Part shown: positions 1 to 64,000 of the stretch, piece after piece
Numbering within the stretch: position 1 is the stretch's first letter
Layout of the letters: every line of letters begins with the position of its first letter
Origin: Hydrogenophaga sp.
Lineage (GTDB): Bacteria; Pseudomonadota; Gammaproteobacteria; Burkholderiales; Burkholderiaceae_C
DNA: 64,000 nucleotides
Assembly: GCF_025699295.1 (NCBI RefSeq)
Contig: NZ_JAILWB010000025.1
Coordinates: 1-64,000 of the forward strand
Direction: 5' to 3'
Notes under the pieces: generated by a model
Seen by the model: only the letters and a program-made list of their open reading frames with translations
The model's database searches: none
Told to the model about the DNA's origin: nothing
Made by a program: the position numbers and the translations under genes

Positions 1-77
1 TGGTCTGAGGGAAATTGCCGTTCGAGCGGCGTGCGAAATGGGGACCGCTCAAGGCAGTCTCCGGGTGAAATGCAGAG

Positions 78-1166
78 TCAGGCGGCCTTGCGCTGCTGGC
101 TCGCGGTCAGCAACTCGCATACAGCCTGCGTCACCTGCGCGGTAGTGGCCTTGCCGCCCAGGTCGCCGGTGTGCAGCGCCGGGTTGGCAGTCACCTGTTC
201 AATTGCGCTCATCAGCCGCCTGGCCGCGTCCATCTCGCCCAGGTGCTCAAGCAACATCACGCAGCTCCAGAAGGTGCCGACCGGATTGGCCAGGCCCTTG
301 CCCATGATGTCGAAGGCCGAGCCGTGGATCGGCTCGAACATCGACGGGTAGCGGTGCTCGGGATCGATGTTGCCCGTGGGCGCAATGCCCAGGCTGCCCG
401 CCAGCGCGGCGGCCAGGTCGCTCAGGATGTCGGCGTGCAGGTTGGTCGCGACGATGGTATCGAGCGACGACGGCCGGTTGACCATGCGCGCCGTCGCGGC
501 GTCGACGAGTTCCTTGTCCCAGGTGACGTCCGGGAACTCCTTTGAGATCTGCACCGCGATCTCGTCCCACATCACCATGGCATGGCGCTGGGCGTTGCTC
601 TTGGTGATCACGGTCAGCAGCTTGCGAGGGCGCGACTGCGCCAGTCTGAACGCGAACCGCATGATGCGTTCCACGCCGACGCGGGTCATCATGCTCACGT
701 CGGTGGCGGCCTCGATGGGGTGGCCCTGGTGCACGCGGCCGCCGACGCCTGCGTACTCACCTTCCGAGTTCTCGCGCACGATCACCCAGTTCAGGTCCTC
801 GGCCTTGCAGCGCTTGAGGGGTGCATCGATACCCGGCAGGATGCGCGTGGGGCGCACGTTGGCGTACTGGTCAAAGCCCTGGCAGATCTTCAGGCGCAGG
901 CCCCACAGCGTGATGTGGTCCGGAATGTGCGGGTCGCCCGCGGAGCCGAACAGGATCGCGTCCTTGTCGCGCAGCGACTCCAGGCCGTCGTCGGGCATCA
1001 TCACGCCGTGCTCACGGTAGTGGTCACCACCCCAGTCGAAATTCTCGAACTGGAAGCGAAACGCGTGGGATGTCGCGGCCAGCGCCTCCAGCACCTGCTG
1101 GCCGGCGGGCACGACTTCCTTGCCGATGCCGTCTCCGGGAATGGTTGCGATCGCGTAGGTTTTCAT
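78..1166 (-). CDS. ttuC: Tartrate/D-malate-type dehydrogenase (isopropylmalate dehydrogenase family)
   Basis: This 362-residue protein belongs to the NAD-dependent beta-decarboxylating dehydrogenases and most resembles tartrate dehydrogenase/decarboxylase and D-malate dehydrogenase (TtuC/DmlA). Visible are the N-terminal GDGIGKEV motif, the substrate-binding REN...GEYAGVGG segment, the ITKSN lysine region, NLHADILSD with the metal-binding aspartates, and the NAD-adenine loop EPIHGSAFDI. The reading frame stays open far upstream, but the ATG at 1166 begins the family-standard MKTYAIATIPGDG sequence. It is divergent from a LysR gene starting at 1281, an arrangement typical of dmlA/dmlR. Isopropylmalate dehydrogenase proper is less likely because no leuCD genes are adjacent. 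The exact substrate (tartrate, malate or a related hydroxyacid) cannot be read from the sequence. Confidence 0.85.
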   Translation of the reverse strand: MKTYAIATIPGDGIGKEVVPAGQQVLEALAATSHAFRFQFENFDWGGDHYREHGVMMPDDGLESLRDKDAILFGSAGDPHIPDHITLWGLRLKICQGFDQYANVRPTRILPGIDAPLKRCKAEDLNWVIVRENSEGEYAGVGGRVHQGHPIEAATDVSMMTRVGVERIMRFAFRLAQSRPRKLLTVITKSNAQRHAMVMWDEIAVQISKEFPDVTWDKELVDAATARMVNRPSSLDTIVATNLHADILSDLAAALAGSLGIAPTGNIDPEHRYPSMFEPIHGSAFDIMGKGLANPVGTFWSCVMLLEHLGEMDAARRLMSAIEQVTANPALHTGDLGGKATTAQVTQAVCELLTASQQRKAA

Positions 1167-1241
1167 GGAGCGTCTCTCTGAGGGGGAAGGGTCAATGGCA
1201 CCACTGTAGGGGTTCGACACGACATCGAAACGCCGATAAAG

Positions 1242-1266
1242 TGAATCCATCGTTAACCTGCATTCA
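1242..1266. promoter_or_regulatory. Inverted repeat, possible LysR-type binding site
   Basis: TGAAT, 15 bases, then ATTCA lies in the 114-bp gap between the divergent dehydrogenase and LysR genes. LysR regulators usually bind interrupted dyads of this kind in such gaps. The site is only 14 bases upstream of the LysR start, so autorepression is plausible. The assignment rests on position and symmetry alone. Confidence 0.35.
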
Positions 1267-1280
1267 ACAATCAAGTCCCC

Positions 1281-2222
1281 ATGAACCCAGCCATTCAACC
1301 CGCCGACCTGGGCTTCTTCTCTGTGCTGGCCAGCGCCGGCAGCCTGAGCGCGGCGGCGCGCGAGCTCGGCGTGACCACGCCCGCCGTGAGCAAACACCTG
1401 GCGCAGATGGAGGCGCGCCTGGGTGTGGGCCTGCTCAACCGCACCACGCGGCGCATGAGCCTGACCCCCGAGGGCGAGGTGTACCTTGAGCACGCACGCC
1501 GCATCCTGGGCGAGATCGACGACATGGAGGATTTGCTGGGCGTCTCGCGCTCCACGCCCACCGGCCTGCTGCGCGTCAACGCCACTCTGGGTTTCGGCCG
1601 CAGCCATGTCGCCCCCCTCATTTCCCGTTTCGTGCGCAAGCACCCGCAGGTGGAGGTGCAGTTGCAGCTCTCGGTCAACCCGCCGCCACTCACCGAAGAT
1701 GCTTTCGACGTCTGCATCCGCTTCGGCGCCCCGCCCGACTCGCGCATGATCGCGCGGCACATCGCACCCAACCGCCGCCTGCTTTGCGCCTCGCCCCGCT
1801 ATCTCGCGAAGCACGACATGCCCAAGGTGCCGCACGATCTCACGCGCCACAACTGCATCGGCATCCGCCAGGGCGAAGAGGCGTATGGCGTGTGGCGCCT
1901 GTCCAGCGGTCGCGGCAAGACCGCAAACACCGAGGCCGTGAAAACGCGCGGCAACCTGACCACCAACGACGGTGAGATTGCCGTCAACTGGGCGCTCGAA
2001 GGCCACGGCATCCTGATGCGCGCCGAATGGGACATCGAACGCCACCTGCGCAATGGCCGCCTGGTGCAGGTGCTGCCGCAGTACTTCACGCCCGATGCCT
2101 CGATCCACGCGGTCTATCCCCAGCGCCACCAGTTGGCAGCACGGGTACGGGCGTTCGTGGACTTCCTGACGCTCTCGTTCTCGCAACACCTGACGGGTGA
2201 CCGGAACAAATTCGGAGCTTGA
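1281..2222 (+). CDS. LysR-family transcriptional regulator
   Basis: A 313-residue LysR protein. The N-terminal winged helix-turn-helix covers roughly residues 8-65 and contains the family's GSLSAAARELGVTTPAVSK stretch followed by LGVGLLNRTTRRMSLTPEG. The remainder is the periplasmic-binding-like effector domain. It is of the DmlR/CrgA subgroup by its N-terminal wording. Divergence from the tartrate/malate-type dehydrogenase implies that it controls that gene, probably with the hydroxyacid substrate as co-inducer; this is inferred from gene order. Length is normal for the family. Confidence 0.9.
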   Translation: MNPAIQPADLGFFSVLASAGSLSAAARELGVTTPAVSKHLAQMEARLGVGLLNRTTRRMSLTPEGEVYLEHARRILGEIDDMEDLLGVSRSTPTGLLRVNATLGFGRSHVAPLISRFVRKHPQVEVQLQLSVNPPPLTEDAFDVCIRFGAPPDSRMIARHIAPNRRLLCASPRYLAKHDMPKVPHDLTRHNCIGIRQGEEAYGVWRLSSGRGKTANTEAVKTRGNLTTNDGEIAVNWALEGHGILMRAEWDIERHLRNGRLVQVLPQYFTPDASIHAVYPQRHQLAARVRAFVDFLTLSFSQHLTGDRNKFGA

Positions 2223-2303
2223 GCACCGGCATCCGACCGGCGCCCCGGCGAGGGCAATGCGTCTCAGTGGGTGCGTTGCCTCAGTGCTGGGCGGGCGGTC
2301 TTG

Positions 2304-2546
2304 TCAGCGCCCCAACTGCGCCAGCGCCGCCTGCAGCCCAGCCAGGCCACCCACGCGCTGGTCGTTGATGAAGATCTGCGGCATCTGCCGCACGGACGGG
2401 CCACACTTTTCGTAGAACGCCAGGCGTTCGGCCTCGTCGTCGAGGCGGATTTCCTCGAAGTCCAGCGAGCGGGACTTCAGCAGCATCTTGGCCGACTCGC
2501 ATTGCGGGCAGGCGGACTTGGAATAAACGGCGATCTTGAGTGACAT
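2304..2546 (-). CDS. Glutaredoxin-like protein
   Basis: An 80-residue cytoplasmic glutaredoxin with the redox motif CPQC near residues 14-17. It also has the cis-proline segment MPQIFINDQRVGG (TVPxIFI in classical family members), which binds glutathione. It is expected to reduce disulfides or mixed glutathione disulfides. The proline-glutamine pair between the cysteines differs from the common CPYC. It is divergent from the regulator at 2660 and is not visibly part of an operon. Confidence 0.85.
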   Translation of the reverse strand: MSLKIAVYSKSACPQCESAKMLLKSRSLDFEEIRLDDEAERLAFYEKCGPSVRQMPQIFINDQRVGGLAGLQAALAQLGR

Positions 2547-2659
2547 GGGCGGGAGTTTACGGGGGCCGACATGTCCGCCGCGTCCACCGGGGCATCCAGA
2601 AAACCGGCAAACGGTACAGTGACTCCCATGCCCGCACCGGCCCGTGCCCGACCTCTCCC

Positions 2660-3886
2660 ATGGATTCCCTGATCGCCGCTTCCGCGCGCGCCCTTGCGGC
2701 CGGTGACGCGCTCGGCGCGCTCAAGCACGTCGCCCTGCGCGAGGACCCGCCGGCGCTGGCCTTGCGCGGCATTGCCATGGCGCAGCTCGGCGAGCACCCA
2801 CGGGCGCGCGAACTGCTGCGGGGCGCGGCGCGTGGCTTTGGCGCGCACGAGGCGGTGTTCCGCGCGCGCTGCGTCGTCGCCGAGGCCGAGGTCGCGCTGG
2901 CCCTGCGCGACGTGGGCGGTTCGCCGCGCGCATTGCTGGCCGCCGCGACCACGCTGGAGGCGCACGCGGACCACGCCAACGCGCAGCATGCGCGCCTGAT
3001 CGCGCTGCGCCGCCTGCTGTTGCTGGGCCGCCTGGGCGAAGCCGCCACAGCGCTCGCAGCCATCGACGCGGGCCAGGGCATGCCGCCTTCGCTGGCCGCG
3101 CTGGCCGAACTGGGCGCGGCTGAACTGGCCTTGCGCTCGCTGCGCACCGGCCCGGCGCGCGCGGCACTACAGCGCGCGCACGCCGCCGCCCTGCGCGCGG
3201 GCGTGCCGGCGCTGCTGGCCGAGGTGGCCGAAGCCCGGGCCGCGCTCGACCGACCCGCCGCGCGGCGCAGGGGGCCCGATGGCACCGACCAGACCCTGCG
3301 GCTGGACGAGGTCGAGGCGCTGCTGGCGTCGAACGCGCTGGTGGTGGACGCCTGCCGGCGTGGCCTGAGCGCGGGCGCCGCCTGGCAGGCGCTGGCGCGG
3401 CGGCCGGTGCTGTTCGCACTGGCGCAGGCACTGGCCGAGGCCTGGCCCGCCGACGTGGAGCGCGAGGACCTGATCGCGAACGTGTTTCGCACCCGCCACC
3501 CGGACGAAACCCACCGCGCGCGCCTGCGGGTGGAGATGGGCCGCCTGCGCGCCCTGGTCAAGCCGCTGGCGCGCGTCGAAGCCACGGCACGCGGCTTTGC
3601 GCTGGTGCCGCACGACCATGTCGAGGTGGTGGTGCTGGCACCCCCCATTGCCGGCGATCAGGCCGCGCTGCAGGCGCTGCTGGCCGATGGCGCGGCCTGG
3701 TCGACCTCGGCGCTGGCGCTGGCGCTGGGCGCGAGCCAGCGCACCGTGCAGCGCGCGCTGGCCGAGCTGCAGGCCGACGGCCGCGTGCGCGCCATCGGGC
3801 AGGCACGCGCGCGCCGCTGGCTGGCACCGCCACTGCCCGGATTCACGACAGCTTTGTTACTCCCCGCTGCACTGCCGTTTGCGTAG
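2660..3886 (+). CDS. Alanine/arginine-rich helix-turn-helix regulator
   Basis: A 408-residue protein very rich in alanine, arginine and leucine. Residues about 1-200 look like all-helical repeat (TPR-like) sequence. The second half has a segment around VEREDLIANVFRTRHPDE followed by LRVEMGRLRALVKPL, which resembles a winged-helix output domain, and then a clear C-terminal helix-turn-helix (WSTSALALALGASQRTVQRALAELQ). The ATG at 2660 (MDSLIAASARALAAGD) was chosen because the open frame upstream of it has no family character. It lies 48 bp before the beta-propeller gene and probably regulates that gene and the DUF899 gene after it. No named family was recognised. Confidence 0.6.
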   Translation: MDSLIAASARALAAGDALGALKHVALREDPPALALRGIAMAQLGEHPRARELLRGAARGFGAHEAVFRARCVVAEAEVALALRDVGGSPRALLAAATTLEAHADHANAQHARLIALRRLLLLGRLGEAATALAAIDAGQGMPPSLAALAELGAAELALRSLRTGPARAALQRAHAAALRAGVPALLAEVAEARAALDRPAARRRGPDGTDQTLRLDEVEALLASNALVVDACRRGLSAGAAWQALARRPVLFALAQALAEAWPADVEREDLIANVFRTRHPDETHRARLRVEMGRLRALVKPLARVEATARGFALVPHDHVEVVVLAPPIAGDQAALQALLADGAAWSTSALALALGASQRTVQRALAELQADGRVRAIGQARARRWLAPPLPGFTTALLLPAALPFA

Positions 3887-3934
3887 AGTGCTTTCACGGC
3901 GCCGATTTCCGCACGCGCCACAAGGAGCCCTCAG

Positions 3935-4636
3935 ATGCCAACGACCACCGCAGAAGCCACGCGCCAGCGCAAGACCGACAACCGCCCCACCACCCCCGCC
4001 GAGATCGTGCGCGAGTACGGTCCCTTCGAAGGCGCCGTCAACGTGAACGGCGTCACCCACGACGGCAGCCGCGTCTGGGTGGCCCTTGGCGCGCGGCTGG
4101 ACGCGATCGATCCGCACAGCGGCAAGACCGTGCACACGCTGCCCCGCGCCGGCGACGCCGGCACCGCCTTCGACGGCAAGCACCTGTACCAGATCGCCGA
4201 GTCGCGCATCGACAAGATCGATCCGGCCACCGGCCAGGTGCTGGCCTCCATTCCCGCGCCCGGCAACGGCAACGACTCGGGCCTGGCCTGGGCCGAAGGC
4301 AGCCTGTGGGTCGGGCAGTACCGCGACCGCAGGATCCACCAGATCGACCCCGAAACCGGCGCGGTGAAACGCACCATCGAGTCCAACCGCTTCGTCACCG
4401 GCGTCACCTGGGTCGAAGGCGAGCTGTGGCACGGCACCTGGGAGGGCGACGAAAGCGAGCTGCGCCGCATCCACCCCGAGAGCGGCGCCGTGCTCGAACG
4501 CCTGACCCTGCCCGAGGGCGTCGGCGTCAGCGGGCTCGAATCCGACGGCGCCGACCTGTTCTGGTGCGGCGGCGGTGGCAGCGGCAAGCTGCGCGCCGTG
4601 CGCCGCCCCCGGGCAGCGACCCGCGCCGCCGCCTGA
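3935..4636 (+). CDS. Beta-propeller protein, quinoprotein/glutamine-cyclotransferase-like
   Basis: A 233-residue protein made of repeated propeller blades: VWVALGARLDAIDPHSGK, LYQIAESRIDKIDPATGQ, LWVGQYRDRRIHQIDPETG and ELRRIHPESGAVLERL. The repeated IDPxTG turns are typical of YVTN/PQQ-like propellers and of glutamine-cyclotransferase folds. There is no signal peptide, so it should be cytoplasmic. A good ribosome site (AAGGAG) precedes the ATG. It is 37 bp upstream of the DUF899 gene and the two are probably co-transcribed. The substrate is unknown. Confidence 0.65.
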   Translation: MPTTTAEATRQRKTDNRPTTPAEIVREYGPFEGAVNVNGVTHDGSRVWVALGARLDAIDPHSGKTVHTLPRAGDAGTAFDGKHLYQIAESRIDKIDPATGQVLASIPAPGNGNDSGLAWAEGSLWVGQYRDRRIHQIDPETGAVKRTIESNRFVTGVTWVEGELWHGTWEGDESELRRIHPESGAVLERLTLPEGVGVSGLESDGADLFWCGGGGSGKLRAVRRPRAATRAAA

Positions 4637-4673
4637 GCCCGGCCCCCTCCACCTTCGCAAGGAGCAACATCCC

Positions 4674-5450
4674 ATGAACACCGCCGTCCACACCACCCCT
4701 GCGCACCACCCCGTGGTGTCCCCCGACCAGTGGCTCCAGGAGCGCAAGGCGCTGCTCGTGCGCGAGAAGGAACTGCTGCGCCTGCAGGACCAGATCGCCC
4801 GCGAGCGCCGCGCGCTGCCCTGGACCCGCATCGACAAGCCCTACACCTTCGACGCGCCCGAGGGCCGGCGCACGCTGGCCGAGCTGTTCGAAGGCCGCGG
4901 CCAGCTGATCGTGCAGCACTTCATGCTCGGCGCGGGCTGGGAGCAAGGCTGCCCGAGCTGCTCCTTCATGGCCGACCACACCGACGGCATGACGGTGCAC
5001 CTCGCGCAGCGCGACATCGCCTTCGTCGCGGTCTCGCACGCACCCCTGGCCGAGATCGCGCGCTTTCGCCAGCGCATGGGCTGGCGGTTCCGCTGGGTGT
5101 CGTCGCACGGCAGCGCCTTCAACCATCACTTCCACGTCAGCTTCACGCCCGAAGAAAAGGCCCGCGGCGAGGTCTACTACAACTACCGCATGCAGCCCTT
5201 CGAGATCGAGGAGCTGCCCGGCATCAGCGTGTTCGTGAAGAACGGCGCGGGCGAGGTCTTCCACACCTATTCGACCTACCGGCGCGGCGTGGAGGCCATG
5301 ATGGGCACCTACCACCTGATCGACCTCACGCCCCGGGGGCGCGACGAGGACGGCCTGTCTTACCCGATGGCATGGGTGCGCCACCACGACCGCTACGATC
5401 CCGCGCCGCTGCCTGCTCCGGCCGGTGCCTGCTGCCAGGCGCACGCCTGA
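4674..5450 (+). CDS. DUF899 family thioredoxin-like protein
   Basis: A 258-residue member of the DUF899 (AhpC/TSA-related) family. Recognisable features are the N-terminal helix RKALLVREKELLRLQDQI, the segment MLGAGWEQGCPSCSFMADH with a CxxC pair, and the closing block with HTYSTYRRGVE followed by LTPRGRDED. These proteins have a thioredoxin fold but no demonstrated reaction. The ATG at 4674 follows AAGGAG. The gene ends 23 bp before a membrane-protein gene that may belong to the same transcript. Confidence 0.8.
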   Translation: MNTAVHTTPAHHPVVSPDQWLQERKALLVREKELLRLQDQIARERRALPWTRIDKPYTFDAPEGRRTLAELFEGRGQLIVQHFMLGAGWEQGCPSCSFMADHTDGMTVHLAQRDIAFVAVSHAPLAEIARFRQRMGWRFRWVSSHGSAFNHHFHVSFTPEEKARGEVYYNYRMQPFEIEELPGISVFVKNGAGEVFHTYSTYRRGVEAMMGTYHLIDLTPRGRDEDGLSYPMAWVRHHDRYDPAPLPAPAGACCQAHA

Positions 5451-5472
5451 GCACCTCGGTGGCGGGTCCCGC

Positions 5473-6108
5473 ATGTCGAACACGGTGTGGCCCTGGCTGG
5501 CGGTGGCCGGCCTGGGTGCCCTGCACGGGCTGAACCCCGCCACCGGCTGGCCCTGGGCCGCCGCCTGGGGCCTTCGGTCGAAGGACCGCTTGCAGGTGCT
5601 GCGCGCGCTGCTGCCGATCGCGCTCGGGCACGCCGCGTCGGTGGCGCTGGTGGTCGCTGTGGTGGGCGTGTCGGCGGCCTTCGACCGCATGCTCGATCTC
5701 GACGCGCTGCCCGCACTGGCCACCGCCGCGCTGGTGCTGGCCATCGCCGTCCACCTGTGGCGGCATGGGCGCCGCCGGCCCGAACAACACCCGCGCGCCT
5801 TCACAGGCGCGCACACCGGGCTGGCGCTCTGGTCGTTCGGCGTGTCGACCGCGCAGGGCGCGGGCCTGATGCTGGTGCCGGCCCTGGTGCCGATCTGCAT
5901 GGGCAGCGGTGCGGTGCGCGAGATCACCGCCTCGGGCTCGCTGGCGATGGCGCTGCTGGCCCTGGGCGTGCACACCGCCGCCATGCTCGCGGTCACCGGC
6001 ACGGTGGCGGCCGCGGTCTGCCTCGGTGTCGGCGCCGCGCGCGGCCGGTTTACCCCGAGTAGCCCGCCAGCCGCGGCAGGAACAGCACCAGATCGGGCCA
6101 CAGCGTGA
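5473..6108 (+). CDS. Integral membrane protein of unknown function
   Basis: A 211-residue, strongly hydrophobic protein with about six predicted membrane spans. The first span carries GLGALHGLNPATGWPW, a short conserved-looking loop reminiscent of the HxxxP motifs of nickel/cobalt (NicO) and UreH-type transporters, but the match is too weak to name it. Charged residues are concentrated in one loop near residues 100-115. The last 59 bases overlap the 3' end of the convergent dctM gene. The start at 5473 (MSNTVWPWLAV) was preferred to the longer frame because the extra residues are hydrophilic and unlike the rest. Confidence 0.55.
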   Translation: MSNTVWPWLAVAGLGALHGLNPATGWPWAAAWGLRSKDRLQVLRALLPIALGHAASVALVVAVVGVSAAFDRMLDLDALPALATAALVLAIAVHLWRHGRRRPEQHPRAFTGAHTGLALWSFGVSTAQGAGLMLVPALVPICMGSGAVREITASGSLAMALLALGVHTAAMLAVTGTVAAAVCLGVGAARGRFTPSSPPAAAGTAPDRATA

Positions 6109-7351
6109 CCACCACCAGCGCGCCGATCATCACCGCCAGGAAGGGCAGCACCTCGCGCACCAGCGCCAGCAGCGAGACTTCGGCGATCTTGGTCATCATG
6201 AACAGCAGCAGGCCGTAGGGCGGCGTGACCAGGCCGATCATGATGTTGAGCACCGCCACCACGCCGAAATGCACCGGGTCGATGCCCAGCGCCACGGCCG
6301 TGGGCAGCAGCACCGGCAGCACCACCAGGATGATGGTGGAGCCTTCGAGAAAGGCGCCGAGCAGCAGCAGGATCAGGTTGATCAGCAGCAGGAAGGCCAC
6401 GGGGGAGAGGTCGTAGCCCTGGAGGAAAGCGCTCAGCGTGGCCGGGATGTTCTCGGACGTGATGACGTAGTTGAAGACCAGCGCGCCCGCGATCAGCATG
6501 CCGATGGAGATGCTGGTGCGCGCGCTGGTGATCAGCGAGTGGTAGATGTCGCCCCAGCCCAGGCTGCGGTACAGCACCACCGAGATCAGCAGGGCGTAGG
6601 CGGCCGCCAGGCCCGCCGCCTCGGTGGGCGTGGTCACGCCGCTGTAGAGGCAGCCGAGCAGGATCACCGGCAGCATCAGGGCCGGCAGCGCGTCCAGGGT
6701 GATGCGCGGCAGCTCGCGCAGCGGCACCGCGGGTTCCACCGGGAAGCGGCGGCGCCGGGACATGGCGTAGATCAGCGCCATCTGCACCGCGCCCATGAGC
6801 AGGCCGGGCAGCACCCCCGCGATGAACAGGTAACCGACCGAGGTGCCCGAAACCAGCGCGTAGAGCACCAGCGGGATCGAGGGCGGCAGGATGGGCCCGA
6901 TGACGGCGGACACGGCGGTCAGTGCGGCGGCGAATTCGCGCGTGTACTTGCCGTCGCGCGTCATCATGGCCTGCATCAGCTTGCCCGAGCCGGCCGCGTC
7001 GGCCAGCGCCGAGCCCGACATGCTGGCGAAGACGATGCTCTGCAGCACGTTGACCTGCGCCAGGCCGCCGGGAAAGCGCCCGACGATGGCGTTGCAGAAG
7101 CGCAGCAGCCGGTCCAGGATGCTGCCGCTGCTCATGATGGTGGCGGCCAGGATGAACAGCGGAATGGCCAGCAACAGGAAGCTGGAATAGGTGCCGTTGA
7201 GCAGCTGCTCGGCCGCCGAGCCCATGTCCATGCCCTTGAGGTACAGGTACAGCACCGAGCCGCCGATCATGGCGTGGCCGACCGGCACGCCCAGCAGGCT
7301 GAGCGCGATGATGGCCCCCAGGGCCAGGGAGATGGGGCTGGTGAAGTTCAC
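6050..7351 (-). CDS. dctM: TRAP transporter large permease DctM (operon 1)
   Basis: A 433-residue large membrane subunit of a TRAP transporter, with about 12 hydrophobic spans and the typical opening (ISLALGAIIALSLLGVPVGHAM). It catalyses sodium-coupled uptake of an organic acid delivered by DctP. The GTG at 7351 was chosen because it overlaps the dctQ stop in the 4-base string GTGA, which implies translational coupling and gives a normal DctM length. It is the last gene of dctP-dctQ-dctM. Confidence 0.92.
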   Translation of the reverse strand: MNFTSPISLALGAIIALSLLGVPVGHAMIGGSVLYLYLKGMDMGSAAEQLLNGTYSSFLLLAIPLFILAATIMSSGSILDRLLRFCNAIVGRFPGGLAQVNVLQSIVFASMSGSALADAAGSGKLMQAMMTRDGKYTREFAAALTAVSAVIGPILPPSIPLVLYALVSGTSVGYLFIAGVLPGLLMGAVQMALIYAMSRRRRFPVEPAVPLRELPRITLDALPALMLPVILLGCLYSGVTTPTEAAGLAAAYALLISVVLYRSLGWGDIYHSLITSARTSISIGMLIAGALVFNYVITSENIPATLSAFLQGYDLSPVAFLLLINLILLLLGAFLEGSTIILVVLPVLLPTAVALGIDPVHFGVVAVLNIMIGLVTPPYGLLLFMMTKIAEVSLLALVREVLPFLAVMIGALVVVTLWPDLVLFLPRLAGYSG

Positions 7352-7875
7352 GGTGCGGGAGTGGATGGATCCCGGGCGGGCGGCCCGGGGCGCCACAGGC
7401 GCACGATGGCCCGGAGCTGGCGTGCGATCACGGCGAGCGAGAACACGATGTAGATCGAGTACAGCCAGTCGAAGCGGATGTTCAGGTAGGAACTCTTCTC
7501 GACCTTCATGAAGGCCACATAGTCGTAGGACGCCGGCAGCGCCATGCCGAACAGCACGATGAGGCACAACGCGCCGACGGTGCCGATCACCGCATGGCCC
7601 CTCGGCCCGAAGAAGGCCTGCACGAAGTCGATGCGGATTTCCTCTTCATCCTTCAGCACGAACGCCGCGCCCCAGAGCACCAGCCACAGCCAGGCCACCA
7701 GCGACAACTCGGCGGTCCAGCCCACCGGCCAGTTGAACACGTAGCGCAGGGCGATCTGGATGATGAAGGCGACGAAGATCACCGCGAGCAGGCCCGCGGC
7801 GATCACCTCCGCCAACCGGTGCAGGCGGGCAAGCAGCGTTCGAAGCATGGATGGCGGGTCCTGGGGCCTGTTCAC
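7348..7875 (-). CDS. dctQ: TRAP transporter small permease DctQ (operon 1)
   Basis: A 175-residue small membrane subunit with four predicted spans, carrying the family features IALRYVFNWPVGWTAELS and LVLWGAAFVLKDEEEIRIDF. It bridges the binding protein and DctM. A GTG start at 7875 overlaps the dctP stop as GTGA, mirroring the dctQ-dctM junction. An internal ATG at 7849 is possible but would lose the coupling. Confidence 0.9.
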   Translation of the reverse strand: MNRPQDPPSMLRTLLARLHRLAEVIAAGLLAVIFVAFIIQIALRYVFNWPVGWTAELSLVAWLWLVLWGAAFVLKDEEEIRIDFVQAFFGPRGHAVIGTVGALCLIVLFGMALPASYDYVAFMKVEKSSYLNIRFDWLYSIYIVFSLAVIARQLRAIVRLWRPGPPARDPSTPAP

Positions 7876-8861
7876 TTCATCGCGTTGATCTTGTCGAGCA
7901 TGCCCGCCGGCCAGTTCTTCGCGTCGTCCGAGGCCAGGTAGACCTTCTGCGCGTGTTCGCGGAAGGCGTTGACATTGGGCGCGTACACCTCCAGGCCCTG
8001 GGCCTTGAAGCCGTCGGCGAGTTCCTTCTCGCGCTTCAGGTGTTCGGCCGTGCTCCAGGCGATGGCCTTGTCGGCCGCGGCCTGGAAGCTCTTCTGCTTC
8101 GCCGCCGACATGCCCTGCCAGGTCTTCATGTTGACCGTCAGCAGGTCGTAGCCGACCAGGTGCGAGGTCAGCACGATCTGCGACATCACCTCGTAGAACT
8201 TCATGTTCTGTACGTTCGGCAACGGATTGTCCTGGCCGTCGATGGCGCCGGTCTGCAGGCCGGTGTAGGTTTCGGCGTAGGCCATGGGTGTGGGGTTGGC
8301 GCCGAGCGATCGGCCCAGCAGCTGCCAGCTGTCGCCGGGGGGCATGCGCAATTTCACGCCGGCCAGGTCGGCCGGCACGCTGATCTTCTTCTTCGGCTTG
8401 AGGCCGACCTGGCGCGTACCGAAGAAGGTCGGGCCCAGGATCTTCACCTTGAGCTGGTCTTCCACCATCTTCTTCATCTGCGCGCCCAGGTCGCTGGCGA
8501 AGAAGGCGTTGAGGTGGTTGGCGTCGCGGAACAGGTAGGCCGAGGTCAGCAGCGACCAGGCCGGGATCTGCTTGGAGATGTCCTGCGGCGAGATGTTGCC
8601 CATCTCCAGGTTGTCGCGCTGCAGCGCCACGAGCTCGGTGCCCTGGCGGAACAGGGTCGAATTGAGGAAGGCTTCGACCTTGAAGTCGGCCTCCACATCC
8701 TTGGCGAACATCTTCATCATGTCGGCGCGGATGTCCTTATCGGAGAACACGGCAGCGAAACGCAGCGTGGGCTGGGCCTGCGCCCAGGCAGGCAGACCTG
8801 CGGCGGCGGCGAGCGCCGCGCCGGTTTGCAGAACGTGGCGGCGGTTGGGTGTGAAGTTCAT
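7872..8861 (-). CDS. dctP: TRAP transporter substrate-binding protein DctP (operon 1)
   Basis: A 329-residue periplasmic receptor. The N-terminus (NRRHVLQTGAALAAAAGLPAWAQA) is a signal peptide with a twin-arginine flavour. DctP-family landmarks follow: TRQVGLKPKKKISVPADLAGVKLR, then YAETYTGLQTGAIDGQDNPLPN, where the conserved arginine and the glutamine/asparagine contact the carboxylate. A CAGGAG ribosome site precedes the ATG. The gene starts the operon and is separated from the divergent IclR gene only by the dehydroquinase-like gene. The ligand is an organic acid, possibly related to quinate or shikimate given that neighbour. Confidence 0.92.
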   Translation of the reverse strand: MNFTPNRRHVLQTGAALAAAAGLPAWAQAQPTLRFAAVFSDKDIRADMMKMFAKDVEADFKVEAFLNSTLFRQGTELVALQRDNLEMGNISPQDISKQIPAWSLLTSAYLFRDANHLNAFFASDLGAQMKKMVEDQLKVKILGPTFFGTRQVGLKPKKKISVPADLAGVKLRMPPGDSWQLLGRSLGANPTPMAYAETYTGLQTGAIDGQDNPLPNVQNMKFYEVMSQIVLTSHLVGYDLLTVNMKTWQGMSAAKQKSFQAAADKAIAWSTAEHLKREKELADGFKAQGLEVYAPNVNAFREHAQKVYLASDDAKNWPAGMLDKINAMK

Positions 8862-8938
8862 GGTGCTTGTCTCCTGTGGATCGTTGGTGACGGAAAGAAA
8901 ACGGATGAAGGCGGAGGGATCGACGCTGTCGCGGCGCC

Positions 8939-9412
8939 TCAGGCAGACACCGGTGCCTGCGTGGCGATGCGCTCCATCACGGCGCGGATCGCCAGCTCGT
9001 ACCCGTAGGGCCCGAAGCCGCAGATCACGCCGGTGGCCGCCAGCGACACCAGGGACTTCTGGTACATCTCCTCGCGGCGGTGGATGTTGGTGATGTGGAC
9101 CTCGGCCAGCGGCTGGCAGAGCGTCTTGAGCGCGTCCAGCAGCGGGATGGAGCGGAACGACAGGCCGGCGGGGTTGATGATCACGGCCGCGGCCTTCTCC
9201 CGCGCCTCCTGCACCCAGTCCACCATCACGCCTTCGTGATTGGTCTGGCGGAATTCGCAGCGCATGCCGAATTCGTCGGCCACGCGCCGGCACAGCGCCT
9301 CGACCTGCGCCAGCGTGGTGCTGCCGTACAGGTGCGGTTCGCGCTGGCCCAGCAGGTTCAGGTTCGGGCCGTTGAGGATGTAGAGCGTTGCCGGCCCGGG
9401 TGGCTTGCGCAT
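8939..9412 (-). CDS. aroQ: Type II 3-dehydroquinate dehydratase-like protein with an altered active-site loop
   Basis: A 157-residue member of the type II dehydroquinase family. It keeps the NGPNLNLLGQREP start with Arg24, the YGSTTL tyrosine (Tyr29), NHEG, Asn80, Asp93, the VHITN catalytic histidine (His106) and the HRREE arginine region. The usual loop NPGAYTHTS reads NPAGLSFRS, so the histidine equivalent to His81 of the Mycobacterium tuberculosis enzyme is Phe86. It sits directly upstream of the TRAP operon on the same strand and is divergent from an IclR gene, which fits a catabolic role rather than the shikimate pathway. A different but related substrate is possible. Confidence 0.8.
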   Translation of the reverse strand: MRKPPGPATLYILNGPNLNLLGQREPHLYGSTTLAQVEALCRRVADEFGMRCEFRQTNHEGVMVDWVQEAREKAAAVIINPAGLSFRSIPLLDALKTLCQPLAEVHITNIHRREEMYQKSLVSLAATGVICGFGPYGYELAIRAVMERIATQAPVSA

Positions 9413-9485
9413 ACAGTGGTCTCCTGCGTGTGTCGTTGTGCAAGCCTCGTCGGCCTCGCGTTTCGCCCATTCTTGAACCACCTCA

Positions 9486-9509
9486 GGAAAGAGTTTCCAC
9501 ATTGGAAAC
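9486..9509. promoter_or_regulatory. Overlapping dyads, probable IclR operator
   Basis: GGAAA-GAG-TTTCC (9486-9498) runs directly into GTTTCC-ACATT-GGAAAC (9493-9509), giving three alternating half sites in 24 bases. It lies between the divergent dehydroquinase-like gene and the IclR gene. GGAAA/TTTCC half sites are characteristic of IclR-family operators, so autoregulation together with control of the catabolic/TRAP operon is likely. Confidence 0.6.
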
Positions 9510-9538
9510 GTCTCCCTTGATATGAAATCGAACCCGCC

Positions 9539-10330
9539 ATGAGCCTTGCACTGGACCGGGGGCTGTCGCTCCTGGAGCACCTCGCCGCCCACCCCGACGG
9601 CCTGCCGCTGGCGCTGATGGCGTCCGAACTGGACATCCCGCTGAGCGCCTGCCACCGGCTGCTGTCCGAACTGCAGCGGCGCGGCTACGTGCGCCAGAAG
9701 CGCAAACAGGGCGACTACGTGCTCACGACCAAGGTGGTGTCCATGGGGCTGGGCTACCTCAGCAGCGCCGGCATCGTGGACATCGCCGAGCCGCTGCTGG
9801 CGCGGCTGGCGCAGCGCTCGGGCGAGCTGGTGCGCCTGTCGATCGTGGACGGTGACCGCCTGACCTGGGTCGCCAAGTCCCAGGGCCAGCACCAGGGCCT
9901 GCGCTACGACCCCGACATGGGCATGGACGCGCGCCTGTCGTGCACCGCCTCCGGCCACGCCTGGCTGCTGACCATGAGCGACGAGCGCGCGCTTGACCTC
10001 GTCACCCGCCAGGGCTTCGGCGCCCCGGCGGACTACGGTCCGAAGGCACCGACCTCGGTGAAGGCCCTGCTGGGCTTCCTGCACGCGGCGCGCGTGCGCG
10101 GCTACGCCCAGATCGACGAGGTGTTCGCCCCCGGCATGAGCGCCATGGCCGTGCCCGTGCTGCGGCGCCAGGAGGCCATCGGCGTGATCAGCATCGCCGG
10201 CCCGCGCGCACGCCTGACGGCCGCGCGCATGCTCGAACTGGCACCCGTGCTGCTGGCTGCCGCCGCCGAACTCGGGCCGATCAGCAACACCTCCAGCCTG
10301 TTCGGCCGTCCGCAGCTGGGCAAGGGCTGA
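9539..10330 (+). CDS. IclR-family transcriptional regulator (TRAP operon 1)
   Basis: A 263-residue IclR regulator. Residues 1-65 form the winged helix (LDRGLSLLEHLAAHPDG, then MASELDIPLSACHRLLSELQ), and the rest is the effector-binding domain, with LSCTASGHAWLL and the C-terminal FAPGMSAMAVPVLRRQEAIGVISIAGP typical of the family. It is transcribed away from the dehydroquinase-like gene and the dctPQM operon and probably controls them through the GGAAA/TTTCC dyads in the shared gap. The effector is presumably the transported acid or its product. Confidence 0.9.
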   Translation: MSLALDRGLSLLEHLAAHPDGLPLALMASELDIPLSACHRLLSELQRRGYVRQKRKQGDYVLTTKVVSMGLGYLSSAGIVDIAEPLLARLAQRSGELVRLSIVDGDRLTWVAKSQGQHQGLRYDPDMGMDARLSCTASGHAWLLTMSDERALDLVTRQGFGAPADYGPKAPTSVKALLGFLHAARVRGYAQIDEVFAPGMSAMAVPVLRRQEAIGVISIAGPRARLTAARMLELAPVLLAAAAELGPISNTSSLFGRPQLGKG

Positions 10331-10434
10331 CGGGTTCGCACCGGCCTGTCGATCTCCGGTGGTCTGGATCGTCGTGGATGCAGGAGGCCTGCCCCCGCGG
10401 GTCGCCGATCCCTTTCAACCCACAGGAGAGACAC

Positions 10435-10782
10435 ATGAAATACATCGATGGATTCGTCGCCGCGGTGCCCACCCGGAACCAGAAGGAATACCTCGAACAC
10501 GCCCGCCTGGCGGCGGAGATCTTCCGCAAGAACGGCGCGCTCAGCGTGGTCGAGTGCTGGGGCAACGACGTGCCCGAGGGCAAGCTGACCTCCTTCCCCC
10601 TGGCCGTGCAGCGCAAGCCCGACGAAACGGTGGTCTTCTCGTGGATCACCTGGGCTTCGAAGCAGGCGCGCGACGCCGGCATGAAGAAGTTCATGGAAGA
10701 CCCGCGCGTGAAGGACATGCAGATGCCCTTCGACGGCCAGCGTCTGATCTACGGCGGCTTCGAGGTGATCCTCACCGCCTGA
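10435..10782 (+). CDS. DUF1428 family protein (YbaA-like)
   Basis: A 115-residue protein of the DUF1428 family, a dimeric ferredoxin-like alpha/beta barrel of unknown function. Typical wording is MKYIDGFVAAVPTRNQKEYL at the start, the VVECWGNDVPEGKLTSFP block, and the closing FDGQRLIYGGFEVIL. An AGGAGAG ribosome site precedes the ATG. The last 11 bases overlap the 3' end of the convergent MFS gene. Confidence 0.88.
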   Translation: MKYIDGFVAAVPTRNQKEYLEHARLAAEIFRKNGALSVVECWGNDVPEGKLTSFPLAVQRKPDETVVFSWITWASKQARDAGMKKFMEDPRVKDMQMPFDGQRLIYGGFEVILTA

Positions 10783-12022
10783 GCGCGCGCGCCGGTCCGC
10801 GCCTGCGCTGACCCCGGTGCAGGAAGGCCTGCGCCAGCGCCGAAGAGCCCATCAGCGCCAGCATCAGCCAGCCCAGGTTGACCGCGCCGTGGTGCGGCAC
10901 CAGCCCGACCGCGAAGCCCCCCACCGCGCCCAGCAGCTGCTGCATGAGTCCGGCCACGGCGGCGGCCGAACCCGCCAGCGCCGGTACCAGCCCGACCGTG
11001 CCGGTGAGCGCCGGCGGCACCAGCAGACCGTTGCCCAGGCCCAGCAGCATCAGCGGCACGGCGAATGCCAGCGGCGTGTTCAGCCCCGCGATGGCCAATA
11101 CCAGCATGGAGCCGATGCCGCAGGCCGAACTGGCCTGGCCCAGCCACATCACGGCCTGGTCGCCCAGGCGGTGCACCAGGCGGGAGGTGAGGTAGTTGCC
11201 CACGATGTAGGACAGGGGCACGAACATGATGTAGTAGCCGATGCCCGCCGGCCCCACGCCCAGGCTGCCCAGCACGATGGGCGCGCCGGCCAGGAAGGCA
11301 TAGAAGGTGGCGGTGGTCATCGACAGCACGACCACGTACAGGAGAAAGCCCGGCTCGCGCGCCAGCCGCGCGTACGCATCGAACATGGCGCGCAGCCAGT
11401 GCGCCTGCACCGGTGGCGCTTCGCCCGAGGCCACCTGCGGGCGCCCGGGCAGGCCGCGCCACGCGGCCACGAACAGCGCCAGCGCCAGCAGCGCCATCAG
11501 CACGAAGTTGGCCTGCCAGCCCAGGCGCACGTGCAGTTGCCCGCCAACGATGGTGGCCAGCGGCGGGCACACGCCCATGGCCATGCCGATGTAGGCCATC
11601 ACGCGCGTGCGCTCCGGCCCCGCGAAGAGGTCCTGCACCATGGCACGGCCCACCACCATGCCGGCCGCCGCACCCGCGCCCTGCAGCACGCGCGCGGACG
11701 TGAGCGAGAACAGGTCGCCCGCCAGCGCACCCCAGATCGAGCCCACGCCAGCCAGCCCCAGGCCCAGCAGCAGGATGCGCTTGCGCCCGAGCCGGTCGGA
11801 CAGCGGGCCATAGATCAGCTGCAGGCCGCCATAGGCCACCACGTAACCACTGAAGGTGAGCTGCACCGCCGCCTGGCTGGAGCCGAAGATCGCGCCCCAC
11901 TCCTGCATCGAGGGAATGCAGATGGTCATGGCCAGCAGGCCGAAGGCGAGCTGGCCGACGAGGTTGGCGATCAGCAGGGCGTGGGAGGGGGATGCGGGGG
12001 CGGGCGCGGAAGAGATGGACAT
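10772..12022 (-). CDS. MFS transporter, Bcr/CflA drug-resistance type
   Basis: A 416-residue, 12-span major facilitator protein. The loop between helices 2 and 3 carries motif A as YGPLSDRLGRKRILL, and helix 4-5 carries SARVLQGAGAAAGMVVGRAMVQDLF, characteristic of the Bcr/CflA subfamily of proton-driven drug or metabolite exporters. The extreme C-terminus is arginine-rich (RGQRRRGPARALRR). It is monocistronic between convergent and tandem neighbours; no regulator is adjacent. Confidence 0.88.
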   Translation of the reverse strand: MSISSAPAPASPSHALLIANLVGQLAFGLLAMTICIPSMQEWGAIFGSSQAAVQLTFSGYVVAYGGLQLIYGPLSDRLGRKRILLLGLGLAGVGSIWGALAGDLFSLTSARVLQGAGAAAGMVVGRAMVQDLFAGPERTRVMAYIGMAMGVCPPLATIVGGQLHVRLGWQANFVLMALLALALFVAAWRGLPGRPQVASGEAPPVQAHWLRAMFDAYARLAREPGFLLYVVVLSMTTATFYAFLAGAPIVLGSLGVGPAGIGYYIMFVPLSYIVGNYLTSRLVHRLGDQAVMWLGQASSACGIGSMLVLAIAGLNTPLAFAVPLMLLGLGNGLLVPPALTGTVGLVPALAGSAAAVAGLMQQLLGAVGGFAVGLVPHHGAVNLGWLMLALMGSSALAQAFLHRGQRRRGPARALRR

Positions 12023-12102
12023 GGAGCGGTGGCAGGCGGGCGGCGCAGCGACGGCTGCGCCGCACCACCGGGCAGTCTACCGTTCCAAGTCTGACCCTGC
12101 GT

Positions 12103-13383
12103 TCAGCGGGTGAAGAAGCGCAGCGGCGCCAGCACGATCTGCGGGAACAGCACCAGCAGCATCAGCACGCCCAGCTGCGCGAACAGATAGGGAAGCACCG
12201 CGCGGATGACCGACTCCATGCGCTGGCGCGCCACGCCGCAGACGACGTTCAGCACCGTGCCCACCGGTGGCGTGATCAGGCCGATGGCGTTGTTCATGAC
12301 GAACAGCACGCCGAAATACACCGGGTCGATGCCGGCCATGCGCACCACCGGCATGAGCACCGGCACCATGATCAGGATGGTGGGCGCGAAGTCCAGCGTG
12401 GTGCCCACCACCACGATCAGCAGCATGATCACGAGCAGCAGCAGCGTGGGTGAATCCACCAGCGGCTGCAGCAGATCGGCCACCACCATGGGGATGCTGG
12501 CCGCGGCGATCAGCCAGGCCGTGACCTGCGCCGCGGCCACCAGGAACATCACCACTGCCGAGGTCTTGCCGGCCGAGAGCAGCAACGCGTAGAGCTGCGA
12601 GACCTTGAGCTCGCGATAGATCACGAAACCCACGAACAGCGCGTAGAAGACCGCCATCACCGCCGCCTCGGTGGGCGTGAAGTAGCCGCCCTTCAAGCCG
12701 CCAACGATCAGCACCGGCAGCATCAGCGCCCACAGGCCCGCGCCGGTGGCCGACCAGCGCTCGCGCATCGTCGCGCGTTCGCCGCGCGGCATCTGGTCGC
12801 GCCGCGCCTGGAACATCCAGGTGCCCACCAGCGCCAGCGCCATCAGCAGGCCGGGCACGATGCCGGCGATGAACAGGCTGGTGATGGAGACGTTGCCGAC
12901 CACGCCGAACATCACGAAGCCGATGGAGGGCGGGATGATGGGCGCGATGATGCCGCCCGAGGCGATCAGCCCCGAGGCGCGCGGCATGTCGTAGCCGGCC
13001 TTGCGCATCATGGGCACCAGCAGCGCGGCCACCGCGGCCGTGTCGGCAATCGCGGAGCCCGAGAGAGAGGCCATGATCACGCAGGCGAAGATCGCCACGT
13101 AGCCGAGCCCACCGGGAAAGTGGCCGACCCAGGCACTGGCCACGCCGACAATGCGCCGCGAGATGCCACCGGCGTTCATGAGTTCGCCGGCCAGCACGAA
13201 GAACGGGATGGCCATCAGCGGAAAGCTGTCCGCACCCGAGAGCATGTTCTGCGCCACGATCTGCGCGTTGAAGATGTCCATCCAGGCCATCATGGCCAGG
13301 CTGGAGACCAGCAGCGCGAAGGCGATCGGCACGCCCAGGGCCATGGCCGCGAGCAGCGAGAGAACGAAGACGATGACGATCAT
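12103..13383 (-). CDS. dctM: TRAP transporter large permease DctM (operon 2)
   Basis: A 426-residue large permease subunit with about 12 membrane spans. Family-typical stretches include LMAIPFFVLAGELMNAGGISRRIV and ASGGIIAPIIPPSIGFVMFG. The ATG at 13383 (MIVIVFVLSLLAAMALGVPIAF) gives the standard length; the frame upstream is shadow sequence inside dctQ. It is the last gene of the FAH/dctP/FAD-oxidase/dctQ/dctM operon, 13 bp after dctQ. Confidence 0.92.
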   Translation of the reverse strand: MIVIVFVLSLLAAMALGVPIAFALLVSSLAMMAWMDIFNAQIVAQNMLSGADSFPLMAIPFFVLAGELMNAGGISRRIVGVASAWVGHFPGGLGYVAIFACVIMASLSGSAIADTAAVAALLVPMMRKAGYDMPRASGLIASGGIIAPIIPPSIGFVMFGVVGNVSITSLFIAGIVPGLLMALALVGTWMFQARRDQMPRGERATMRERWSATGAGLWALMLPVLIVGGLKGGYFTPTEAAVMAVFYALFVGFVIYRELKVSQLYALLLSAGKTSAVVMFLVAAAQVTAWLIAAASIPMVVADLLQPLVDSPTLLLLVIMLLIVVVGTTLDFAPTILIMVPVLMPVVRMAGIDPVYFGVLFVMNNAIGLITPPVGTVLNVVCGVARQRMESVIRAVLPYLFAQLGVLMLLVLFPQIVLAPLRFFTR

Positions 13384-13396
13384 GAAGGGGACGTGT

Positions 13397-13894
13397 TCAG
13401 ACGCTGTCGGACAGGCGCGGATCGGCCAGGTCGCGGCCACGCAGCAGCTGCGCGATGTTGACCAGCACCAGCAGGGCAATGGAGACGGCGCACACCCAGG
13501 CCACCGAATAGACGATGGCCAGCGAGATGCCAGTGACCAGGCCGATGTTGGCGACGTTGATGTCGTGCTGCAGGATCAGCCCCCACAGCAGCACGCCGCA
13601 GCAGGCCAGCACCAGCAGCTGCGCCAGCAGCAGGGCCGCGCGGCGCGTGCGCCCGGTGAGGCGGCGCACCACCATGTCCATGCCCAGGTGGCCGCCTTCT
13701 CGCATGGCCACGATGGCGCCCAGGAAGGTGAGCCAGATGAACAGGAAGCGCGAGAGCTCTTCCGAGGTGTTGATGCCCGAATCGAACACGTGGCGCAGCA
13801 CCACGTTGCCGAACACCATGACGCACATGGCCGCCAGGCACAGCACCATGACGGCTTCGAGCGCCTTGAAGTACCAGTGGACGAGGGTTTTCAT
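13397..13894 (-). CDS. dctQ: TRAP transporter small permease DctQ (operon 2)
   Basis: A 165-residue small permease with four predicted spans. It shows the DctQ signature region VVLRHVFDSGINTSEELSR, then FIWLTFLGAIVAMREGGHLGMD. Its ATG lies 1 base after the stop of the FAD-linked oxidase gene, so the two are tightly coupled. It pairs with the DctM at 12103 and the DctP at 15341. Confidence 0.92.
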   Translation of the reverse strand: MKTLVHWYFKALEAVMVLCLAAMCVMVFGNVVLRHVFDSGINTSEELSRFLFIWLTFLGAIVAMREGGHLGMDMVVRRLTGRTRRAALLLAQLLVLACCGVLLWGLILQHDINVANIGLVTGISLAIVYSVAWVCAVSIALLVLVNIAQLLRGRDLADPRLSDSV

Positions 13895-13895
13895 G

Positions 13896-15284
13896 TCAGA
13901 ACGCGAATATCTTGCCGGGGTTCATCAGGTTGTGCGGGTCCAGCGCGTGCTTGATCTGCCGCATCAGCGCCACCGGCGCGTCGCCCAGCTCGTCGAGCAG
14001 GAAGCCCTGCTTGTGCAGGCCGATGCCGTGTTCGCCGGTGCAGGTGCCGTCCAGGGCCAGCGCGCGCGCCACCAGCCGCGCGTTGAGCGCCTCGGCCTGT
14101 TCGATCTCGTGCGCGCTGTCGCCGTCCACCAGCATCTGCACGTGGAAGTTGCCGTCGCCCACGTGGCCCACCATGGGCGCGATCAGGCCTGATTGCTGCA
14201 GGTCGGCCGCGGTGTCGTTGACGCAGTCGGCCAGGCGCGAGATCGGCACGCAGACGTCGGTGACCACGCTGCGGCAGCCCGGGCGCAGCTGCAGCGCCGC
14301 AAAGTAGACGTTGTGCCGCGCCTCCCACAGGCGCGTGCGCTCCTCCGGCGTGTGCGCCCACTGGAACTGCTCGCCACCGAGCTCGCCCGCGATCGACTGC
14401 ACCAGCTCGATCTGTTCGCGCACGCCGGCCTCGCTGCCGTGGAACTCGAAGAACAGGTGCGGCTGCTCGGGCAGGCCTGTCTTGCTGTAACCGTTGAGGG
14501 CGCGGATCGCCACGCGGTCGACGAACTCGCAGCGCGCGATCGGCACGCCGACCTGGATGGTCTGCACCACCGCCTGCACGGCGGCGTCGATGCTGTGAAA
14601 GGCGCACACCGCGGCCGAGATGCTCTCGGGCAGCGGATGCAGCTTCACCGTCGCTTCCACCACCACGCCCAGCGTGCCTTCGGAGCCCACGAACAGGCGC
14701 GTGAGGTCGTAGCCGGCCGCGCTCTTGCGTGCGCGCCGCGCGGTCTTCACCCGCTGGCCGTCGGCCGTGACCACGGTGAGGTTGACCACGTTCTCGCGCA
14801 TGGTGCCGTAGCGCACGGCGTTGGTGCCGCTGGCGCGTGTGGCGCACATACCGCCGATGGTGGCGTCGGCGCCGGGGTCGATCGGGAAGAACAGGCCCTT
14901 GTCGCGCAGCGCGGCGTTGAGGGCCTTGCGCGTCACGCCGGGCTGCACGGTGGCGGTCTGGTCCTCGTCGTGGATCGCGACGATCTGGTCCATCTGCTGC
15001 AGGTTGAGCGTGACGCCGCCCTGCGCAGCCAGCGTGTGACCCTCGAGCGAGGAGCCCGCGCCGTACGGCACCAGCGGCACGCGGTGTTCACGGCACAGGT
15101 TGACGACGGCGACCACCTCGTCGGCGCAACGCGCGAACGCCACCGCACCGGGCGGCATGGCCGCGAAGATGGATTCGTCGCGGCCATGGTGTTCGCACAC
15201 GGCCGTGCTGGTGGACAGGCGATCGCCGAGCAGGGCGCGCAGGCCCTCCAGCAGGTCGGGCGGCAGAAGAACGGAAGACGTCAT
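13896..15284 (-). CDS. FAD-linked 2-hydroxyacid dehydrogenase (GlcD/D-lactate dehydrogenase type)
   Basis: A 462-residue flavoprotein of the VAO/PCMH family. The N-terminal FAD-binding domain shows VPLVPYGAGSSLEGHTL, PGADATIGGMCATRASGTNAVRYGTM and LFVGSEGTLGVVVEATVKL. The C-terminal half has GHVGDGNFHVQMLVD with metal-binding histidines, and GEHGIGLHKQGFL. This is the pattern of D-lactate dehydrogenase (cytochrome) and glycolate oxidase GlcD. Its position inside a TRAP operon, between dctP and dctQ, implies that it oxidises the imported acid, most simply a 2-hydroxyacid. The exact substrate is an inference. Confidence 0.9.
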   Translation of the reverse strand: MTSSVLLPPDLLEGLRALLGDRLSTSTAVCEHHGRDESIFAAMPPGAVAFARCADEVVAVVNLCREHRVPLVPYGAGSSLEGHTLAAQGGVTLNLQQMDQIVAIHDEDQTATVQPGVTRKALNAALRDKGLFFPIDPGADATIGGMCATRASGTNAVRYGTMRENVVNLTVVTADGQRVKTARRARKSAAGYDLTRLFVGSEGTLGVVVEATVKLHPLPESISAAVCAFHSIDAAVQAVVQTIQVGVPIARCEFVDRVAIRALNGYSKTGLPEQPHLFFEFHGSEAGVREQIELVQSIAGELGGEQFQWAHTPEERTRLWEARHNVYFAALQLRPGCRSVVTDVCVPISRLADCVNDTAADLQQSGLIAPMVGHVGDGNFHVQMLVDGDSAHEIEQAEALNARLVARALALDGTCTGEHGIGLHKQGFLLDELGDAPVALMRQIKHALDPHNLMNPGKIFAF

Positions 15285-15293
15285 GACAAGGCC

Positions 15294-15314
15294 GCCCGGG
15301 CACGTGGCCCGGGC
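15294..15314. promoter_or_regulatory. GC-rich intercistronic hairpin after dctP
   Basis: GCCCGGGC-ACGTG-GCCCGGGC is a perfect 8-bp stem in the 56-bp gap between dctP and the FAD-oxidase gene. No T-run follows in the direction of transcription, so it is not a classic terminator. Such hairpins after binding-protein genes commonly stabilise the upstream message or attenuate the downstream one, giving more receptor than permease. Confidence 0.5.
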
Positions 15315-15340
15315 GTTTGAGGGAGAACGAGAGGAAGTCT

Positions 15341-16363
15341 TTACTTGGCCGCGGCCCGCACCTTGGCGATCTCGCTGCGCACCAGGCCCATGAACTCGGG
15401 GCCGATCTTCTCCAGGTGCGGCGCAATCGCCGGCGGCACGCGGTCGCGGATGGCCTGCAGGTCGGCGGGCGAGAACTGCGTGACCTGCACGCCCTTGTCC
15501 TTCATGCCCTGCAGCGCGCTGCCGGCTTCGGCCGCGGTGGACTTGCGCTGGAACGCGGTGGCGTTCTTCGCCGCCGTGTTCATCGCCGTCTGCTCGGCCG
15601 GCGAGAGGCTGTCCCAGTACTTCTTCGACACCGCGAAGATCAGCGGCGAATACACGTGGCCCGAGAGCGTCATGTACTTCTGCACTTCATAGAAGCGCTG
15701 CGTGTACATCAGCACCACCGGGTTCTCCTGGCCGTCGAAGGCCTTGGTCTCCAGCGCCACGAACAGCTCGGACCACGGCAGCGGCGAAGCGTTGGCACCA
15801 ATCGCCTTGAAGGCATCGAGCGTCAGCGGGTTGGGCTGGGTGCGCAGCTTCAGGCCCTTGAGGTCGTCCAGCGTGTTGACCGGGCGCTTCGAGTTCGTGA
15901 TGTGGCGGAAGCCGTTTTCCCACCAGCCCAGCACGTGGATGCCCACGGCCGCCAGCTTCCTGTTCAGGTGCTCGCCCACCGGGCCGTCGAACACCGCGTG
16001 CGCCTCGGCCTCGGTGTTGAAGAGAAAGGGCACGTCCTGGAAGCCGAGCTCTTTCACCTGGCCCAGCATGGCCAGCGCGCTGCCGGTGTAGAACTCCTGC
16101 ACGCCGCCCTGCAGCGCGGCCAGCATCTGCGGGTCCGGGCCGAGGGCCTGGTTGGCGATCACGGCGATCTTCATCTTGCCGCCGCTGGCCTTCTCCATCT
16201 CGGCGGCGAACTGTTTCGCGGCCTGGCCGGCCGGGTGGGCGTCGGCCATGCCGTGGCCGAAGCGTGCGCTGCGCGCCTTGTAGTCCTGCGCCAGCGCGGC
16301 GGTGCTGCCGAGCGCGGCGAAGGAAGCGATGGCCATGGCGGCCAGCAATCGGTTGAGTTTCAT
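15341..16363 (-). CDS. dctP: TRAP transporter substrate-binding protein DctP (operon 2)
   Basis: A 340-residue periplasmic receptor with a Sec signal peptide (MKLNRLLAAMAIASFAALGS, cleavage after ALA). DctP landmarks are FGHGMADAHPAGQAAKQFA, WWENGFRHITNSKRPV, LKLRTQPNPL with the carboxylate-binding arginine, and LFVALETKAFDGQENPV. Its ATG overlaps the FAH-hydrolase stop as ATGA, showing co-translation with that enzyme. The ligand is an organic acid that the flanking FAD-linked dehydrogenase and hydrolase would process. Confidence 0.92.
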   Translation of the reverse strand: MKLNRLLAAMAIASFAALGSTAALAQDYKARSARFGHGMADAHPAGQAAKQFAAEMEKASGGKMKIAVIANQALGPDPQMLAALQGGVQEFYTGSALAMLGQVKELGFQDVPFLFNTEAEAHAVFDGPVGEHLNRKLAAVGIHVLGWWENGFRHITNSKRPVNTLDDLKGLKLRTQPNPLTLDAFKAIGANASPLPWSELFVALETKAFDGQENPVVLMYTQRFYEVQKYMTLSGHVYSPLIFAVSKKYWDSLSPAEQTAMNTAAKNATAFQRKSTAAEAGSALQGMKDKGVQVTQFSPADLQAIRDRVPPAIAPHLEKIGPEFMGLVRSEIAKVRAAAK

Positions 16364-17271
16364 GCGGTGGTCTCCTCTTTGCGGGTGGGGGGGTGAGGGG
16401 TGGGCAGCGGGGCGCGCGCCTCGATGCGGTTGCGCAGCAGGCCGATGCGCTCGATCTCGACTTCGCACACGTCGCCAGGCTGCATGTACAGGCGCGGCTC
16501 GCGCGCATGGCCGATGCCGGCGGGCGTGCCGGCCACGATCAGGTCGCCCGCTTCGAGCGTGATGGCCTCGCTGATGGTGACGATGAGCGAGGCGACGTCG
16601 AACACCATGTCGCTGGTGTTGGCCGACTGCACGGTCTGGCCGTTCAGCCGCGTCTCCAGCCGCAGGCCTTTCGCGCCCGGCGGCAGTTCGTCGGCGGTGA
16701 CCAGCCAGGGGCCGAAGGCACCGGTACGGTCGAAGTTCTTGCCCATGGTCCACTGCGGCGTCTTGAACTGGTACTCGCGCATGCTGCCGTCGTTGAAGAC
16801 CGAATAGGCCAGCACGTGCGAGAGCGCGTCCTCATGCCGGATGCAGGAACCGCCGGTACCGATCACGGCCACCAGCTCGCCTTCGAAGTCCAGCGAATCC
16901 GACAGGCCCGCGTGCTCCAGCGGCACGCCGTGCGGCACCAGGCTGGTGTTGAAGCGCGAGAACAGCGTGGGGTAGGCCGGCTGCTCGAAACCGCTCTCTT
17001 CCGTGTGGTCGCGGTAGTTCAGTCCGACGCAGATGATCTTGCGCGGCTCGGCCACTGGCGCCAGGAAGGCCACCTGCGCGAGATCGACCACGGGCTGGGC
17101 ACGCATCGCGGCGGCCGCGGCGTCCAGCGCCGCCCGGCCCTGGCGGATCGCGGCGTCCAGCGAACCGGGCCAGCCGGCGGCGTCCTCGGTGGCGCCGTGC
17201 CAGGCCCCACCGGCCGGGTCCTGCACGGCCCAGCCTTCGCGCCCCTCGCGCCGGAAACGTACCAACTTCAT
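16360..17271 (-). CDS. Fumarylacetoacetate hydrolase family protein
   Basis: A 303-residue FAH-superfamily enzyme. The N-terminal domain (MKLVRFRREGREGWAV) is followed by the catalytic domain: IICVGLNYRDHTEE, SDSLDFEGELVAVIG with two metal-binding glutamates, the downstream aspartate in YSVFNDGSMREYQ, MGKNFDRTGAFGPWLV and GDLIVAGTPAGIGHAR. These enzymes hydrolyse or decarboxylate beta-diketo acids such as fumarylpyruvate or oxaloacetate. It is the first gene of the TRAP 2 operon and is divergent from the GntR regulator. A substrate downstream of an aromatic or hydroxyacid pathway is likely. Confidence 0.9.
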   Translation of the reverse strand: MKLVRFRREGREGWAVQDPAGGAWHGATEDAAGWPGSLDAAIRQGRAALDAAAAAMRAQPVVDLAQVAFLAPVAEPRKIICVGLNYRDHTEESGFEQPAYPTLFSRFNTSLVPHGVPLEHAGLSDSLDFEGELVAVIGTGGSCIRHEDALSHVLAYSVFNDGSMREYQFKTPQWTMGKNFDRTGAFGPWLVTADELPPGAKGLRLETRLNGQTVQSANTSDMVFDVASLIVTISEAITLEAGDLIVAGTPAGIGHAREPRLYMQPGDVCEVEIERIGLLRNRIEARAPLPTPHPPTRKEETTA

Positions 17272-17322
17272 CGAATGCTCCTCCAGGTGTGTGACGGTGT
17301 TGCGTGGGGATGGACTCTAGCA

Positions 17323-17358
17323 TCGAAGATGTATCTTCGAACAAAGAATCTATTCTTT
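17323..17358. promoter_or_regulatory. Two palindromes, probable GntR operator/promoter region
   Basis: An 18-bp perfect palindrome, TCGAAGAT-GT-ATCTTCGA (17323-17340), is followed two bases later by AAAGAA-TCTA-TTCTTT (17343-17358). Both are in the 123-bp gap between the divergent FAH-led operon and the GntR gene, in a noticeably AT-rich patch. FCD-type GntR proteins bind short palindromes in exactly this position, so this is the best candidate operator. Confidence 0.6.
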
Positions 17359-17394
17359 TATCATTGGTACATTCCCTCATACAATCGCGCTGCC

Positions 17395-18069
17395 ATGACC
17401 GCCACCGCCAAAACCACCCAGGCCGACGCCGTCTTCCAGCTGATCCGCGCGGAGATCCTGGAAGGCCGCCTGCTGCCCGGTGCCAAGCTCAACATCAAGG
17501 CGCTGGAACAGCGCTTCGAGGTCAGCCTGGGCGCGATCCGAGAAGCCCTCTCGCGCCTGGGTGCCGAGGGCATGGTGATCGCCGAGGCGCACCGCGGCTA
17601 CCGCGTGTCACCGGTCAGCAAGGAAGAGCTGCTGGACCTCACGCGCACGCGCGTCGAGCTCGAATCGCTCTGCCTGCGCAAGGCCATGGAGCACGGCGAC
17701 GTGGAATGGGAGATCCGCATCGTCGCGGCCGCGCACCGCATGGAGCGGCTGCAGGACATCCCCTCGGACGAAGAAGCGCGCAAGGCCCCTGCCTGGAACC
17801 AGGCCCACGCCGCGTTCCACGAAGCGCTGGTCAGCGCCTGCCCCAGCGTCTGGCTGCTGCGCATGCGCGAACTGCTCTACGCGCAGAGCGAACGCTACCG
17901 ACTGCTCTCGGTGCCGCTGGACACCGACCACGACCGCGACGTGAAGGCCGAACACAAGCGCCTGGTGGACGCCGTGCTCAAGCGCGACGAGGCCGCCGCG
18001 CTCAAGGCGCTGGAGGAACACTTCTTCGCCACGGTGCAGATCATCCTGAGGTCGCCGCTGCTGAAGTAA
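17395..18069 (+). CDS. GntR-family regulator, FCD (FadR-like) subgroup
   Basis: A 224-residue regulator with an N-terminal winged helix (VFQLIRAEILEGRLLPGAKL, then LEQRFEVSLGAIREALSRLGAEGMV) and an all-helical FCD ligand domain. The latter contains TRVELESLCLRKAMEHGD, a histidine in HAAFHEAL and the closing EHKRLVDAVLKRD histidine region that bind the metal used for acid sensing. The ATG at 17395 was chosen over a very long upstream open frame that runs through the FAH gene on the other strand. It probably represses the divergent TRAP 2 operon. Confidence 0.9.
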   Translation: MTATAKTTQADAVFQLIRAEILEGRLLPGAKLNIKALEQRFEVSLGAIREALSRLGAEGMVIAEAHRGYRVSPVSKEELLDLTRTRVELESLCLRKAMEHGDVEWEIRIVAAAHRMERLQDIPSDEEARKAPAWNQAHAAFHEALVSACPSVWLLRMRELLYAQSERYRLLSVPLDTDHDRDVKAEHKRLVDAVLKRDEAAALKALEEHFFATVQIILRSPLLK

Positions 18070-18092
18070 GACCACACAACGAAAGGCACGTG

Positions 18093-18626
18093 ATGGCCAA
18101 GCTCGTATTCGGAATGAACCAGTCGCTTGACGGCTACGTCGACCACATGGCGTTCGCGCCAGGCCCCGCGCTCTTTCGCCACTTCATCGAACAGGCCCAG
18201 GCGCAGGCGGGCAGCGTCTACGGTCGCCGGATGTACGAGGTCATGCGCTACTGGGACGACGAACATCCCGAGTGGGGCGAAGACGAGCACGCCTTCGCCG
18301 CGGCGTGGCGGCGCCAGCCGAAATGGGTGGTCTCGCGCACCCTGCAATCGGTCGGCCCCAACGCCACGCTGGTTCGTGAAGATGATCTTGAGAAAACGAT
18401 CCGCGAGCTCAAGGTCGGGCGGGACGGAGAAATCGAAGTCGCCGGCCCGGACCTGGCGCACAGCCTCACCGGACTGGGCCTGATCGATGAATACCGCATC
18501 TACCTGCACCCCGTCGTGCTGGGCAGTGGCAGGCCCTACTTCGCTGGCGCGCGGCCGCCACTGCGCCTGGTGGCCCACGAACCCCTGGGCGAGGACGTGA
18601 TCAGGCTGACCTACGTGCCTGCCTGA
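18093..18626 (+). CDS. Dihydrofolate reductase-like (RibD C-terminal domain) protein
   Basis: A 177-residue protein of the RibD C-terminal/DHFR-like family (YwjB/YyaP type). It shows MAKLVFGMNQSLDGYVD at the start, GSVYGRRMYEVMRYWD, KWVVSRTLQSVGPNATLV, IEVAGPDLAHSLTGLGLIDEY and HPVVLGSGRPYF. The fold binds NADPH, but the reaction in these stand-alone proteins is not established. It is 23 bp downstream of the GntR gene and may share its transcript. Confidence 0.85.
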   Translation: MAKLVFGMNQSLDGYVDHMAFAPGPALFRHFIEQAQAQAGSVYGRRMYEVMRYWDDEHPEWGEDEHAFAAAWRRQPKWVVSRTLQSVGPNATLVREDDLEKTIRELKVGRDGEIEVAGPDLAHSLTGLGLIDEYRIYLHPVVLGSGRPYFAGARPPLRLVAHEPLGEDVIRLTYVPA

Positions 18627-18695
18627 CCCAGGTGGAACTCCTCCCCCCACCCCGCATCCCACCGTCTTTCACGAAGCACATACCGTGAGGGCGGC

Positions 18696-19658
18696 ATGAA
18701 CACCACGGCAATCCCGGCACGGCTCGGCAGCAGCAACCGTCGCCAATGGCTGGTCGGCACGGCGCTGGCGGCAGCGGCATGGCCCGCGCTGGCACAGACG
18801 CAGCAGGCGCGGGCGAACGCCGGCAGCGGCACGCTCATCACGCGCCGCATCCCCTCCAGCGGCGAGGCCTTGCCGGTTGTGGGCCTGGGCAGCTGGATCA
18901 CCTTCAACGTCGGCAACGACCTGGCCGCGCGCGACGCCTGCGCCGAGGTGGTGCGCGCCTTCTTCGAGGCGGGCGGGCGCGTGATCGACAGCTCGCCCAT
19001 GTACGGTTCGTCGCAACCCGTGATCGGCCACGCGCTGGCGAAGCTGGGTCACCCGGCCGCGCTGTTCTCGGCCGAGAAGGTGTGGGTGGGCGACGCGGCG
19101 CGCGGCGCGGCGCAGATGGAGGCCTCGCGCACTTTCTGGGGCGTGCCGCGTTTCGACCTGATGCAGGTGCACAACCTGCTGGGCTGGGAAGCGCACCTGC
19201 CGCGCCTGTTCGAGATGAAGGCACGCGGCCAGCTGCGGTATGTGGGGATCACCACCTCGGACGGCCGGCGCCACGCCGAGCTGGAACGCATCATGCGCAC
19301 GCAGCGCATCGACTTCGTGCAGCTCACCCACAACCTGCTGGACCGCGAGGCCGAGCAGCGCCTGCTGCCGCTGGCGCAGGAGCGCGGCATCGCGGTGCTG
19401 GCGAACCGGCCGTTTCGCGAAGGCGCGCTGCTGGACCAGCTGGCGTGCCACAAGCTGCCCGGCTGGGCGGCCGACATCGGCTGCGACAACTGGGCGCAGG
19501 TGGCGCTGAAGTTCATCGTCTCGCACCCGGCCGTGACCTGCGCCATTCCCGCCACCAGCCAGGTGGCGCACCTGCGGCAGAACATGGGTGCGGCACGCGG
19601 CGCCCTGCCGGATGCCGCGCTGCGCGCGCGCATGGCGCGCGACGTGGCGGCGCTGTAG
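18696..19658 (+). CDS. Aldo/keto reductase with a twin-arginine-like leader
   Basis: A 320-residue aldo/keto reductase preceded by a leader (NRRQWLVGTALAAAAWPALA) that looks like a Tat signal peptide. The barrel domain has LPVVGLGSW, the catalytic aspartate and tyrosine in VIDSSPMYGSSQ, a lysine in FSAEKVWVG, a histidine in LMQVHNL and the C-terminal NADPH-binding CAIPATSQVAHLRQNM. A periplasmic oxidoreductase role is inferred. The last codons (ARDVAAL then TAG) belong to a 36-bp sequence that recurs at 22914, where the equivalent codon is CAG and the frame continues, so this C-terminus may have been remodelled. Confidence 0.88.
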   Translation: MNTTAIPARLGSSNRRQWLVGTALAAAAWPALAQTQQARANAGSGTLITRRIPSSGEALPVVGLGSWITFNVGNDLAARDACAEVVRAFFEAGGRVIDSSPMYGSSQPVIGHALAKLGHPAALFSAEKVWVGDAARGAAQMEASRTFWGVPRFDLMQVHNLLGWEAHLPRLFEMKARGQLRYVGITTSDGRRHAELERIMRTQRIDFVQLTHNLLDREAEQRLLPLAQERGIAVLANRPFREGALLDQLACHKLPGWAADIGCDNWAQVALKFIVSHPAVTCAIPATSQVAHLRQNMGAARGALPDAALRARMARDVAAL

Positions 19659-19666
19659 GCTCACCC
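19631..19666 (+). repeat. 36-bp near-direct repeat, left copy
   Basis: This segment matches 22914-22949 at 32 of 36 positions, with a 21-base identical core (19635-19655). The two copies are 3283 bp apart and bracket the GMC/Gfo-Idh fusion gene. The left copy forms the aldo/keto reductase 3' end. Confidence 0.7.
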
Positions 19667-19907
19667 CCACAAGCGCAAGGTGGATCTGCCGGCCCGGGCT
19701 GGGTGGTCGCTCCGTCGGGCATGCATCCACAGGCCAGTACACTTTGGATGCAGCGTATGCGGCCGCCACCCTCAGTGCGTCCGAAAGTGAAAACACCCAG
19801 GAGCGGCGTGTCCATTGCACGGATCCCGGCACGCTTGTGTGATCGATGGATTGCGCTCGCAGTCACGCAGCGGGTCGAGCAGGTGCAACTGGAGAACGGG
19901 GCGGAAA

Positions 19908-22838
19908 ATGATTGAGGACTTTGACAGCCTGGCAGGGATCAGCGAGGTGTCTTGCGACCTCTGCATCGTTGGCACGGGCCCGGCCGGTCTCGCCGTCGCG
20001 ACCTCGCTCGCGAACACGCAGCTGGATGTCCTGGTGCTCGAAACCGGCGGGGAACACCATGAGCCCCGGTCCGAGGCCCTGTCCGAGTTTGAGTCTATCG
20101 GTGCTCGCCGCGCGAGCCACATGTCCGTTCGAAGACGCATCTTCGGCGGGACCTCCGTGCTCTGGAGCGGGCGCTGCGTCCCGTTTGCGCCGACAGATTA
20201 CCAACCGCGCGCGTGGGTACCGAACAGCGGCTGGCCCATTGACGCCGCAGGCGTCGCGCCGTACCTGGATCGTGCCGGTGCGCTGCTCGGCACGGGCCCA
20301 GCGGTTTTTGACGATCGCCTATGGCAAATGCTGAACAAGCGCGCGCCGCAACCTGCCTGGGATCCTGCCAAGTTCGAGTGGCAGTATTTCCAGGCGAGCC
20401 TGCCTGGCGACAGCGTGCGACGGCAGGTGCCGAGTGCAGAAGACCACAGCTTCGAGAACCTGGATGCCTTGATGCACAGTGGTGCGCCCGCCGCCATCGA
20501 CGTGGCGCAAGCCTCCCGACGGACCCTCGCTGAAGCGCCCAACATCCGTGTCTGGCTGCACGCGCACGTCAGAAGCGTGAACAGCGAATCCGATGGGAGC
20601 ACGGTCACCGGAGTGACGATACAACGCACGGGAGGCGGGCTCACCCAGGTGAGGGCACGGGCGGTGGTCCTGGCCTGCGGGGGCATCGACAACGCGCGAT
20701 TGTTGATGCTGTCCGACGAGCACGCGCCGGGCGGACTCGGAAACGCCCACGATCAGGTTGGCCGCTATCTCATGGACCATCACTACGCCGCGATCGGCAC
20801 CGTGACCGGCGAAGCGCGACGGCTGCGCTCGAGATTCCGGCAGCTGTGGTTCGACCAGCACGGCCGACGGCACGTGTACGTCACCGGCGCCAGCCTGTCG
20901 GGACAACGCCAGCACGAGGAGCAGCTCACCCGTGGAACGGTGTATCTGTTCGAGCATGTGCATGCGCCCGCGCCCGTTTCTTCGCTGGGCTCGGTTCTGC
21001 GCGCCTTGCGCGGCGGGCGGTCAGGCACCGTCGATCACGCCGACCTGGGCAATCTGGGACGCCATCCGCTCCGTTTGCTGGAGGGAATCCATGATCGCTA
21101 CGTGGCGAGGCGGCCCGCATTCACGCTGACGAGCCAGGTCGATATTGGCTGCAACGTGGAGCAGGTACCCGACGCGCAGAGCCGGGTGACGCTGAGCGAG
21201 CGCGTGGATGAATACGGACAGCGGCTGGCGCGCATCGACTGGCGGATGCACGAAGTCGAGCGGCTGACGTATGCAGCGTGCGCGCGGCTGATCGAGGAGG
21301 AATGCAGGAGGTTGCAACTGGAGAGCCCGCGGATGGCACCCTGGCTGCGCGATCCCGAGGCCGACTGGCGCTCGCATCTTCACGACATGGCCCATCCGAT
21401 GGGTACGACCCGCATGAGCGCGAGCCCGGAGAGCGGTGTCGTCGACGCGAACTGTGCAGTGCACGGCACGCGCGGGCTTTACGTCGCTGGAAGCTCGGTG
21501 TTTGCGACCGGCGGCACCAGCAACCCGACCTTGCTCATTGCGGCACTGGGTTTTCGACTGGCCGACCACCTGCGCAAGGCGCTGCAGACAACACCAACCC
21601 TGAAAGGGCCTCTGAAAATGCCAACACCCGATCAGCCCGTTGCGACCTCCAGTCGCGAACGCATCAAAGTGGGCATGGTGGGCGCCGGCGACCGGGTGAA
21701 GCACATTTACGGCCCGGTGCTGAAGGCGTTGAGTGATCGCATCGAGGTTTCGGGATTTTTTACGCGCGATCCGGCGAAAGGAGAGGCGTTCGCCGCTTCA
21801 TCGGGCTGGCCTTGGTTTGCATCGCTCGACGATCTCATCCGGGGTGCACAGCCGGCATTCCTCATCGTCGCGGTCAATGGCGCAGCGAATACCGGGGTGC
21901 TGTACGACGCCATCGGACGCGGACTTCCGATATTGGCCGAGACGCCCATCGCATGGGACGAACGCTCGGCGCGCGGCATCGTCGACTTCGCCGCAAAGCG
22001 TGGTGTTCAGGTGGGGGTTGCCGAACAGTTCCCGAATCTTCCCGTCGAAGCGCTCAAGCTGAAGTTGATCAGCCTCGGCGTTTTGGGATCGATCACGTCC
22101 GCCATCAATGAATTTGCGACCTTCGACTACCACGGTATCGCGCAACTGCGCGCCTATCTCGGCGGTCATCGACAAGCCGTTTCGGCAACCGCCGTCGAGC
22201 ACGACTTCGGCAGAACCGGCGTCATCGATGGCGTCACACCGCCAATTTCGGCGTTGGCATGGCCGGAGCGCTGGTTGCTCGGGACGGTGAAACATGCCGA
22301 CGGAGCGCTGCTGGTGCACAACTACTCGTCCGGCTACTCCGTGTTGCCGACGCGTCCTCAAGGACGCCTGCTCGTGCACGGCGAGTGCGGAAGCCTGGTC
22401 GACAACCACCTCATCGTCGTCAACCGGCGCACCGGGGAAACACATCGAAGTGAGATGCGGCGCGATGTCGTCGATGGTGAAGGCGGCACGCTGCTGCGCG
22501 GTGTTTCAGTGGACGCCCCGGAGTTCGGTGCAGTCGAATGGCGCAATCCGTTTGCCCAGCACGCGCTGAGTGACGAGCAGATCGCCGTCGCCACCCATGT
22601 CGCAGCGATGATCGAGGTCGCCTGCGAGGGCGCCTTGCCGCTTTACCCCGCAGCTTCGGCTTTGCAGGACATCGAGTATCTGCGAGCCTTGTCGTACTCG
22701 GCGCGGCGCGCAGGAGCACCCGTCGGGTTTCCGGTTGCGAGTCGCTATCAGCAGGTCCGGATCGCCCTGTCACCCGGCCGCCTGGGTCAACTCGCCTCGA
22801 AGGTCTCGGGCAAACTGGGCAAGCGCGTTGCGACGTGA
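19908..22838 (+). CDS. GMC oxidoreductase fused to a Gfo/Idh/MocA oxidoreductase
   Basis: A 976-residue two-enzyme protein. Residues 1 to about 565 are a GMC-type FAD oxidoreductase: the dinucleotide motif VGTGPAGLA lies at 21-29, FGGTSVLWSG and LACGGIDNARLLM follow, and the C-terminal catalytic block has HPMGTTRMS and GGTSNPTLLIAALG. From about residue 571 a complete Gfo/Idh/MocA enzyme begins, with the NAD(P) motif KVGMVGAGDRVKH at 587-599 and AETPIAWD in place of the usual EKP motif. No stop separates them; an in-frame ATG at 21618 preceded by AAAGGG could also start the second half alone. The start at 19908 is preceded by GGAGAA. The Gfo/Idh half looks lower in GC than its neighbours. Substrates are unknown; a polyol or sugar derivative is plausible. 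Confidence 0.8.
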   Translation: MIEDFDSLAGISEVSCDLCIVGTGPAGLAVATSLANTQLDVLVLETGGEHHEPRSEALSEFESIGARRASHMSVRRRIFGGTSVLWSGRCVPFAPTDYQPRAWVPNSGWPIDAAGVAPYLDRAGALLGTGPAVFDDRLWQMLNKRAPQPAWDPAKFEWQYFQASLPGDSVRRQVPSAEDHSFENLDALMHSGAPAAIDVAQASRRTLAEAPNIRVWLHAHVRSVNSESDGSTVTGVTIQRTGGGLTQVRARAVVLACGGIDNARLLMLSDEHAPGGLGNAHDQVGRYLMDHHYAAIGTVTGEARRLRSRFRQLWFDQHGRRHVYVTGASLSGQRQHEEQLTRGTVYLFEHVHAPAPVSSLGSVLRALRGGRSGTVDHADLGNLGRHPLRLLEGIHDRYVARRPAFTLTSQVDIGCNVEQVPDAQSRVTLSERVDEYGQRLARIDWRMHEVERLTYAACARLIEEECRRLQLESPRMAPWLRDPEADWRSHLHDMAHPMGTTRMSASPESGVVDANCAVHGTRGLYVAGSSVFATGGTSNPTLLIAALGFRLADHLRKALQTTPTLKGPLKMPTPDQPVATSSRERIKVGMVGAGDRVKHIYGPVLKALSDRIEVSGFFTRDPAKGEAFAASSGWPWFASLDDLIRGAQPAFLIVAVNGAANTGVLYDAIGRGLPILAETPIAWDERSARGIVDFAAKRGVQVGVAEQFPNLPVEALKLKLISLGVLGSITSAINEFATFDYHGIAQLRAYLGGHRQAVSATAVEHDFGRTGVIDGVTPPISALAWPERWLLGTVKHADGALLVHNYSSGYSVLPTRPQGRLLVHGECGSLVDNHLIVVNRRTGETHRSEMRRDVVDGEGGTLLRGVSVDAPEFGAVEWRNPFAQHALSDEQIAVATHVAAMIEVACEGALPLYPAASALQDIEYLRALSYSARRAGAPVGFPVASRYQQVRIALSPGRLGQLASKVSGKLGKRVAT

Positions 22839-22913
22839 ACCCGCCACACCGGGTGGCATCGGGCAGCCCCTTCGCCCGGGGCCGCGCGACGACCGCTTCC
22901 GGAGCATCCACAC

Positions 22914-22949
22914 CATCGCGCGCGACGTGGCGGCGCTGCAGGCCCGCCC
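22914..22949 (+). repeat. 36-bp near-direct repeat, right copy
   Basis: Right-hand copy of 19631-19666. Here the frame reads IARDVAALQARP and stops at a TGA that overlaps the ATG of the DUF6064-like gene at 22950 as ATGA. This looks like the original coupled 3' end of an aldo/keto reductase or similar gene, now detached from its body. Confidence 0.6.
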
Positions 22950-23621
22950 ATGAGCGAGTGGTGGAGCTACCGGCCGGTCGATTTCCTGATGTTCGCGCCG
23001 CGCACGTACTGGCGGCTGTTCGAGTTGCAGAACGCGGCGTGGTGGCCGTGGCATGTGCTGCCCATGCTGCTGGCGCTGGCGCTCGCCGTGGGTCTGTGGC
23101 GCGGTGGCCCGCGTGCACTGCGCCTGGGCACGGCCGGCCTGGCGCTGGCCTGGGCTTTTGTGGCGTGGTCATTTCTCTGGCAGCGCTATGCGCCGATCAA
23201 CTGGGCCGCGACGCACCTGGCCTGGGCGTTCGCGGCACAGGCGCTGGGCCTGCTCGCGCTTTCGGCCAGCGGCGCCTTGTTGCCGACCACGGCCGCGCTG
23301 CGCCGCCGCACCGGCACGGCGCTGCTGCTGTGGGCCGCGCTGGCGCACCCGGCGCTCGCGGCGGTGTTCCACCGGCCCTGGACGCAGGCCGAGGTGATCG
23401 GCCTCGCACCCGACCCGACGGCGATCGCCACGCTGGGCCTGCTGCTCTGCGCCGATGCGCAAGCCTTCGGCCCGCGCGCCCTGCTGTGGGCCTTGCGCGC
23501 CGTGGCACTGGCCGCGTGCCTGGTGAGCGCGGCCACGCTGGCCGTCATGGACAGCGCGCAGGCCGGCGTGTTGATTGCCGCCGCGCTGCTGGCGGGCGTG
23601 GCATGCTGGCGCGGGCCTTGA
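22950..23621 (+). CDS. DUF6064-like integral membrane protein
   Basis: A 223-residue membrane protein with six or so hydrophobic spans and the opening MSEWWSYRPVDFLMFAPRTY seen in DUF6064 proteins. Further landmarks are WRLFELQNAAWWPWHVLP and LAPDPTAIATLGLLL. Function is unknown. The ATG overlaps a TGA that closes an orphan coding remnant, suggesting that it was once translationally coupled to an upstream gene. Confidence 0.75.
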   Translation: MSEWWSYRPVDFLMFAPRTYWRLFELQNAAWWPWHVLPMLLALALAVGLWRGGPRALRLGTAGLALAWAFVAWSFLWQRYAPINWAATHLAWAFAAQALGLLALSASGALLPTTAALRRRTGTALLLWAALAHPALAAVFHRPWTQAEVIGLAPDPTAIATLGLLLCADAQAFGPRALLWALRAVALAACLVSAATLAVMDSAQAGVLIAAALLAGVACWRGP

Positions 23622-23679
23622 GCCCGCCATCGCGTCCAAAACGCTGCACTATCATGCGGGACCGATACGGACCCGCCCC

Positions 23680-24495
23680 ATGCCGACCCAGCGCACGCAG
23701 ACCCCGCCCCCCGCCACAACACCCCGGACGAAGCCCGTGCGCGTGCGGCAGGTGCCGGCCGTCAGCCGCTCCATCGCCATCCTGCGCCTGCTGGGCGATG
23801 CCAAACAAGGCCTGGGCGTGAAGGCGATTGCCGACACGCTGGAACTGGTGCCCAGCACCTGCCTGCACATCCTGCGCGTGCTGGTCAGCGAAGACCTGGT
23901 GCGCGTCGACCCGGCGACCAAGCGCTACACGCTCTCGGGCGGCATGATCAGCCTGGCGCGCAGCGTGCTGGCGGGCAGCGGCTTCGCGCAGCTGGTCCAG
24001 CCGGCGCTGGACCGCCTGGCGTCCTCGCATGGCGTGACAGCGATGGGCGTGGAGATCACCGCCCGCCAGGGCGTGGTGGTGCTGGCCCTGTCCAAGTCCA
24101 GCCAGCCGTTTCGCCTGCATACCGACGTGGGCAGCCAGTTCAACCACCTCGTCAGCGCCACCGGCCGCCTGATCGCGGCCCACGGCGGCGAGAACTGGAC
24201 CGAGCTGCGCAAGCGGTTCAATGCCATCGAATGGGACAAGGCGCCCAGCTTCGAGACCTGGAAGAAGGAAGTCGAGCTCGCCCGCACACGGGGCTGGGCG
24301 GTGGACCGCGATCACTTCATCAGCGGCCTGACCGTGGTGGCCGTGCCGATCTTCGACACGGCGGGGCGCATGACGAACACGCTGGTGGCCGCGGGTCTGT
24401 CCAGCCACCTGAACGTGCCAACGACCGCGCGGATCGCGGCCCTGATGCAGCAGGAAGCCCGGGCCATCACGGACGTGATGCAGGCCCGGGGCTGA
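23680..24495 (+). CDS. IclR-family transcriptional regulator
   Basis: A 271-residue IclR regulator. After a 25-residue proline-rich tail, the winged helix reads VSRSIAILRLLGDAKQGLGV, then IADTLELVPSTCLHILRVL. The effector domain has the histidine-rich FRLHTDVGSQFNHLVSATGRL and the closing DHFISGLTVVAVPIFD. It is convergent with the Bug receptor gene, 4 bp apart at their stops, and probably regulates the acyl-CoA catabolic operon to its right, although this is only suggested by position. Confidence 0.9.
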   Translation: MPTQRTQTPPPATTPRTKPVRVRQVPAVSRSIAILRLLGDAKQGLGVKAIADTLELVPSTCLHILRVLVSEDLVRVDPATKRYTLSGGMISLARSVLAGSGFAQLVQPALDRLASSHGVTAMGVEITARQGVVVLALSKSSQPFRLHTDVGSQFNHLVSATGRLIAAHGGENWTELRKRFNAIEWDKAPSFETWKKEVELARTRGWAVDRDHFISGLTVVAVPIFDTAGRMTNTLVAAGLSSHLNVPTTARIAALMQQEARAITDVMQARG

Positions 24496-24499
24496 CGCC

Positions 24500-25462
24500 T
24501 CAATCCATCGTGATGCCGGCGGCCTTGATGATGGGCTGCCACTTCTGGCGCTCGGCTTTCGCAAACTCGCTCAGCTGGGCCGGCGTGCCACCGGCGGGGT
24601 CGAAGCCCAGTTCCAGCAGGCGCTGACGGGTCTCCGGGCGCGCCAGCGCCTTGTTCATCGCGGCGTTCCAGAAGCTGATCACGGGCGCGGGCGTGCCTTT
24701 GGGGGCATAGAGCGCATTCCAGGCCACCACCTCGAAGCCCGCCACACCCTGCTCGGCCACGGGCTTGACGCCGGGCGCCAGACCACTGGGCTTGCCGGAC
24801 GTCACCGCCAGCGCGCGCACCTTGCCGGCGGCCAGCTGGGTCTTCAGCGCGGTCGGCGTGTCCACAATGACCGGCACCTGGCCGCCGAGCACATCGGTCA
24901 TGGCGTTGCCCGAACCCTTGTAGGGCACGCCGAACAGCGGCGCGCCACTGCTGCTCTTGAGCAGTTCGAGCACCAGGCGGGCCGTGGTGCTGGGCAGTGC
25001 CACGTCGGCCTCGCGCGAGTTCTTGCGTGCCACCGCCAGCAGGTCGCTGATCGATGTCAGCGAGGAGCCCGTGTTCACCGCCACCACCATCGGGAAGGTG
25101 CCCACGAGCGCGATCGGCTCGAAGGCCTTTTCCGCGTCGAAGGGCAACTTCGAATAGAGGAACTGGTTGAGCGCATGGGTGGCGTTGGTGCCCATGGTCA
25201 GCGTGTAGCCATCGGCCTCGGCCTGCGCGGCCAGATCGGTGCCCAGATTGCCGCCAGCGCCCGGGCGGTTGTCGATCACGATGGGCTGGCCGATGTCTTT
25301 CGATATCTGCTCGGCCAGGTAGCGCGTGGCGATGTCCGTGCCCTGGCCGGCCGAGTAGGCCACGAGAATGCGGACGGGTTTGTTCGGGTAGGCCTGTGCC
25401 TGCGCGGGCGGCAGCGCGAACAGGGTAGAGCTCAGGCCGAGAAGGGCGGATAGCAGTCTCAT
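24500..25462 (-). CDS. Bug/TctC-family periplasmic substrate-binding protein
   Basis: A 320-residue tripartite tricarboxylate receptor. The signal peptide (MRLLSALLGLSSTLFALPPA, cleavage near AQA) is followed by YPNKPVRILVAYSAGQGTD, IVIDNRPGAGGNLGTDLAAQA, MGTNATHALNQFLY and FGVPYKGSGNAMTDVLGGQV. These receptors are greatly expanded in Burkholderiales and mostly bind carboxylates. No TctAB membrane genes are adjacent, so it is an orphan receptor. It closes the operon begun at 30005 and probably captures the substrate that the operon degrades. Confidence 0.92.
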   Translation of the reverse strand: MRLLSALLGLSSTLFALPPAQAQAYPNKPVRILVAYSAGQGTDIATRYLAEQISKDIGQPIVIDNRPGAGGNLGTDLAAQAEADGYTLTMGTNATHALNQFLYSKLPFDAEKAFEPIALVGTFPMVVAVNTGSSLTSISDLLAVARKNSREADVALPSTTARLVLELLKSSSGAPLFGVPYKGSGNAMTDVLGGQVPVIVDTPTALKTQLAAGKVRALAVTSGKPSGLAPGVKPVAEQGVAGFEVVAWNALYAPKGTPAPVISFWNAAMNKALARPETRQRLLELGFDPAGGTPAQLSEFAKAERQKWQPIIKAAGITMD

Positions 25463-25483
25463 GGTTTTGTCTCCTGGGTTGAT

Positions 25484-26695
25484 TTATGACTGACAGTGGG
25501 GATCGGGCGCAGCACCTGAGCGACTCAGGTGCCGTGCCTCCTCGCGGGAGAAACCCAGGTCGGCCAGTATGGCGCTGGCGTCCTGGGCGAAACCGGGTGG
25601 GGCACGGCCGGGCTCGCCCGGCGTGCCCGACAGGCACATGGGTGAGCGCACGCCGGTGTAATCGCCGCGCCGCACCACGATCTGGCGGTGTTCGGCGTGC
25701 GGATGCGCCAGCGCCTGGGGCAGCGAGGACACCACGCCGGCCGGCACACCCGCGCGCATGAGCGATTCGCACAGCGGCGCGCAGGCCTGCTGCACCGTGG
25801 CCGCCTCGATCGCCTGCTTGAGCACGGCGCGGTGGCTCACGCGCGCCGCGTTCGAGGCAAAGCGCTCGTCGGCCAGGAGCTCGTCGAGCCCGACCAGGCC
25901 GCAGAAGCGGCGGAACTGCACGTCGTTGACGATGCCGAGAAAGATCTCGCCGTCGCTGGCCTGGAATTTTTCGTAGGGTGCGATGTTCGGGTGCGCGCTG
26001 CCCAGCAGCTCGGGGGCGTCGCCCGACGCGAACCAGTTCGACGCCTGCGGCAGCAGCAGGCTCAGCGCGGTGTCGAACAGCGCCGCCTCCACGCGCTGGC
26101 CGTTGCCGGTGCGTGTGCGGGCGTGCACCGCCATCAGGATGCCGGAGAGGGCCACGTAACCCGTGAGGTGGTCGACCACCGGAATGCCGATGCGCGTGGC
26201 GCCGCTGGCAGGGTCACCGTTGACGCTCATCAGGCCGCACAGCGCCTGCAGCACCGCGTCGTAGCCCGGCAGGCCGCCGAGCGGGCCGTCGCGGCCGAAG
26301 CCGGTGATGCTGCAGTAGACCAGGCGCGGGTAGCGCGCCGCCAGCGCCTGCTCGTAGCCCAGGCCCCAGCGCTCCATGGTGCCGGGCAGGAAGTTCTCCA
26401 CCAGCACGTCGGCGTCGTCCAGCAGTCGGTGCAGCACCTCCTGCGCCTGCGGCTTCGACAGATCCAGGCTGATGGAGCGCTTGCCGCGATTGAGCGCGGC
26501 GAAGTAGGCCGCGCTGCCGGCGCTGTCGAAGGGGGGCCCCAGCCGGCGCGTCTCGTCACCGGCGGGTGGCTCGACCTTGATCACGTCGGCGCCATGGTCC
26601 GCGAGGATCTGCGTGCACAGCGGCCCGGCCAGGACCCGCGTGAGGTCGACGACCTTCAGGCCCTGCAGCGCGCCGCCTTCGGTGGGCGACGTCAT
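25484..26695 (-). CDS. CaiB/BaiF class III CoA-transferase
   Basis: A 403-residue class III CoA-transferase. It has LKVVDLTRVLAGPLCTQ and ADHGADVIKVEPPAGDETRRLGPP, the RGKRSISLDL block, ADVLVENFLPGTMERWGLGY, and GYDAVLQALCGLMSVNG, which carries the catalytic aspartate. It would activate a carboxylic acid by moving CoA from a donor thioester. It lies 4 bp after the MaoC hydratase gene and 21 bp before the Bug receptor gene. Confidence 0.92.
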   Translation of the reverse strand: MTSPTEGGALQGLKVVDLTRVLAGPLCTQILADHGADVIKVEPPAGDETRRLGPPFDSAGSAAYFAALNRGKRSISLDLSKPQAQEVLHRLLDDADVLVENFLPGTMERWGLGYEQALAARYPRLVYCSITGFGRDGPLGGLPGYDAVLQALCGLMSVNGDPASGATRIGIPVVDHLTGYVALSGILMAVHARTRTGNGQRVEAALFDTALSLLLPQASNWFASGDAPELLGSAHPNIAPYEKFQASDGEIFLGIVNDVQFRRFCGLVGLDELLADERFASNAARVSHRAVLKQAIEAATVQQACAPLCESLMRAGVPAGVVSSLPQALAHPHAEHRQIVVRRGDYTGVRSPMCLSGTPGEPGRAPPGFAQDASAILADLGFSREEARHLSRSGAAPDPHCQS

Positions 26696-26699
26696 GGGC

Positions 26700-27851
26700 T
26701 TACTTGCCCCGCGCCGGCAGCACCACCACGCCGCTGCCCACCACCGACAGCTCGCCGTCCTGGTTGCGCGCTTCCTGCTCGATCTCGACCAGGTGCTTGC
26801 CGTCTTCCACGTACTTGCGCTTGACCTTGCCCTTGATGAACAGCATGTCGCCCTCGGGGTTGTGGCGGCGGATCTTGCAGCTGGCCTTGTGCAGGAAGCC
26901 GGTGTCGCCCATCCAGTTGGTCAGGTGGTGCGTGAGCCACGAGGTGCGTTCCGGGCCGTAGTCGTAGGCGCCGGGCGCGCCCACCTCCAGCGCGAAGTCC
27001 TCTTCCCAGTGCACGCGCTCGGGCACGTCCGGAATGCCGAAGCGGTTCTTGATGCCGACGCCGGGGTGGGCGTCGATGAGCTTCCACGCCATCTTGTTGG
27101 CCTTGATGTAGAGGCCGCCCCAGCCCTGGGCGTAGGCGATGAAGCCGGTCACCGTCATCGGTCCCTTGAACATGGTCGGCAGGTCCTCGCCCTCCTTCAC
27201 GTCCTCCCAGTAGCGTGGCGTGGCACCACGTACTTCTTCGCCGCGGTAGAGCTTGTAGGCCTCGCCCAGCTCTTCGTCGGTGTAGCGGCGCGGTTCGCGC
27301 GCGCGCACGTCCTTGTACTTGGTGCCCTGCTCGCGGGCGTGGTCGCGTTCGGTGCGGAAGCACCAGCTGTCGGCCTCGGCCACCTTGTCGCCCTGCTGGT
27401 TGAAGAAGTCGACGTGGTAGATCTGCTGCACGGCACGGCCCGCGAAGCGCGTCTGGTGCTCGACCAGGTCTTTCAGGTGCGCCTCGGTGTGGATCTCGTC
27501 GTTGCGGCGCACCGGCTTGTGCCAGGTCCAGTCCGAACCCGACCACATGGCGTGCACGCCCGGCAGGCCACCGACGTAGCCCGAGACGATGCGGCTGGTG
27601 GAGAACAGGAAACTGGGCAGCGCGACGATGCCGCCGTAGTGCGACTTGGCCGCGTACTCGGGGTCGCACCACAGCGGGTTGTCGTCGCCGATGCCGTGCG
27701 CGTAGTGACGGATGTTGTCGCGCGTGGCCTCGAAGCACCAGGGCTCGGCCATCTGGGTGATCTTGACGCCCAGGCGCTGGCGCAGTTCGTCGAGGCCGCT
27801 CTCGGTGATCTTGGGAAAGCTGCGCTGCGGCAGGTCGGACATGTCGGACAT
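26700..27851 (-). CDS. Double hot-dog MaoC-like acyl dehydratase
   Basis: A 383-residue protein with two hot-dog domains. The N-terminal domain (residues about 25-180) has the YAHGIGDDNPLWCDPEYAA motif, a conserved enoyl-CoA hydratase 2 feature that supplies the Asp/His pair, and the C-terminal domain resembles a MaoC domain that has lost much of this motif. It should hydrate or dehydrate a 2-enoyl-CoA. The ATG at 27851 (MSDMSDLPQRS) follows CTGGAGAC. It is in an operon with an acyl-CoA ligase and a CoA-transferase, consistent with degradation of an acyl-CoA. Confidence 0.85.
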   Translation of the reverse strand: MSDMSDLPQRSFPKITESGLDELRQRLGVKITQMAEPWCFEATRDNIRHYAHGIGDDNPLWCDPEYAAKSHYGGIVALPSFLFSTSRIVSGYVGGLPGVHAMWSGSDWTWHKPVRRNDEIHTEAHLKDLVEHQTRFAGRAVQQIYHVDFFNQQGDKVAEADSWCFRTERDHAREQGTKYKDVRAREPRRYTDEELGEAYKLYRGEEVRGATPRYWEDVKEGEDLPTMFKGPMTVTGFIAYAQGWGGLYIKANKMAWKLIDAHPGVGIKNRFGIPDVPERVHWEEDFALEVGAPGAYDYGPERTSWLTHHLTNWMGDTGFLHKASCKIRRHNPEGDMLFIKGKVKRKYVEDGKHLVEIEQEARNQDGELSVVGSGVVVLPARGK

Positions 27852-27882
27852 GGATGTGTCTCCAGTGGGTGATGAAACGGGG

Positions 27883-29445
27883 TTAATAAAGGGCGACCGC
27901 GGCAGCGGCCATCTCGCGCTCCCGCAGGACCTTGCGATGCACCTTGCCGGCGGGCGTCTTGGGCAGTTCGGCGACGAAGGCCACATGGCGGGGGAACTCG
28001 TGCTGGCTGAGCTTGGTGCGCACCAGCGTCTGTATTTCATCGACGAAGGCCTCGCTGGCCGCGCGTTCGCTGACCACGAAGGCCTTGACGACCTGGCCGC
28101 GCAGTTCGTCCGGCACGCCGATCGCGGCCGCCTCCAGCACGTCGGGGTGCATGAGCATCACGTTCTCGATCTCGACCGCGCTCATGGTCCAGCCCGCCGA
28201 GATGATCACGTCGTCGGCGCGGCCACCGTGGTGGAAGTAGCCGTCCGCGTCCACGCGCCCGAGGTCCTTGGTGGGAATCCACGCGCCACGGCGCTGGACC
28301 ATGAGCTGGCCCGTTTCACCGGGCGCGCACGCGCGGCCCTGCGCGTCGTGCACCTCGATGAGCGTGCCCGGCACGGGCTTGCCGAGCGAGCCGCGCTTGA
28401 CGGCGAAGTCCGGCGCGCCGGGGTAGCTCACCAGCACCACGCCAATCTCGGTCGTACCGTACATGCTGCAGACCTCGATGCCGAAGGTCTCCGAGATGAA
28501 GCGCGAGGTCTCGTCGTCGATCGGCTCGCCGGTGAACGACAGCTTCTCGAAACTGAACTGGTGCTGGCCGGCCTGGCCGCAGTTCTTCATCATGCGGTAG
28601 TGGGTCGCCGCGGCGGACATGTTGGTGAAGCGGTGCGTGCTCAGTGCCTGAAGCAGGCGTTCGGGCTTGAAGCGGCCGCTGTAGGCGCCGATGGTCAGGC
28701 CCAGCGCGAGCGGCGCGAGCGTGCCGTGCCACAGGCCATGGCCCCAGGCCGGCGAGGACGGACAGAAGAAGCGGTCGCCCGGTCGCAGGCCGGTGCCGTA
28801 AAGGGCGGCCACCATCAGCGTGACGAGGGCGCGGTGCGTGTGCTTCACGGCCTCGGGCAGCTCGCGCGTCGTGCCCGAGGTGTACTGGAACACCGCCAGG
28901 TCATCAGCGCGGGTCTTCACTGCGTAGGAGGTGGGCAGCGCCTGAAGGCTGCGGGCGAAATCCGCGTCGTACACCACGGTGTCGGTGCCTTCGATGGCGC
29001 GCGCCATGTCGGCCTTGTGCTCGTTGGTGATCAACAGGCGCGGGCGGCAGTCGTTGACGCGCAGGCGGATGCCGTCGGGCCCGAACAGCGTGAACATCGG
29101 CACCGCGATCGCACCGCGCTTGATGACGCCGAACATGGCCGTGTAGAAGGCGCGCGAGGGCTCCAGCATGATCGCCACGCGGTCGCCCGGCTGCACGCCG
29201 CGCTGCTCCAGGAAGTGCGCGAAGCGCGAGGAATCCGCCGCCAGCTCCGCAAAGCCCAGCACCTCGTCTTCCCCTTCGGCATGGACCACGATGACCGCGT
29301 CGCGGCCGCTGTCCGCGTGGCGGTCGACACATTCGTGCGCGATGTTGAGGTGCTCGCGGTTGCCGTCAAACAGCTCCCACAGACGCTCGGACGAGAAATT
29401 CGCCTGCGCGTCGGCGTAGCTCGTGTAGTCGGTCAGTCGTTTCAT
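27883..29445 (-). CDS. AMP-dependent acyl-CoA synthetase
   Basis: A 520-residue ANL-superfamily ligase. The phosphate loop reads YTSGTTRELPEAVKHTH, slightly unusual because the common GxPK is spread out as RELPEAVK. Later motifs are SMYGTTEIG, TKDLGRVDADGYFHHGGRADDVI, and the catalytic lysine near the end in PKTPAGKVHRKVL. It should convert a short- or medium-chain or aromatic acid to its CoA thioester. It is preceded by two of the three TTGTCNATAGACAA-like sites and is 31 bp upstream of the MaoC gene. Confidence 0.92.
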   Translation of the reverse strand: MKRLTDYTSYADAQANFSSERLWELFDGNREHLNIAHECVDRHADSGRDAVIVVHAEGEDEVLGFAELAADSSRFAHFLEQRGVQPGDRVAIMLEPSRAFYTAMFGVIKRGAIAVPMFTLFGPDGIRLRVNDCRPRLLITNEHKADMARAIEGTDTVVYDADFARSLQALPTSYAVKTRADDLAVFQYTSGTTRELPEAVKHTHRALVTLMVAALYGTGLRPGDRFFCPSSPAWGHGLWHGTLAPLALGLTIGAYSGRFKPERLLQALSTHRFTNMSAAATHYRMMKNCGQAGQHQFSFEKLSFTGEPIDDETSRFISETFGIEVCSMYGTTEIGVVLVSYPGAPDFAVKRGSLGKPVPGTLIEVHDAQGRACAPGETGQLMVQRRGAWIPTKDLGRVDADGYFHHGGRADDVIISAGWTMSAVEIENVMLMHPDVLEAAAIGVPDELRGQVVKAFVVSERAASEAFVDEIQTLVRTKLSQHEFPRHVAFVAELPKTPAGKVHRKVLREREMAAAAVALY

Positions 29446-29496
29446 GTGTCTCGCTCTTCGGATGGGTTGAACGCAGTTTCGGCGTGTTGCGCATTT

Positions 29497-29532
29497 TTGT
29501 CAATAGGCACATACGTTTGTATATAGACAAAC
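29497..29532. promoter_or_regulatory. Two operator-like repeats upstream of the acyl-CoA synthetase
   Basis: TTGTCAATAGGCAC (29497-29510) and TTGTATATAGACAA (29517-29530) are two versions of the same 14-base motif, spaced 20 bp apart on the same face of the helix. The second sits in the perfect dyad GTTTGT-ATATAG-ACAAAC (29515-29532). A third copy lies at 30085 in front of the thioesterase gene. A shared regulator of both genes is the simplest explanation. Confidence 0.65.
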
Positions 29533-29576
29533 AGAATCCGGGCAAAAAAAAGGAACCTGCAACGCAGGCCTCCAAT

Positions 29577-30005
29577 TCAGCGAACGCCAGGCAGCACCTT
29601 GAGGATGGCCTGCGCCACCAGCACCGGCTGCTCGTCGGCGTGCACCTGGCCCCGCAGGAAAATCAGGCCGCCTGTGCGGTGCGTCACCTGCGCCCGCGCC
29701 TGGGCGAACTGCCCTTCGCGCACCGCGCCCTGGAACTGCGTGTCCAGTTGCAGGGTGACACAGGCCGCGCGGTCGCTGGCCTCCCAGGCCACGGTGCTGA
29801 TGGCGTGATCCAGCAGGGTGACGAGCGCGCCACCGTGCGCGCGCGCAGCGGGGTTCAGGTGCCGCGCCTCGCACAGCAGGCCATAGACCCAGCCCGCATC
29901 CTCGCGCCGCGTCCACAAGGGGCCGGCCTGCCCGATGAAGCCAGGCAGGTCGCGCATGCGCCAGCCCATGGATGCCAGGCGTTGCCGGGTGTCGTCGGGG
30001 TTCAT
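29577..30005 (-). CDS. PaaI/YbgC-type hot-dog thioesterase
   Basis: A 142-residue hot-dog thioesterase with the PaaI-type segment NPAARAHGGALVTLLDHAISTVAW, in which the HGG and the aspartate form the active site, followed by VTLQLDTQFQGAVREGQ. It would hydrolyse acyl- or aryl-CoA thioesters and recycle CoA. The ATG at 30005 follows AGGAGA and is preferred to a longer frame that starts within the promoter. It is the first gene of the catabolic group. Confidence 0.85.
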   Translation of the reverse strand: MNPDDTRQRLASMGWRMRDLPGFIGQAGPLWTRREDAGWVYGLLCEARHLNPAARAHGGALVTLLDHAISTVAWEASDRAACVTLQLDTQFQGAVREGQFAQARAQVTHRTGGLIFLRGQVHADEQPVLVAQAILKVLPGVR

Positions 30006-30084
30006 CGGGTCGGTCTCCTGGAAGGTGATGATCGAGTGTGTGACCGAGCGGTTATCGATCACAATTTTTTATGCGCATATTATG

Positions 30085-30098
30085 TTGTCCATAGACAA
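30085..30098. promoter_or_regulatory. Third copy of the TTGTC-CATA-GACAA motif
   Basis: TTGTC-CATA-GACAA is a perfect 5-bp dyad upstream of the thioesterase gene, in an AT-rich patch (30060-30110). It matches the site at 29517 at 12 of 14 positions. It probably marks the same regulator's operator and may also affect the divergent pigment operon at 30300. Confidence 0.6.
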
Positions 30099-30205
30099 TT
30101 AGTATGAATTGAGCCCATGGACCGTGATCTGTGTCGACTTGCCGCGCACCAGAACACGCCTGTTCTGTAGGCCCCGTCCGACGCGTTCGGGGGGCGTACC
30201 TCCGC

Positions 30206-30235
30206 TTACATGTGCGGGTGTACGCTCGGTACAAT
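30206..30235 (+). promoter_or_regulatory. Predicted sigma-70 promoter of the pigment + arm with an overlapping dyad
   Basis: TTACAT (30206-30211) and TACAAT (30230-30235) are spaced by 18 bases and point at the halogenase gene, whose start is 65 bases downstream. The -10 box overlaps the dyad TGTAC-GCTCG-GTACA (30219-30233), which could be a repressor site. Confidence 0.5.
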
Positions 30236-30299
30236 TTTTCGACCGTCCACACACCGACGCTGCGGGCCCGCGCACACTGGCGGTCCCTGGCGCGTTCAC

Positions 30300-31637
30300 A
30301 TGAGCCAAAACACCCAGGGAATCGAACGCCACACCTGTGACGTTCTCGTGATCGGCGGCGGGCCCGCCGGCTCCACCGTGGCGCCCTTGCTGGCGCAAAA
30401 AGGCCACCGCGTGGTGCTGCTGGAAAAAGCGCACCACCCACGCTTTCACATCGGCGAATCGTTGCTGCCGGCCAACCTGCCGCTGCTCGAGCGCCTGGGC
30501 GTGGCCGACGAGGTGCGCGCCATCGGGCAGTACAAACCCGGCGCCGAATTCGTCTCGCCCCACCACGACCACACACAGACCTTCGAGTTCGCCGACGCCT
30601 GGGACAAGTCCATGCCCTACGCCTACCAGGTCCGGCGCGCGGAGTTCGACGAGATCCTGATCCGCAACGCGCAGCGCCAGGGTGCCGAGGTGCACGAAGG
30701 CTGCCAGGCGCGTTCGGTGGAATTCCTGCCCGACCAGTCGGTGCGCGTGCACGCCCGGTACGACGATGGCCGCGAGACCGTGTGGGACGCGAAGTTCCTG
30801 GTCGACGCCTCGGGGCGCGACACTTTTCTGGCGTCCCGTCTCAAGATCAAGGAGCGCAACCCGCGCCACAACAGCGCGGCGGTGTACGGCCATTTCGCCA
30901 ACGCCCGGCGCAACACCGGCGAGGCCGAAGGCAACATCACCATCTTCTGGTTCGACCACGGCTGGTTCTGGTTCATCCCGCTCACCGGCGGCGCCACCAG
31001 CGTGGGCATGGTCACCTGGCCGTATCACATGAAGACCCGCCAGGGCCGCAGCGTGCAGCAGTTCCTGATGGACAACGTGGCCACGTGCGCGGGCCTGGCC
31101 GAGCGCCTGAAGGACGCCAGCCTGCTCGGTCCGGTGGAGGCCACCGGCAACTTCTCCTATTCCGCGCAGCGCAACCACGGCAGCAACTACCTGATGCTGG
31201 GCGACGCCTACACCTTCATCGACCCGGTGTTTTCCTCGGGCGTGTGGCTGGCCATGAACGGCGGCGAGCTGGGCGCGCAGACCATTGACACCTGCCTGCG
31301 CGAGCCGGCCCGGGCACGCGCCGCGCTCAGGCACTTCGACCGCCAGAGCCGCCACGGCCCCCGCGCGTTCTCCTGGTTCATCTACCGCGTGACCAACCCC
31401 ATCATGCGCGACTTCTTCATGGGCCCGCGCAACCTCTTCCGCGTCAAGGAGGCCCTGCTCTCCACGCTGGCCGGCGACGTGTATGGCGGTGCGCCGATCG
31501 GGCGTTCGCTGCTGGCCTTCAAGCTGCTGTACTACGCGGCCAATCTCGCGCAGCCGCGGCGCGCTTTCGCTGCCTGGCGCAAGCGCCGCTTCAACGTTAG
31601 CCCGACCGACGAGGCCGCGCAGGCCCACCCATCGTGA
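30300..31637 (+). CDS. Flavin-dependent halogenase-like oxidoreductase (aryl-polyene cluster)
   Basis: A 445-residue FAD-dependent enzyme. The dinucleotide motif GGGPAG is at residues 19-24, followed by HHPRFHIGESLLPANLPLL. The motif WFWFIP at 222-227 fits WxWxIP, the signature of flavin-dependent halogenases, which blocks monooxygenation. GDAYTFIDPVFSSGVWLAMNGG completes the FAD site. Halogenase-like enzymes of this type occur in xanthomonadin clusters, whose pigments are brominated. It is the first gene of the + arm, and its stop overlaps the chorismatase start as GTGA. A geranylgeranyl-reductase-type oxidoreductase is the alternative, but the WxWxIP motif argues against it. Confidence 0.8.
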   Translation: MSQNTQGIERHTCDVLVIGGGPAGSTVAPLLAQKGHRVVLLEKAHHPRFHIGESLLPANLPLLERLGVADEVRAIGQYKPGAEFVSPHHDHTQTFEFADAWDKSMPYAYQVRRAEFDEILIRNAQRQGAEVHEGCQARSVEFLPDQSVRVHARYDDGRETVWDAKFLVDASGRDTFLASRLKIKERNPRHNSAAVYGHFANARRNTGEAEGNITIFWFDHGWFWFIPLTGGATSVGMVTWPYHMKTRQGRSVQQFLMDNVATCAGLAERLKDASLLGPVEATGNFSYSAQRNHGSNYLMLGDAYTFIDPVFSSGVWLAMNGGELGAQTIDTCLREPARARAALRHFDRQSRHGPRAFSWFIYRVTNPIMRDFFMGPRNLFRVKEALLSTLAGDVYGGAPIGRSLLAFKLLYYAANLAQPRRAFAAWRKRRFNVSPTDEAAQAHPS

Positions 31638-32647
31638 ACCTGCGCCACGAAACCCGGCCCGCCACGGACGGCAGCGCCCGCGGCGACACGCTGGGCGGCA
31701 TCGCCATCGGTGACTTCAAGCACGCACCGCCCGCCGTGGCCTGGCCGCGGCAGGCCTTGCGTGCGCGAGTGCTCGGCGGCGGCGCGGCGCAGCTGCACGA
31801 ATGCTGGCGGGCCGACGGCGCCCTGCAGGAAGGCCACAGCCAGGGCATCCACTGGCGACGCACGGCCGGGCTGCTGTTCGGCGTGATTGAGCTCGACGAA
31901 GACAGCGCCGCACCAGCGCGCGCGGACGAGACACCGCTGCAGGCCACCAGCCGGGTGCTGTACGAACGCCTCTTCGCCCTGCTGCGCGCGCAGCGTTTGC
32001 CGCACCTGTGGCGCGTGTGGAACTACCTCGCGCGCATCAACGAGGAGACGCACGGCCTGGAGCGCTACCGCCAGTTCAACCTCGGCCGGTTCGCGGCTTT
32101 CGTGCAGGCGCAGCGCGAGACCGGCGGCCAGGTGCCCGCGGCGTGCGCCATCGGCGTGCGGCATGGCCCGCTGTCCGTGGCCTTCCTGGCCGGCAGCACG
32201 CCCCTGGTGCCGCTGGAGAACCCGCGCCAGCTCAGCGCCTGGCGCTACCCCGCGCAGTACGGCCCGCGCGCGCCCACCTTCTCGCGCGCCGCGCTGGCCT
32301 ACCCCGACGGGCAGGAGGCGCTGTTCATCTCCGGCACCGCCAGCATCGTGGGCCACGAAACGCTGCACGCGGGTGACGTGGCCGCGCAGTGCCGCGAGAC
32401 CGTGCGCAACCTCGACACGATGGTCCAGCAGGCCAACCGCCAGGCCCGCTCGGCGCGGCCGTTCGCGCTCGCCGGCCTGAGCCACCGCGCCTACGTGCGC
32501 CACGCGTCGGATGCCGACGCCGTGCAGCGCACGCTGCAGCCGCTGCTGGGTGACGCGCCGCTGGTCTGCGTGCAGGCCGACATCTGCCGCACCGACCTGC
32601 TGGTGGAAATCGAATCGCAGGGCGTCCAGCCGCTGCCCTCGGCATGA
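31634..32647 (+). CDS. xanB2: Chorismatase, XanB2/Hyg5-type
   Basis: A 337-residue member of the FkbO/Hyg5/XanB2 chorismatase family. Characteristic stretches are LPHLWRVWNYLARIN, GLERYRQFNLGRFAAF and FISGTASIVGHETLHAGD, followed by QCRETVRNL. XanB2 of Xanthomonas converts chorismate to 3- and 4-hydroxybenzoate, the aryl starter of xanthomonadin. It starts with a GTG overlapping the halogenase stop. It gives the cluster its own starter supply. Which hydroxybenzoate isomer is made cannot be judged here. Confidence 0.85.
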   Translation: MNLRHETRPATDGSARGDTLGGIAIGDFKHAPPAVAWPRQALRARVLGGGAAQLHECWRADGALQEGHSQGIHWRRTAGLLFGVIELDEDSAAPARADETPLQATSRVLYERLFALLRAQRLPHLWRVWNYLARINEETHGLERYRQFNLGRFAAFVQAQRETGGQVPAACAIGVRHGPLSVAFLAGSTPLVPLENPRQLSAWRYPAQYGPRAPTFSRAALAYPDGQEALFISGTASIVGHETLHAGDVAAQCRETVRNLDTMVQQANRQARSARPFALAGLSHRAYVRHASDADAVQRTLQPLLGDAPLVCVQADICRTDLLVEIESQGVQPLPSA

Positions 32648-33441
32648 ACACCTCCGCACGCCCCGCCACATCCCTGCTGTGGGGCCTGTACGAGCACGTC
32701 GCCATGGTGGTGGGCCTGGCCTCGCTGGCCGTGGTCTGCCTGAGCTGGACGCCGCTGGCGCTGCTGCTGTACCCGGTGCTGCCGCACCGCTTCGGCCGCT
32801 GGCTCGGGCGCCAGGCCATCATGCGCGGCTTCCGGCTGTACGTGGGCATCCTGCGCACGCTGTGCGCCTGCCGCTTCGACCTCTCGGCCCTCGATGCGCT
32901 GCGCGACCAGGGTCCGATGGTGATCGCCGCCAACCACCCCAGCCTGCTCGACGCCGTGCTGATCACCTCCCGCCTGCCCGACGCGGTGTGCGTGATGAAG
33001 GCCGAGCTGATGGACAACCCGCTGTTCGGCGCCGGTGCGCGGCTGGCGCGCTACGTGCGCAACGACAACCTGCTGGGCGCGGTGCTGCGCTGCCGCGCCG
33101 AACTGCGCCAGGGCGCGCAGGTGGTGATCTTTCCCGAAGGCACGCGCACGCGGAACTACCCGGCCAACCCGCTCAACCCGCTGCTGCGCTCGACCGCGCT
33201 GATTGCCACACGCGCGCGCGTGCCGGTGCAGACGCTGATCGTCGAGTTCTCCAGCCCCTACCTGGGCAAGGGCTGGCCGCTGTGGCGCCGCCCGCAGCTG
33301 CCACTGACCTGTACCATCCGCCTCGGCCACCGCTTCGAGGCACCGCGCAACGCGCGCGACTTCACCGCCGAACTGGAGGCCTACTTCCGCCGCGAACTCG
33401 GCCCCGACCATCCCCCTGCCACAGCGAGGGCCGCCGCCTGA
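32644..33441 (+). CDS. 1-acylglycerol-3-phosphate-type acyltransferase
   Basis: A 265-residue PlsC-family acyltransferase with one N-terminal membrane span (residues about 15-45), the catalytic NHPSLLD motif (HxxxxD form) and the phosphate-binding FPEGTRTR. It starts with ATG overlapping the chorismatase stop as ATGA. In aryl-polyene clusters such enzymes are thought to join the polyene acid to a glycerolipid or sugar-lipid anchor. Housekeeping phospholipid synthesis is less likely in this context. Confidence 0.85.
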   Translation: MNTSARPATSLLWGLYEHVAMVVGLASLAVVCLSWTPLALLLYPVLPHRFGRWLGRQAIMRGFRLYVGILRTLCACRFDLSALDALRDQGPMVIAANHPSLLDAVLITSRLPDAVCVMKAELMDNPLFGAGARLARYVRNDNLLGAVLRCRAELRQGAQVVIFPEGTRTRNYPANPLNPLLRSTALIATRARVPVQTLIVEFSSPYLGKGWPLWRRPQLPLTCTIRLGHRFEAPRNARDFTAELEAYFRRELGPDHPPATARAAA

Positions 33442-33446
33442 CCCCC

Positions 33447-34214
33447 ATGCCCCAGCCCCCCGCCGCCAGCCCCACGCACCTGGTGCTCATCCCCAGCTAC
33501 AACCCGGGTCGCAAGGTGCTGGAGACGGTGCGTGCCGCGCGCGCGCACTGGACGCCGGTGTGGGTGGTGGTCGACGGCAGCACCGACGGCTCGGCCGACT
33601 GGCTCACCACCGAAGCCGCGACCGACCCCGGCCTGCGCGTGATCGTGCTGCCGCACAACCGGGGCAAGGGCGCGGCCGTGCTGGAAGGCATCACGCGCGC
33701 CGCGCAGGCCGGCTTCAGCCACGCGCTGACCATGGACTCCGACGGCCAGCACCCCGAGACCCTGATCCCCACGTTCATGGCCGCCTCACAGGCCGCGCCC
33801 GACGCCATGGTGCTGGGCAAACCCGTGTTCGGCCCCGAAGCGCCCGCGCTGCGCGTGAACGGGCGCAAGGTCTCCAACGGCTGGGCCAACCTGGAAACCC
33901 TGGGCATGGGCATCGGCGACTCGCTCTACGGCTTCCGCGTCTACCCCATCGCCGCGCTGATGCGCGTGATGCACGGCACCCGCTTCATGCGCCGCTTCGA
34001 CTTCGACCCCGAAGCCGTCGTGCGCCTATGCTGGGCCGGCGTGCGCCCGATCAACATCGACGCCCCGGTGCGCTACTTCTCACCGGCCGAAGGCGGCGTA
34101 TCCCACTTCAAGTACCTGCGCGACAACCTGCTGCTGAGCTGGATGCACACGCGCTTGTTCATCGGCTTCGTGCTGCGCCTGCCGCTGCTGGTGTGGCGGC
34201 GGGTGGTGGGGTGA
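33447..34214 (+). CDS. Family 2 glycosyltransferase
   Basis: A 255-residue GT2 enzyme. VLIPSYNPGRKVLETV opens the GT-A fold, VVVDGSTDGSADW binds the nucleotide, and MDSDGQHPETL supplies the metal-binding aspartates. A short hydrophobic helix near the C-terminus (LFIGFVLRLPLLVW) may anchor it to the membrane. Dolichyl-phosphate-mannose-synthase-like enzymes of this kind occur in aryl-polyene clusters and may glycosylate the lipid anchor. The ATG at 33447 is 5 bases after the acyltransferase stop. Confidence 0.85.
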   Translation: MPQPPAASPTHLVLIPSYNPGRKVLETVRAARAHWTPVWVVVDGSTDGSADWLTTEAATDPGLRVIVLPHNRGKGAAVLEGITRAAQAGFSHALTMDSDGQHPETLIPTFMAASQAAPDAMVLGKPVFGPEAPALRVNGRKVSNGWANLETLGMGIGDSLYGFRVYPIAALMRVMHGTRFMRRFDFDPEAVVRLCWAGVRPINIDAPVRYFSPAEGGVSHFKYLRDNLLLSWMHTRLFIGFVLRLPLLVWRRVVG

Positions 34215-34224
34215 TGGACTGTCC

Positions 34225-34530
34225 TCAGGCAGGCTGGGCCGCGAATTTGACCCCCAGCGCGCGCGCCACCTTCATCACGGTTTCAAAGCGGGGTTTTGCG
34301 CCGGGCGCAAGCGCCTTGTAGAGGCTCTCGCGGCCCAGACCCGCGTCCTTGGCCACCTGCGCCATCCCCTTGGCTCGAGCCACGTCACTGAGCGCGAGAA
34401 GCAGCAGGTCGGGATCGTCGGCTTCGAGCACGGCCGTCATGTACTCGGCAATGGCCTCGTCGTCGTCGAGGTACCGGGCCGCATCGAACGCGACCAGCTT
34501 GAGCGGGGTTTTGGTCTTGGCTTTTGTCAC
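34225..34530 (-). CDS. Antitoxin, HI1420-type addiction module antidote
   Basis: A 101-residue Xre-like antitoxin. FDAARYLDDDEAIAEYMTAVLE and ALSDVARAKGMAQVAKDAGL, followed by SRESLYKAL-like wording (here GRESLYKAL) and the HTH helix FETVMKVARALGVKF, match the HI1420 antidote family. The GTG start at 34530 overlaps the toxin stop as GTGA. The toxin is upstream of the antitoxin, the reverse of the common order but usual for HigBA-like pairs. Confidence 0.88.
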   Translation of the reverse strand: MTKAKTKTPLKLVAFDAARYLDDDEAIAEYMTAVLEADDPDLLLLALSDVARAKGMAQVAKDAGLGRESLYKALAPGAKPRFETVMKVARALGVKFAAQPA

Positions 34531-34829
34531 AGGTCGTCTCCCAGTTCGGATGCCAGCTTCAAGGCATGGCGGATGTCTCGCTTCTGACTCGACTTGTCGC
34601 CCGCGTTGAGCATGACGACGATCACCCTTCCACGGCGGACGAAGTAGAGCCGGTAGCCCGGCCCGTAGTGCACCCTCATTTCAGAGACATCGCCCTCGAC
34701 AGACCGCCAGTCCCCGAGGTTGCCGGCTTCGGCCTGCCGCAGGCGCGCCGCGATGCGGATCTGAGCCCGTTTGTCCTTCAGGGTATCGAGCCAGTCAGCG
34801 AACTCTTCGGTCTGAAGGACAGAGAACAT
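34527..34829 (-). CDS. RelE/HigB-type toxin
   Basis: A 100-residue toxin of the HI1419 / RelE superfamily. Landmarks are FADWLDTLKDKRAQIRIAAR, MRVHYGPGYRLYFVRRGRV and VVMLNAGDKSSQKRDI. Such toxins are ribosome-dependent or free mRNA interferases. The ATG at 34829 was chosen over a longer frame because it begins the family's FSVLQTEEF opening and lies just after a palindromic operator. It pairs with the antitoxin at 34225. Confidence 0.88.
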   Translation of the reverse strand: MFSVLQTEEFADWLDTLKDKRAQIRIAARLRQAEAGNLGDWRSVEGDVSEMRVHYGPGYRLYFVRRGRVIVVMLNAGDKSSQKRDIRHALKLASELGDDL

Positions 34830-34838
34830 GGACGGAAT

Positions 34839-34854
34839 GTATCTAATCGGATAC
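34839..34854. promoter_or_regulatory. Dyad upstream of the toxin-antitoxin operon
   Basis: GTATC-TAATCG-GATAC lies 10 bases upstream of the toxin start in an AT-rich patch. Toxin-antitoxin complexes usually repress their own promoter through such a dyad. Confidence 0.5.
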
Positions 34855-35190
34855 TGTTTGTCAAGCTTCCTCAGCCGAACCGCTCCCGGAGGCCCACGCA
34901 AGACTCGCCGACGAAGACCAGCGTGCGAGCGCGCACCGCTGAGTGACAGGACATTACTGGGACTATCAAACTACGAGTGAGGTACGTTCGCTTGCCTGTA
35001 GTCATAAACCTTCTGGGCGAGGTCTGGGACTTCGATGGTTTCCCGTCCGAAGGATGTTCGCTCTTCATCAGAAAGATGAATGACCAGCGATCCTTCTGCG
35101 AAGACACCTTCGGCGAATACCCCCTATGCAAAGACTCCTGATGTTTCCTCACGCTAGCTACGGATTGATGACGGGTGGCTGCAAAGTGCT
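34855..35190. other. AT-richer stretch with no convincing gene
   Basis: About 340 bases between the toxin-antitoxin operator and the fabG remnant. Composition is visibly lower in GC than the pigment genes on both sides. One minus-strand frame (34871-35194) is open for 107 codons, but its product has no recognisable motif and an irregular composition. It looks like decayed or acquired DNA. Confidence 0.5.
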
Positions 35191-35335
35191 TCATGCCATT
35201 TGATTGATCGAAATCACGTGCCCGCTCGCATAAGCCCCCATGTCGGAAGCCAGAAACGCCACCGGCTCGACCACTTCACCCGCGCTGCCGGCGCGCTGCA
35301 TGGGCACCAGGCGTTTGATGGTGCCTGCCGCGCCA
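35191..35335 (-). pseudogene. Remnant of a second fabG (3' end only)
   Basis: On the minus strand this reads IKRLVPMQRAG, then EVVEPVAFLASD, then SGHVISINQMA and a stop, which is the C-terminal 40 or so residues of a 3-oxoacyl-ACP reductase. It closely parallels the end of the intact fabG at 36448 but differs at the tail (ISINQMA against LSINGGMC). A 27-base stretch (35297-35323) is identical to 36557-36583. The remnant begins immediately after the pldA stop. It has no start and no catalytic part, so it is a broken gene. Confidence 0.8.
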
Positions 35336-36436
35336 TCAGAACTGCAGAAAACTCACCCCCGCCCCCAGGCTGGTCTGCCGGAAGTTGTAATCCGACAGCG
35401 TTTCGCCATAGCCGTTGAAGAGCTGCACGTACCAGCGAAGCCCGTTGGGCTGATCTCGGGACACGGGGTACGTCCATTCGAGCGAACTGCCTCCGCTGTT
35501 TTCACTGCGCAGGTTGCTGCGGTGATGCAGTGACACGGTGTGCAACCCGCTCGCCCAACCGAGGGTGAACTCGGCCTTGCCGCGGTACGCCAGGAGATCG
35601 GGGTTGTTGTCGTTCTCGATGCGCTCCCGCAGGCGCCGATTGAGTCTGGTGGTGAAAGTCCAGTTTCCGCGCTCGAATCCGGCGCCGAGGTAGACGCGGT
35701 TCCAGCTTCGAGACAAGGGGTCTGACTGCCCGTTCGACTGGTGCGCCAGGCCCAGCTGCGAGAAACGCCATTGCCAGCCGAACGGCCATGCGCGAAGGCC
35801 CGGTGCGGTGGGCACCACATAGATCAGTTCGGGCTGGTAATCGGTGTTGCGAAAGGGTCGTGATTCCGCGTGGTTGTAGACCTGCCACAGGGTCTGCATG
35901 GTGAAAGCGCCCCACAGATCGGCGCCCGCAAAACCGACGTTCTGCAGGAGCTTGGTACGCAGCGACAGCTGGAACTTCGCCTCTTCCCGGCGGTTGTCGG
36001 GCACCGAAACAGCCGCCTGCGTCGGCGACCGGGGTGCGCGGTTGACGCGCGACGTGACGTGCAGGGGCAGCACATAGTTCGGTTGGTAGCCCACGAAATT
36101 GAACACACCGCGCTTGTCGGCGGGGTCCAGCTCCCAGAATTTCGAGAGCAGGCTGCTGGATGGGGTCGGTGATGGTGCGGGGGCCGGAGGCAGAGGCCCG
36201 CCCGACTGCGTGAGCAGCGAGGGCACTTCGGCTTCTGTGCCGGGCAACGGCTGCATGGCCGCCGGCGCCGTGGGGGCCGGTGCCCGGCCGGCCAGCTTGT
36301 CGTAGCAGTTGAGGCGGTCCGTCGCAGCGCCAATGAGGGCGCACTGCTCCAGCGAGGCCGCCCCGTCGGCGGGCCCCTGCGCAGCGGCGCCGGTGGCGAG
36401 GCCGCACAGCGCGATAAGCGTCGCACAGCGTGGCAT
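35336..36436 (-). CDS. pldA: Outer-membrane phospholipase A1
   Basis: A 366-residue protein with a signal peptide (MPRCATLIALCGLATGAAAQ) and a proline-rich linker, followed by a 12-strand beta-barrel domain. The catalytic set is present as HQSNG (His232, Ser234) and, twelve residues after the serine, Asn246 in LSRSWNR, exactly as in E. coli PldA. It ends in phenylalanine, as outer-membrane barrels usually do. A GTG at 36454 would overlap fabG by 7 bases; the ATG at 36436 leaves 11 bases. It hydrolyses outer-leaflet phospholipids. It sits between fabG and a fabG remnant, so it seems to have been inserted at the end of the pigment operon. Confidence 0.88.
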   Translation of the reverse strand: MPRCATLIALCGLATGAAAQGPADGAASLEQCALIGAATDRLNCYDKLAGRAPAPTAPAAMQPLPGTEAEVPSLLTQSGGPLPPAPAPSPTPSSSLLSKFWELDPADKRGVFNFVGYQPNYVLPLHVTSRVNRAPRSPTQAAVSVPDNRREEAKFQLSLRTKLLQNVGFAGADLWGAFTMQTLWQVYNHAESRPFRNTDYQPELIYVVPTAPGLRAWPFGWQWRFSQLGLAHQSNGQSDPLSRSWNRVYLGAGFERGNWTFTTRLNRRLRERIENDNNPDLLAYRGKAEFTLGWASGLHTVSLHHRSNLRSENSGGSSLEWTYPVSRDQPNGLRWYVQLFNGYGETLSDYNFRQTSLGAGVSFLQF

Positions 36437-36447
36437 GGCGCGGGGCG

Positions 36448-37179
36448 TCAGCACATGCCGCCGTTGATCGACAGAACCTGCCCGCTGATGTAGGCCGCCT
36501 TGTCGGATGCGAGGAACCCCACCAGCTCGGCCACTTCGTCAGCGCGGCCGGCCCGTTGCATGGGCACCAGGCGTTTGATGGTGTCGGCGTCGAAGCTGCC
36601 GGCGCTCATGTCGGTGTCGATGATGCCGGGAGCCACGGCGTTGACGGTGATGCCGCGGGTGGCGAGTTCGAAGGCGAGGGACTTGGTGGCCGCGTGCAGC
36701 GCGCCCTTGGCGGCGGCGTAGTTCACCTGGCCCTTGTTGCCCATGACGCCGGCGATGGAGGTGATGCTGATGATGCGGCCCCAGCGCGTGCGCAGCATGG
36801 GCAGCGAAAGGGGCTGCGTGACGTTGAAGAAGCCGTTGAGGGACACGTCCATCACGCGGTCCCACTGCTCGCCGCTCATGCCGGGGAAGACGGCATCGTC
36901 GTGGATGCCGGCGTTGTTCACCACGATCTGCACCGCGCCGGCTTCGAGCAGCGCGGCCAGCGCGGCGGCGCAGCGCTCGCGGTCGGTCACGTCGAACGCC
37001 ACGGCCTGGGCACTGCCGCCGGCGTCGCGGATCTCGCGCGCGAGCAGGCTGGCTTTGTCCAGCGCGCGGTGGGCGTGCACGATGACGTGGTGCCCGTCGG
37101 CAGCGAGGCGGCGACAGATTGCCGCGCCGATGCCGCCGCTGCCACCGGTGACGAGTGCGCGCTTGATGTCGTTCTCCAT
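36448..37179 (-). CDS. fabG: 3-oxoacyl-ACP reductase of the aryl-polyene cluster
   Basis: A 243-residue short-chain dehydrogenase. TGGSGGIG at 11-18 binds NADPH, NNAG at 88-91 is present, and the catalytic residues are Ser141, Tyr154 and Lys158 (NYAAAK). It corresponds to the ApeQ-type ketoreductase that reduces the beta-keto group in each polyene extension cycle. It is downstream of the dehydratase gene with a 26-bp gap. Its last 150 bases are duplicated as a remnant at 35191. Confidence 0.9.
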   Translation of the reverse strand: MENDIKRALVTGGSGGIGAAICRRLAADGHHVIVHAHRALDKASLLAREIRDAGGSAQAVAFDVTDRERCAAALAALLEAGAVQIVVNNAGIHDDAVFPGMSGEQWDRVMDVSLNGFFNVTQPLSLPMLRTRWGRIISITSIAGVMGNKGQVNYAAAKGALHAATKSLAFELATRGITVNAVAPGIIDTDMSAGSFDADTIKRLVPMQRAGRADEVAELVGFLASDKAAYISGQVLSINGGMC

Positions 37180-37205
37180 GTCGGTGTCCCGGTTCGTTCG
37201 TTGTT

Positions 37206-37658
37206 TCAGAGCGCGTCCGCGTCCAGCACCACGGCAGCGCGCCCTTCGAGCAGGCAGCGGTCTCCGTGGTGCACGGCGAAGCGGTAGAGCACGTGGTTCG
37301 CATCCCCCGAGACGCGCTCGGCGCGCACGGCCAGCGCGCCGGGCAGGTCGTCCAGCCGGTCCACGTGCAGGGTGACGCCGCGCACGCTGGTGAGGTAGCC
37401 CTGGCGCGGCGCGGCGTCAGTGCCGGCCACCAGCGCGCCGTGCACCGCCATGGCCTGCGCCGCGTACTCGATGCCGCAGGCCGCGCCCAGGCGGCCGGCC
37501 TCTCGCAGCGGGTGGGCCGGGTCGGTGTGGCCGACGGCACGGCACACGATGTGTTCGCCGGACCAGTCCGTCACCGCATCCAGCAGGCACATGCTGCCCT
37601 GATGGGGGATGCGCGCGGCGATCCAGGCGTGGTCCAGGGCGTGCGGGTTCATGTTCAT
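37206..37658 (-). CDS. Hot-dog 3-hydroxyacyl-ACP dehydratase, ApeP-like
   Basis: A 150-residue FabZ-like hot-dog protein. The active-site histidine is His19 in ARIPHQGSMCLLDAV, and the second conserved segment is CGIEYAAQAMAVHGAL, which carries the glutamate. It matches the ApeP-type dehydratase of aryl-polyene clusters, which forms a heteromer with a second dehydratase (here probably the small protein at 45779). It gives the trans double bond in each cycle. Two in-frame ATGs at 37658 and 37652 are possible starts. Confidence 0.82.
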   Translation of the reverse strand: MNMNPHALDHAWIAARIPHQGSMCLLDAVTDWSGEHIVCRAVGHTDPAHPLREAGRLGAACGIEYAAQAMAVHGALVAGTDAAPRQGYLTSVRGVTLHVDRLDDLPGALAVRAERVSGDANHVLYRFAVHHGDRCLLEGRAAVVLDADAL

Positions 37659-37664
37659 GCGGGT

Positions 37665-38549
37665 TCAGCCGGCGTCCAGCTGCACCACCAGTTGCAGCCC
37701 GGGCAGGTAGTCCAGGCAGACCTCGCCGTGGCGGCCTTGCGCGAGCGCCTCCAGCAGGGGCAGCGCACGCAGCGCGGGAATGGCCGCGCGCAGGGGTTCG
37801 AGCGCGGCGTGGCCCCAGGGCGGCGCGGGGGCGTCGGTCGTCCAGGCGGTGATTCGCGCCAGCGCCTGCGGCGAGCGCTGTGGCTCCAGCCGCAGTGCCA
37901 CGCCAGCACAGTCGGGAACGGGCCGCTTCGCGTACAGGGGTTCGGGGTATTCGCTGTCGTAGGCAATCAGCAGCGTGGGCTGCCGGTCCAGCGCGACCTG
38001 GGCCAGCGCGTCGACCAGACCGGCGCCGAAGCTGCCGTCGAACGCGCAGAGCACCTGGCAGGGCGCCATGGATTTCGTGGCGATGCCCCAGTAACCGGCG
38101 GGTGCGTTGTGCACCGAGTTGTGGAACCGCGTGGGCGAGATGTGGCGGTCGTCGGTGGCGAGCTGTTCGCACAGCGCGTGGCAGTTGTGGCCGTCGGCGC
38201 CCGAGGCGCTGAACACCGTGGCCAGTTGCGCCACGTCGGCGCCGGCCGCGGCTTCCAGGCCGATGCCCAGCGCGAGCTTGATGACGCGGCTGGCGCGGCG
38301 CCGCTCGGCCGGTGGCAGGATGGCCGGGGCCGGCAGCACCGACGGCGCCGGTACCCAGGGCTGTTCGCCGCGCAGCACGGCGCGCGCGCCGGGCCAGTCG
38401 GGCAGGCCGGGGGCAATGAAGCCCACGCCGGTGATCCACGCGGCAAGTGGAGCGTGGGGGCTCTGCCGATCCGGCGCCGGGCCGTCCCAAGCCGGATCAG
38501 CCCCCCCGGGGGGCAGCGACCCGCGCAGCGGTGGAGCGTGGGGGCTCAT
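37665..38549 (-). CDS. Ketosynthase-like chain-length factor, ApeC-like
   Basis: A 294-residue protein of the ketoacyl-synthase N-terminal family (Ketoacyl-synt_2). The domain proper starts at WITGVGFIAPG, near residue 38. SASGADGHNCHAL and HNSVHNAPAGYWGIATK are recognisable, but there is no active-site cysteine in the usual TACSS context and no C-terminal ketosynthase half. Such proteins pair with an active ketosynthase (here the one at 38546) as chain-length partner. The ATG overlaps the ketosynthase stop as ATGA. Residues about 7-34 are encoded by an in-frame REP-like insertion. Confidence 0.8.
   Translation of the reverse strand: MSPHAPPLRGSLPPGGADPAWDGPAPDRQSPHAPLAAWITGVGFIAPGLPDWPGARAVLRGEQPWVPAPSVLPAPAILPPAERRRASRVIKLALGIGLEAAAGADVAQLATVFSASGADGHNCHALCEQLATDDRHISPTRFHNSVHNAPAGYWGIATKSMAPCQVLCAFDGSFGAGLVDALAQVALDRQPTLLIAYDSEYPEPLYAKRPVPDCAGVALRLEPQRSPQALARITAWTTDAPAPPWGHAALEPLRAAIPALRALPLLEALAQGRHGEVCLDYLPGLQLVVQLDAG
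38447..38547. repeat. REP-like GC-rich element inserted in frame in a coding sequence
   Basis: The 17-base sequence GTGGAGCGTGGGGGCTC occurs at 38447-38463 and again at 38531-38547, exactly 84 bp (28 codons) apart. Between them lie the dyad GATCCGGC/GCCGGATC (38468-38498) and the palindromic run CCCCCCCGGGGGG starting near 38501. Elements of this wording are common between genes in Comamonadaceae. Here it lies inside the start of the chain-length-factor gene and does not shift the frame. Confidence 0.75.
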
Positions 38550-39742
38550 GTCGTCCTCCGGCCGAACACCAGGCTGCAGTTGCTGCCACCGAAACCGAAC
38601 GAATTGCTGAGCGCGTGACGCAGCGGCGCCGCCGCGCCGCGCAGCTGGTAGTTCAGCGGGCCCAGCGCGGGGTCGAGCGCGCGCGTGCCCGCGCTGCCGG
38701 GCAGGAAATCATCGACCAGTGCCAGCGCACACAGCGCGGCCTCCAGCGCGCCGGCCGCGCCCAGGGTGTGGCCGGTGGCGCCCTTGGTGGACGAGCAGGG
38801 CACACGCGAGCCGAACACGGCCGTCACGGCCTTGCTCTCGGCGCTGTCGTTGGCCGGTGTGGCCGTGCCATGCAGGTTGATGTAGTCGATGGCGTCGGCG
38901 CCGAGCCCGGCCGAGCGCAACGCGGCCTGCATGGCCATCTGCGCGCCCAGACCCTCGGGGTGCGGCGCGGACATGTGGTACGCGTCACTGGATTCGCCCG
39001 CGCCCAGCAACCACACCGCGTGGTCAGCGCCGGCGCCATCGCGCTCAAGCAGCGCGTAGGCCGCGGCTTCGCCGATGGAGATGCCGTCGCGCCCGGCGTC
39101 GCAAGGGCGGCAGGGTTCGGCCGAGGTGAGTTCGAGCGAGGCGAAGCCGTGCAGCGTGGTCAGGCACAACGAATCGACACCGCCGACCAGCGCGGCGTCG
39201 ATGGTGCCCAGTTCGATCTGGCGCGCGGCGGCGGCAAATACCTTGGCGCTGGACGAGCAGGCGGTCGAGATGGTGGCGCCCATGCCGGTGATGCCCAGGT
39301 GCTCGCGCAGCAGCTCGGTCAGCGAATAGGGGTTGTGCGTGGCGGCGTAGTGGAAGGCCGCGGGCAGCGCGCCGGTGGCCGGATCGCGTTCGCGGTAGGC
39401 CAGTTCGGTCTGCAGGATGCCGGAAGTACTGGTGCCCATGAACACGCCGACACGGCCGGCGCCGTAGCGCGCCACGGCCGCGCGCACGCGCGACTCGAAG
39501 CCGTCGGCCTGCAACGCCAGCAGGGCCAGGCGGTTGTTGCGGCATTCGTAGACGGCCAGCGCGGCGGGCAACGGATGCGCGTCCACGCCATCGACCTCGC
39601 CCACCCAGGTTGGCAGCTTGACGGTCTCGAAGGCGCAGGGCCGCAGGCCGCTGCGGCCTTCGTGCAGTGCCACGCGGTGGGCGTCAAGCCCCACGCCCAG
39701 GCAGGAGGTGGCGGTGGTGGCGGACAGCAGCAGGGGCTTCAC
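38546..39742 (-). CDS. Beta-ketoacyl-ACP synthase, ApeO-like
   Basis: A 398-residue ketosynthase with the full catalytic triad: Cys162 in ISTACSSSAK, His291 in NLHGTATPAND and His325 in KGATGHTLGAAG, plus the closing NSFGFGGSN. It should catalyse the decarboxylative condensations that elongate the polyene, in a heterodimer with the chain-length factor encoded next to it. The start codon is GTG at 39742 without an obvious ribosome site, 69 bp after the methyltransferase gene. Confidence 0.88.
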   Translation of the reverse strand: MKPLLLSATTATSCLGVGLDAHRVALHEGRSGLRPCAFETVKLPTWVGEVDGVDAHPLPAALAVYECRNNRLALLALQADGFESRVRAAVARYGAGRVGVFMGTSTSGILQTELAYRERDPATGALPAAFHYAATHNPYSLTELLREHLGITGMGATISTACSSSAKVFAAAARQIELGTIDAALVGGVDSLCLTTLHGFASLELTSAEPCRPCDAGRDGISIGEAAAYALLERDGAGADHAVWLLGAGESSDAYHMSAPHPEGLGAQMAMQAALRSAGLGADAIDYINLHGTATPANDSAESKAVTAVFGSRVPCSSTKGATGHTLGAAGALEAALCALALVDDFLPGSAGTRALDPALGPLNYQLRGAAAPLRHALSNSFGFGGSNCSLVFGRRTT

Positions 39743-39811
39743 GGGAGGACTCGAAAAACGGGACCGGGCATTGTCTCAGAAGGGTTTCGACGCATGGGGG
39801 CAGGGGTACCT

Positions 39812-40534
39812 TCAGTGCGGCACACGGCAGACCAGCATCACGTTGGCAAAAGGCTTGCGCCCGCTCATGGGTTCGGTCTCCACCACGAAGCCCAGGCGCT
39901 GCAGCTCGGCCACCCAGTCGGCCAGCGTGCGGCAGTACAGCTGCGGCAGGCGGTGGCCACGCGTGTAGGTGACGAGGCGGTCCACGCCGTTGCAGATGCG
40001 GTAGCGCAGGCCGGCGCCGGCGTCGCCGATGCGGGTGAGGAACACACCCCCCGGCGGCAGGGCTTCCCGGATGCGCGCGAGCACGCTGCGCTGCTGCTCG
40101 TGGCTGAAGTAGTGCAGCGCGTCCAGGATCAGGATGGCGTCGGGCTGGCCGAAGTTCACCGCGTTCATATCGGCCTGCTCCACCCGCACCACCGGGTGCT
40201 GCGGACCGAAGGCACGCGCGGCGCGCTCCACGTCCTTGCGCATCAGTTCCACGCCGCGCAGTTCGCGCGGCAGCGGCGGCGGCGCCCAGCCTTCGGGCCA
40301 CTGGCCCTGCTCGTGCAGCCGGCGCGCGGCCAGCAGCCAGGCGAACAGGCTGCCCTGGCCGCAGCCCAAATCCAGGTAGCGCCCGCCTTCGGGCAGCAGG
40401 CCGCGGCGCAGCATCTCGTGAAAGATGCTGTCGTAGCCGAGCTTGCCGCGCGCGTAGTGGTAGGCAAAGCGCCCGCTGGGGCGGAAGGTGGCACTGGCTT
40501 CGTTCACCAGCGTGTTCAGGAATCGTCGGCTCAT
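39812..40534 (-). CDS. SAM-dependent methyltransferase, ApeA-like
   Basis: A 240-residue class I methyltransferase. Motif I is YLDLGCGQG (residues 53-61), and motif IV-V is AILILDALHYFSHEQQ. Aryl-polyene clusters usually include one methyltransferase that modifies the aryl head group; this is the only one in the locus. The ATG overlaps the next gene in the transcript (deacetylase-like) as ATGA. Confidence 0.82.
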   Translation of the reverse strand: MSRRFLNTLVNEASATFRPSGRFAYHYARGKLGYDSIFHEMLRRGLLPEGGRYLDLGCGQGSLFAWLLAARRLHEQGQWPEGWAPPPLPRELRGVELMRKDVERAARAFGPQHPVVRVEQADMNAVNFGQPDAILILDALHYFSHEQQRSVLARIREALPPGGVFLTRIGDAGAGLRYRICNGVDRLVTYTRGHRLPQLYCRTLADWVAELQRLGFVVETEPMSGRKPFANVMLVCRVPH

Positions 40535-41331
40535 GAAAGGGCTTGATTCAACGTGACGGGATGGAGCTGGCGTTCGGCCAGGGTCTGCAGCAGGCGCGGC
40601 AGCACGGCCAGGATCACAGGTTCGCCCGCGGGCGTGCGTGCCGCGTGGCCATCGTGCAGCAGCACGATGTCGCCCGGGCCGAGGCGGTCGGCCAGACGGT
40701 GGAACACGCGATCCGGGTCGCCGGTGCGGGTGTCGTAGGCGCGGCGCGTCCAGGTGGCGAGCTGCAGGCCCAGGCCGTGCAGCACCGGGTCGAGGAAAGG
40801 GTTGCGCAGGCCGGCGGTGGCGCGGAAGAAGCGCGGCGCCTGGCCGGTGATGTCACCAAGCACTGCCTGCGCGCGCGCGATGTCGCGCCGCATGCGCCCC
40901 GGGCCGAAGAGCGAGAACGCGTTGCTGTGCGCGAATCCGTGGTTCTCCACGCGGTGGCCGCGCTGCACGATCTCGCGGCACAACGCGGGGTGCTGTTCGG
41001 CGATGCGGCCGATGCAGAAGAAGCTGGCGCGCGCGTTCGCGGTGTCGAGCAGGTCGAGCACGCGCGGCGTGACCGCCGGGTCCGGGCCGTCGTCGATCGT
41101 GAGCGCGATCTCGCGCCGGCGCACCGCCGCCTCGGGCAGGCGCGTGAGGTTGGGGCCGAGCAGGTGCGAGCTGGGCCACAGGCCACCGGCCACCAGCACC
41201 GCGTGGTTGGCCACCAGCGCACCCACGGCCCAGGGCCAGGCGCTGGGCACGGCCAGCGTGCCCAGCAGCGCCGCGCCGTGCACGGCGGCCGAAGCGCGCA
41301 GGGTGGGCGACGGAGTCCAGCGGCGTGTCAT
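40531..41331 (-). CDS. Polysaccharide deacetylase-like protein
   Basis: A 266-residue NodB-homology protein. Two N-terminal hydrophobic segments (residues about 15-50) anchor it to the membrane. The metal-binding motif is LTIDDGPDP (Asp80/Asp81), with VENHGFAHSN carrying the histidines, and the C-terminal motif is IVLLHDGH. It would remove N- or O-acyl groups from a sugar. A deacetylase is not a standard component of aryl-polyene clusters; with the glycosyltransferase at 33447 it suggests a sugar on the anchor that is deacetylated. It overlaps both neighbours by 4 bp. Confidence 0.82.
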   Translation of the reverse strand: MTRRWTPSPTLRASAAVHGAALLGTLAVPSAWPWAVGALVANHAVLVAGGLWPSSHLLGPNLTRLPEAAVRRREIALTIDDGPDPAVTPRVLDLLDTANARASFFCIGRIAEQHPALCREIVQRGHRVENHGFAHSNAFSLFGPGRMRRDIARAQAVLGDITGQAPRFFRATAGLRNPFLDPVLHGLGLQLATWTRRAYDTRTGDPDRVFHRLADRLGPGDIVLLHDGHAARTPAGEPVILAVLPRLLQTLAERQLHPVTLNQALS

Positions 41332-41972
41332 GGGGTGAAGTGTCCGGCATCGAGGAAGCGATCCCACAGTAGCCGCCAGGCGGGCCAGTCGTGGCCGCCC
41401 GCGACCGTGTGGCGCGAGGCAGGAGCGAAGCGCCCGGCCACGCGCTCGATGCGCGCGGCGAAGCGGTCTTCGGTGCCGTGGCCGACGAACACCGGCAGAT
41501 CAGGCGGTGGGCACTGCAGCCACTGCCACACGCGCAACTCGGGGTCGCGCAGGTCGTCCGGCGTGGGCTGCCAGTGGTCGGGGCCGCCGGCGCGCTCCAT
41601 CACGTTCACGCTCGGCCGGCTGCCCGGGTAGGGGGCGAGCAGGCACAGTCCGTCGACCGCGCCCGGGTGCGCGGCCGCGTGCGCCATGGCCACCATGCCG
41701 CCCAGCGAGATGCCACCGAGCCAGACGCTGCTGCGCGCCGCGCGCGCGGGCGCCAGGATCTGGTCCTGCAGCGCGCCCCAGGTGTCGGCCGCGTCCAGGC
41801 CGATGCCGCTCACATCGACCGCCAGCAGGTCCACCGGCAGGCCGCGCTGCGCGATGGCGTCCGCGAATCCGGCCTCGAACAGTTCCTCGGGGCGCATGAC
41901 CATGCCGGGCAACATCACCAGCAGGTGTGGCGCCTTGCCCGGCGTGCCGACGGTGCGCAGCACCGTGGTCAT
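41328..41972 (-). CDS. Alpha/beta hydrolase
   Basis: A 214-residue alpha/beta hydrolase. The nucleophile elbow is GGISLGGMV, the acid is in VGHGTEDRF, and the histidine is in VAGGHDWPAW. The small size and lack of a signal peptide suggest a cytoplasmic esterase or thioesterase. No ApeK-type hot-dog thioesterase is present in this arm, so this protein could release the finished polyene from the ACP; that is an inference. Both junctions are ATGA overlaps. Confidence 0.8.
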   Translation of the reverse strand: MTTVLRTVGTPGKAPHLLVMLPGMVMRPEELFEAGFADAIAQRGLPVDLLAVDVSGIGLDAADTWGALQDQILAPARAARSSVWLGGISLGGMVAMAHAAAHPGAVDGLCLLAPYPGSRPSVNVMERAGGPDHWQPTPDDLRDPELRVWQWLQCPPPDLPVFVGHGTEDRFAARIERVAGRFAPASRHTVAGGHDWPAWRLLWDRFLDAGHFTP

Positions 41973-44311
41973 GGGGCGCCCTTCTGGCGCGCGGCAAAGG
42001 CCGCCGAGAGCAGCAGCGCGAGCAGCGCGCCCGGCCCGACCGTGACGCCGATGGCGTGCAGCACCGGCACCGACGACCAGGCCAGCACGCCGAAGCCGAT
42101 GGCGGTGGTGGTGCTGGCCACCCCGATGGACAGCAGGGTCTCGTCGTCCAGCGTTTCACCGCGCCCGACGCGGTCGAAGAACAGCGCGTAGTTGGAACCC
42201 ACGGCCACGGTGAGCAGCATGCCCACCAGGTGCAGCAGGTGCAGGCGCTCGCCGCTGGCGTGCAGGCCGGCCACCACCACCAGCACCGCCATCACCAGCG
42301 GCAGCACCACGCCCACGAGGCGGCGCGCGCTGCGCAGCGCAACGGCCAGCGCGACAACGATGGCCACGAAACCCGCGGCCGAGAGCTGGATCGCCTCCTG
42401 GATGTACTCGCCGTAGAGCGCGTCGAACTCGCCCTTGAGGTCGATGAAGATGGCGCCGCTGCCGGCCAGTGCGGCGCGCACCGCGTCCACCGGGATGTCT
42501 GCAGCCACCGCGTCGGGCGCGGGGCGCAGCGGCAGCAGCACGCTCCAGCCACCGGGGCGCTGCAGCAGCAGGGCGTCGACCACCAGTTCGAGGCCGCTGC
42601 CGTCGAGGTCGGCGCGCGTGAGGTTGGCCGAGGCGCGCGCGGCGCGCACGTCGTCCAGGAAGGGTTGCAGGCGCTCGGCGGACACCGGCGCGTCGACCAG
42701 CGCCTCGCGCAGGCGGGTGGCCAGTTCCTCGGGCGGCGGCAGGCTGGCGCGGCGCGCGTTCTGCGTCGCCTCGCTGGGCAGGAAGCGCGCCGGGCTGTCG
42801 AAGCCGCCGATCAGGCCCTCGTCCACCAGCCGCCGCAGCGCCGCGCCGGCGCGTTCGGCGGCCTGCAGCGCGGCTTCGCGGTCGGGCGCGGTGACCACCA
42901 CCATGTAGCGCGCATCGGGTGCGCCCAGGTCGGCGCGCAGCCGTGCGTCCAGATCGCCTTCGGCCTGGCTGACCGTGGACAGCGCCGACAGGTTGGGGTA
43001 CAGCAGGTCGTGGCGCTGCTGGAACAGGTACACCGCCGCGACCAGCACCAGCGCGACCAGCGGCCAGCGCAGCAGGCCGGCGTGTGCCACGAGCGGGCGC
43101 AGCATGCGGCCCTGGCGCGCGCCGTCGACCAGGTGCACGCCGGGGCCGGCCAGCGCCGGCAGCAGGAAGCGCGTGACCAGCGCGGCCGTGAACACGCCGG
43201 TGAGCGCGTACAGGCCAAGCTGGGCCAGACCGGGAAAGCCCGAAAACAGCAGCGCGCCGAAGCCGAACAGCGAAGTCAGCACGCCCAGGCGCACGGTGGG
43301 CCAGTAGCGCTCGCGCCAGGACGCCACCCCCAGGCGGCCGGACTGCACGAAGTAGTAGATGGCGTAGTCCACGGCCTCGCCGATGAGCGCCGCGCCAAAG
43401 CCCACGGTGATGCCGAACACCGTGCCGTGCACCAGGCCGACGACGACGATGGCCGCCAGCGTGCCGCTGAGCACCGGCACCAGCGTGAGCAGCAGCAGGC
43501 GCGCGCGGCGGTAGACGAAACCCAGCAGCAGCGCGATGGCGACAGCGCTCATGAGCGACAGGCGCATGACCTCCTGCTGGATGGTGGCGCGCGCCTGCAC
43601 CGCGAACATGCCGGGGCCGGACATCTCCAGCGTGAGCCCCTGCAGGCCAGGCTGTGCGGTGGCCTGCGCGAAGCGCTCGCGCACCAGCGCGATGGCCGCG
43701 GCCTGCGCGTCGGTGTCGGAGCCGAGCGCGCGCGTCTGCACCAGCAGCATGGCGCGCTCGCCGTCGCGCGAGGCCCAGACGCCGTCGAGCTCGTTGGGCT
43801 GCACGCCCGCGTTCAGACCCGAAACCAGCTCGACCAGCTCGCCCGTGGGGTCGCGCGCCAGATAGGGCTTGAACAGCAGGCCGGCCGAGGAGCTGAGCAG
43901 GTCGACGCTGTTGTTCACCGCGCCGCGCAGGCCTTCGACGCTGAAGCGCCCGGGCGTGACGGCATCGCTGAGCAGGTAGCGGTGGTCCAGCAGGAAGTCG
44001 CGCGCGGTCTCCAGCGCGCCGGCTTCGCCGTTCTGCACCGAGGCCAGGCTGTCGTCGCTGGCCAGCGCGGCGCGCAGCGCGCGCGAGGCGTCGGCGCGCT
44101 GGCTGGCGTCGCCGCCGGCGATGGCGATCATCAGCAGGCGCGAGACCGCGCCCTCGCGCAGCTGGTCGACCATGACCTGCTGCTCCGCCGTGGGCCGCGA
44201 GGGCAGGAAAAAGGAGACGTCGGCCGAAAACCGCGTATTGAGCAACAGGACCACGCCCAGCGCCATGGCCGCCAGCCAGACCAGCAGGGCACGCAGGGTG
44301 CCGTGCGTCAT
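41969..44311 (-). CDS. MMPL/RND-family exporter, ApeM-like
   Basis: A 780-residue membrane exporter with two repeats of one span plus a periplasmic domain plus five spans. The first helix is LLVWLAAMALGVVLLLN; GFGAALIGEAVDYAIYYF and the second-repeat VGMLLTVAVGSNYALFFDRV mark the two transmembrane blocks. MMPL proteins linked with a LolA-like carrier in aryl-polyene clusters move the lipid-anchored pigment towards the outer membrane. The gene overlaps the LolA-like gene upstream and the hydrolase gene downstream by 4 bp each. Confidence 0.9.
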   Translation of the reverse strand: MTHGTLRALLVWLAAMALGVVLLLNTRFSADVSFFLPSRPTAEQQVMVDQLREGAVSRLLMIAIAGGDASQRADASRALRAALASDDSLASVQNGEAGALETARDFLLDHRYLLSDAVTPGRFSVEGLRGAVNNSVDLLSSSAGLLFKPYLARDPTGELVELVSGLNAGVQPNELDGVWASRDGERAMLLVQTRALGSDTDAQAAAIALVRERFAQATAQPGLQGLTLEMSGPGMFAVQARATIQQEVMRLSLMSAVAIALLLGFVYRRARLLLLTLVPVLSGTLAAIVVVGLVHGTVFGITVGFGAALIGEAVDYAIYYFVQSGRLGVASWRERYWPTVRLGVLTSLFGFGALLFSGFPGLAQLGLYALTGVFTAALVTRFLLPALAGPGVHLVDGARQGRMLRPLVAHAGLLRWPLVALVLVAAVYLFQQRHDLLYPNLSALSTVSQAEGDLDARLRADLGAPDARYMVVVTAPDREAALQAAERAGAALRRLVDEGLIGGFDSPARFLPSEATQNARRASLPPPEELATRLREALVDAPVSAERLQPFLDDVRAARASANLTRADLDGSGLELVVDALLLQRPGGWSVLLPLRPAPDAVAADIPVDAVRAALAGSGAIFIDLKGEFDALYGEYIQEAIQLSAAGFVAIVVALAVALRSARRLVGVVLPLVMAVLVVVAGLHASGERLHLLHLVGMLLTVAVGSNYALFFDRVGRGETLDDETLLSIGVASTTTAIGFGVLAWSSVPVLHAIGVTVGPGALLALLLSAAFAARQKGAP

Positions 44312-44880
44312 GGGGTCTTCACCGGCTCGATGCGCATCTCGATGCGGTCACCATCGGCCTGCAGGTAGTCGATGCCCAGCACCTGTTCGCGCACGCCCTT
44401 GACGGTGATGCGCTGCAGCAGCGAGGCGATGCGTGAATCGTTCGGCACCAGGGTCAGAACCCAGGCGTCGACCTCGCCACTGAGCGCGAGGCGGTAGTTC
44501 TGCTCGAGCGAGGCGCGGTTGCCCGCCAGCGTGCTGCGGATGCTGTCGACGAAGGCCGCCACTTCCGGGCGCGCGATGAGCCGGATCGACATCTTGCGGT
44601 TGTCGCGCTCCAGGGTCAGCGTGTCCTTGTCGAGCACCACGGTTTCAGGCCTGGGCGTGAGGGTGCGTTTCTCCAGCCGGTCGGGCGCGGTGTAGCGCAT
44701 CTCGCCGGTGGCGATGACCGGCTTGTCGAGCACGGCCAGGTAACGCTTCTCGACAAAGGTCGCCTCGCCGCCGCGGTTGCGCGCGAGTTCGGCCATGAGC
44801 TGGTCGATGTCGAAGCCGGCATGCGCCAGGGTGCTCGCACCGCAGAGCAACAGGCCGGTGATGAATTGTCGAAGCGTCAT
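44308..44880 (-). CDS. LolA-like outer-membrane lipoprotein carrier, ApeL-like
   Basis: A 190-residue periplasmic protein. The signal peptide MTLRQFITGLLLCGASTLAHA precedes a LolA-fold domain with FDIDQLMAELARNRGGEATF and FVEKRYLAVLDKPVIATGEMRY. LolA-like proteins bind hydrophobic acyl groups in an open barrel; here it probably shuttles the polyene lipid from the MMPL exporter to the outer membrane. It overlaps the MMPL start and the acyltransferase stop by 4 bp each. Confidence 0.85.
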   Translation of the reverse strand: MTLRQFITGLLLCGASTLAHAGFDIDQLMAELARNRGGEATFVEKRYLAVLDKPVIATGEMRYTAPDRLEKRTLTPRPETVVLDKDTLTLERDNRKMSIRLIARPEVAAFVDSIRSTLAGNRASLEQNYRLALSGEVDAWVLTLVPNDSRIASLLQRITVKGVREQVLGIDYLQADGDRIEMRIEPVKTP

Positions 44881-45782
44881 GAACGTTGCCAGAAATCGTA
44901 GAAGTTGAACCAGTTGTAGGGTGCGCGGCGGCAGAAGTCACCGAGGCGGTCGGCATAGGCCTGCATGGCGCTGGCGATGGCGGCTTCGCGGTCGCCGCGC
45001 TCGACATGGGTGAAATCGGCCAGTGGCTCGAAATGCAGCTCGTAGCGGTTGCCGCCCAGGTACAGGCCGGCCATGAAGAACACCGGCCGGCGCAGCATGG
45101 CCGCCATGCGCCAGGGACCGACCGGAAACCGCGCCGGCGCGCCCAGGAACAGGCATTCTGCCGTGCTGTCGTGGGCCAGCGAGCGGTCAGCCAGCAAACC
45201 CACAAGGGAGCCGGCATCGAGCCGGTCGCGCGCCCTGAGCATGGAGTCCGGGTGGCCCAGCGGCACCACGTCCTGCTGCGCCTGAGGGTTGATGGCGCCC
45301 AGGATGGCGTTGATCTTGCGCGCGTTCTCCTCGTACATGAGCATGGCCAGCGGCACGTGGGCGTGCGCGTGGGCCATGGCGCGCAGCACCTCGAAACTGC
45401 CGAGGTGAGCGCCGAGCAGCAGCGCACCGGGCTGGCGCGCCAGCGCGGCCTGCACCGCCTCGTGGCCGACGAACCGGATGTCGAACAGGTCGAAGCGGTC
45501 GTTGAGCAGATAGACGCGGTCGTGCACCGTGCTGGCGAAACTCATCACGTGGCGGCAGGCGTCGGCCCAGGTGGCGGGGCGCCCGAGCACGCGCTCGAGG
45601 TAGATGCGCCCGGTGCGGCGGGCACTGGGCGAGAAGAGCACGAAGTAGAGCGCGATGAAGCGCAATACCAGTCGCGCCACGGGCCGCCCCAGGCGCAGCG
45701 AGAGCCACACCATGAAGCGCAGCACGCCGAGGTGGCTGCGCTCCTGCTGGCGCATCCAGTCGGGCGGCGAGGGGTTGCTCAT
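44877..45782 (-). CDS. LpxL/HtrB-type acyltransferase
   Basis: A 301-residue lipid A-type acyltransferase with an N-terminal span near residues 30-55 and the motif LLGAHLGSFEVLRAM, the HxxxxE catalytic pair, then LLADRSLAHDS. It would transfer an acyl or polyenoyl chain from an ACP to a lipid. Together with the PlsC-like enzyme at 32644 it provides two acylation steps, as in other aryl-polyene clusters. Both ends overlap neighbours by 4 bp. Confidence 0.85.
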   Translation of the reverse strand: MSNPSPPDWMRQQERSHLGVLRFMVWLSLRLGRPVARLVLRFIALYFVLFSPSARRTGRIYLERVLGRPATWADACRHVMSFASTVHDRVYLLNDRFDLFDIRFVGHEAVQAALARQPGALLLGAHLGSFEVLRAMAHAHAHVPLAMLMYEENARKINAILGAINPQAQQDVVPLGHPDSMLRARDRLDAGSLVGLLADRSLAHDSTAECLFLGAPARFPVGPWRMAAMLRRPVFFMAGLYLGGNRYELHFEPLADFTHVERGDREAAIASAMQAYADRLGDFCRRAPYNWFNFYDFWQRS

Positions 45783-46090
45783 GGCGCGGCCGGTGGCACG
45801 AGGCTGCCGCTGGCGACTTCGCGGCCGTCGCAGCGCACGCTGAACGCCACCGTGCCGCGCGGCGTGGTGCGCAGCGTGAAGCGCAGCGCCTGCGAGGGCC
45901 CGACGGGCTCGAAGAACTTGGCCTGCGCGATCTGCCAGCCGGTGGCCTGCGGCGTGCCGCGCATGCGTGCCGCCAGCAGCACCGCGTGGTCGAGCAGCAC
46001 CACACCGGGCACGATGGGGCGCACCGGGAAATGGCCGGCAAAAGCCGGGTGATCGGCTGGCACGGCCCAGGTGGCTTCAGCCGTGTCCAT
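45779..46090 (-). CDS. Small hot-dog dehydratase, ApeI-like
   Basis: A 103-residue hot-dog protein with the FabA/FabZ-type motif HPAFAGHFPVRPIVPGVVLLDH. It is shorter than a stand-alone FabZ, which fits the ApeI-type partner that forms a heteromeric dehydratase with the protein at 37206. The ATG at 46090 (MDTAEATWAVPADH) was chosen by the motif position and overlaps the AMP-ligase gene by 14 bp. Confidence 0.75.
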   Translation of the reverse strand: MDTAEATWAVPADHPAFAGHFPVRPIVPGVVLLDHAVLLAARMRGTPQATGWQIAQAKFFEPVGPSQALRFTLRTTPRGTVAFSVRCDGREVASGSLVPPAAP

Positions 46091-47426
46091 GCGGCCCCAC
46101 CTTCTCGGCATGAAGCGCCTGCAGCGCGGTGCGCGGCAGCTTGCCGGTGGCGTTGCGCGGCAGGGCATCGAGCAGCACCAGCGGACGCGGCAGGAAGATC
46201 GCGTCCAGCCGCTGGCGCAGCGCGGCCATGAGCGTGCGCGCGTCCAGCGTGGGCGCGACCACGAAGGCGCACAGGCGCGTCACGCCGTCGTGGCCCGCCT
46301 CGTCGGGCAGGAAGAAGGCGGCGTCGACCACCCCGGGCACGGCACCGATCTGGTGATTGAGGTAGGCCAGCGAGGTGCGCTTGCCGGCGATGTTGATCAG
46401 GTCGGCATGGCGGCCGTGCAGCAGGAAACTGCCGTCGGCGCGGGACTCGATGACGTCGGCCAGCGGCACGCGGCCTTCGACGTGGCCGCCGTTGGCGTAG
46501 GTGGTATCGCCCTCGTGTTCGAGCCGAACCGCCTGCATCAGCTGCCAGGCCGCGCCTTCGATCGTGCGGCGGCTGGCCAGCGCGGACGATTCGGTGGAAC
46601 CGTAGATTTCGTGCACCGGCGCGCCGCAGTACGCCTCGGCGCGGCGCGCCAGCTCGGGGCTCAGGGGCGCGGTGGCCGAGAGGATGAGATCCAGCGGGGG
46701 CACCGCCAGGCCCGAGGCGAGCAGTGCCGAGAGGTGGAACGGCGTGGTCACCAGCATGCGCGGGCGCGGCACCGCCTGCAGCGCAGCGACGATGTCCTGC
46801 GGATAGAACGGCTTGCCGGCGGCGAAGCTGCTGCCACCATGCAACGCCACGAGAAAAGTGGACTCGAAGCCGTAGCTGTGCTGCGTGGGCACGGTGCCGA
46901 CGATGGCCACCGGTCGATCCAGCAGGCCCAGCGCGCGCGATTCGGCGCGCCCGTTGCGCACCAGCTTGCCCCAGGTCTTGCGGTGCGGTTGCGGCAGGCC
47001 GGTGGAGCCCGAGGTGAACAGGATGGCCACCACGCGCTCGTCATCGATCTGCGGCATCCCGGCATCCGCCGGGCGCGGCAGGGTGGCGAGGTCCGGGAAC
47101 ACGGTGCCGGGCACACCGGGCACCGTGTCGGGCCTGTCACCGAGCCAGCACACGCCGGGGTGATCGGCCGCGAGGCGCTGCAGGGTCTCGGGCGACTGCG
47201 ACGAGGGCTGCAGGCTGACCTTGCCCGCGATCAGGCCGGCGGCGAAACCGACCGCGAAGTGGTAACGGTCCTCGCACATGTTGAGCAACCAGTCGCCCGC
47301 GGGCAACTGCGCCGCGAGCGCGTGCGCGTCGCCCAGGAAATCGCGCACCGTCACCGCGCCCTGCGCGCGCCAGGCGAACACGTCGTCCGGCGCGCGGTCG
47401 CTGATCAGCGGCGAGGTGGCGTTCAT
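46077..47426 (-). CDS. Aryl-AMP ligase (ANL family), ApeH-like
   Basis: A 449-residue adenylation enzyme, shorter than acyl-CoA synthetases of about 520 residues. The phosphate loop is FTSGSTGLPQPHRKTW; HEIYGSTESSALASR and LHGRHADLINIAGKRTSL follow; the catalytic lysine is in PRNATGKLPR. In aryl-polyene clusters this enzyme loads the hydroxybenzoate starter onto an ACP. The substrate would come from the chorismatase at 31634. The ATG at 47426 overlaps the membrane-protein stop as ATGA, and the longer upstream frame is shadow sequence. Confidence 0.88.
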   Translation of the reverse strand: MNATSPLISDRAPDDVFAWRAQGAVTVRDFLGDAHALAAQLPAGDWLLNMCEDRYHFAVGFAAGLIAGKVSLQPSSQSPETLQRLAADHPGVCWLGDRPDTVPGVPGTVFPDLATLPRPADAGMPQIDDERVVAILFTSGSTGLPQPHRKTWGKLVRNGRAESRALGLLDRPVAIVGTVPTQHSYGFESTFLVALHGGSSFAAGKPFYPQDIVAALQAVPRPRMLVTTPFHLSALLASGLAVPPLDLILSATAPLSPELARRAEAYCGAPVHEIYGSTESSALASRRTIEGAAWQLMQAVRLEHEGDTTYANGGHVEGRVPLADVIESRADGSFLLHGRHADLINIAGKRTSLAYLNHQIGAVPGVVDAAFFLPDEAGHDGVTRLCAFVVAPTLDARTLMAALRQRLDAIFLPRPLVLLDALPRNATGKLPRTALQALHAEKVGPHGHG

Positions 47427-48094
47427 GGCTGGGAAGACCCGGCGCTGCCACCGCCACGCTGCGCCGACTCGCGCTTGTAGGCCTGCACGATGGCGGCAAT
47501 GCCCGGGCGCTCGTGCGGCGGCAGCAGAAACAGGCGGCAGACGTGCTCGATCACGAACATCAGACCGATCAGCGGGCCGGTCAGCAGGTTGGCGTGCACC
47601 GACCAGATGGCGGGCGGCGCCCAGAGGAAGAGCAGCGTGGAGACCAGCGCGTTGGTGAAGAAGAACAGTGTCCAGGCCAGGGTCACGCCCCGCGTGTAGC
47701 GCAGCTTGCGCGCGGACAGTTCGTGGGAAAAGATGCGCCGCGCCATGCGCGTGATGAGCGCTTCGCCCGGGCCGAGCAGCGACTTGCCGAAGTACACGCC
47801 CAGCGCCACGTGAATGCCCAGGTGCTGCAGGTAGTACATCAGCGGCACGTTCAGGCGCAGCCGCGGCCAGAGCCAGGCCAGCGCGACCGCGAGGGCCAGC
47901 ACACCCGCCGCGCGCACCACCCGCTGCGGCAGCCGCCACAGCGCCATGAGCACCGCCGCCCCGATGGGCAGCACGGCGACCGCGGCGTTGAAATCGGGGT
48001 TGCCCCAGCCGGCGCTGCCCACGTGCGCGGCGACCACCCAGGCCACCATGAGGAGCAGCACGCCGAGGTCCCGCAGCACCGAGGGGAGCTTCAT
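47423..48094 (-). CDS. COG4648-type membrane protein, ApeG-like
   Basis: A 223-residue membrane protein with five or six spans and the motif YFGKSLLGPGEALITRMARR, followed by SARKLRYTRGVTLAWTLFF. Proteins of this family occur in aryl-polyene clusters between the carrier protein and ligase genes. Their role is unknown, but an association with pigment transfer at the inner membrane is plausible. A GTG immediately precedes the chosen ATG at 48094. It lies 4 bases after the ACP stop. Confidence 0.8.
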   Translation of the reverse strand: MKLPSVLRDLGVLLLMVAWVVAAHVGSAGWGNPDFNAAVAVLPIGAAVLMALWRLPQRVVRAAGVLALAVALAWLWPRLRLNVPLMYYLQHLGIHVALGVYFGKSLLGPGEALITRMARRIFSHELSARKLRYTRGVTLAWTLFFFTNALVSTLLFLWAPPAIWSVHANLLTGPLIGLMFVIEHVCRLFLLPPHERPGIAAIVQAYKRESAQRGGGSAGSSQP

Positions 48095-48098
48095 CACG

Positions 48099-48383
48099 CT
48101 ACTGCGTGCGCTGGCTGGCGATGTAGGCCGTCAGGGCGCGCGGCGAGGCGAAGATCTTCTCGTTGTCCTCGTTGTCCGAGCGCATCTGGAACCCGTAGCG
48201 CTTGGAGATGACGAGCGAGATTTCGAGCATGTCGATCGAATCCAGCCCCATGCCTTCGCCATACAGCGGGCCGTCGGGGTCCACCTCGCCGGGTTCGAGC
48301 TCCATGTTGAGGGCTTCGATGATCAGCGCGACCACCTCGGGCACGAGGGCGTCGACGGTGGCGGGGGAAACGGGTTCGGTCAT
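48099..48383 (-). CDS. Acyl carrier protein 1 of the aryl-polyene cluster
   Basis: A 94-residue carrier protein. Ser49 in GMGLDSIDMLEISL is the phosphopantetheine attachment site. Its sequence is acidic, as usual. It and the carrier at 49680 correspond to the ApeE/ApeF pair, which carry the growing aryl polyene and the malonyl units. A GTG at 48392 is an alternative start. The gap to the ketosynthase gene is 30 bp. Confidence 0.88.
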   Translation of the reverse strand: MTEPVSPATVDALVPEVVALIIEALNMELEPGEVDPDGPLYGEGMGLDSIDMLEISLVISKRYGFQMRSDNEDNEKIFASPRALTAYIASQRTQ

Positions 48384-48413
48384 GTCATTCACTCGGGAGA
48401 AAAAACAGGCGCC

Positions 48414-49676
48414 TCAGCGGGCGGGCGGTGCACGAAACGCCAACACGGCGTTGCTGCCGCCAAAGGCAAAGGAGTTGGACAGCGCGGCCCGCAGCGGCAC
48501 GCCACGGCGGCCCTGCAGCACATGGTCCACGCCCTCGCAGGCGGGGTCGATGCGGCCGGCCAGGTGGGCGGTGGGCGGCACGGCCTGCTCGCGCAGCGCC
48601 AGCGCGGTCACCACCGCTTCGACGGCACCGCAGGCACCGAGCAGGTGGCCGTGCATGGATTTGGTAGCGCTCACGGCCAGCCTCGCCGCGCCATCGCCGA
48701 ACACCTCGCGCAGGGCGGAGATCTCCACCGGGTCGCCCTCGGTGGTGGCGGTGCCGTGGGCATTGACGTAATCGATGTCGCCGGGCGCAAGGCCGGCGTC
48801 GGCCAGCGCGCCGCGCAGGGCACGCGCCTGGCCCTGCCGGTGCGGTCGGACCAGGTGGCTGTGATCGCAACTGGTGCCATAGCCGACGATTTCACCATGG
48901 ATGGTTGCGCCCCGTGCGGCGGCGTGGTCCCAGGCCTCCAGCACCAGAGCCGCGCCGCCTTCGCCCAGCACCAGACCGGCGCGGTCGGCGGCGAACGGCC
49001 GGCAGGCGGTGGGCGCGGTCTGCGCATCGCCGGGGGCCAGCACGCGCATCGCCTCCCAGGCGCGCACCACGCCGTAGGACTGGCAGACATCGGAGCCACC
49101 AGTGAGCATGACCGAGGCCTCACCGCTGCGCACGCGCCGGAAGGCCTCGCCAATGGCGATGCCCGAGGAGGCGCAGGCCGCCGTGTGGCTGGTGCTCACA
49201 CCGCCCAGGCCCAGCTGTATCGAGATGTGCGCGTTGACCGCGTTGTTCATGCCCTGTACGACCGCCAGGGGGGATAGACGTTCACGGCCTTTGAGCCACA
49301 TGTCGCGGTTGCCGCGCTCGTGCGCCGCCACGCCACCCAGCGCCGTGCCCCAGATGCAGCCCCAGTCCTCGCGGGACTCGTCGCCCGCAGCGGGCTGGCG
49401 CGGCAGGCCGGCCTGCGCCCACGCCAGGAAGGCCGCGGCCGTGCCCAGCTGGGCGAAGCGCTCCATCATCAGGGCCAGGGGCTTGCCGAGCAGGGCCTCG
49501 GGGTCGAAGTCCGGGCAGCTTGCCACCGGTGCCGACAGCGGGCGCGGCAGGTCGTCGGTGAGCAGGTGGCGCACGGCCGACTGACCGGCCAGCAGGCGTT
49601 CGAAAAAGTCTGTGTCGTTGCCACCGTAGGGGCTGATCACCCCGAGGCCGGTGATCGCGACGCGGTGAGCACACAT
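48414..49676 (-). CDS. Beta-ketoacyl-ACP synthase II-like, ApeR-like
   Basis: A 420-residue FabF-type ketosynthase. Cys168 (HTAACASSG), His307 (NAHGTATTEGD) and His344 (KSMHGHLLGACG) form the active site, and NSFAFGGSN closes the domain. In aryl-polyene clusters this ketosynthase carries out a condensation distinct from the main elongation. The ATG at 49676 is 3 bases after the second ACP stop. Confidence 0.88.
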   Translation of the reverse strand: MCAHRVAITGLGVISPYGGNDTDFFERLLAGQSAVRHLLTDDLPRPLSAPVASCPDFDPEALLGKPLALMMERFAQLGTAAAFLAWAQAGLPRQPAAGDESREDWGCIWGTALGGVAAHERGNRDMWLKGRERLSPLAVVQGMNNAVNAHISIQLGLGGVSTSHTAACASSGIAIGEAFRRVRSGEASVMLTGGSDVCQSYGVVRAWEAMRVLAPGDAQTAPTACRPFAADRAGLVLGEGGAALVLEAWDHAAARGATIHGEIVGYGTSCDHSHLVRPHRQGQARALRGALADAGLAPGDIDYVNAHGTATTEGDPVEISALREVFGDGAARLAVSATKSMHGHLLGACGAVEAVVTALALREQAVPPTAHLAGRIDPACEGVDHVLQGRRGVPLRAALSNSFAFGGSNAVLAFRAPPAR

Positions 49677-49679
49677 GGC

Positions 49680-49919
49680 TCAGCCGGTCTTGAGCGCCGC
49701 CAGCGAGTCGATCACCGCCTGCATGTCGGCGACGGTTTTCGGAGGCGCCATGTCGGACGGGATTTCGATGCCCATGCGGTCCTCGGCCTCGAACATCAGT
49801 TCGGCCAGCATCAGCGAGTCCACCCCGAGATCGGCCAGCAGCGCGGCAGGCTCCACCCGTTCGGGCGCGACGCCCAGGCGGTCGGTGAGAAAGGTTCGAA
49901 TCAGGTCGGTGGAGCTCAT
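49680..49919 (-). CDS. Acyl carrier protein 2 of the aryl-polyene cluster
   Basis: A 79-residue carrier protein with the attachment serine Ser35 in LADLGVDSLMLAELMFE. It is the first gene of the minus-strand pigment arm. The ATG at 49919 starts the ACP domain directly. No obvious ribosome site precedes it (upstream reads GGGCGTGCCTC), and a longer frame upstream has no ACP features. Confidence 0.86.
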   Translation of the reverse strand: MSSTDLIRTFLTDRLGVAPERVEPAALLADLGVDSLMLAELMFEAEDRMGIEIPSDMAPPKTVADMQAVIDSLAALKTG

Positions 49920-50077
49920 GAGGCACGCCCAAGGATGAGACCGGCACGGCGCGGCCTGGTCGCAGGCCGGGGCAGAACAACGAACATGGGGAAACTCCTC
50001 CGAAGCAAAGACCGTCTTGTATGCGTCTGATGCGGCCTTGGACGGGCACACGCCGCCCACTCTTCGCAGGGCGCCAG

Positions 50078-50083
50078 ATTATA
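50078..50083 (-). promoter_or_regulatory. Likely -10 element of the minus-strand pigment arm
   Basis: A perfect TATAAT on the minus strand, preceded by TTTG, lies 159 bases upstream of the first ACP gene in the gap shared with the PAP2 gene. The -35 region 17 bases further (AATGTA) is poor, so activator dependence is possible. The leader of about 150 bases is unusually long and could hold further control. Confidence 0.4.
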
Positions 50084-50152
50084 CAAAGCACCCCATGCCG
50101 TACATTAATCCCGGCCCCCGGTCTGGGCGGTCGATGCCATACCCCCCACACC

Positions 50153-50827
50153 ATGCCACCACCTTCCGATCGCCCCTGGCACCGGCTGCTTCTGAGGCGC
50201 TTCGTCACGCTGTGGTACCTCAAGGCCTTCGGCACGATGAGCTTCATGGTGCTGTTCTTCATGGCCTACTTCTGGGTGCTGCACAACCCGCAGAAGACAC
50301 CGCTGATGGTGCCGACGGTCTGGGTGGACGACCTCGTCGCGTTCGTGCCGGCGGCGTTCTACGCCTACGTGTCGCTCTGGGTGTACGTGTCGCTGCCATC
50401 GGCGCTGCTGCTGCAGCTGCGCGAGCTGCTGCGCTATGGCCTGTGGACGGCGGCGATGTGCCTGCTCTGCCTGGCGCTGTTCTGGGTCTTTCCGACGCAG
50501 ACACCGGTGCCCGACATCGACTGGGCGAACCACCCGCAGCTGGCGTTCATGAAGGGCCTGGACGCCTCGGGCAACGCCTTGCCCTCGCTGCACGTGGCCT
50601 CGGCGGTGTACTCGGCGGTGTGGTTGCGGCACATCCTGCGGCAGGTCCGCGCACCAGCCTGGGTCGGCTGGCTGAGCGCGCTGCAATGCGCGGTGATCGT
50701 CTGGTCCACGATGGCGGTGCGCCAGCATGTGTTCCTGGACGTGCTGGCCGGGGCGGTGGTGGGCACCGTGTTCGGCTGGCTGTCGCTGCGCGGCGCGCCG
50801 CCTGACGACCCGCGCGAACACACCTGA
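50153..50827 (+). CDS. PAP2-superfamily phosphatase
   Basis: A 224-residue membrane protein with six spans. The PAP2 motifs read ALPSLHVASA and RQHVFLDVLAGAVVG; the first is the PSLH form found in the inositol-phosphorylceramide-synthase-like subgroup. It should dephosphorylate a lipid phosphate at the membrane outer face. It is divergent from the pigment operon and might act on its lipid anchor; that link rests on position only. Confidence 0.82.
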   Translation: MPPPSDRPWHRLLLRRFVTLWYLKAFGTMSFMVLFFMAYFWVLHNPQKTPLMVPTVWVDDLVAFVPAAFYAYVSLWVYVSLPSALLLQLRELLRYGLWTAAMCLLCLALFWVFPTQTPVPDIDWANHPQLAFMKGLDASGNALPSLHVASAVYSAVWLRHILRQVRAPAWVGWLSALQCAVIVWSTMAVRQHVFLDVLAGAVVGTVFGWLSLRGAPPDDPREHT

Positions 50828-51132
50828 AGACCGAAGGGCATTGCGCCGCGCGCCGTCCTGGCGCCGAAGGGCTCCCTACAATCGCACGATGGCCTTCTGC
50901 CCCACCCTCAACCGCCGCCAGACCGCGCTCCTGCCCTTCGTGGCCGGCGGCGTGGCGCCTGGGCGCCAGCGGATGACGGGCCCGGCAGGACTGCGCCAGC
51001 CGGCCGCACTTTCCTGAGCCCGGCGATACCCCTTCCCCCCATCTGCGCAACTCCACCATCGCCGGGCCCCAAGCCCCGCGCTGCCGTGGCCGCCGCTCGT
51101 TCGCGCGGCGCTCACACGTTCTGGAGTGCCCC
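50828..51132. other. Intergenic stretch between the PAP2 gene and rnk
   Basis: About 305 bases with no convincing gene. TACAAT at 50877-50882 could be a -10 box for a rightward transcript, but no matching -35 was found. A 42-codon frame starting at the ATG at 50889 has no recognisable features. The rnk ribosome site CTGGAG is at its right end. Confidence 0.5.
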
Positions 51133-51540
51133 ATGCACCACATTGCTTCCGAATCCGAGCGCCTGCTCACCGAACTCGACTTCTCCCGCCTGAACAAGCT
51201 CCGCGAAGGGCAAACGCTGCCGCCCGAACTCGCCGACGCGCTCGACACCCTGGATCTGGTGCCACCGCGCGAAGTGCCACCCGACGTGGTCACGATGTAC
51301 TCGCAGGTCCTGGTCGAGGACGCCGCCTCCGGGCAACGCCGCAAGCTCACGCTGTGTTACCCCGGCGACGCCGAACCGCACCTGGGCTTCATCTCGGTGC
51401 TGTCGCCAGTGGGCGCGAGCCTGCTGGGCCGGCGCGTCGGCGCCACAGCGCGCTGGCACACACCCAATGGCGACGCCTGCGCGGCGGAGATTGCCACGCT
51501 GCTGTTCCAGCCCGAGGCCAGTGGCGACTACACGCTGTAG
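51133..51540 (+). CDS. rnk: Regulator of nucleoside diphosphate kinase (Rnk)
   Basis: A 135-residue protein of the Rnk family: a short N-terminal helical part (ESERLLTELDFSRLNKL) and a C-terminal domain like that of GreA/GreB (VVTMYSQVLVEDAASGQRRK, LTLCYPGDAEPH, ISVLSPVGASLLGRRVG). Rnk interacts with RNA polymerase at the GreA site and affects nucleotide pools. It is monocistronic and convergent with the FMN reductase gene. Confidence 0.9.
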   Translation: MHHIASESERLLTELDFSRLNKLREGQTLPPELADALDTLDLVPPREVPPDVVTMYSQVLVEDAASGQRRKLTLCYPGDAEPHLGFISVLSPVGASLLGRRVGATARWHTPNGDACAAEIATLLFQPEASGDYTL

Positions 51541-51560
51541 CCGCCACGGCGGCGTTCACA

Positions 51561-51580
51561 CCCGGGCCGGCCGGCCCGGG
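51561..51580. terminator. Perfect 20-bp GC palindrome between convergent genes
   Basis: CCCGGGCCGG followed by CCGGCCCGGG forms a perfect palindrome 20 bases after the rnk stop and 1 base before the FMN reductase stop on the other strand. There is no T-run, so a bidirectional stem that slows polymerase or stabilises both 3' ends is more likely than a classic terminator. Confidence 0.5.
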
Positions 51581-51581
51581 G

Positions 51582-52139
51582 TCAGGTGGCCGCCAGGCTC
51601 GCCGCGTAACCCTGCAAGAACTCACCCAGCTGGGCCCGGACCTTCTCGTCCTGCAGCGCGCCATCGGGCCCGAACACCGCCGAAGCACGCGAGACCATCA
51701 GGCGCCCGCCGTGCCACTGGCGCGTGCCCAGCGTGCGCAGCACCTGCAGCCAGTGCGTCTGCGACATGATGGTGCCGAAGCCGCCGGGCGAGGCCCCGAT
51801 GACCGCCACCGGCCGGTCGCGGAACACGTCGGGCAGGCCCGGCGTGGGCCGCGAGAGCCAGTCGATCGCGTTCTTGAACACCCCCGGAACGCCGTTGTTG
51901 TACTCGGGCGTGACGAGCAGCAGCGCGTCGCTGGCAAGGATCTTTTCCTTGAGCGCGCGCACCGCCGCGGGCGTGCCCTCGGCCTGCTCCAGATCGCCGT
52001 CGTAGAGCGGAATGCCGTGCAGCGTGGCCGGTTCGATCCGCGCGCCATCGCCGGCCAGCGGGACGGCCGCGCGCAGCAGCGCGGTGTTGAACGACTGGGC
52101 GCGCAGGCTGCCCGAAATGCCAAGAATCCTGATGGTCAT
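51582..52139 (-). CDS. NADPH-dependent FMN reductase
   Basis: A 185-residue flavodoxin-fold reductase. The FMN phosphate loop is ISGSLRAQSFNTALL, and LLLVTPEYNNGVPGVFKNAIDWLSR is the family signature. It resembles ChrR/YieF-type quinone and azo reductases. The ATG at 52139 starts the first beta-strand; the longer frame lies under the LysR gene. The LysR gene is 17 bp upstream on the same strand. Confidence 0.9.
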   Translation of the reverse strand: MTIRILGISGSLRAQSFNTALLRAAVPLAGDGARIEPATLHGIPLYDGDLEQAEGTPAAVRALKEKILASDALLLVTPEYNNGVPGVFKNAIDWLSRPTPGLPDVFRDRPVAVIGASPGGFGTIMSQTHWLQVLRTLGTRQWHGGRLMVSRASAVFGPDGALQDEKVRAQLGEFLQGYAASLAAT

Positions 52140-52156
52140 GTGTGTGCCTCGCGGGT

Positions 52157-53080
52157 TCAGGTTTTCCAGAAATCCGGCCGCGCGTACTCGTGCTTGAGGA
52201 AATCGATCCACAGGCGCACGCGCAGGGCCAGGTGCTTGCGCTGCGGGAACAGCGCGTAGACGCCGTTGGGCGGCGCGGCGAATTCGTCCAGCACGCTCTC
52301 GAGCCGCCCGGCGGCGATGTCGGCCTCCACCTCCCAGGTGCTGCGCCAGGCGATGCCGTAACCGGCCAGGCACCATTCGCGCAGCACCTGGCCGTCGGTG
52401 CAGTCCAGCGGGCCGCCGGGGCGCATGTGCACGATCTCGGGTTCGCCGCCGTCGGCAGCGGGCATGGAGAAGGCCCAGCCCCGCGTCTGCGAGGCGTCGC
52501 TGGACAGCGCCAGGCAATCGAAGCGGGTCAGGTCGGCGGGCACTTGCGGGCGGCCGTGCTGCTGCAGGTACTTCGGCGTGGCCACGCACAGGCGGCGGTT
52601 GTCGGCCAGGCGCACGCTGACAAGGGACGAATCGGGCAGGTCGCCCACGCGCACCGCACAGTCGTAGGCCTCGCCGGCCACGTCGACCACGCGGTCGCTC
52701 AGGTTGAGCGAGATCGTCACCTCGGGGTGCAGTTCGCGAAAGCGCGGCACCAGCGGCGCCACGTGGCGGCGGCCGAAGCCGGCCGGGGCGGTGATGCGCA
52801 AGTGACCACTGGCTTTCACACCACCCGCACTGACGCTGGCTTCGGCATTCGCCATGTCCACCAGCAGGCGCTGGCAGTCTTCCAGAAAGGCGCTGCCTTC
52901 GTGCGTGAGGGTGATGCGCCGCGTGGTGCGCACCATGAGCTTCACACCCAGGCGGGCTTCGAGGGCGTCGAGCCGGCGCCCGATGATGGCCGGGGCCACG
53001 CCCTCGGCTTTGGCGGCGGCCGTCAGGCTGCCGCGCGTGGCCACGGCCACAAAGGTTTCAAGCTGCTTGAGTTTGTCCAC
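52157..53080 (-). CDS. LysR-family transcriptional regulator
   Basis: A 307-residue LysR protein. The winged helix has LETFVAVATRGSLTAAAKAEG, then IGRRLDALEARLGVKLMVRTTRR. The effector domain is normal in length. The start is GTG at 53080. Unusually it lies upstream of, and on the same strand as, the FMN reductase gene, so a quinone- or redox-responsive operon of regulator plus reductase is possible. Confidence 0.9.
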   Translation of the reverse strand: MDKLKQLETFVAVATRGSLTAAAKAEGVAPAIIGRRLDALEARLGVKLMVRTTRRITLTHEGSAFLEDCQRLLVDMANAEASVSAGGVKASGHLRITAPAGFGRRHVAPLVPRFRELHPEVTISLNLSDRVVDVAGEAYDCAVRVGDLPDSSLVSVRLADNRRLCVATPKYLQQHGRPQVPADLTRFDCLALSSDASQTRGWAFSMPAADGGEPEIVHMRPGGPLDCTDGQVLREWCLAGYGIAWRSTWEVEADIAAGRLESVLDEFAAPPNGVYALFPQRKHLALRVRLWIDFLKHEYARPDFWKT

Positions 53081-53110
53081 CGGGGCAGATTACCCCACGA
53101 ACCGTGATGG

Positions 53111-53137
53111 ATCAATGTCAGATTTGCCAGGATTGAT
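53111..53137. promoter_or_regulatory. Interrupted dyad upstream of the LysR gene
   Basis: ATCAAT, 15 bases, then ATTGAT lies 31 bases upstream of the LysR start, in the 63-bp gap behind the CoA-transferase gene. The spacing is the same as in the dyad near 1242, and it fits a LysR autoregulatory site. Confidence 0.4.
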
Positions 53138-53143
53138 GACTTT

Positions 53144-54334
53144 TCAGGCTGCTTTCACCACGGTTTTCGCCAGACGCAGCGCGTCTTCAGGCTCATAGCC
53201 CAGCTCGGCCAGCAGCGGCGCGCTGTGTTCGCCCAGCCGGGGCGGGCTGCGCCGCACGCCCAGGCGCGCGCCGTCCAGCGCCAGCGGCAGCAGCACGGTC
53301 TGCGCGGTCTGGCCGGCGGTGTCGCCGTCCGGCAGGGTGATGGGCGCCAGCCCGCCGGTGGCGCGCAGGTGCGGGTCGTCCAGCAGCTCGTGCGGTTTGG
53401 TGATGGGGGCGAACGGCAGGCCATGGCGCTCGAACAGCGCGGCCAGATCGGCTGCCGTCTGCTTCGCCAGGCGCTCGCGCAGCAGCGGAACGAGCCAGTC
53501 GCGGCAGCGCACGCGGTTGTTGTTGCCCAGCAGGCGCGGGTCGTCGCGCAGGTCCTGGTAACCGAAGGCGTCGCAGAAGATGGCCCACTGCGTGTCGCTC
53601 ACCACGGCCAGGAAGATCTGTTCACCACCCGCCACCTGGAACACGTCGTAGATGCCCCAGGACGAGATGCGGTCGGGCATGGGCGCGGCGGGTTTTCCGG
53701 TGACGGCGAACTGCATCATGTGCTGCGCCACCAGGAACACGTTGTTCTCGAACAGCGAACTCTGCACCTCGCAGCCCTCGCCGGTTTTCTCGCGCGCGCT
53801 GAGCGCGGCCATCACGCCGATGGCGCCGAACAGGCCGCCCATGATGTCGTTCACCGAGGAACCGGCGCGCAGCGGGTCGCCGGGGCGCCCGGTCATGTAG
53901 GCCAGGCCGCCCATCATCTGCACGACTTCGTCCAGCGCGGTGCGGTGGTCATAAGGGCCGGGCAGAAAACCCTTGTGGCTCACGTAGATCAGGCGCGGGT
54001 TGAGCTGCTTCAGCGTCGCGTAGTCCAGGCCCTGCTTCTTCATGGTCTCGGGCTTGAAGTTCTCGCTCACCACGTCGGCGGTGGCGATGAGCTTGAGCAC
54101 CGCTTCCCGGCCCTCGGGCGTCTGCAGGTCCAGCACCAGGCTTTTCTTGTTGCGGTTGAACAGCGGGTAGAAGCCCGCGCCCGAGCCCAGCAGGCGGCGC
54201 GTGTTGTCGCCCGCGGGCGGCTCGACCTTGATGACCTCGGCCCCCAGGTCGGCCAGCACCATGCCGCAGGTGGGGCCCATGACCATGTGGGTGAATTCGA
54301 CGACGCGGATGCCTTCGTAGGGGAGTTTTGTCAT
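53144..54334 (-). CDS. CaiB/BaiF class III CoA-transferase
   Basis: A 396-residue class III CoA-transferase: IRVVEFTHMVMGPTCGMVLA, EVIKVEPPAGDNTRRL, NRNKKSLVLDL, and the aspartate-bearing ALDEVVQMMGGLAYMTG. Its ATG overlaps the stop of the HMG-CoA-lyase-like gene as ATGA, so the two form a two-step module: activation of an acid to its CoA ester followed by lyase cleavage. A C5-C6 3-hydroxy-diacid such as citramalate or 3-hydroxy-3-methylglutarate would suit. Confidence 0.92.
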   Translation of the reverse strand: MTKLPYEGIRVVEFTHMVMGPTCGMVLADLGAEVIKVEPPAGDNTRRLLGSGAGFYPLFNRNKKSLVLDLQTPEGREAVLKLIATADVVSENFKPETMKKQGLDYATLKQLNPRLIYVSHKGFLPGPYDHRTALDEVVQMMGGLAYMTGRPGDPLRAGSSVNDIMGGLFGAIGVMAALSAREKTGEGCEVQSSLFENNVFLVAQHMMQFAVTGKPAAPMPDRISSWGIYDVFQVAGGEQIFLAVVSDTQWAIFCDAFGYQDLRDDPRLLGNNNRVRCRDWLVPLLRERLAKQTAADLAALFERHGLPFAPITKPHELLDDPHLRATGGLAPITLPDGDTAGQTAQTVLLPLALDGARLGVRRSPPRLGEHSAPLLAELGYEPEDALRLAKTVVKAA

Positions 54335-55272
54335 GTTGCAGAAGTCGTGTTGGATAACCAGCCCTTGGGCAGGCCGGCTTCGGGCGTCATGCCGTAGACC
54401 GGTTCGCCCGGCAGGCCGGCCTTGAGGGGTTCGCGCGCGACGATGAGTTGTTCCATGTCCACGCCGGTGCGCACGCCCATGGCCTCGAACATGAAGACCA
54501 GGTCTTCGGTGACCACGTTGCCCGAGGCGCCCGGCGCGTAGGGGCAGCCGCCCAGGCCACCGAGCGAGGCGTCGAAGGTGCGCACGCCCACGTCATACGC
54601 CGCCAGGCAGTTGGCCAGGCCCAGACCGCGCGTGTTGTGCATGTGGGCCGCGCCGGCGCGCTCGCCCAGTTCGGCGCGCAGCCGCGTGAACAGGCGGCGC
54701 ACCTGCAGCGGGTGGGCCATGCCCGAGGTGTCGGACAGGCCGACCTCGTCCGCGCCCGCCTCGGCGCAGGCCACGGCCAGGCGGATCACGTCGTCCTCGT
54801 CCACCGCGCCCTGCAGCGTGCAGCCGAAGGCGGTGGACAGGCCGACCTCCATCGCCACACCGGGCACGGCGTCGCGCCGCAGCGCGTGCACGGCGCGCAA
54901 CTCGTCCAGCATCTGTTCGCGTGTCTTGCGCACGTTCGCCAGCGAATGCGCTTCGCTCGCCGAGACCGGCAGGGTGATCTTGTGCACGCCGCTGGCCAGC
55001 GCTGCCTCGGCGCCGCGGCGGTTGGGCACCAGCGCCATCACGGTCAGGCCCGGGTGTTTCAGCGCGTGCTGCACCACCGCCGGCGCGTCGGCCATCTGCG
55101 GCAGCAGCCGGGGCGGCACGAAGGAGCCGACCTCGATCTCGCGCAGGCCGGCGGCCACGAGCGCGTCGATCCAGCGCAGCTTGTGGGCCGTGGGCATGGT
55201 GGCCTGGATGGACTGCAGGCCGTCGCGCGGGCCGACTTCGCTGATGAGGACTTCGGGAGGGGCGTTGTGCAT
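54331..55272 (-). CDS. Hydroxymethylglutaryl-CoA lyase-family protein
   Basis: A 313-residue TIM-barrel lyase. SEVGPRDGLQSIQ holds the catalytic arginine and aspartate, AAHMHNTRGLGLANCLAA the metal-binding histidines, and GGLGGCPYAPGASGNVVTED the active-site cysteine loop. It cleaves a 3-hydroxy-3-methylglutaryl-CoA-like thioester to acetyl-CoA (or pyruvate) and a keto acid. The usual HCHDTYG is HMHNTRG here, which may mean a different substrate such as citramalyl-CoA. The IclR gene is divergent. Confidence 0.88.
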   Translation of the reverse strand: MHNAPPEVLISEVGPRDGLQSIQATMPTAHKLRWIDALVAAGLREIEVGSFVPPRLLPQMADAPAVVQHALKHPGLTVMALVPNRRGAEAALASGVHKITLPVSASEAHSLANVRKTREQMLDELRAVHALRRDAVPGVAMEVGLSTAFGCTLQGAVDEDDVIRLAVACAEAGADEVGLSDTSGMAHPLQVRRLFTRLRAELGERAGAAHMHNTRGLGLANCLAAYDVGVRTFDASLGGLGGCPYAPGASGNVVTEDLVFMFEAMGVRTGVDMEQLIVAREPLKAGLPGEPVYGMTPEAGLPKGWLSNTTSAT

Positions 55273-55297
55273 GAAAAGCCGGGTTCGCTTGCGTTTC

Positions 55298-55332
55298 GAA
55301 AGATAGAACGATATTCTTTCTGTTGAAAGAAT
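55298..55332. promoter_or_regulatory. Nested dyads, probable IclR operator
   Basis: ATTCTTTC-TGTT-GAAAGAAT (55313-55332) is a perfect 8-bp dyad. It shares its left arm with a wider dyad, GAAAG-13 bases-CTTTC (55298-55320). Both lie in the 98-bp gap between the lyase gene and the divergent IclR gene, in an AT-rich patch. Confidence 0.6.
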
Positions 55333-55370
55333 CGCAGATCGACCCCTGCGTGTCAACCCGAGCCCCGCCC

Positions 55371-56117
55371 ATGCCCCGCAAAGCGCAAACCCCTTCGCTC
55401 GCCGACGCCAACGCCGCCACCGGCGGCACCGCCGCGGTGGACCGTGCGCTCTCGCTGCTGGGCGCGTTCCGCGCGGGCGACGCGGCCCTGTCGCTGGCCG
55501 AACTGGCCGAGCGCACCCAGTTGCACAAGAGCACCGCGCTGCGCCTGCTCGCCTCGCTGGAACACGCGCGCCTGCTGCAGCGCCTGGACGACGGGCGCTA
55601 CGGCCTGGGTGGCGAAGTGGCGCGGCTGCACGGCATCTACGCCGCCTCGTTCTCGCTCGACCGCATCGTCATGCCCGTGCTGCGCCAGCTGGTGGCCGCC
55701 ACCGGCGAGAGCGCGGCCTACCACGTGCGCCAGGGCCAGCCGCCGAACCAGACGCGCCTGTGCCTCTACCGCGTGGACTCACCCCACCCCGTGCGCGACC
55801 ACATTCGCGCCGGCGACGTGCTGCCGCTGCACCTGGGCACGGGCGGGCGCGTGCTCACCGCCTTCGGCGCGGGCGACGAGAGCCGCACACCCAGCGCGCC
55901 CGAGCGGCGCGTGCTCGCCCGCATCCGCGCCGACGGCTACATGACCGCCGTGGGCGACCGCCTGGCCGAAGTGGCCGGCATCTCGGCCCCCGTGTTCCAC
56001 GCCGACGGCAGCATCGCCGCCGCCCTCACGCTGACCATGCCGGCGCACCGGTATGACGAGCGGCATGTGGGCAAGGTGCTGGCGGCGGCGCGGGGGTTGA
56101 GCGGACGGGTGGGCTGA
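55371..56117 (+). CDS. IclR-family transcriptional regulator
   Basis: A 248-residue IclR regulator. The winged helix is VDRALSLLGAFRAGDAALSL, then LAERTQLHKSTALRLLASLE. The effector domain has ESAAYHVRQGQ, LPLHLGTGGRVLTAF and VAGISAPVFHADGSIAAALTLTMP. A TTG at 55323 would give an earlier start but lies inside the operator dyad, so the ATG at 55371 is preferred. It should control the divergent CoA-transferase/lyase pair. Confidence 0.9.
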   Translation: MPRKAQTPSLADANAATGGTAAVDRALSLLGAFRAGDAALSLAELAERTQLHKSTALRLLASLEHARLLQRLDDGRYGLGGEVARLHGIYAASFSLDRIVMPVLRQLVAATGESAAYHVRQGQPPNQTRLCLYRVDSPHPVRDHIRAGDVLPLHLGTGGRVLTAFGAGDESRTPSAPERRVLARIRADGYMTAVGDRLAEVAGISAPVFHADGSIAAALTLTMPAHRYDERHVGKVLAAARGLSGRVG

Positions 56118-56127
56118 GCCCGCCCGT
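56105..56127 (+). terminator. Hairpin overlapping the IclR stop codon
   Basis: ACGGGTGGGC-TGA-GCCCGCCCGT makes a 10-bp stem with one G-U pair, with the TGA stop in its loop. A T-run (CTTTTTAA) follows only about 30 bases later, so termination here is possible but not typical. Confidence 0.35.
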
Positions 56128-56277
56128 GGCCGGCTGACCACCAGCGCCCGCCAACTTTTTAACGGAACCCGATTCCTGTTTTTCACCTCTCCTCACAAAA
56201 TACAACACTTAAGTACCTGTTTTTGATCGATTCAAAGAGAATAAACACCTCTTTGGAACTAATAACAGGGTGAGCAG
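56128..56277 (+). promoter_or_regulatory. AT-rich leader of the two-partner secretion locus
   Basis: The 150 bases before tpsB are much richer in A and T than the surroundings. They include the dyad GGAA-CCCGA-TTCC (56164-56176). No well-spaced -35/-10 pair stood out. It is the only plausible promoter region for tpsB, the middle gene and tpsA. Confidence 0.5.
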
Positions 56278-57999
56278 GTGAGGGAAGCGAAACGCGGGAG
56301 GGCCGTCCTGTGCCGGCGCAGCGGTGCCATCGGCGCATGGCTGCTGGCCGCGGCATGCGGCGCGACAGCCCAGGCGCAGACAGCGGCGGACGAACAGCGC
56401 CGAGCCCTTGAGCGCGATGCCGTCCAGCGCGAGCAGGCCTTGCCGGGGCGAAGCGCCTCGGCCCCCTTACCCGAAGCCCTGCCCGCACAGCGGCTGCCGA
56501 CAGACGAATCCCCCTGCTTCACCCTTCACCAGATCGCCTTGCGCGGCGAAGGCGCCGGTTCGTTCGGCTGGCTGCTCGATGCGCTGGGCGGCCCGGGCGG
56601 TCTGGACGCCCCCCTGCGGCGCTGCCTCGGCGCACGGGGCGTCAGCCTGCTGGTACAGCGCGCGCAGGCCGCCCTGCTCGCGCGCGGCTTCGTCACCAGC
56701 CGGGTACTGCTGGAACCCCAGGACCTGAGCGAAGGACTGCTGACCCTCACCCTGGTGCCCGGGCGCATCCGGCACATCCACTTTGCCGAACCGCAACCCC
56801 ACCCGGCACTGGCGCGCAGCGCCGTGCCGGCCAGGCCCGGCGCTGTGCTCAACCTGCGCGACATCGAACAGGCGCTGGAGAACTTCAAGCGCGTGCCCGG
56901 CGTGGAGGCCGACATCGAGATCGTGCCCGCCGACGAACCCGGCTGGAGCGACCTGCGGATCCGGTGGCGCCAGGACCGCGCGCTGCGCCTGAACCTCAGC
57001 GTGGACGACAGCGGCTCGCGCAGCACCGGCCGCTACCAGGGCAGCCTGACCCTCAGCGCCGACAACCCGCTGGGACTCAACGACCTGTTCTACGTGGGCC
57101 TGCAGGGCGATCTCGGCGGCGGCGATCCGGGGCGACGGGGCACGGGCGGCAACAGCTGGCACTACTCGCTGCCCTGGGGCTACGCCCTGCTGTCATTCGA
57201 CTTCAGCCGCCACCGCTACCTGCAGACCGTGGCAGGTGCCTCGCAGAACTACGCCTACCGCGGGCGCAGCGCCTCGCAGGAGGCCACGCTGTCCTGGCTG
57301 GTGCGGCGCGACGCCAGCAGCAAGACCACGCTGCACGCCAAGGCCTTTGCGCGCCAGTCGCGCAACTACATCGATGACACCGAGATCGAGGTGCAGCGGC
57401 GTGCGGTGGGGGGCTGGCAGGTCGGCATCGGCCACCGCGCCTTTGTGCGGGAAGGCACGCTGGATCTGGGTCTGAACCACCGGCGCGGCACCGGCGCCTT
57501 CGGTGCGCTGCGCGCACCCGAAGAAGCCTTTGGCGAGGGCAGTTCGCGCTTCGAGCTGCTGCAGGCAGACGTGCGCTGGCAATCGCCGCTGCGTCTGGGC
57601 ACGCAGCCCTGGACGTACAGCGGGCAGGTGCGCGCGCAGGCCAACCTCACCGCGCTCAGCCCGCAGGAGCGCTTCGCCATCGGCGGGCGCCACACGGTGC
57701 GCGGCTTCGACGGCGAATCCAGCCTGAGCGCCGAGCGCGGCTGGCTCTGGCGCAACGAACTCGCCACCCCGCTGGGCGGCAGCGGCCAGTCCTTCTTTGC
57801 CGCGCTGGACCACGGACAGGTCAGCGGCCCGTCGAGCCAGCGCCTGGTCGGCACACGCCTCACCGGACTGGCGCTGGGCCTGCGCGGTGGCGCTGGCGCG
57901 CTGCGCTACGAGCTGTTCGCGGGCTGGCCGCTGCGCCACCCCGAGGGCTTCAGAACCGCCCACACCACGGCGGGCTTCTGGGTCGGTACTGGTTTCTGA
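56278..57999 (+). CDS. TpsB outer-membrane transporter (ShlB/FhaC/CdiB family)
   Basis: A 573-residue two-partner secretion transporter. After a signal-like segment (IGAWLLAAACGATAQAQTA), POTRA domains occupy residues about 75-240 with LVQRAQAALLARGFVTSRVLL. The barrel follows: LNLSVDDSGSRSTGRYQGSL, the conserved loop motif VRGFDGESSLSAERGWLWRNEL, and a final phenylalanine. It should export the TpsA encoded at 58742. The GTG start at 56278 follows AGGGTGA. Confidence 0.9.
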   Translation: MREAKRGRAVLCRRSGAIGAWLLAAACGATAQAQTAADEQRRALERDAVQREQALPGRSASAPLPEALPAQRLPTDESPCFTLHQIALRGEGAGSFGWLLDALGGPGGLDAPLRRCLGARGVSLLVQRAQAALLARGFVTSRVLLEPQDLSEGLLTLTLVPGRIRHIHFAEPQPHPALARSAVPARPGAVLNLRDIEQALENFKRVPGVEADIEIVPADEPGWSDLRIRWRQDRALRLNLSVDDSGSRSTGRYQGSLTLSADNPLGLNDLFYVGLQGDLGGGDPGRRGTGGNSWHYSLPWGYALLSFDFSRHRYLQTVAGASQNYAYRGRSASQEATLSWLVRRDASSKTTLHAKAFARQSRNYIDDTEIEVQRRAVGGWQVGIGHRAFVREGTLDLGLNHRRGTGAFGALRAPEEAFGEGSSRFELLQADVRWQSPLRLGTQPWTYSGQVRAQANLTALSPQERFAIGGRHTVRGFDGESSLSAERGWLWRNELATPLGGSGQSFFAALDHGQVSGPSSQRLVGTRLTGLALGLRGGAGALRYELFAGWPLRHPEGFRTAHTTAGFWVGTGF

Positions 58000-58040
58000 G
58001 CTGCAACGACCCATCACACCCACCAAGGAGGACTTGACCC

Positions 58041-58745
58041 ATGACTGAAACACTCCAGCGAACAGGCGCCGTTGCAGAGGGTGCGGCGTTTCTTGAGACC
58101 GTGGTGCGCTACCACGTACAGGATGAAGCGGGCATACCGGCAGAGACCTGCATCACCTGCGCGGCCTGGATGGCGGGTACCTTGCTGTTCCGGCTGGTGG
58201 AGCAGCAAGGTGCCCGCCACCTGCCTCGAGGACGCGTGGTCCTGAGCGATCGCGTGAACCAGCGGCTGCCAGCGCTGATGGGGCTGGTCGGTGCCATGGT
58301 CGCCGACGGACTGCCTGCCGACCCCGAGACCGACCAGACCGCGCCGCCTCAGACCATGCCACCGTTGCGGCTGACGCTTGCGCAGGCGCAGGACCTGCTC
58401 GATCCGGTATATCTGAGCTACGCGCGGCGCCAGGCCCTCACGCCTGAGCAGGCTCTGATGGCAGCCACTCGCGCCACCGGCCAGCTCGCGGCCCGGATGC
58501 GCCAGGTACTGGGGCTGCCCCTCTCGACACACCTTGCCCAGTACGGGCTTCTCGAAGCCAGCAAGACCGCACCACGTTGGCCGCAAAGGCACGATTTCGC
58601 GGCGACTCACCTGAAACGCTTCGCGTCGATTCTTCCGCGCCAATCAGTCTGGCAACGGGCGCGCACGGTCCTGAATGGATGGGCAATGCCGCATGACCGG
58701 GACCCGGACCATCGAGGCGTGAACGCAGCAGGAGACCTGCAATGA
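58041..58745 (+). CDS. Unknown protein between tpsB and tpsA
   Basis: A 234-residue soluble protein with no recognised family. It starts at an ATG with a strong AAGGAGG site and its stop overlaps the tpsA start as ATGA, so it is certainly part of the secretion operon. The first half has short helices including a CITCAAWMAGTLLFRLVEQQ segment with two cysteines; the second half has LRLTLAQAQDLLDPVYLSY and LTPEQALMAATRATGQLAAR, and ends in a basic tail. There is no signal peptide. It could be a chaperone, a modifying factor or an accessory of TpsA. It is not an obvious HlyC/CdiC-type acyltransferase. Confidence 0.6.
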   Translation: MTETLQRTGAVAEGAAFLETVVRYHVQDEAGIPAETCITCAAWMAGTLLFRLVEQQGARHLPRGRVVLSDRVNQRLPALMGLVGAMVADGLPADPETDQTAPPQTMPPLRLTLAQAQDLLDPVYLSYARRQALTPEQALMAATRATGQLAARMRQVLGLPLSTHLAQYGLLEASKTAPRWPQRHDFAATHLKRFASILPRQSVWQRARTVLNGWAMPHDRDPDHRGVNAAGDLQ

Positions 58746-61700
58746 ACCGCAACACCCATCGCGTCGTCTTCAACGCCACGCGTGGCCTGCTCATGGCGGT
58801 GAGCGAAGTCGCCCCGGCCCATGGCAGCGGCTCGCATGCAGGAGGCCAGACAACGACCACGTCCACCGGGCGGCGTCCGTCGTGCTGGCGCCTGTCCAGC
58901 CTGGCGCTGGCCCTGGGCTGGGTGGGCGCGGCGATGGCCCAGATCGCGGCCGATCCCACCGCACCCGGCGCGCAACGCCCCACCGTACTGACGGCCCCCA
59001 ACGGCGTCCCCCTGGTCAACATCACCACGCCCAGCGCCGCCGGCGTCTCGCGCAACACCTACAGCCAGTTCGACGTGAACGCCCAGGGCGCCATCCTCAA
59101 CAACAGCCGCACCGACACCCCCACCCAGCTCGGCGGCTGGGTGCAGGGCAATCCCTGGCTGGCCACGGGCGGCGCGCGCGTGATCCTCAACGAGGTCAAC
59201 AGCAGCCAGCCCACCCACCTCGGCGGGCACGTCGAGGTGGCCGGCCAGCAAGCCGAAGTGGTCATCGCCAACCCGGCGGGCATCGAGATCAACGGTGGCG
59301 GGTTCATCAATGCCAGCGGTGTGACGCTGACCACCGGCGCGCCGGTGATGAGCAACGGACATCTCGAGTCATTCCGGGTGCGGGGCGGCGAGGTGCGCAT
59401 CGACGGCCTGGGCCTGGACACCCGCGACGCCGACCAGACCCGCATCCTTACCCGCGCGATGCAGGTCAACGCGGGCCTGTGGGCGCGCGAGCTCTCGGTC
59501 GCGCTCGGCGCCAACGACGTGCCGGCGCTCGCCTCGGGCACTGCCCTGCAGGCCACGCCCGTGGCTGGCACAGGCCCCGCGCCCGGGTTCCTGCTCGACG
59601 TGGCCGCGCTGGGCGGCATGTACGCCGGCAAGATCACCCTGGTGGGCACCGCTGCAGGCCTGGGTGTCAACAACCGCGGCACCCTCGCCGCCGACGACGG
59701 GGACTGGGTGCTGCGCACCGACGGCTGGCTCACCAACACCGGCACCATCGTCGCCAGCGGCAACGCCACCGCCGTGGTCGGCGGCGACATCCACAACGCC
59801 GACAGCGGCCTGATCGCTGCAGGGCAGAACACCTCGCTCGATGCCGCCGCGCTACGCAGCGACGCCAACGCCGTGCTCGCGGCGGGTCTGGGGGCTGACG
59901 GTCAGCTCAACGGCACAGGCACGCTCGACCTGAACGCCAGGCAGCAGATCGCGCTGCAAGGCCAGGCGCTGGCCGCTGGCGGCCTCACGGCACACACGGC
60001 GGGCGCGCTGGTCACCGATGGGGCCCAACTGCGCGCGGCGCGGATCGGGCTGAACGCCGCATCGCTGTCCAACGTGGGCGGCGAGATTGCGCAAAGCGGT
60101 GGCGGCACGCTCACCATTCACAGCACCGGCACCATCGACAACACCGACGGCGCCATCCTCAGCGATGGCGGCCTCGCCATCCACAGCGCAGGCACGGTCA
60201 CCAACCTTCGCGGCGACATGCAGGCGGTGGGCGACGCACGGATCGACACCGCTGGCGTGGCGCTCGACAACACGGGCGGGCGCATCACTTCACAAGGCGC
60301 GCTGCAAGTTGCCACGGGTGACATCACCAACCGCGCCCTGGGCGCCCGGGCGGCGCAGATCGGCAGCAGCGGCGACTTCACGCTCACGGCGGCGGCACTG
60401 AGCAACGGCATTGACGGCGCCACGCGTTCCACGCTCTGGTCTGGGCAGGCGCTGAACGTGCGGGCGCAGCAGCTGACCAACGACGGCGACATCGCGGGCG
60501 ACACCGTGCTGCTGCAGACCCAGGGCGACCTGACGAACAGCAGCACCGGCACCGTCTCGGCGACCCAGGCCATCGACATCGGCGCTGACACCTTCACCAA
60601 CCGCGGCCTGGTGCACGCCAACGAGGCCGGCGGCACCAGCCGGGTGCAGTTACAGGCCACCACCGTGAACAACCTCGGTGGCGCTGCGATCTACGGCGAT
60701 CGCGTGGCCGTCGCGGCGCACACCCTGAACAACCGGCCCGACGCCATCGACCCGGTCGCGCCCGTCATTGCAGCGCGCGGACAGCTCGACATCGGTGTGC
60801 AAAACCTGCACAACGAAGACGGTGCGCTCATCTACAGCGGCGGCGACCTGCGCGTGGGTGGTGGGCTTGATGCCGCCACCGGCTACACCACTGGCGCGGC
60901 GCAGTCCGTGAGCAACCTCAGTGCCACCATCGAGGCTGCGGGCCACCTGACCATCGCCGCCGACACGCTGACCAACGAGCGCCGCAACGCGAACGTGCAC
61001 CAGGCCACGCTGCTCGACCAGACGGCCCACCTGACCATGCCCTCGTGGTGGGTCAATGGCCAGAACGAGCACGGGGTGGCCATCGAAGGCACCTCCAACT
61101 ACTCGCCTCACCTGTTCTACCTGCTCGATCCCGCGTCCATCCTGAGCGATGAGGCGCTGGTGACGCCCGATGGCAACGTGGTCCACCGCATCGAGGTGGC
61201 GCTGGACCCGGCCGACTCGATCCATTTCGCCGCCTCGGGCGCGTACGCCGGCAACTACGGCGTGCGCGAAAGGGTCACGGTGGGTGCGCCCACCACTGCG
61301 GTGCTCTACGTGCAGCAGCGCACCGACAACGTGACCAATCCAGACCAGGTGCCGGGCAGCGCGCATGTGTTCGCGAGCAGCACCGCCAGCGTCACCTCCT
61401 GGCAGCGCAACACCCTGAACTACAGCGAAACCTATGGACGCTGCAGCACGAACTGCACCCTGCTCGTCGTGCAACCGGGCTACAACGATCCGCAGGGCTT
61501 GATCCTGCGTGACACGCAAAGAGCCCTGACTTCCACGCACGCGGGGCTGGAGGTCTCGCGCACGGCGCGCCACACCGTTGTCGAAGACCGTCTCAACTTC
61601 GATGCGGGCGCACCAGCAGCCGTTCGCGCCGGCGGCGACATGGTGCTGAACGTCGGCACCGCCCTGGTCAACCGCTACGCCGACATCCAGGCCGGTGCCG

Positions 61701-64000
61701 GGCTGGACGTGCAGGCGGGTGGCGCGAGCGTGACCAACGAAGGCCAGACGCTCCTGCGCACGCACAGCTTCCAGGTCACGTCCCACACCGCCGCCCAGGG
61801 CGACTTCGACTGGACCGCGCCCGAGATCAGCGAAGTCGTCGGCCATGCCGGCGGCACGCTCTCCGGCGCGCAGCAGGTGAGCATCGCGGCACAGAGCCTG
61901 AGCAACACCGATCTGGCACGCAGCACCGGCCTGCCCGCCAACGGGCTCGGTTTCCTGGGTGTATCCACACCGGGACCGAACGATGCGCTCAGCGTGCCGC
62001 CCAGCGCGCTGCTGCGCCCTGCCGCCCCCGACAGCGCCTACCTGGTCGAGATCGACCCACGCTTTACCCACCACAGCCTGTGGCTGGGCAGCGACTACCT
62101 GCTGAGCGCGCTCGCCAGCGACCCGGCCGCGCTGCACAAGCGCCTGGGCGATGGCTTCTTCGAACAGAAGCTCGTGCGCGAGCAGGTGGCGCAGCTCACG
62201 GGGCGGCGCTTTCTGCCGGGTCACACCAGCGACGAGGCCCAGTTCCTGGCGCTGATGGAAGCCGGCGTGGCCCACGCACAGGCCTGGAACCTGATACCCG
62301 GCGTGGCGCTGTCGGCCGAGCAGATGGCTCAGCTCACCACCGACCTGGTGTGGCTGGTCGAGCGCGTGGTGGTGTTACCCGATGGCCACCGCACCTCCGC
62401 CCTCGTGCCGCAGGTCTACGTGCGCCAGATCGGGGACGGCGAGATCACCCCTGCTGGCGCACTCATCGCCGGCGAGAACGTGCGCCTGGACATCGCACAG
62501 GACATCGTCAACAACGGTGGCATGCTGGCCGGCGACAGCGTGCTGCTGCAGGCCGGGCGCGACATCACCCACATCGGTGGTCTGCTGCAGGGCGGGCACA
62601 CCCTGGTGGCCAGCGCCGGGCGCGACGTCAGCGTGATCAGCACCACGCACGGTACGTCGTTCGAGAGCACTTACGTCAACCAGCGCCGCACCGAGCTGGC
62701 TCGCGTGGGCGCTCTGCAAGCAGGCGATGCCGACGGCGCCGCCCTGATCGTGAATGCGGGCCGCGACGTAAACCTGCAAGGCGCCAGTGTGGGCAACGCA
62801 TCGACCACGGGCAGCACCACGATCCAGGCCGGGCGCGACGTTCACCTGCAGACCGTGACTGTGGGCAGCAGCGACAACACGGAATACAACGCCAAGAATT
62901 ACCAGCGCCACAGCCAGCGCCAGGAGATCGGCACCAACGTGCAGGCCCTGGGTGACGCTCAGCTGCGCGCCGGAAACGACGTTGTGGCGCGCGCAGCCAA
63001 TGTGAACGCACTGGGTGACTTGAGCGTGCAAGCCGGCAACGACATCACGCTGCAGGCCGGCAGAGCGGTGAGCGAGAGCGCCACCAGCGTGCACATCCAG
63101 CGCAAGGGTGTGCTGAGCAAGAAGAGCACCGAAGAGGTGAAGCGCTCGGCCAGCGACGTGGCGCAGGGCTCGGGGTTCTCGGGCGCCAACGTGGTGCTGC
63201 AGGCCGGCCAGGACATCCAGATCCAGGGCAGCAGCGTCAACGCGCAGGACCTCCTGCTGCTCGACGCCGGGCGCGATGTGACCATCGCCTCCGAGCAGAA
63301 CACCGAATCGGGGTCCTACTTCTCGGAGGTCAAGAAGTCCGGTCTCAGCGCCGACCTGATGGACGGCGTGTCCTACGGCAAGAGCCGCCAGAACGCCACC
63401 CAGACCTACGAGGCGGCGACCCAGTCCGGCAGCAGTGTCACCGGCGGCGATGTCACCGTGCAGGCAGGGCGAGATGCTGTCGTGCGCTCCAGTGTGGTCA
63501 TCGCCGATACCGACCTCACCGTCATCGCCGGGCGCGATGTTGGCGTGGAAGCCGCCCGCGACACGCTGAGCAGCACCAACGAGGCCCACGCCAAGTCCAC
63601 CACCATCGGCATCGACGCCGGCGCCAGCGGGCGCTTCACCGCCTTCGGCCAGACCCGCTCCGGCCAGGACGGCACCAGCACGAGTGAGACGGCGGTGCAA
63701 AGCCTGCTCAGCGCCAACGCCGGCAACCTCACCCTCATCGCCGGCACCGACAACCAGCACCAGGGCACGGGCGCCGGCAACGTGAACACGCAGGGTGGCA
63801 CGCTGCTGGCGCAGGACACCGTGGCGCTCTCGGGCAACAGCGTCACGCTGGGCACGGCCGACAGCCAGAGCAACAGCGAGTTCCGCGCCCAGAGCAAGAA
63901 CTTCACCATCGGCAGCCAGCTCAGCGGTGTGGTCGGCGGCCTCATCACCCAGCTGGGCGACGCGGTGCAGACGGCCCGCCACACCGACAACGAGCGCCTG
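58742..64000 (+). CDS. TpsA/filamentous haemagglutinin-like exoprotein (CdiA-like), 5' part
   Basis: At least 1753 codons, open to the end of the window. It begins with an extended signal peptide region (MNRNTHRVVFNATRGLLMAV), a second hydrophobic stretch (SLALALGWVGAAMA), then the TPS secretion domain with ILNNSRTDTP, the VIANPAGIEINGGGF motif (NPNGI form) and LTTGAP. A long series of haemagglutinin beta-helix repeats follows, with recurrent AGRDV and LTNDGDIAG wording. From about 62400 the GRDVNLQG-type repeats of CdiA/FHA appear. The C-terminus, which would show a CDI toxin or adhesin, is outside the window. It should be exported by the TpsB at 56278. Confidence 0.9.
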   Translation, partial: MNRNTHRVVFNATRGLLMAVSEVAPAHGSGSHAGGQTTTTSTGRRPSCWRLSSLALALGWVGAAMAQIAADPTAPGAQRPTVLTAPNGVPLVNITTPSAAGVSRNTYSQFDVNAQGAILNNSRTDTPTQLGGWVQGNPWLATGGARVILNEVNSSQPTHLGGHVEVAGQQAEVVIANPAGIEINGGGFINASGVTLTTGAPVMSNGHLESFRVRGGEVRIDGLGLDTRDADQTRILTRAMQVNAGLWARELSVALGANDVPALASGTALQATPVAGTGPAPGFLLDVAALGGMYAGKITLVGTAAGLGVNNRGTLAADDGDWVLRTDGWLTNTGTIVASGNATAVVGGDIHNADSGLIAAGQNTSLDAAALRSDANAVLAAGLGADGQLNGTGTLDLNARQQIALQGQALAAGGLTAHTAGALVTDGAQLRAARIGLNAASLSNVGGEIAQSGGGTLTIHSTGTIDNTDGAILSDGGLAIHSAGTVTNLRGDMQAVGDARIDTAGVALDNTGGRITSQGALQVATGDITNRALGARAAQIGSSGDFTLTAAALSNGIDGATRSTLWSGQALNVRAQQLTNDGDIAGDTVLLQTQGDLTNSSTGTVSATQAIDIGADTFTNRGLVHANEAGGTSRVQLQATTVNNLGGAAIYGDRVAVAAHTLNNRPDAIDPVAPVIAARGQLDIGVQNLHNEDGALIYSGGDLRVGGGLDAATGYTTGAAQSVSNLSATIEAAGHLTIAADTLTNERRNANVHQATLLDQTAHLTMPSWWVNGQNEHGVAIEGTSNYSPHLFYLLDPASILSDEALVTPDGNVVHRIEVALDPADSIHFAASGAYAGNYGVRERVTVGAPTTAVLYVQQRTDNVTNPDQVPGSAHVFASSTASVTSWQRNTLNYSETYGRCSTNCTLLVVQPGYNDPQGLILRDTQRALTSTHAGLEVSRTARHTVVEDRLNFDAGAPAAVRAGGDMVLNVGTALVNRYADIQAGAGLDVQAGGASVTNEGQTLLRTHSFQVTSHTAAQGDFDWTAPEISEVVGHAGGTLSGAQQVSIAAQSLSNTDLARSTGLPANGLGFLGVSTPGPNDALSVPPSALLRPAAPDSAYLVEIDPRFTHHSLWLGSDYLLSALASDPAALHKRLGDGFFEQKLVREQVAQLTGRRFLPGHTSDEAQFLALMEAGVAHAQAWNLIPGVALSAEQMAQLTTDLVWLVERVVVLPDGHRTSALVPQVYVRQIGDGEITPAGALIAGENVRLDIAQDIVNNGGMLAGDSVLLQAGRDITHIGGLLQGGHTLVASAGRDVSVISTTHGTSFESTYVNQRRTELARVGALQAGDADGAALIVNAGRDVNLQGASVGNASTTGSTTIQAGRDVHLQTVTVGSSDNTEYNAKNYQRHSQRQEIGTNVQALGDAQLRAGNDVVARAANVNALGDLSVQAGNDITLQAGRAVSESATSVHIQRKGVLSKKSTEEVKRSASDVAQGSGFSGANVVLQAGQDIQIQGSSVNAQDLLLLDAGRDVTIASEQNTESGSYFSEVKKSGLSADLMDGVSYGKSRQNATQTYEAATQSGSSVTGGDVTVQAGRDAVVRSSVVIADTDLTVIAGRDVGVEAARDTLSSTNEAHAKSTTIGIDAGASGRFTAFGQTRSGQDGTSTSETAVQSLLSANAGNLTLIAGTDNQHQGTGAGNVNTQGGTLLAQDTVALSGNSVTLGTADSQSNSEFRAQSKNFTIGSQLSGVVGGLITQLGDAVQTARHTDNERL

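Follow-up and report, generated by a model that had tools for sequence, protein, structure and literature searches.

Gene Content of the Hydrogenophaga Cluster

The window, a 64,000-nt stretch of Hydrogenophaga sp. DNA, contains an aryl-polyene cluster of the xanthomonadin/arcuflavin kind at positions 30300–49919, and every gene that the original prediction had named lies where that prediction placed it:

30300–31637, +, XanB1/ArcA-type flavoprotein, flavin-dependent halogenase (FDH) family (GGGPAG, K79, W222-x-W-x-IP, F306-I-D-P-V-F-S-S-G; Pfam, PDB, tree, fold)
31634–32647, +, chorismatase, FkbO/Hyg5 family, predicted 3-/4-hydroxybenzoate supply (profile matches, tree)
32644–33441, +, PlsC-like acyltransferase, arcD counterpart by order (profile match)
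33447–34214, +, family 2 glycosyltransferase, arcE counterpart by order (profile match)
34225–34530, −, addiction-module antidote, HI1420 type; insertion, probably outside the pathway
34527–34829, −, RelE/ParE-type toxin of the pair, HI1419 type; insertion
35336–36454, −, phospholipase A1, also present in related locus L055
36448–37179, −, FabG-like ketoreductase, arcH counterpart
37206–37658, −, putative hot-dog dehydratase 1, arcI/ApeP position (position and weak 6qsr_B match)
37665–38549, −, ketosynthase partner, chain-length factor (CLF)-like, ORF16/arcJ type (Ketoacyl-synt_2; similar to 6qsp chain B)
38546–39742, −, ketosynthase KS1, arcK counterpart
39812–40534, −, SAM methyltransferase, arcM counterpart
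40531–41331, −, polysaccharide-deacetylase-like, arcN counterpart
41328–41972, −, alpha/beta hydrolase, arcO position
41969–44311, −, MMPL exporter, arcP counterpart
44308–44880, −, LolA-like carrier (LolA_3), arcQ counterpart
44877–45782, −, LpxL-like acyltransferase, arcR counterpart
45779–46090, −, FabA/ApeI-like dehydratase 2, arcS counterpart
46077–47426, −, aryl-AMP ligase, arcT counterpart
47423–48094, −, membrane protein, arcU position (no Pfam family over cut-off; we take it to be COG4648-like)
48099–48383, −, acyl carrier protein (ACP) 1, arcV counterpart
48414–49676, −, ketosynthase KS3, FabF-like
49680–49919, −, ACP2

The locus is an intact xanthomonadin-type gene cluster for a yellow membrane pigment, and its gene content and order agree with the xanthomonadin-like aryl-polyene locus originally predicted. 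A ketosynthase with its CLF-like partner, ketoreductase, dehydratases (the first putative), ACP, and AMP-ligase are co-located, and the same gene order recurs in related genomes, which places the cluster far beyond chance. The original prediction spoke of two hot-dog dehydratases; the second is FabA/ApeI-like, but the first is named from the arcI position in the arc cluster (PMC3949708), matched no Pfam family up to an E value of 10, and matched 6qsr_B at an E value of only 0.16. Beyond the genes listed in that prediction, the cluster contains the methyltransferase, polysaccharide deacetylase, alpha/beta hydrolase, two acyltransferases, glycosyltransferase, and membrane protein, with the toxin-antitoxin pair and phospholipase A1 interspersed.

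An aryl-polyene region has already been published for this genus: Hydrogenophaga sp. SL48, of the same genus by name, has an antiSMASH aryl-polyene region in print, and the known clusters resembling it include that of xanthomonadin I (PMC12993520). Unlike the typing carried out here, the accessible portion of that description gives neither a product nor flavoprotein types. Our literature search on Hydrogenophaga pigment returned nothing useful among the matches listed.

The 30300 Flavoprotein Groups with Flavin-Dependent Halogenases

The FAD protein encoded at 30300–31637 has 445 residues and carries the W-F-W-F-I-P motif at residues 222–227, as the original prediction had noted. It matches Pfam Trp_halogenase (3.9e-31) and has the FDH features GxGxxG, WxWxIP, and Fx.Px.Sx.G together with a lysine at what we take to be the catalytic position; the three motifs are those in the available part of PMC7336383. 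All FDH residues, WxWxIP, FxDPxFSxG, and the catalytic lysine among them, are invariant in 144 of 144 relatives. None of the residues on which hypohalite chemistry is known to depend is missing from the protein. Its 10 best PDB chains have E values of 9.8e-36 to 4.6e-60, and nine of them are named halogenases, the remaining one, 3nix, being an unassigned flavoprotein. Its fold lies closer to those of halogenases than to those of hydroxylases or geranylgeranyl reductases, the nearest folds including the brominase Bmp2 and chlorinases. In motifs, fold, and sequence family the protein resembles the flavin halogenases CndH, PltA, Mpy16, CmlS, FasV, and Bmp2, but XanB1-type proteins form their own group apart from these (support 98/99) in a tree with long branches, in which deep positions are unsure and one long row (L117) inside Xanthomonas is surely misplaced. 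The score against the NCBIfam CmlS equivalog, 203.7 bits, is below its cut-off of 900. Our literature search found no biochemically characterized XanB1-type protein.

The original prediction had named a grouping with geranylgeranyl reductases, enzymes unrelated to halogenation, as the result that would speak against it. The protein does score 129.7 bits against NCBIfam GG-red-SF; however, this is under the model cut-off of 158.8, the geranylgeranyl reductase 3oz2 gives an E value of only 3.2e-6 compared with those of the 10 best chains, and the fold ranking also disfavors such an enzyme. By sequence, fold, and tree, the protein groups instead with FasV, Bmp2, PltA, and CndH, so that objection falls away, and we reject the geranylgeranyl reductase assignment as extremely improbable. 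On its sequence, we assign the protein to the FDH family as XanB1-type.

The neighboring chorismatase gene overlaps the flavoprotein gene by 4 bases, as it does the acyltransferase gene, and because of the former overlap the flavoprotein and chorismatase are probably made together. The chorismatase matches FkbO_Hyg5-like_N (4.5e-38) and scores 226.5 bits against TIGR04444, under the model cut-off of 325. The cluster thus has its own chorismatase, with activity predicted, as had been proposed. The label XanB2-type is imprecise: the protein is of the FkbO/Hyg5 family, but it falls in a betaproteobacterial group apart from Xanthomonas XanB2 and nearer FkbO/Hyg5 (95/84) in a tree with weak deep branches. 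Alignment alone cannot predict whether a chorismatase makes both 3- and 4-hydroxybenzoate (PMC3949708).

Two Halogenase-Like Types Are Separable in Nature

The Xanthomonas pig/xan cluster shares with that of Hydrogenophaga the ketosynthase/CLF pair, ketoreductase, dehydratases, ACP, AMP-ligase, LolA, and MMPL genes, and in both a XanB1-type flavoprotein gene adjoins that of the chorismatase, though the two chorismatases belong to different groups. Xanthomonas clusters, however, contain two separate halogenase-like flavoproteins, XanB1, adjoining XanB2, and "H," adjoining the ketosynthase pair; two such genes also appear in a figure legend of PMC3838355, in the part available. Both types are present in 14 of 14 Xanthomonas genomes tested. 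The 30300 gene is the XanB1 counterpart (46–49% identity to Xanthomonas XanB1 in eight loci), and a search of the Hydrogenophaga genome for an H-type gene found none, only two XanB1-like genes matching, at 29–32%. The genome also carries hal2, 53% identical to the 30300 protein and outside the cluster; hal2 pairs with a UbiE-like gene here and in the three relatives looked at.

Genomes may carry both types or only one of them. Within Hydrogenophaga, some natural strains have the XanB1-type alone and others both types, and in one close relative the XanB1-type gene has apparently been mostly lost with its neighbors kept. Because of this distribution and the apparent loss, the XanB1-type looks like an optional tailoring gene. 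On the other hand, the accessible part of PMC3838355 names XanB1 and XanB2 as two of four ORFs that are required for the biosynthesis of xanthomonadin, and if "required" there refers to pigment formation, a simple optional halogenase fits badly. Nor is the link to polyenes universal, since 17 of 80 named XanB1-type loci, some of them short, have fewer than three core polyene genes in view (12 of these have none); we therefore dropped the idea that all XanB1-type genes lie in polyene clusters. At five Rhodanobacter/Frateuria-group loci with lone XanB1-type genes, the adjoining genes, named by eye, look like housekeeping genes and are not telling. Steroidobacter cummioxidans 35Y is a dibrominated producer outside Xanthomonas according to the available part of PMC5979037; no Steroidobacter is named among the best 120 of 7753 matches to the H-type protein.

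Comparison with Arcuflavin and Proposed Pathway

The arc genes of Azoarcus sp. BH72 (PMC3949708) show the same order as the Hydrogenophaga cluster in halogenase–chorismatase–acyltransferase–glycosyltransferase (arcA, B, D, E), in ketoreductase–dehydratase–KS2–KS1 (arcH–K), and in methyltransferase–deacetylase–hypothetical–exporter–LolA–acyltransferase–dehydratase–AMP ligase–hypothetical–ACP (arcM–V). In contrast to Hydrogenophaga, they are split over two loci; arcC, F, G, L, W, and X have no counterpart here, and the Hydrogenophaga cluster adds KS3 and ACP2. Azoarcus also has dar genes, whereas our search of the Hydrogenophaga genome for DarB, which we take to be FabH-like, yielded no candidate, the only FabH-family matches being the housekeeping FabH and a thiolase. 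A resorcinol ester like that of arcuflavin is therefore unlikely. Arcuflavin is proposed to be a nonbrominated heptaene although arcA lies beside arcB (PMC3949708), and ArcA would, by gene order, be XanB1-type.

The original prediction took a halogenase with XanB2 as the hallmark of brominated xanthomonadins. In this form the claim finds no support, as Xanthomonas has two types, of which the Hydrogenophaga genome lacks the H-type, and in Azoarcus the halogenase adjoins the chorismatase yet the pigment is proposed to be nonbrominated. With only one of the two Xanthomonas halogenase-like genes present, the gene content allows for a halogenated pigment from the Hydrogenophaga cluster but does not reveal whether one is made.

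We infer all enzyme activities and the final product as follows. The chorismatase would supply 3-hydroxybenzoate, perhaps with 4-hydroxybenzoate, which the AMP-ligase would load onto ACP; KS1 and its CLF-like partner would build the conjugated chain together with KS3, the ketoreductase, and the dehydratases, the methyltransferase would cap the ring oxygen, and the acyltransferases, LolA-like carrier, and MMPL exporter would attach the acid to a lipid of the outer membrane. The expected product is a 3-hydroxybenzoate-primed, membrane-anchored aryl polyene with no resorcinol ester. The 30300 enzyme would most likely act on the carrier-bound aryl group, supplying no more than part of the halogens present in xanthomonadin I, and without an H-type partner the pigment is expected to be partly halogenated at most, perhaps not at all in ordinary medium. 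A xanthomonadin/arcuflavin-type cluster with such an optional tailoring enzyme is the reading that we favor, with moderate confidence.

That the XanB1-type enzyme alone gives a fully halogenated xanthomonadin-like pigment, the H-type of Xanthomonas being redundant or otherwise engaged, seems to us quite unlikely. The invariant FDH residues and the nearness in fold to Bmp2 and chlorinases are consistent with it, and the LB medium used for Azoarcus (0.5% NaCl) lists no bromide, under which conditions an enzyme specific for bromide could have stayed inactive; however, arcuflavin from that medium is proposed to be nonbrominated, and all Xanthomonas genomes tested carry both types. It is also unlikely, if less so, that the enzyme has no part in halogenating the pigment and is instead a monooxygenase with a halogenase fold or some other flavin enzyme: the strict retention of its catalytic residues argues against this, reported arcuflavin needs no oxygen beyond those of 3-hydroxybenzoate and a methyl group, and the Lysobacter enzymogenes pigment arises from a cluster with no reported halogenase gene. 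Like the Hydrogenophaga cluster, the yellow cluster of L. enzymogenes OH11 has, besides type II assembly of an aryl polyene, a chorismatase homologue (ORF5), but its pigment is nonbrominated (PMC3691225).

Tentatively, the two types might be independently inherited flavin halogenases, the XanB1-type acting on the carrier-bound hydroxyaryl starter and the H-type on the polyene chain. The former role would explain why the XanB1-type gene overlaps that of the chorismatase, and the latter why the H-type gene directly follows a ketosynthase/CLF pair. If so, the mix of types would predict the pigment of each species, with XanB1-type-only Hydrogenophaga making a ring-monohalogenated pigment and strains with both types a dihalogenated one.

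Aryl polyenes rank with the most common products of bacterial gene clusters, and a brominated pigment is commonly predicted because the cluster has a halogenase. That label covers two families separable in nature, one of which, by gene order, is present where the reported pigment is without bromine. The old question of the xanthomonadin brominase becomes directly testable in Hydrogenophaga, with natural strains that have the XanB1-type alone or both types and with one apparent deletion of the XanB1-type gene. Carotenoids were set aside as the yellow pigment, the two PF00494 matches in the genome being HpnC and HpnD. In genome G053, a phytoene-synthase-like gene adjoins a CrtI-type gene.

The Window Encodes a Xanthomonadin/Arcuflavin-Like Aryl-Polyene Cluster

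Examination of reading frames, third-position GC, and Pfam matches shows that the aryl-polyene genes of the window are contiguous, and the list of cluster genes in the original prediction is correct. The main coordinates are as follows:

30300-49919, both strands, aryl-polyene cluster
30300-31637, plus strand, hal, a XanB1-type flavoprotein gene
34225-34829, HI1419/HI1420-type toxin-antitoxin pair, within a low-GC stretch in mid-cluster
35336-36454, phospholipase A1 gene

By Pfam, the plus-strand half contains, in order, hal, a chorismatase, a PlsC-like acyltransferase, and a family 2 glycosyltransferase. The minus-strand half begins with KR, a putative hot-dog dehydratase DH1, the CLF-like KS2, its partner KS1, a methyltransferase, a polysaccharide-deacetylase-like protein, and an alpha/beta hydrolase, followed by MMPL, LolA, an LpxL-like acyltransferase, the second dehydratase DH2, an AMP-ligase, a membrane protein, ACP1, KS3, and ACP2. 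DH1 is the weakest assignment of the cluster and stays putative, having no Pfam match even at E 10 and matching 6qsr_B only at E 0.16. The toxin-antitoxin pair and the phospholipase A1 gene separate the two halves. In the related loci L052 and L055, a Na+/H+ antiporter-like gene occupies the site of the toxin-antitoxin pair, and L055 likewise harbors a phospholipase A1 gene (5281-6303); a role of the in-cluster enzyme in anchoring or lipid remodeling is possible. Two closely spaced plus-strand frames (56278-64003) resemble, by eye, a two-partner secretion pair, the secreted protein of which is very long and extends past the window end.

Three runs of the arcuflavin (arc) genes of Azoarcus sp. 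BH72, arcA-B-D-E, arcH-K, and arcM-V, are collinear with the window locus. In the text of PMC3949708 covered, the arc table shows no equivalent of KS3 or ACP2; conversely, the window locus lacks counterparts of arcC, F, G, L, W, and X. The gene block is found again within the genus; the related proteins P0003 (88% identical) and P0016 (85% identical) are both from Hydrogenophaga by name. In addition, the accessible part of PMC12993520 describes an antiSMASH aryl-polyene region in Hydrogenophaga sp. SL48, for which xanthomonadin I is one of the known clusters listed as similar. The aryl-polyene call is sound; the cluster type is already known, including a region in Hydrogenophaga, and the window locus is a further example.

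Linkage of hal to polyene genes was defined as at least three core polyene genes in view. Of the 80 named loci, which are the best of 582 confirmed matches in a scan of genome contigs, 63 show it; so do 18 of the 20 class-sample loci inspected, drawn from 33 matching genomes besides our own, and, for the main hal, 8 of 9 genus loci. None of the four loci of hal2, the second XanB1-like gene of the genome, shows such linkage. hal2 (contig C23:52349-53617 of our own genome, G000; L046:18305-19630; 53% identical) lies outside the window, is remote from the polyene genes, and adjoins a UbiE-like methyltransferase gene, a pairing also present in 3/3 other genus members inspected.

Two Halogenase-Like Types Are Distinguishable

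The Xanthomonas cluster contains two labeled genes, "H = halogenase" and, adjoining XanB2, "XanB1 = putative reductase/halogenase" (PMC3838355, in the part available). In all eight Xanthomonas loci scanned, a relative of hal (46-49% identity) lies between ACP and chorismatase, the same place as XanB1. A second, distant flavoprotein, here called H-type, is in view ~10 kb off in three of these loci, the others ending before it. In stretches cut around matches to an H-type query (the protein from L048), the order KS1-KS2-glycosyltransferase-H-KR is seen in 4/4 Xanthomonas and one Lysobacter. Because this position agrees with that of "H" in the accessible text of PMC3838355, we infer that the two are the same gene.

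The H-type search covered 41 of the 80 named-locus genomes and found the gene in 31, including 14/14 Xanthomonas; the ten without it are Lysobacter Root916, Root76, MMG2, and Root690, Luteimonas gilva, two Pseudoxanthomonas, Dokdonella fugitiva, one Frateuria, and one Rhodanobacter. In a search of our own genome, the query matches only the two XanB1-like genes (29-32%), with no H-type gene found. In a tree with long-branch warnings and one long row misplaced, XanB1-type proteins cluster together with hal2 (98/99), separately from the solved halogenases and the H-type. The assignment of hal to the halogenase family is sound.

hal and H-Type Appear to Be Independent Tailoring Genes

Among 67 genomes of the genus, 40 carry the main XanB1-type gene and 19 the H-type, every one within the 40. 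The chorismatase gene lies within 4 kb of hal in 20 of the 39 genus genomes with a single placed hal; of the remaining 19, 16 carry it elsewhere or on another contig. In the class sample of 370 genomes, the XanB1-type occurs in 34 including our own (E 1e-60), 26 of which also have a chorismatase (by eye), and the H-type in six (E 1e-40), with both only in G421. Genome G416 shows no XanB1-type match at E 1e-60, although it contains a chorismatase-bearing polyene cluster; its H-type gene follows a second KS1-KS2 pair on another contig.

Where a genus member carries both types, the H-type gene is directly upstream of hal in 4/4 loci inspected, two of which have a second KS1-KS2 pair ahead of it. 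The H-type may travel as its own module with a second polyene synthase. It directly follows a second KS/CLF pair in L048 (4947-9657; G015), L058, and L262 (G416); in L049 and L059 the gene is present with no such pair seen adjoining.

Losses run in both directions. In G003 (L055, ~10150-10360, just upstream of the chorismatase gene), hal is cut down to about residues 1-27 and 394-445 with the pigment-cluster neighborhood in view kept intact, an apparent natural deletion, or possibly an assembly error in this one draft genome. Conversely, G057 (L025) retains hal, with chorismatase missing and the acyltransferase directly after hal. Because the types and the chorismatase occur separately and such losses are seen, the XanB1-type gene appears optional, not core. 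A purely optional role, however, is disfavored by the available portion of PMC3838355, which names XanB1 as one of the ORFs required for xanthomonadin.

Halogenation and the Expected Product

Xanthomonadin I carries one bromine on the ring and one on the chain. Our literature search, in which papers were available in part, found none linking either bromine to either flavoprotein gene. Xanthomonas pigments contain zero to two bromines, and L. enzymogenes OH11, described in the accessible text as lacking a halogenase gene in its cluster, makes a nonbrominated pigment (PMC3691225, in part); the pigment of Steroidobacter cummioxidans 35Y is dibrominated (PMC5979037, in part). In Azoarcus, the arcA "halogenase" adjoins the arcB chorismatase, and the heptaene, from LB with 0.5% NaCl, was proposed to be nonbrominated (PMC3949708, in part). 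Judged from gene order, arcA would be XanB1-type. The Azoarcus heptaene is consistent with the H-type being required for bromination, or with a XanB1-type enzyme that depends on bromide, absent from that medium. The predicted halogenated pigment is possible, and the value of the case is the two-type split, which makes testable what has been a habit of annotation.

The window chorismatase is a member of the FkbO/Hyg5 family. A tree places it among betaproteobacterial enzymes, some adjoining hal and some encoded elsewhere in the genome, and closer to FkbO/Hyg5 (95/84) than to the Xanthomonas XanB2 group, with weak deep support. ArcB produces both 3- and 4-hydroxybenzoate (PMC3949708, in part).

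A FabH-family search of our genome yielded no candidate for DarB, the enzyme of the resorcinol route in arcuflavin: the sole gene over the cut-off sits among plsX/fabD/fabG-like genes (names by eye), and the subthreshold match is a thiolase (named by eye). This absence suggests that the product would be a polyene acid linked to membrane lipid, not arcuflavin. The two PF00494 matches in the genome are HpnC and HpnD, and therefore no phytoene synthase is seen there. In the close relative G053 (L255), a phytoene-synthase-like gene adjoins one for a CrtI-type desaturase.
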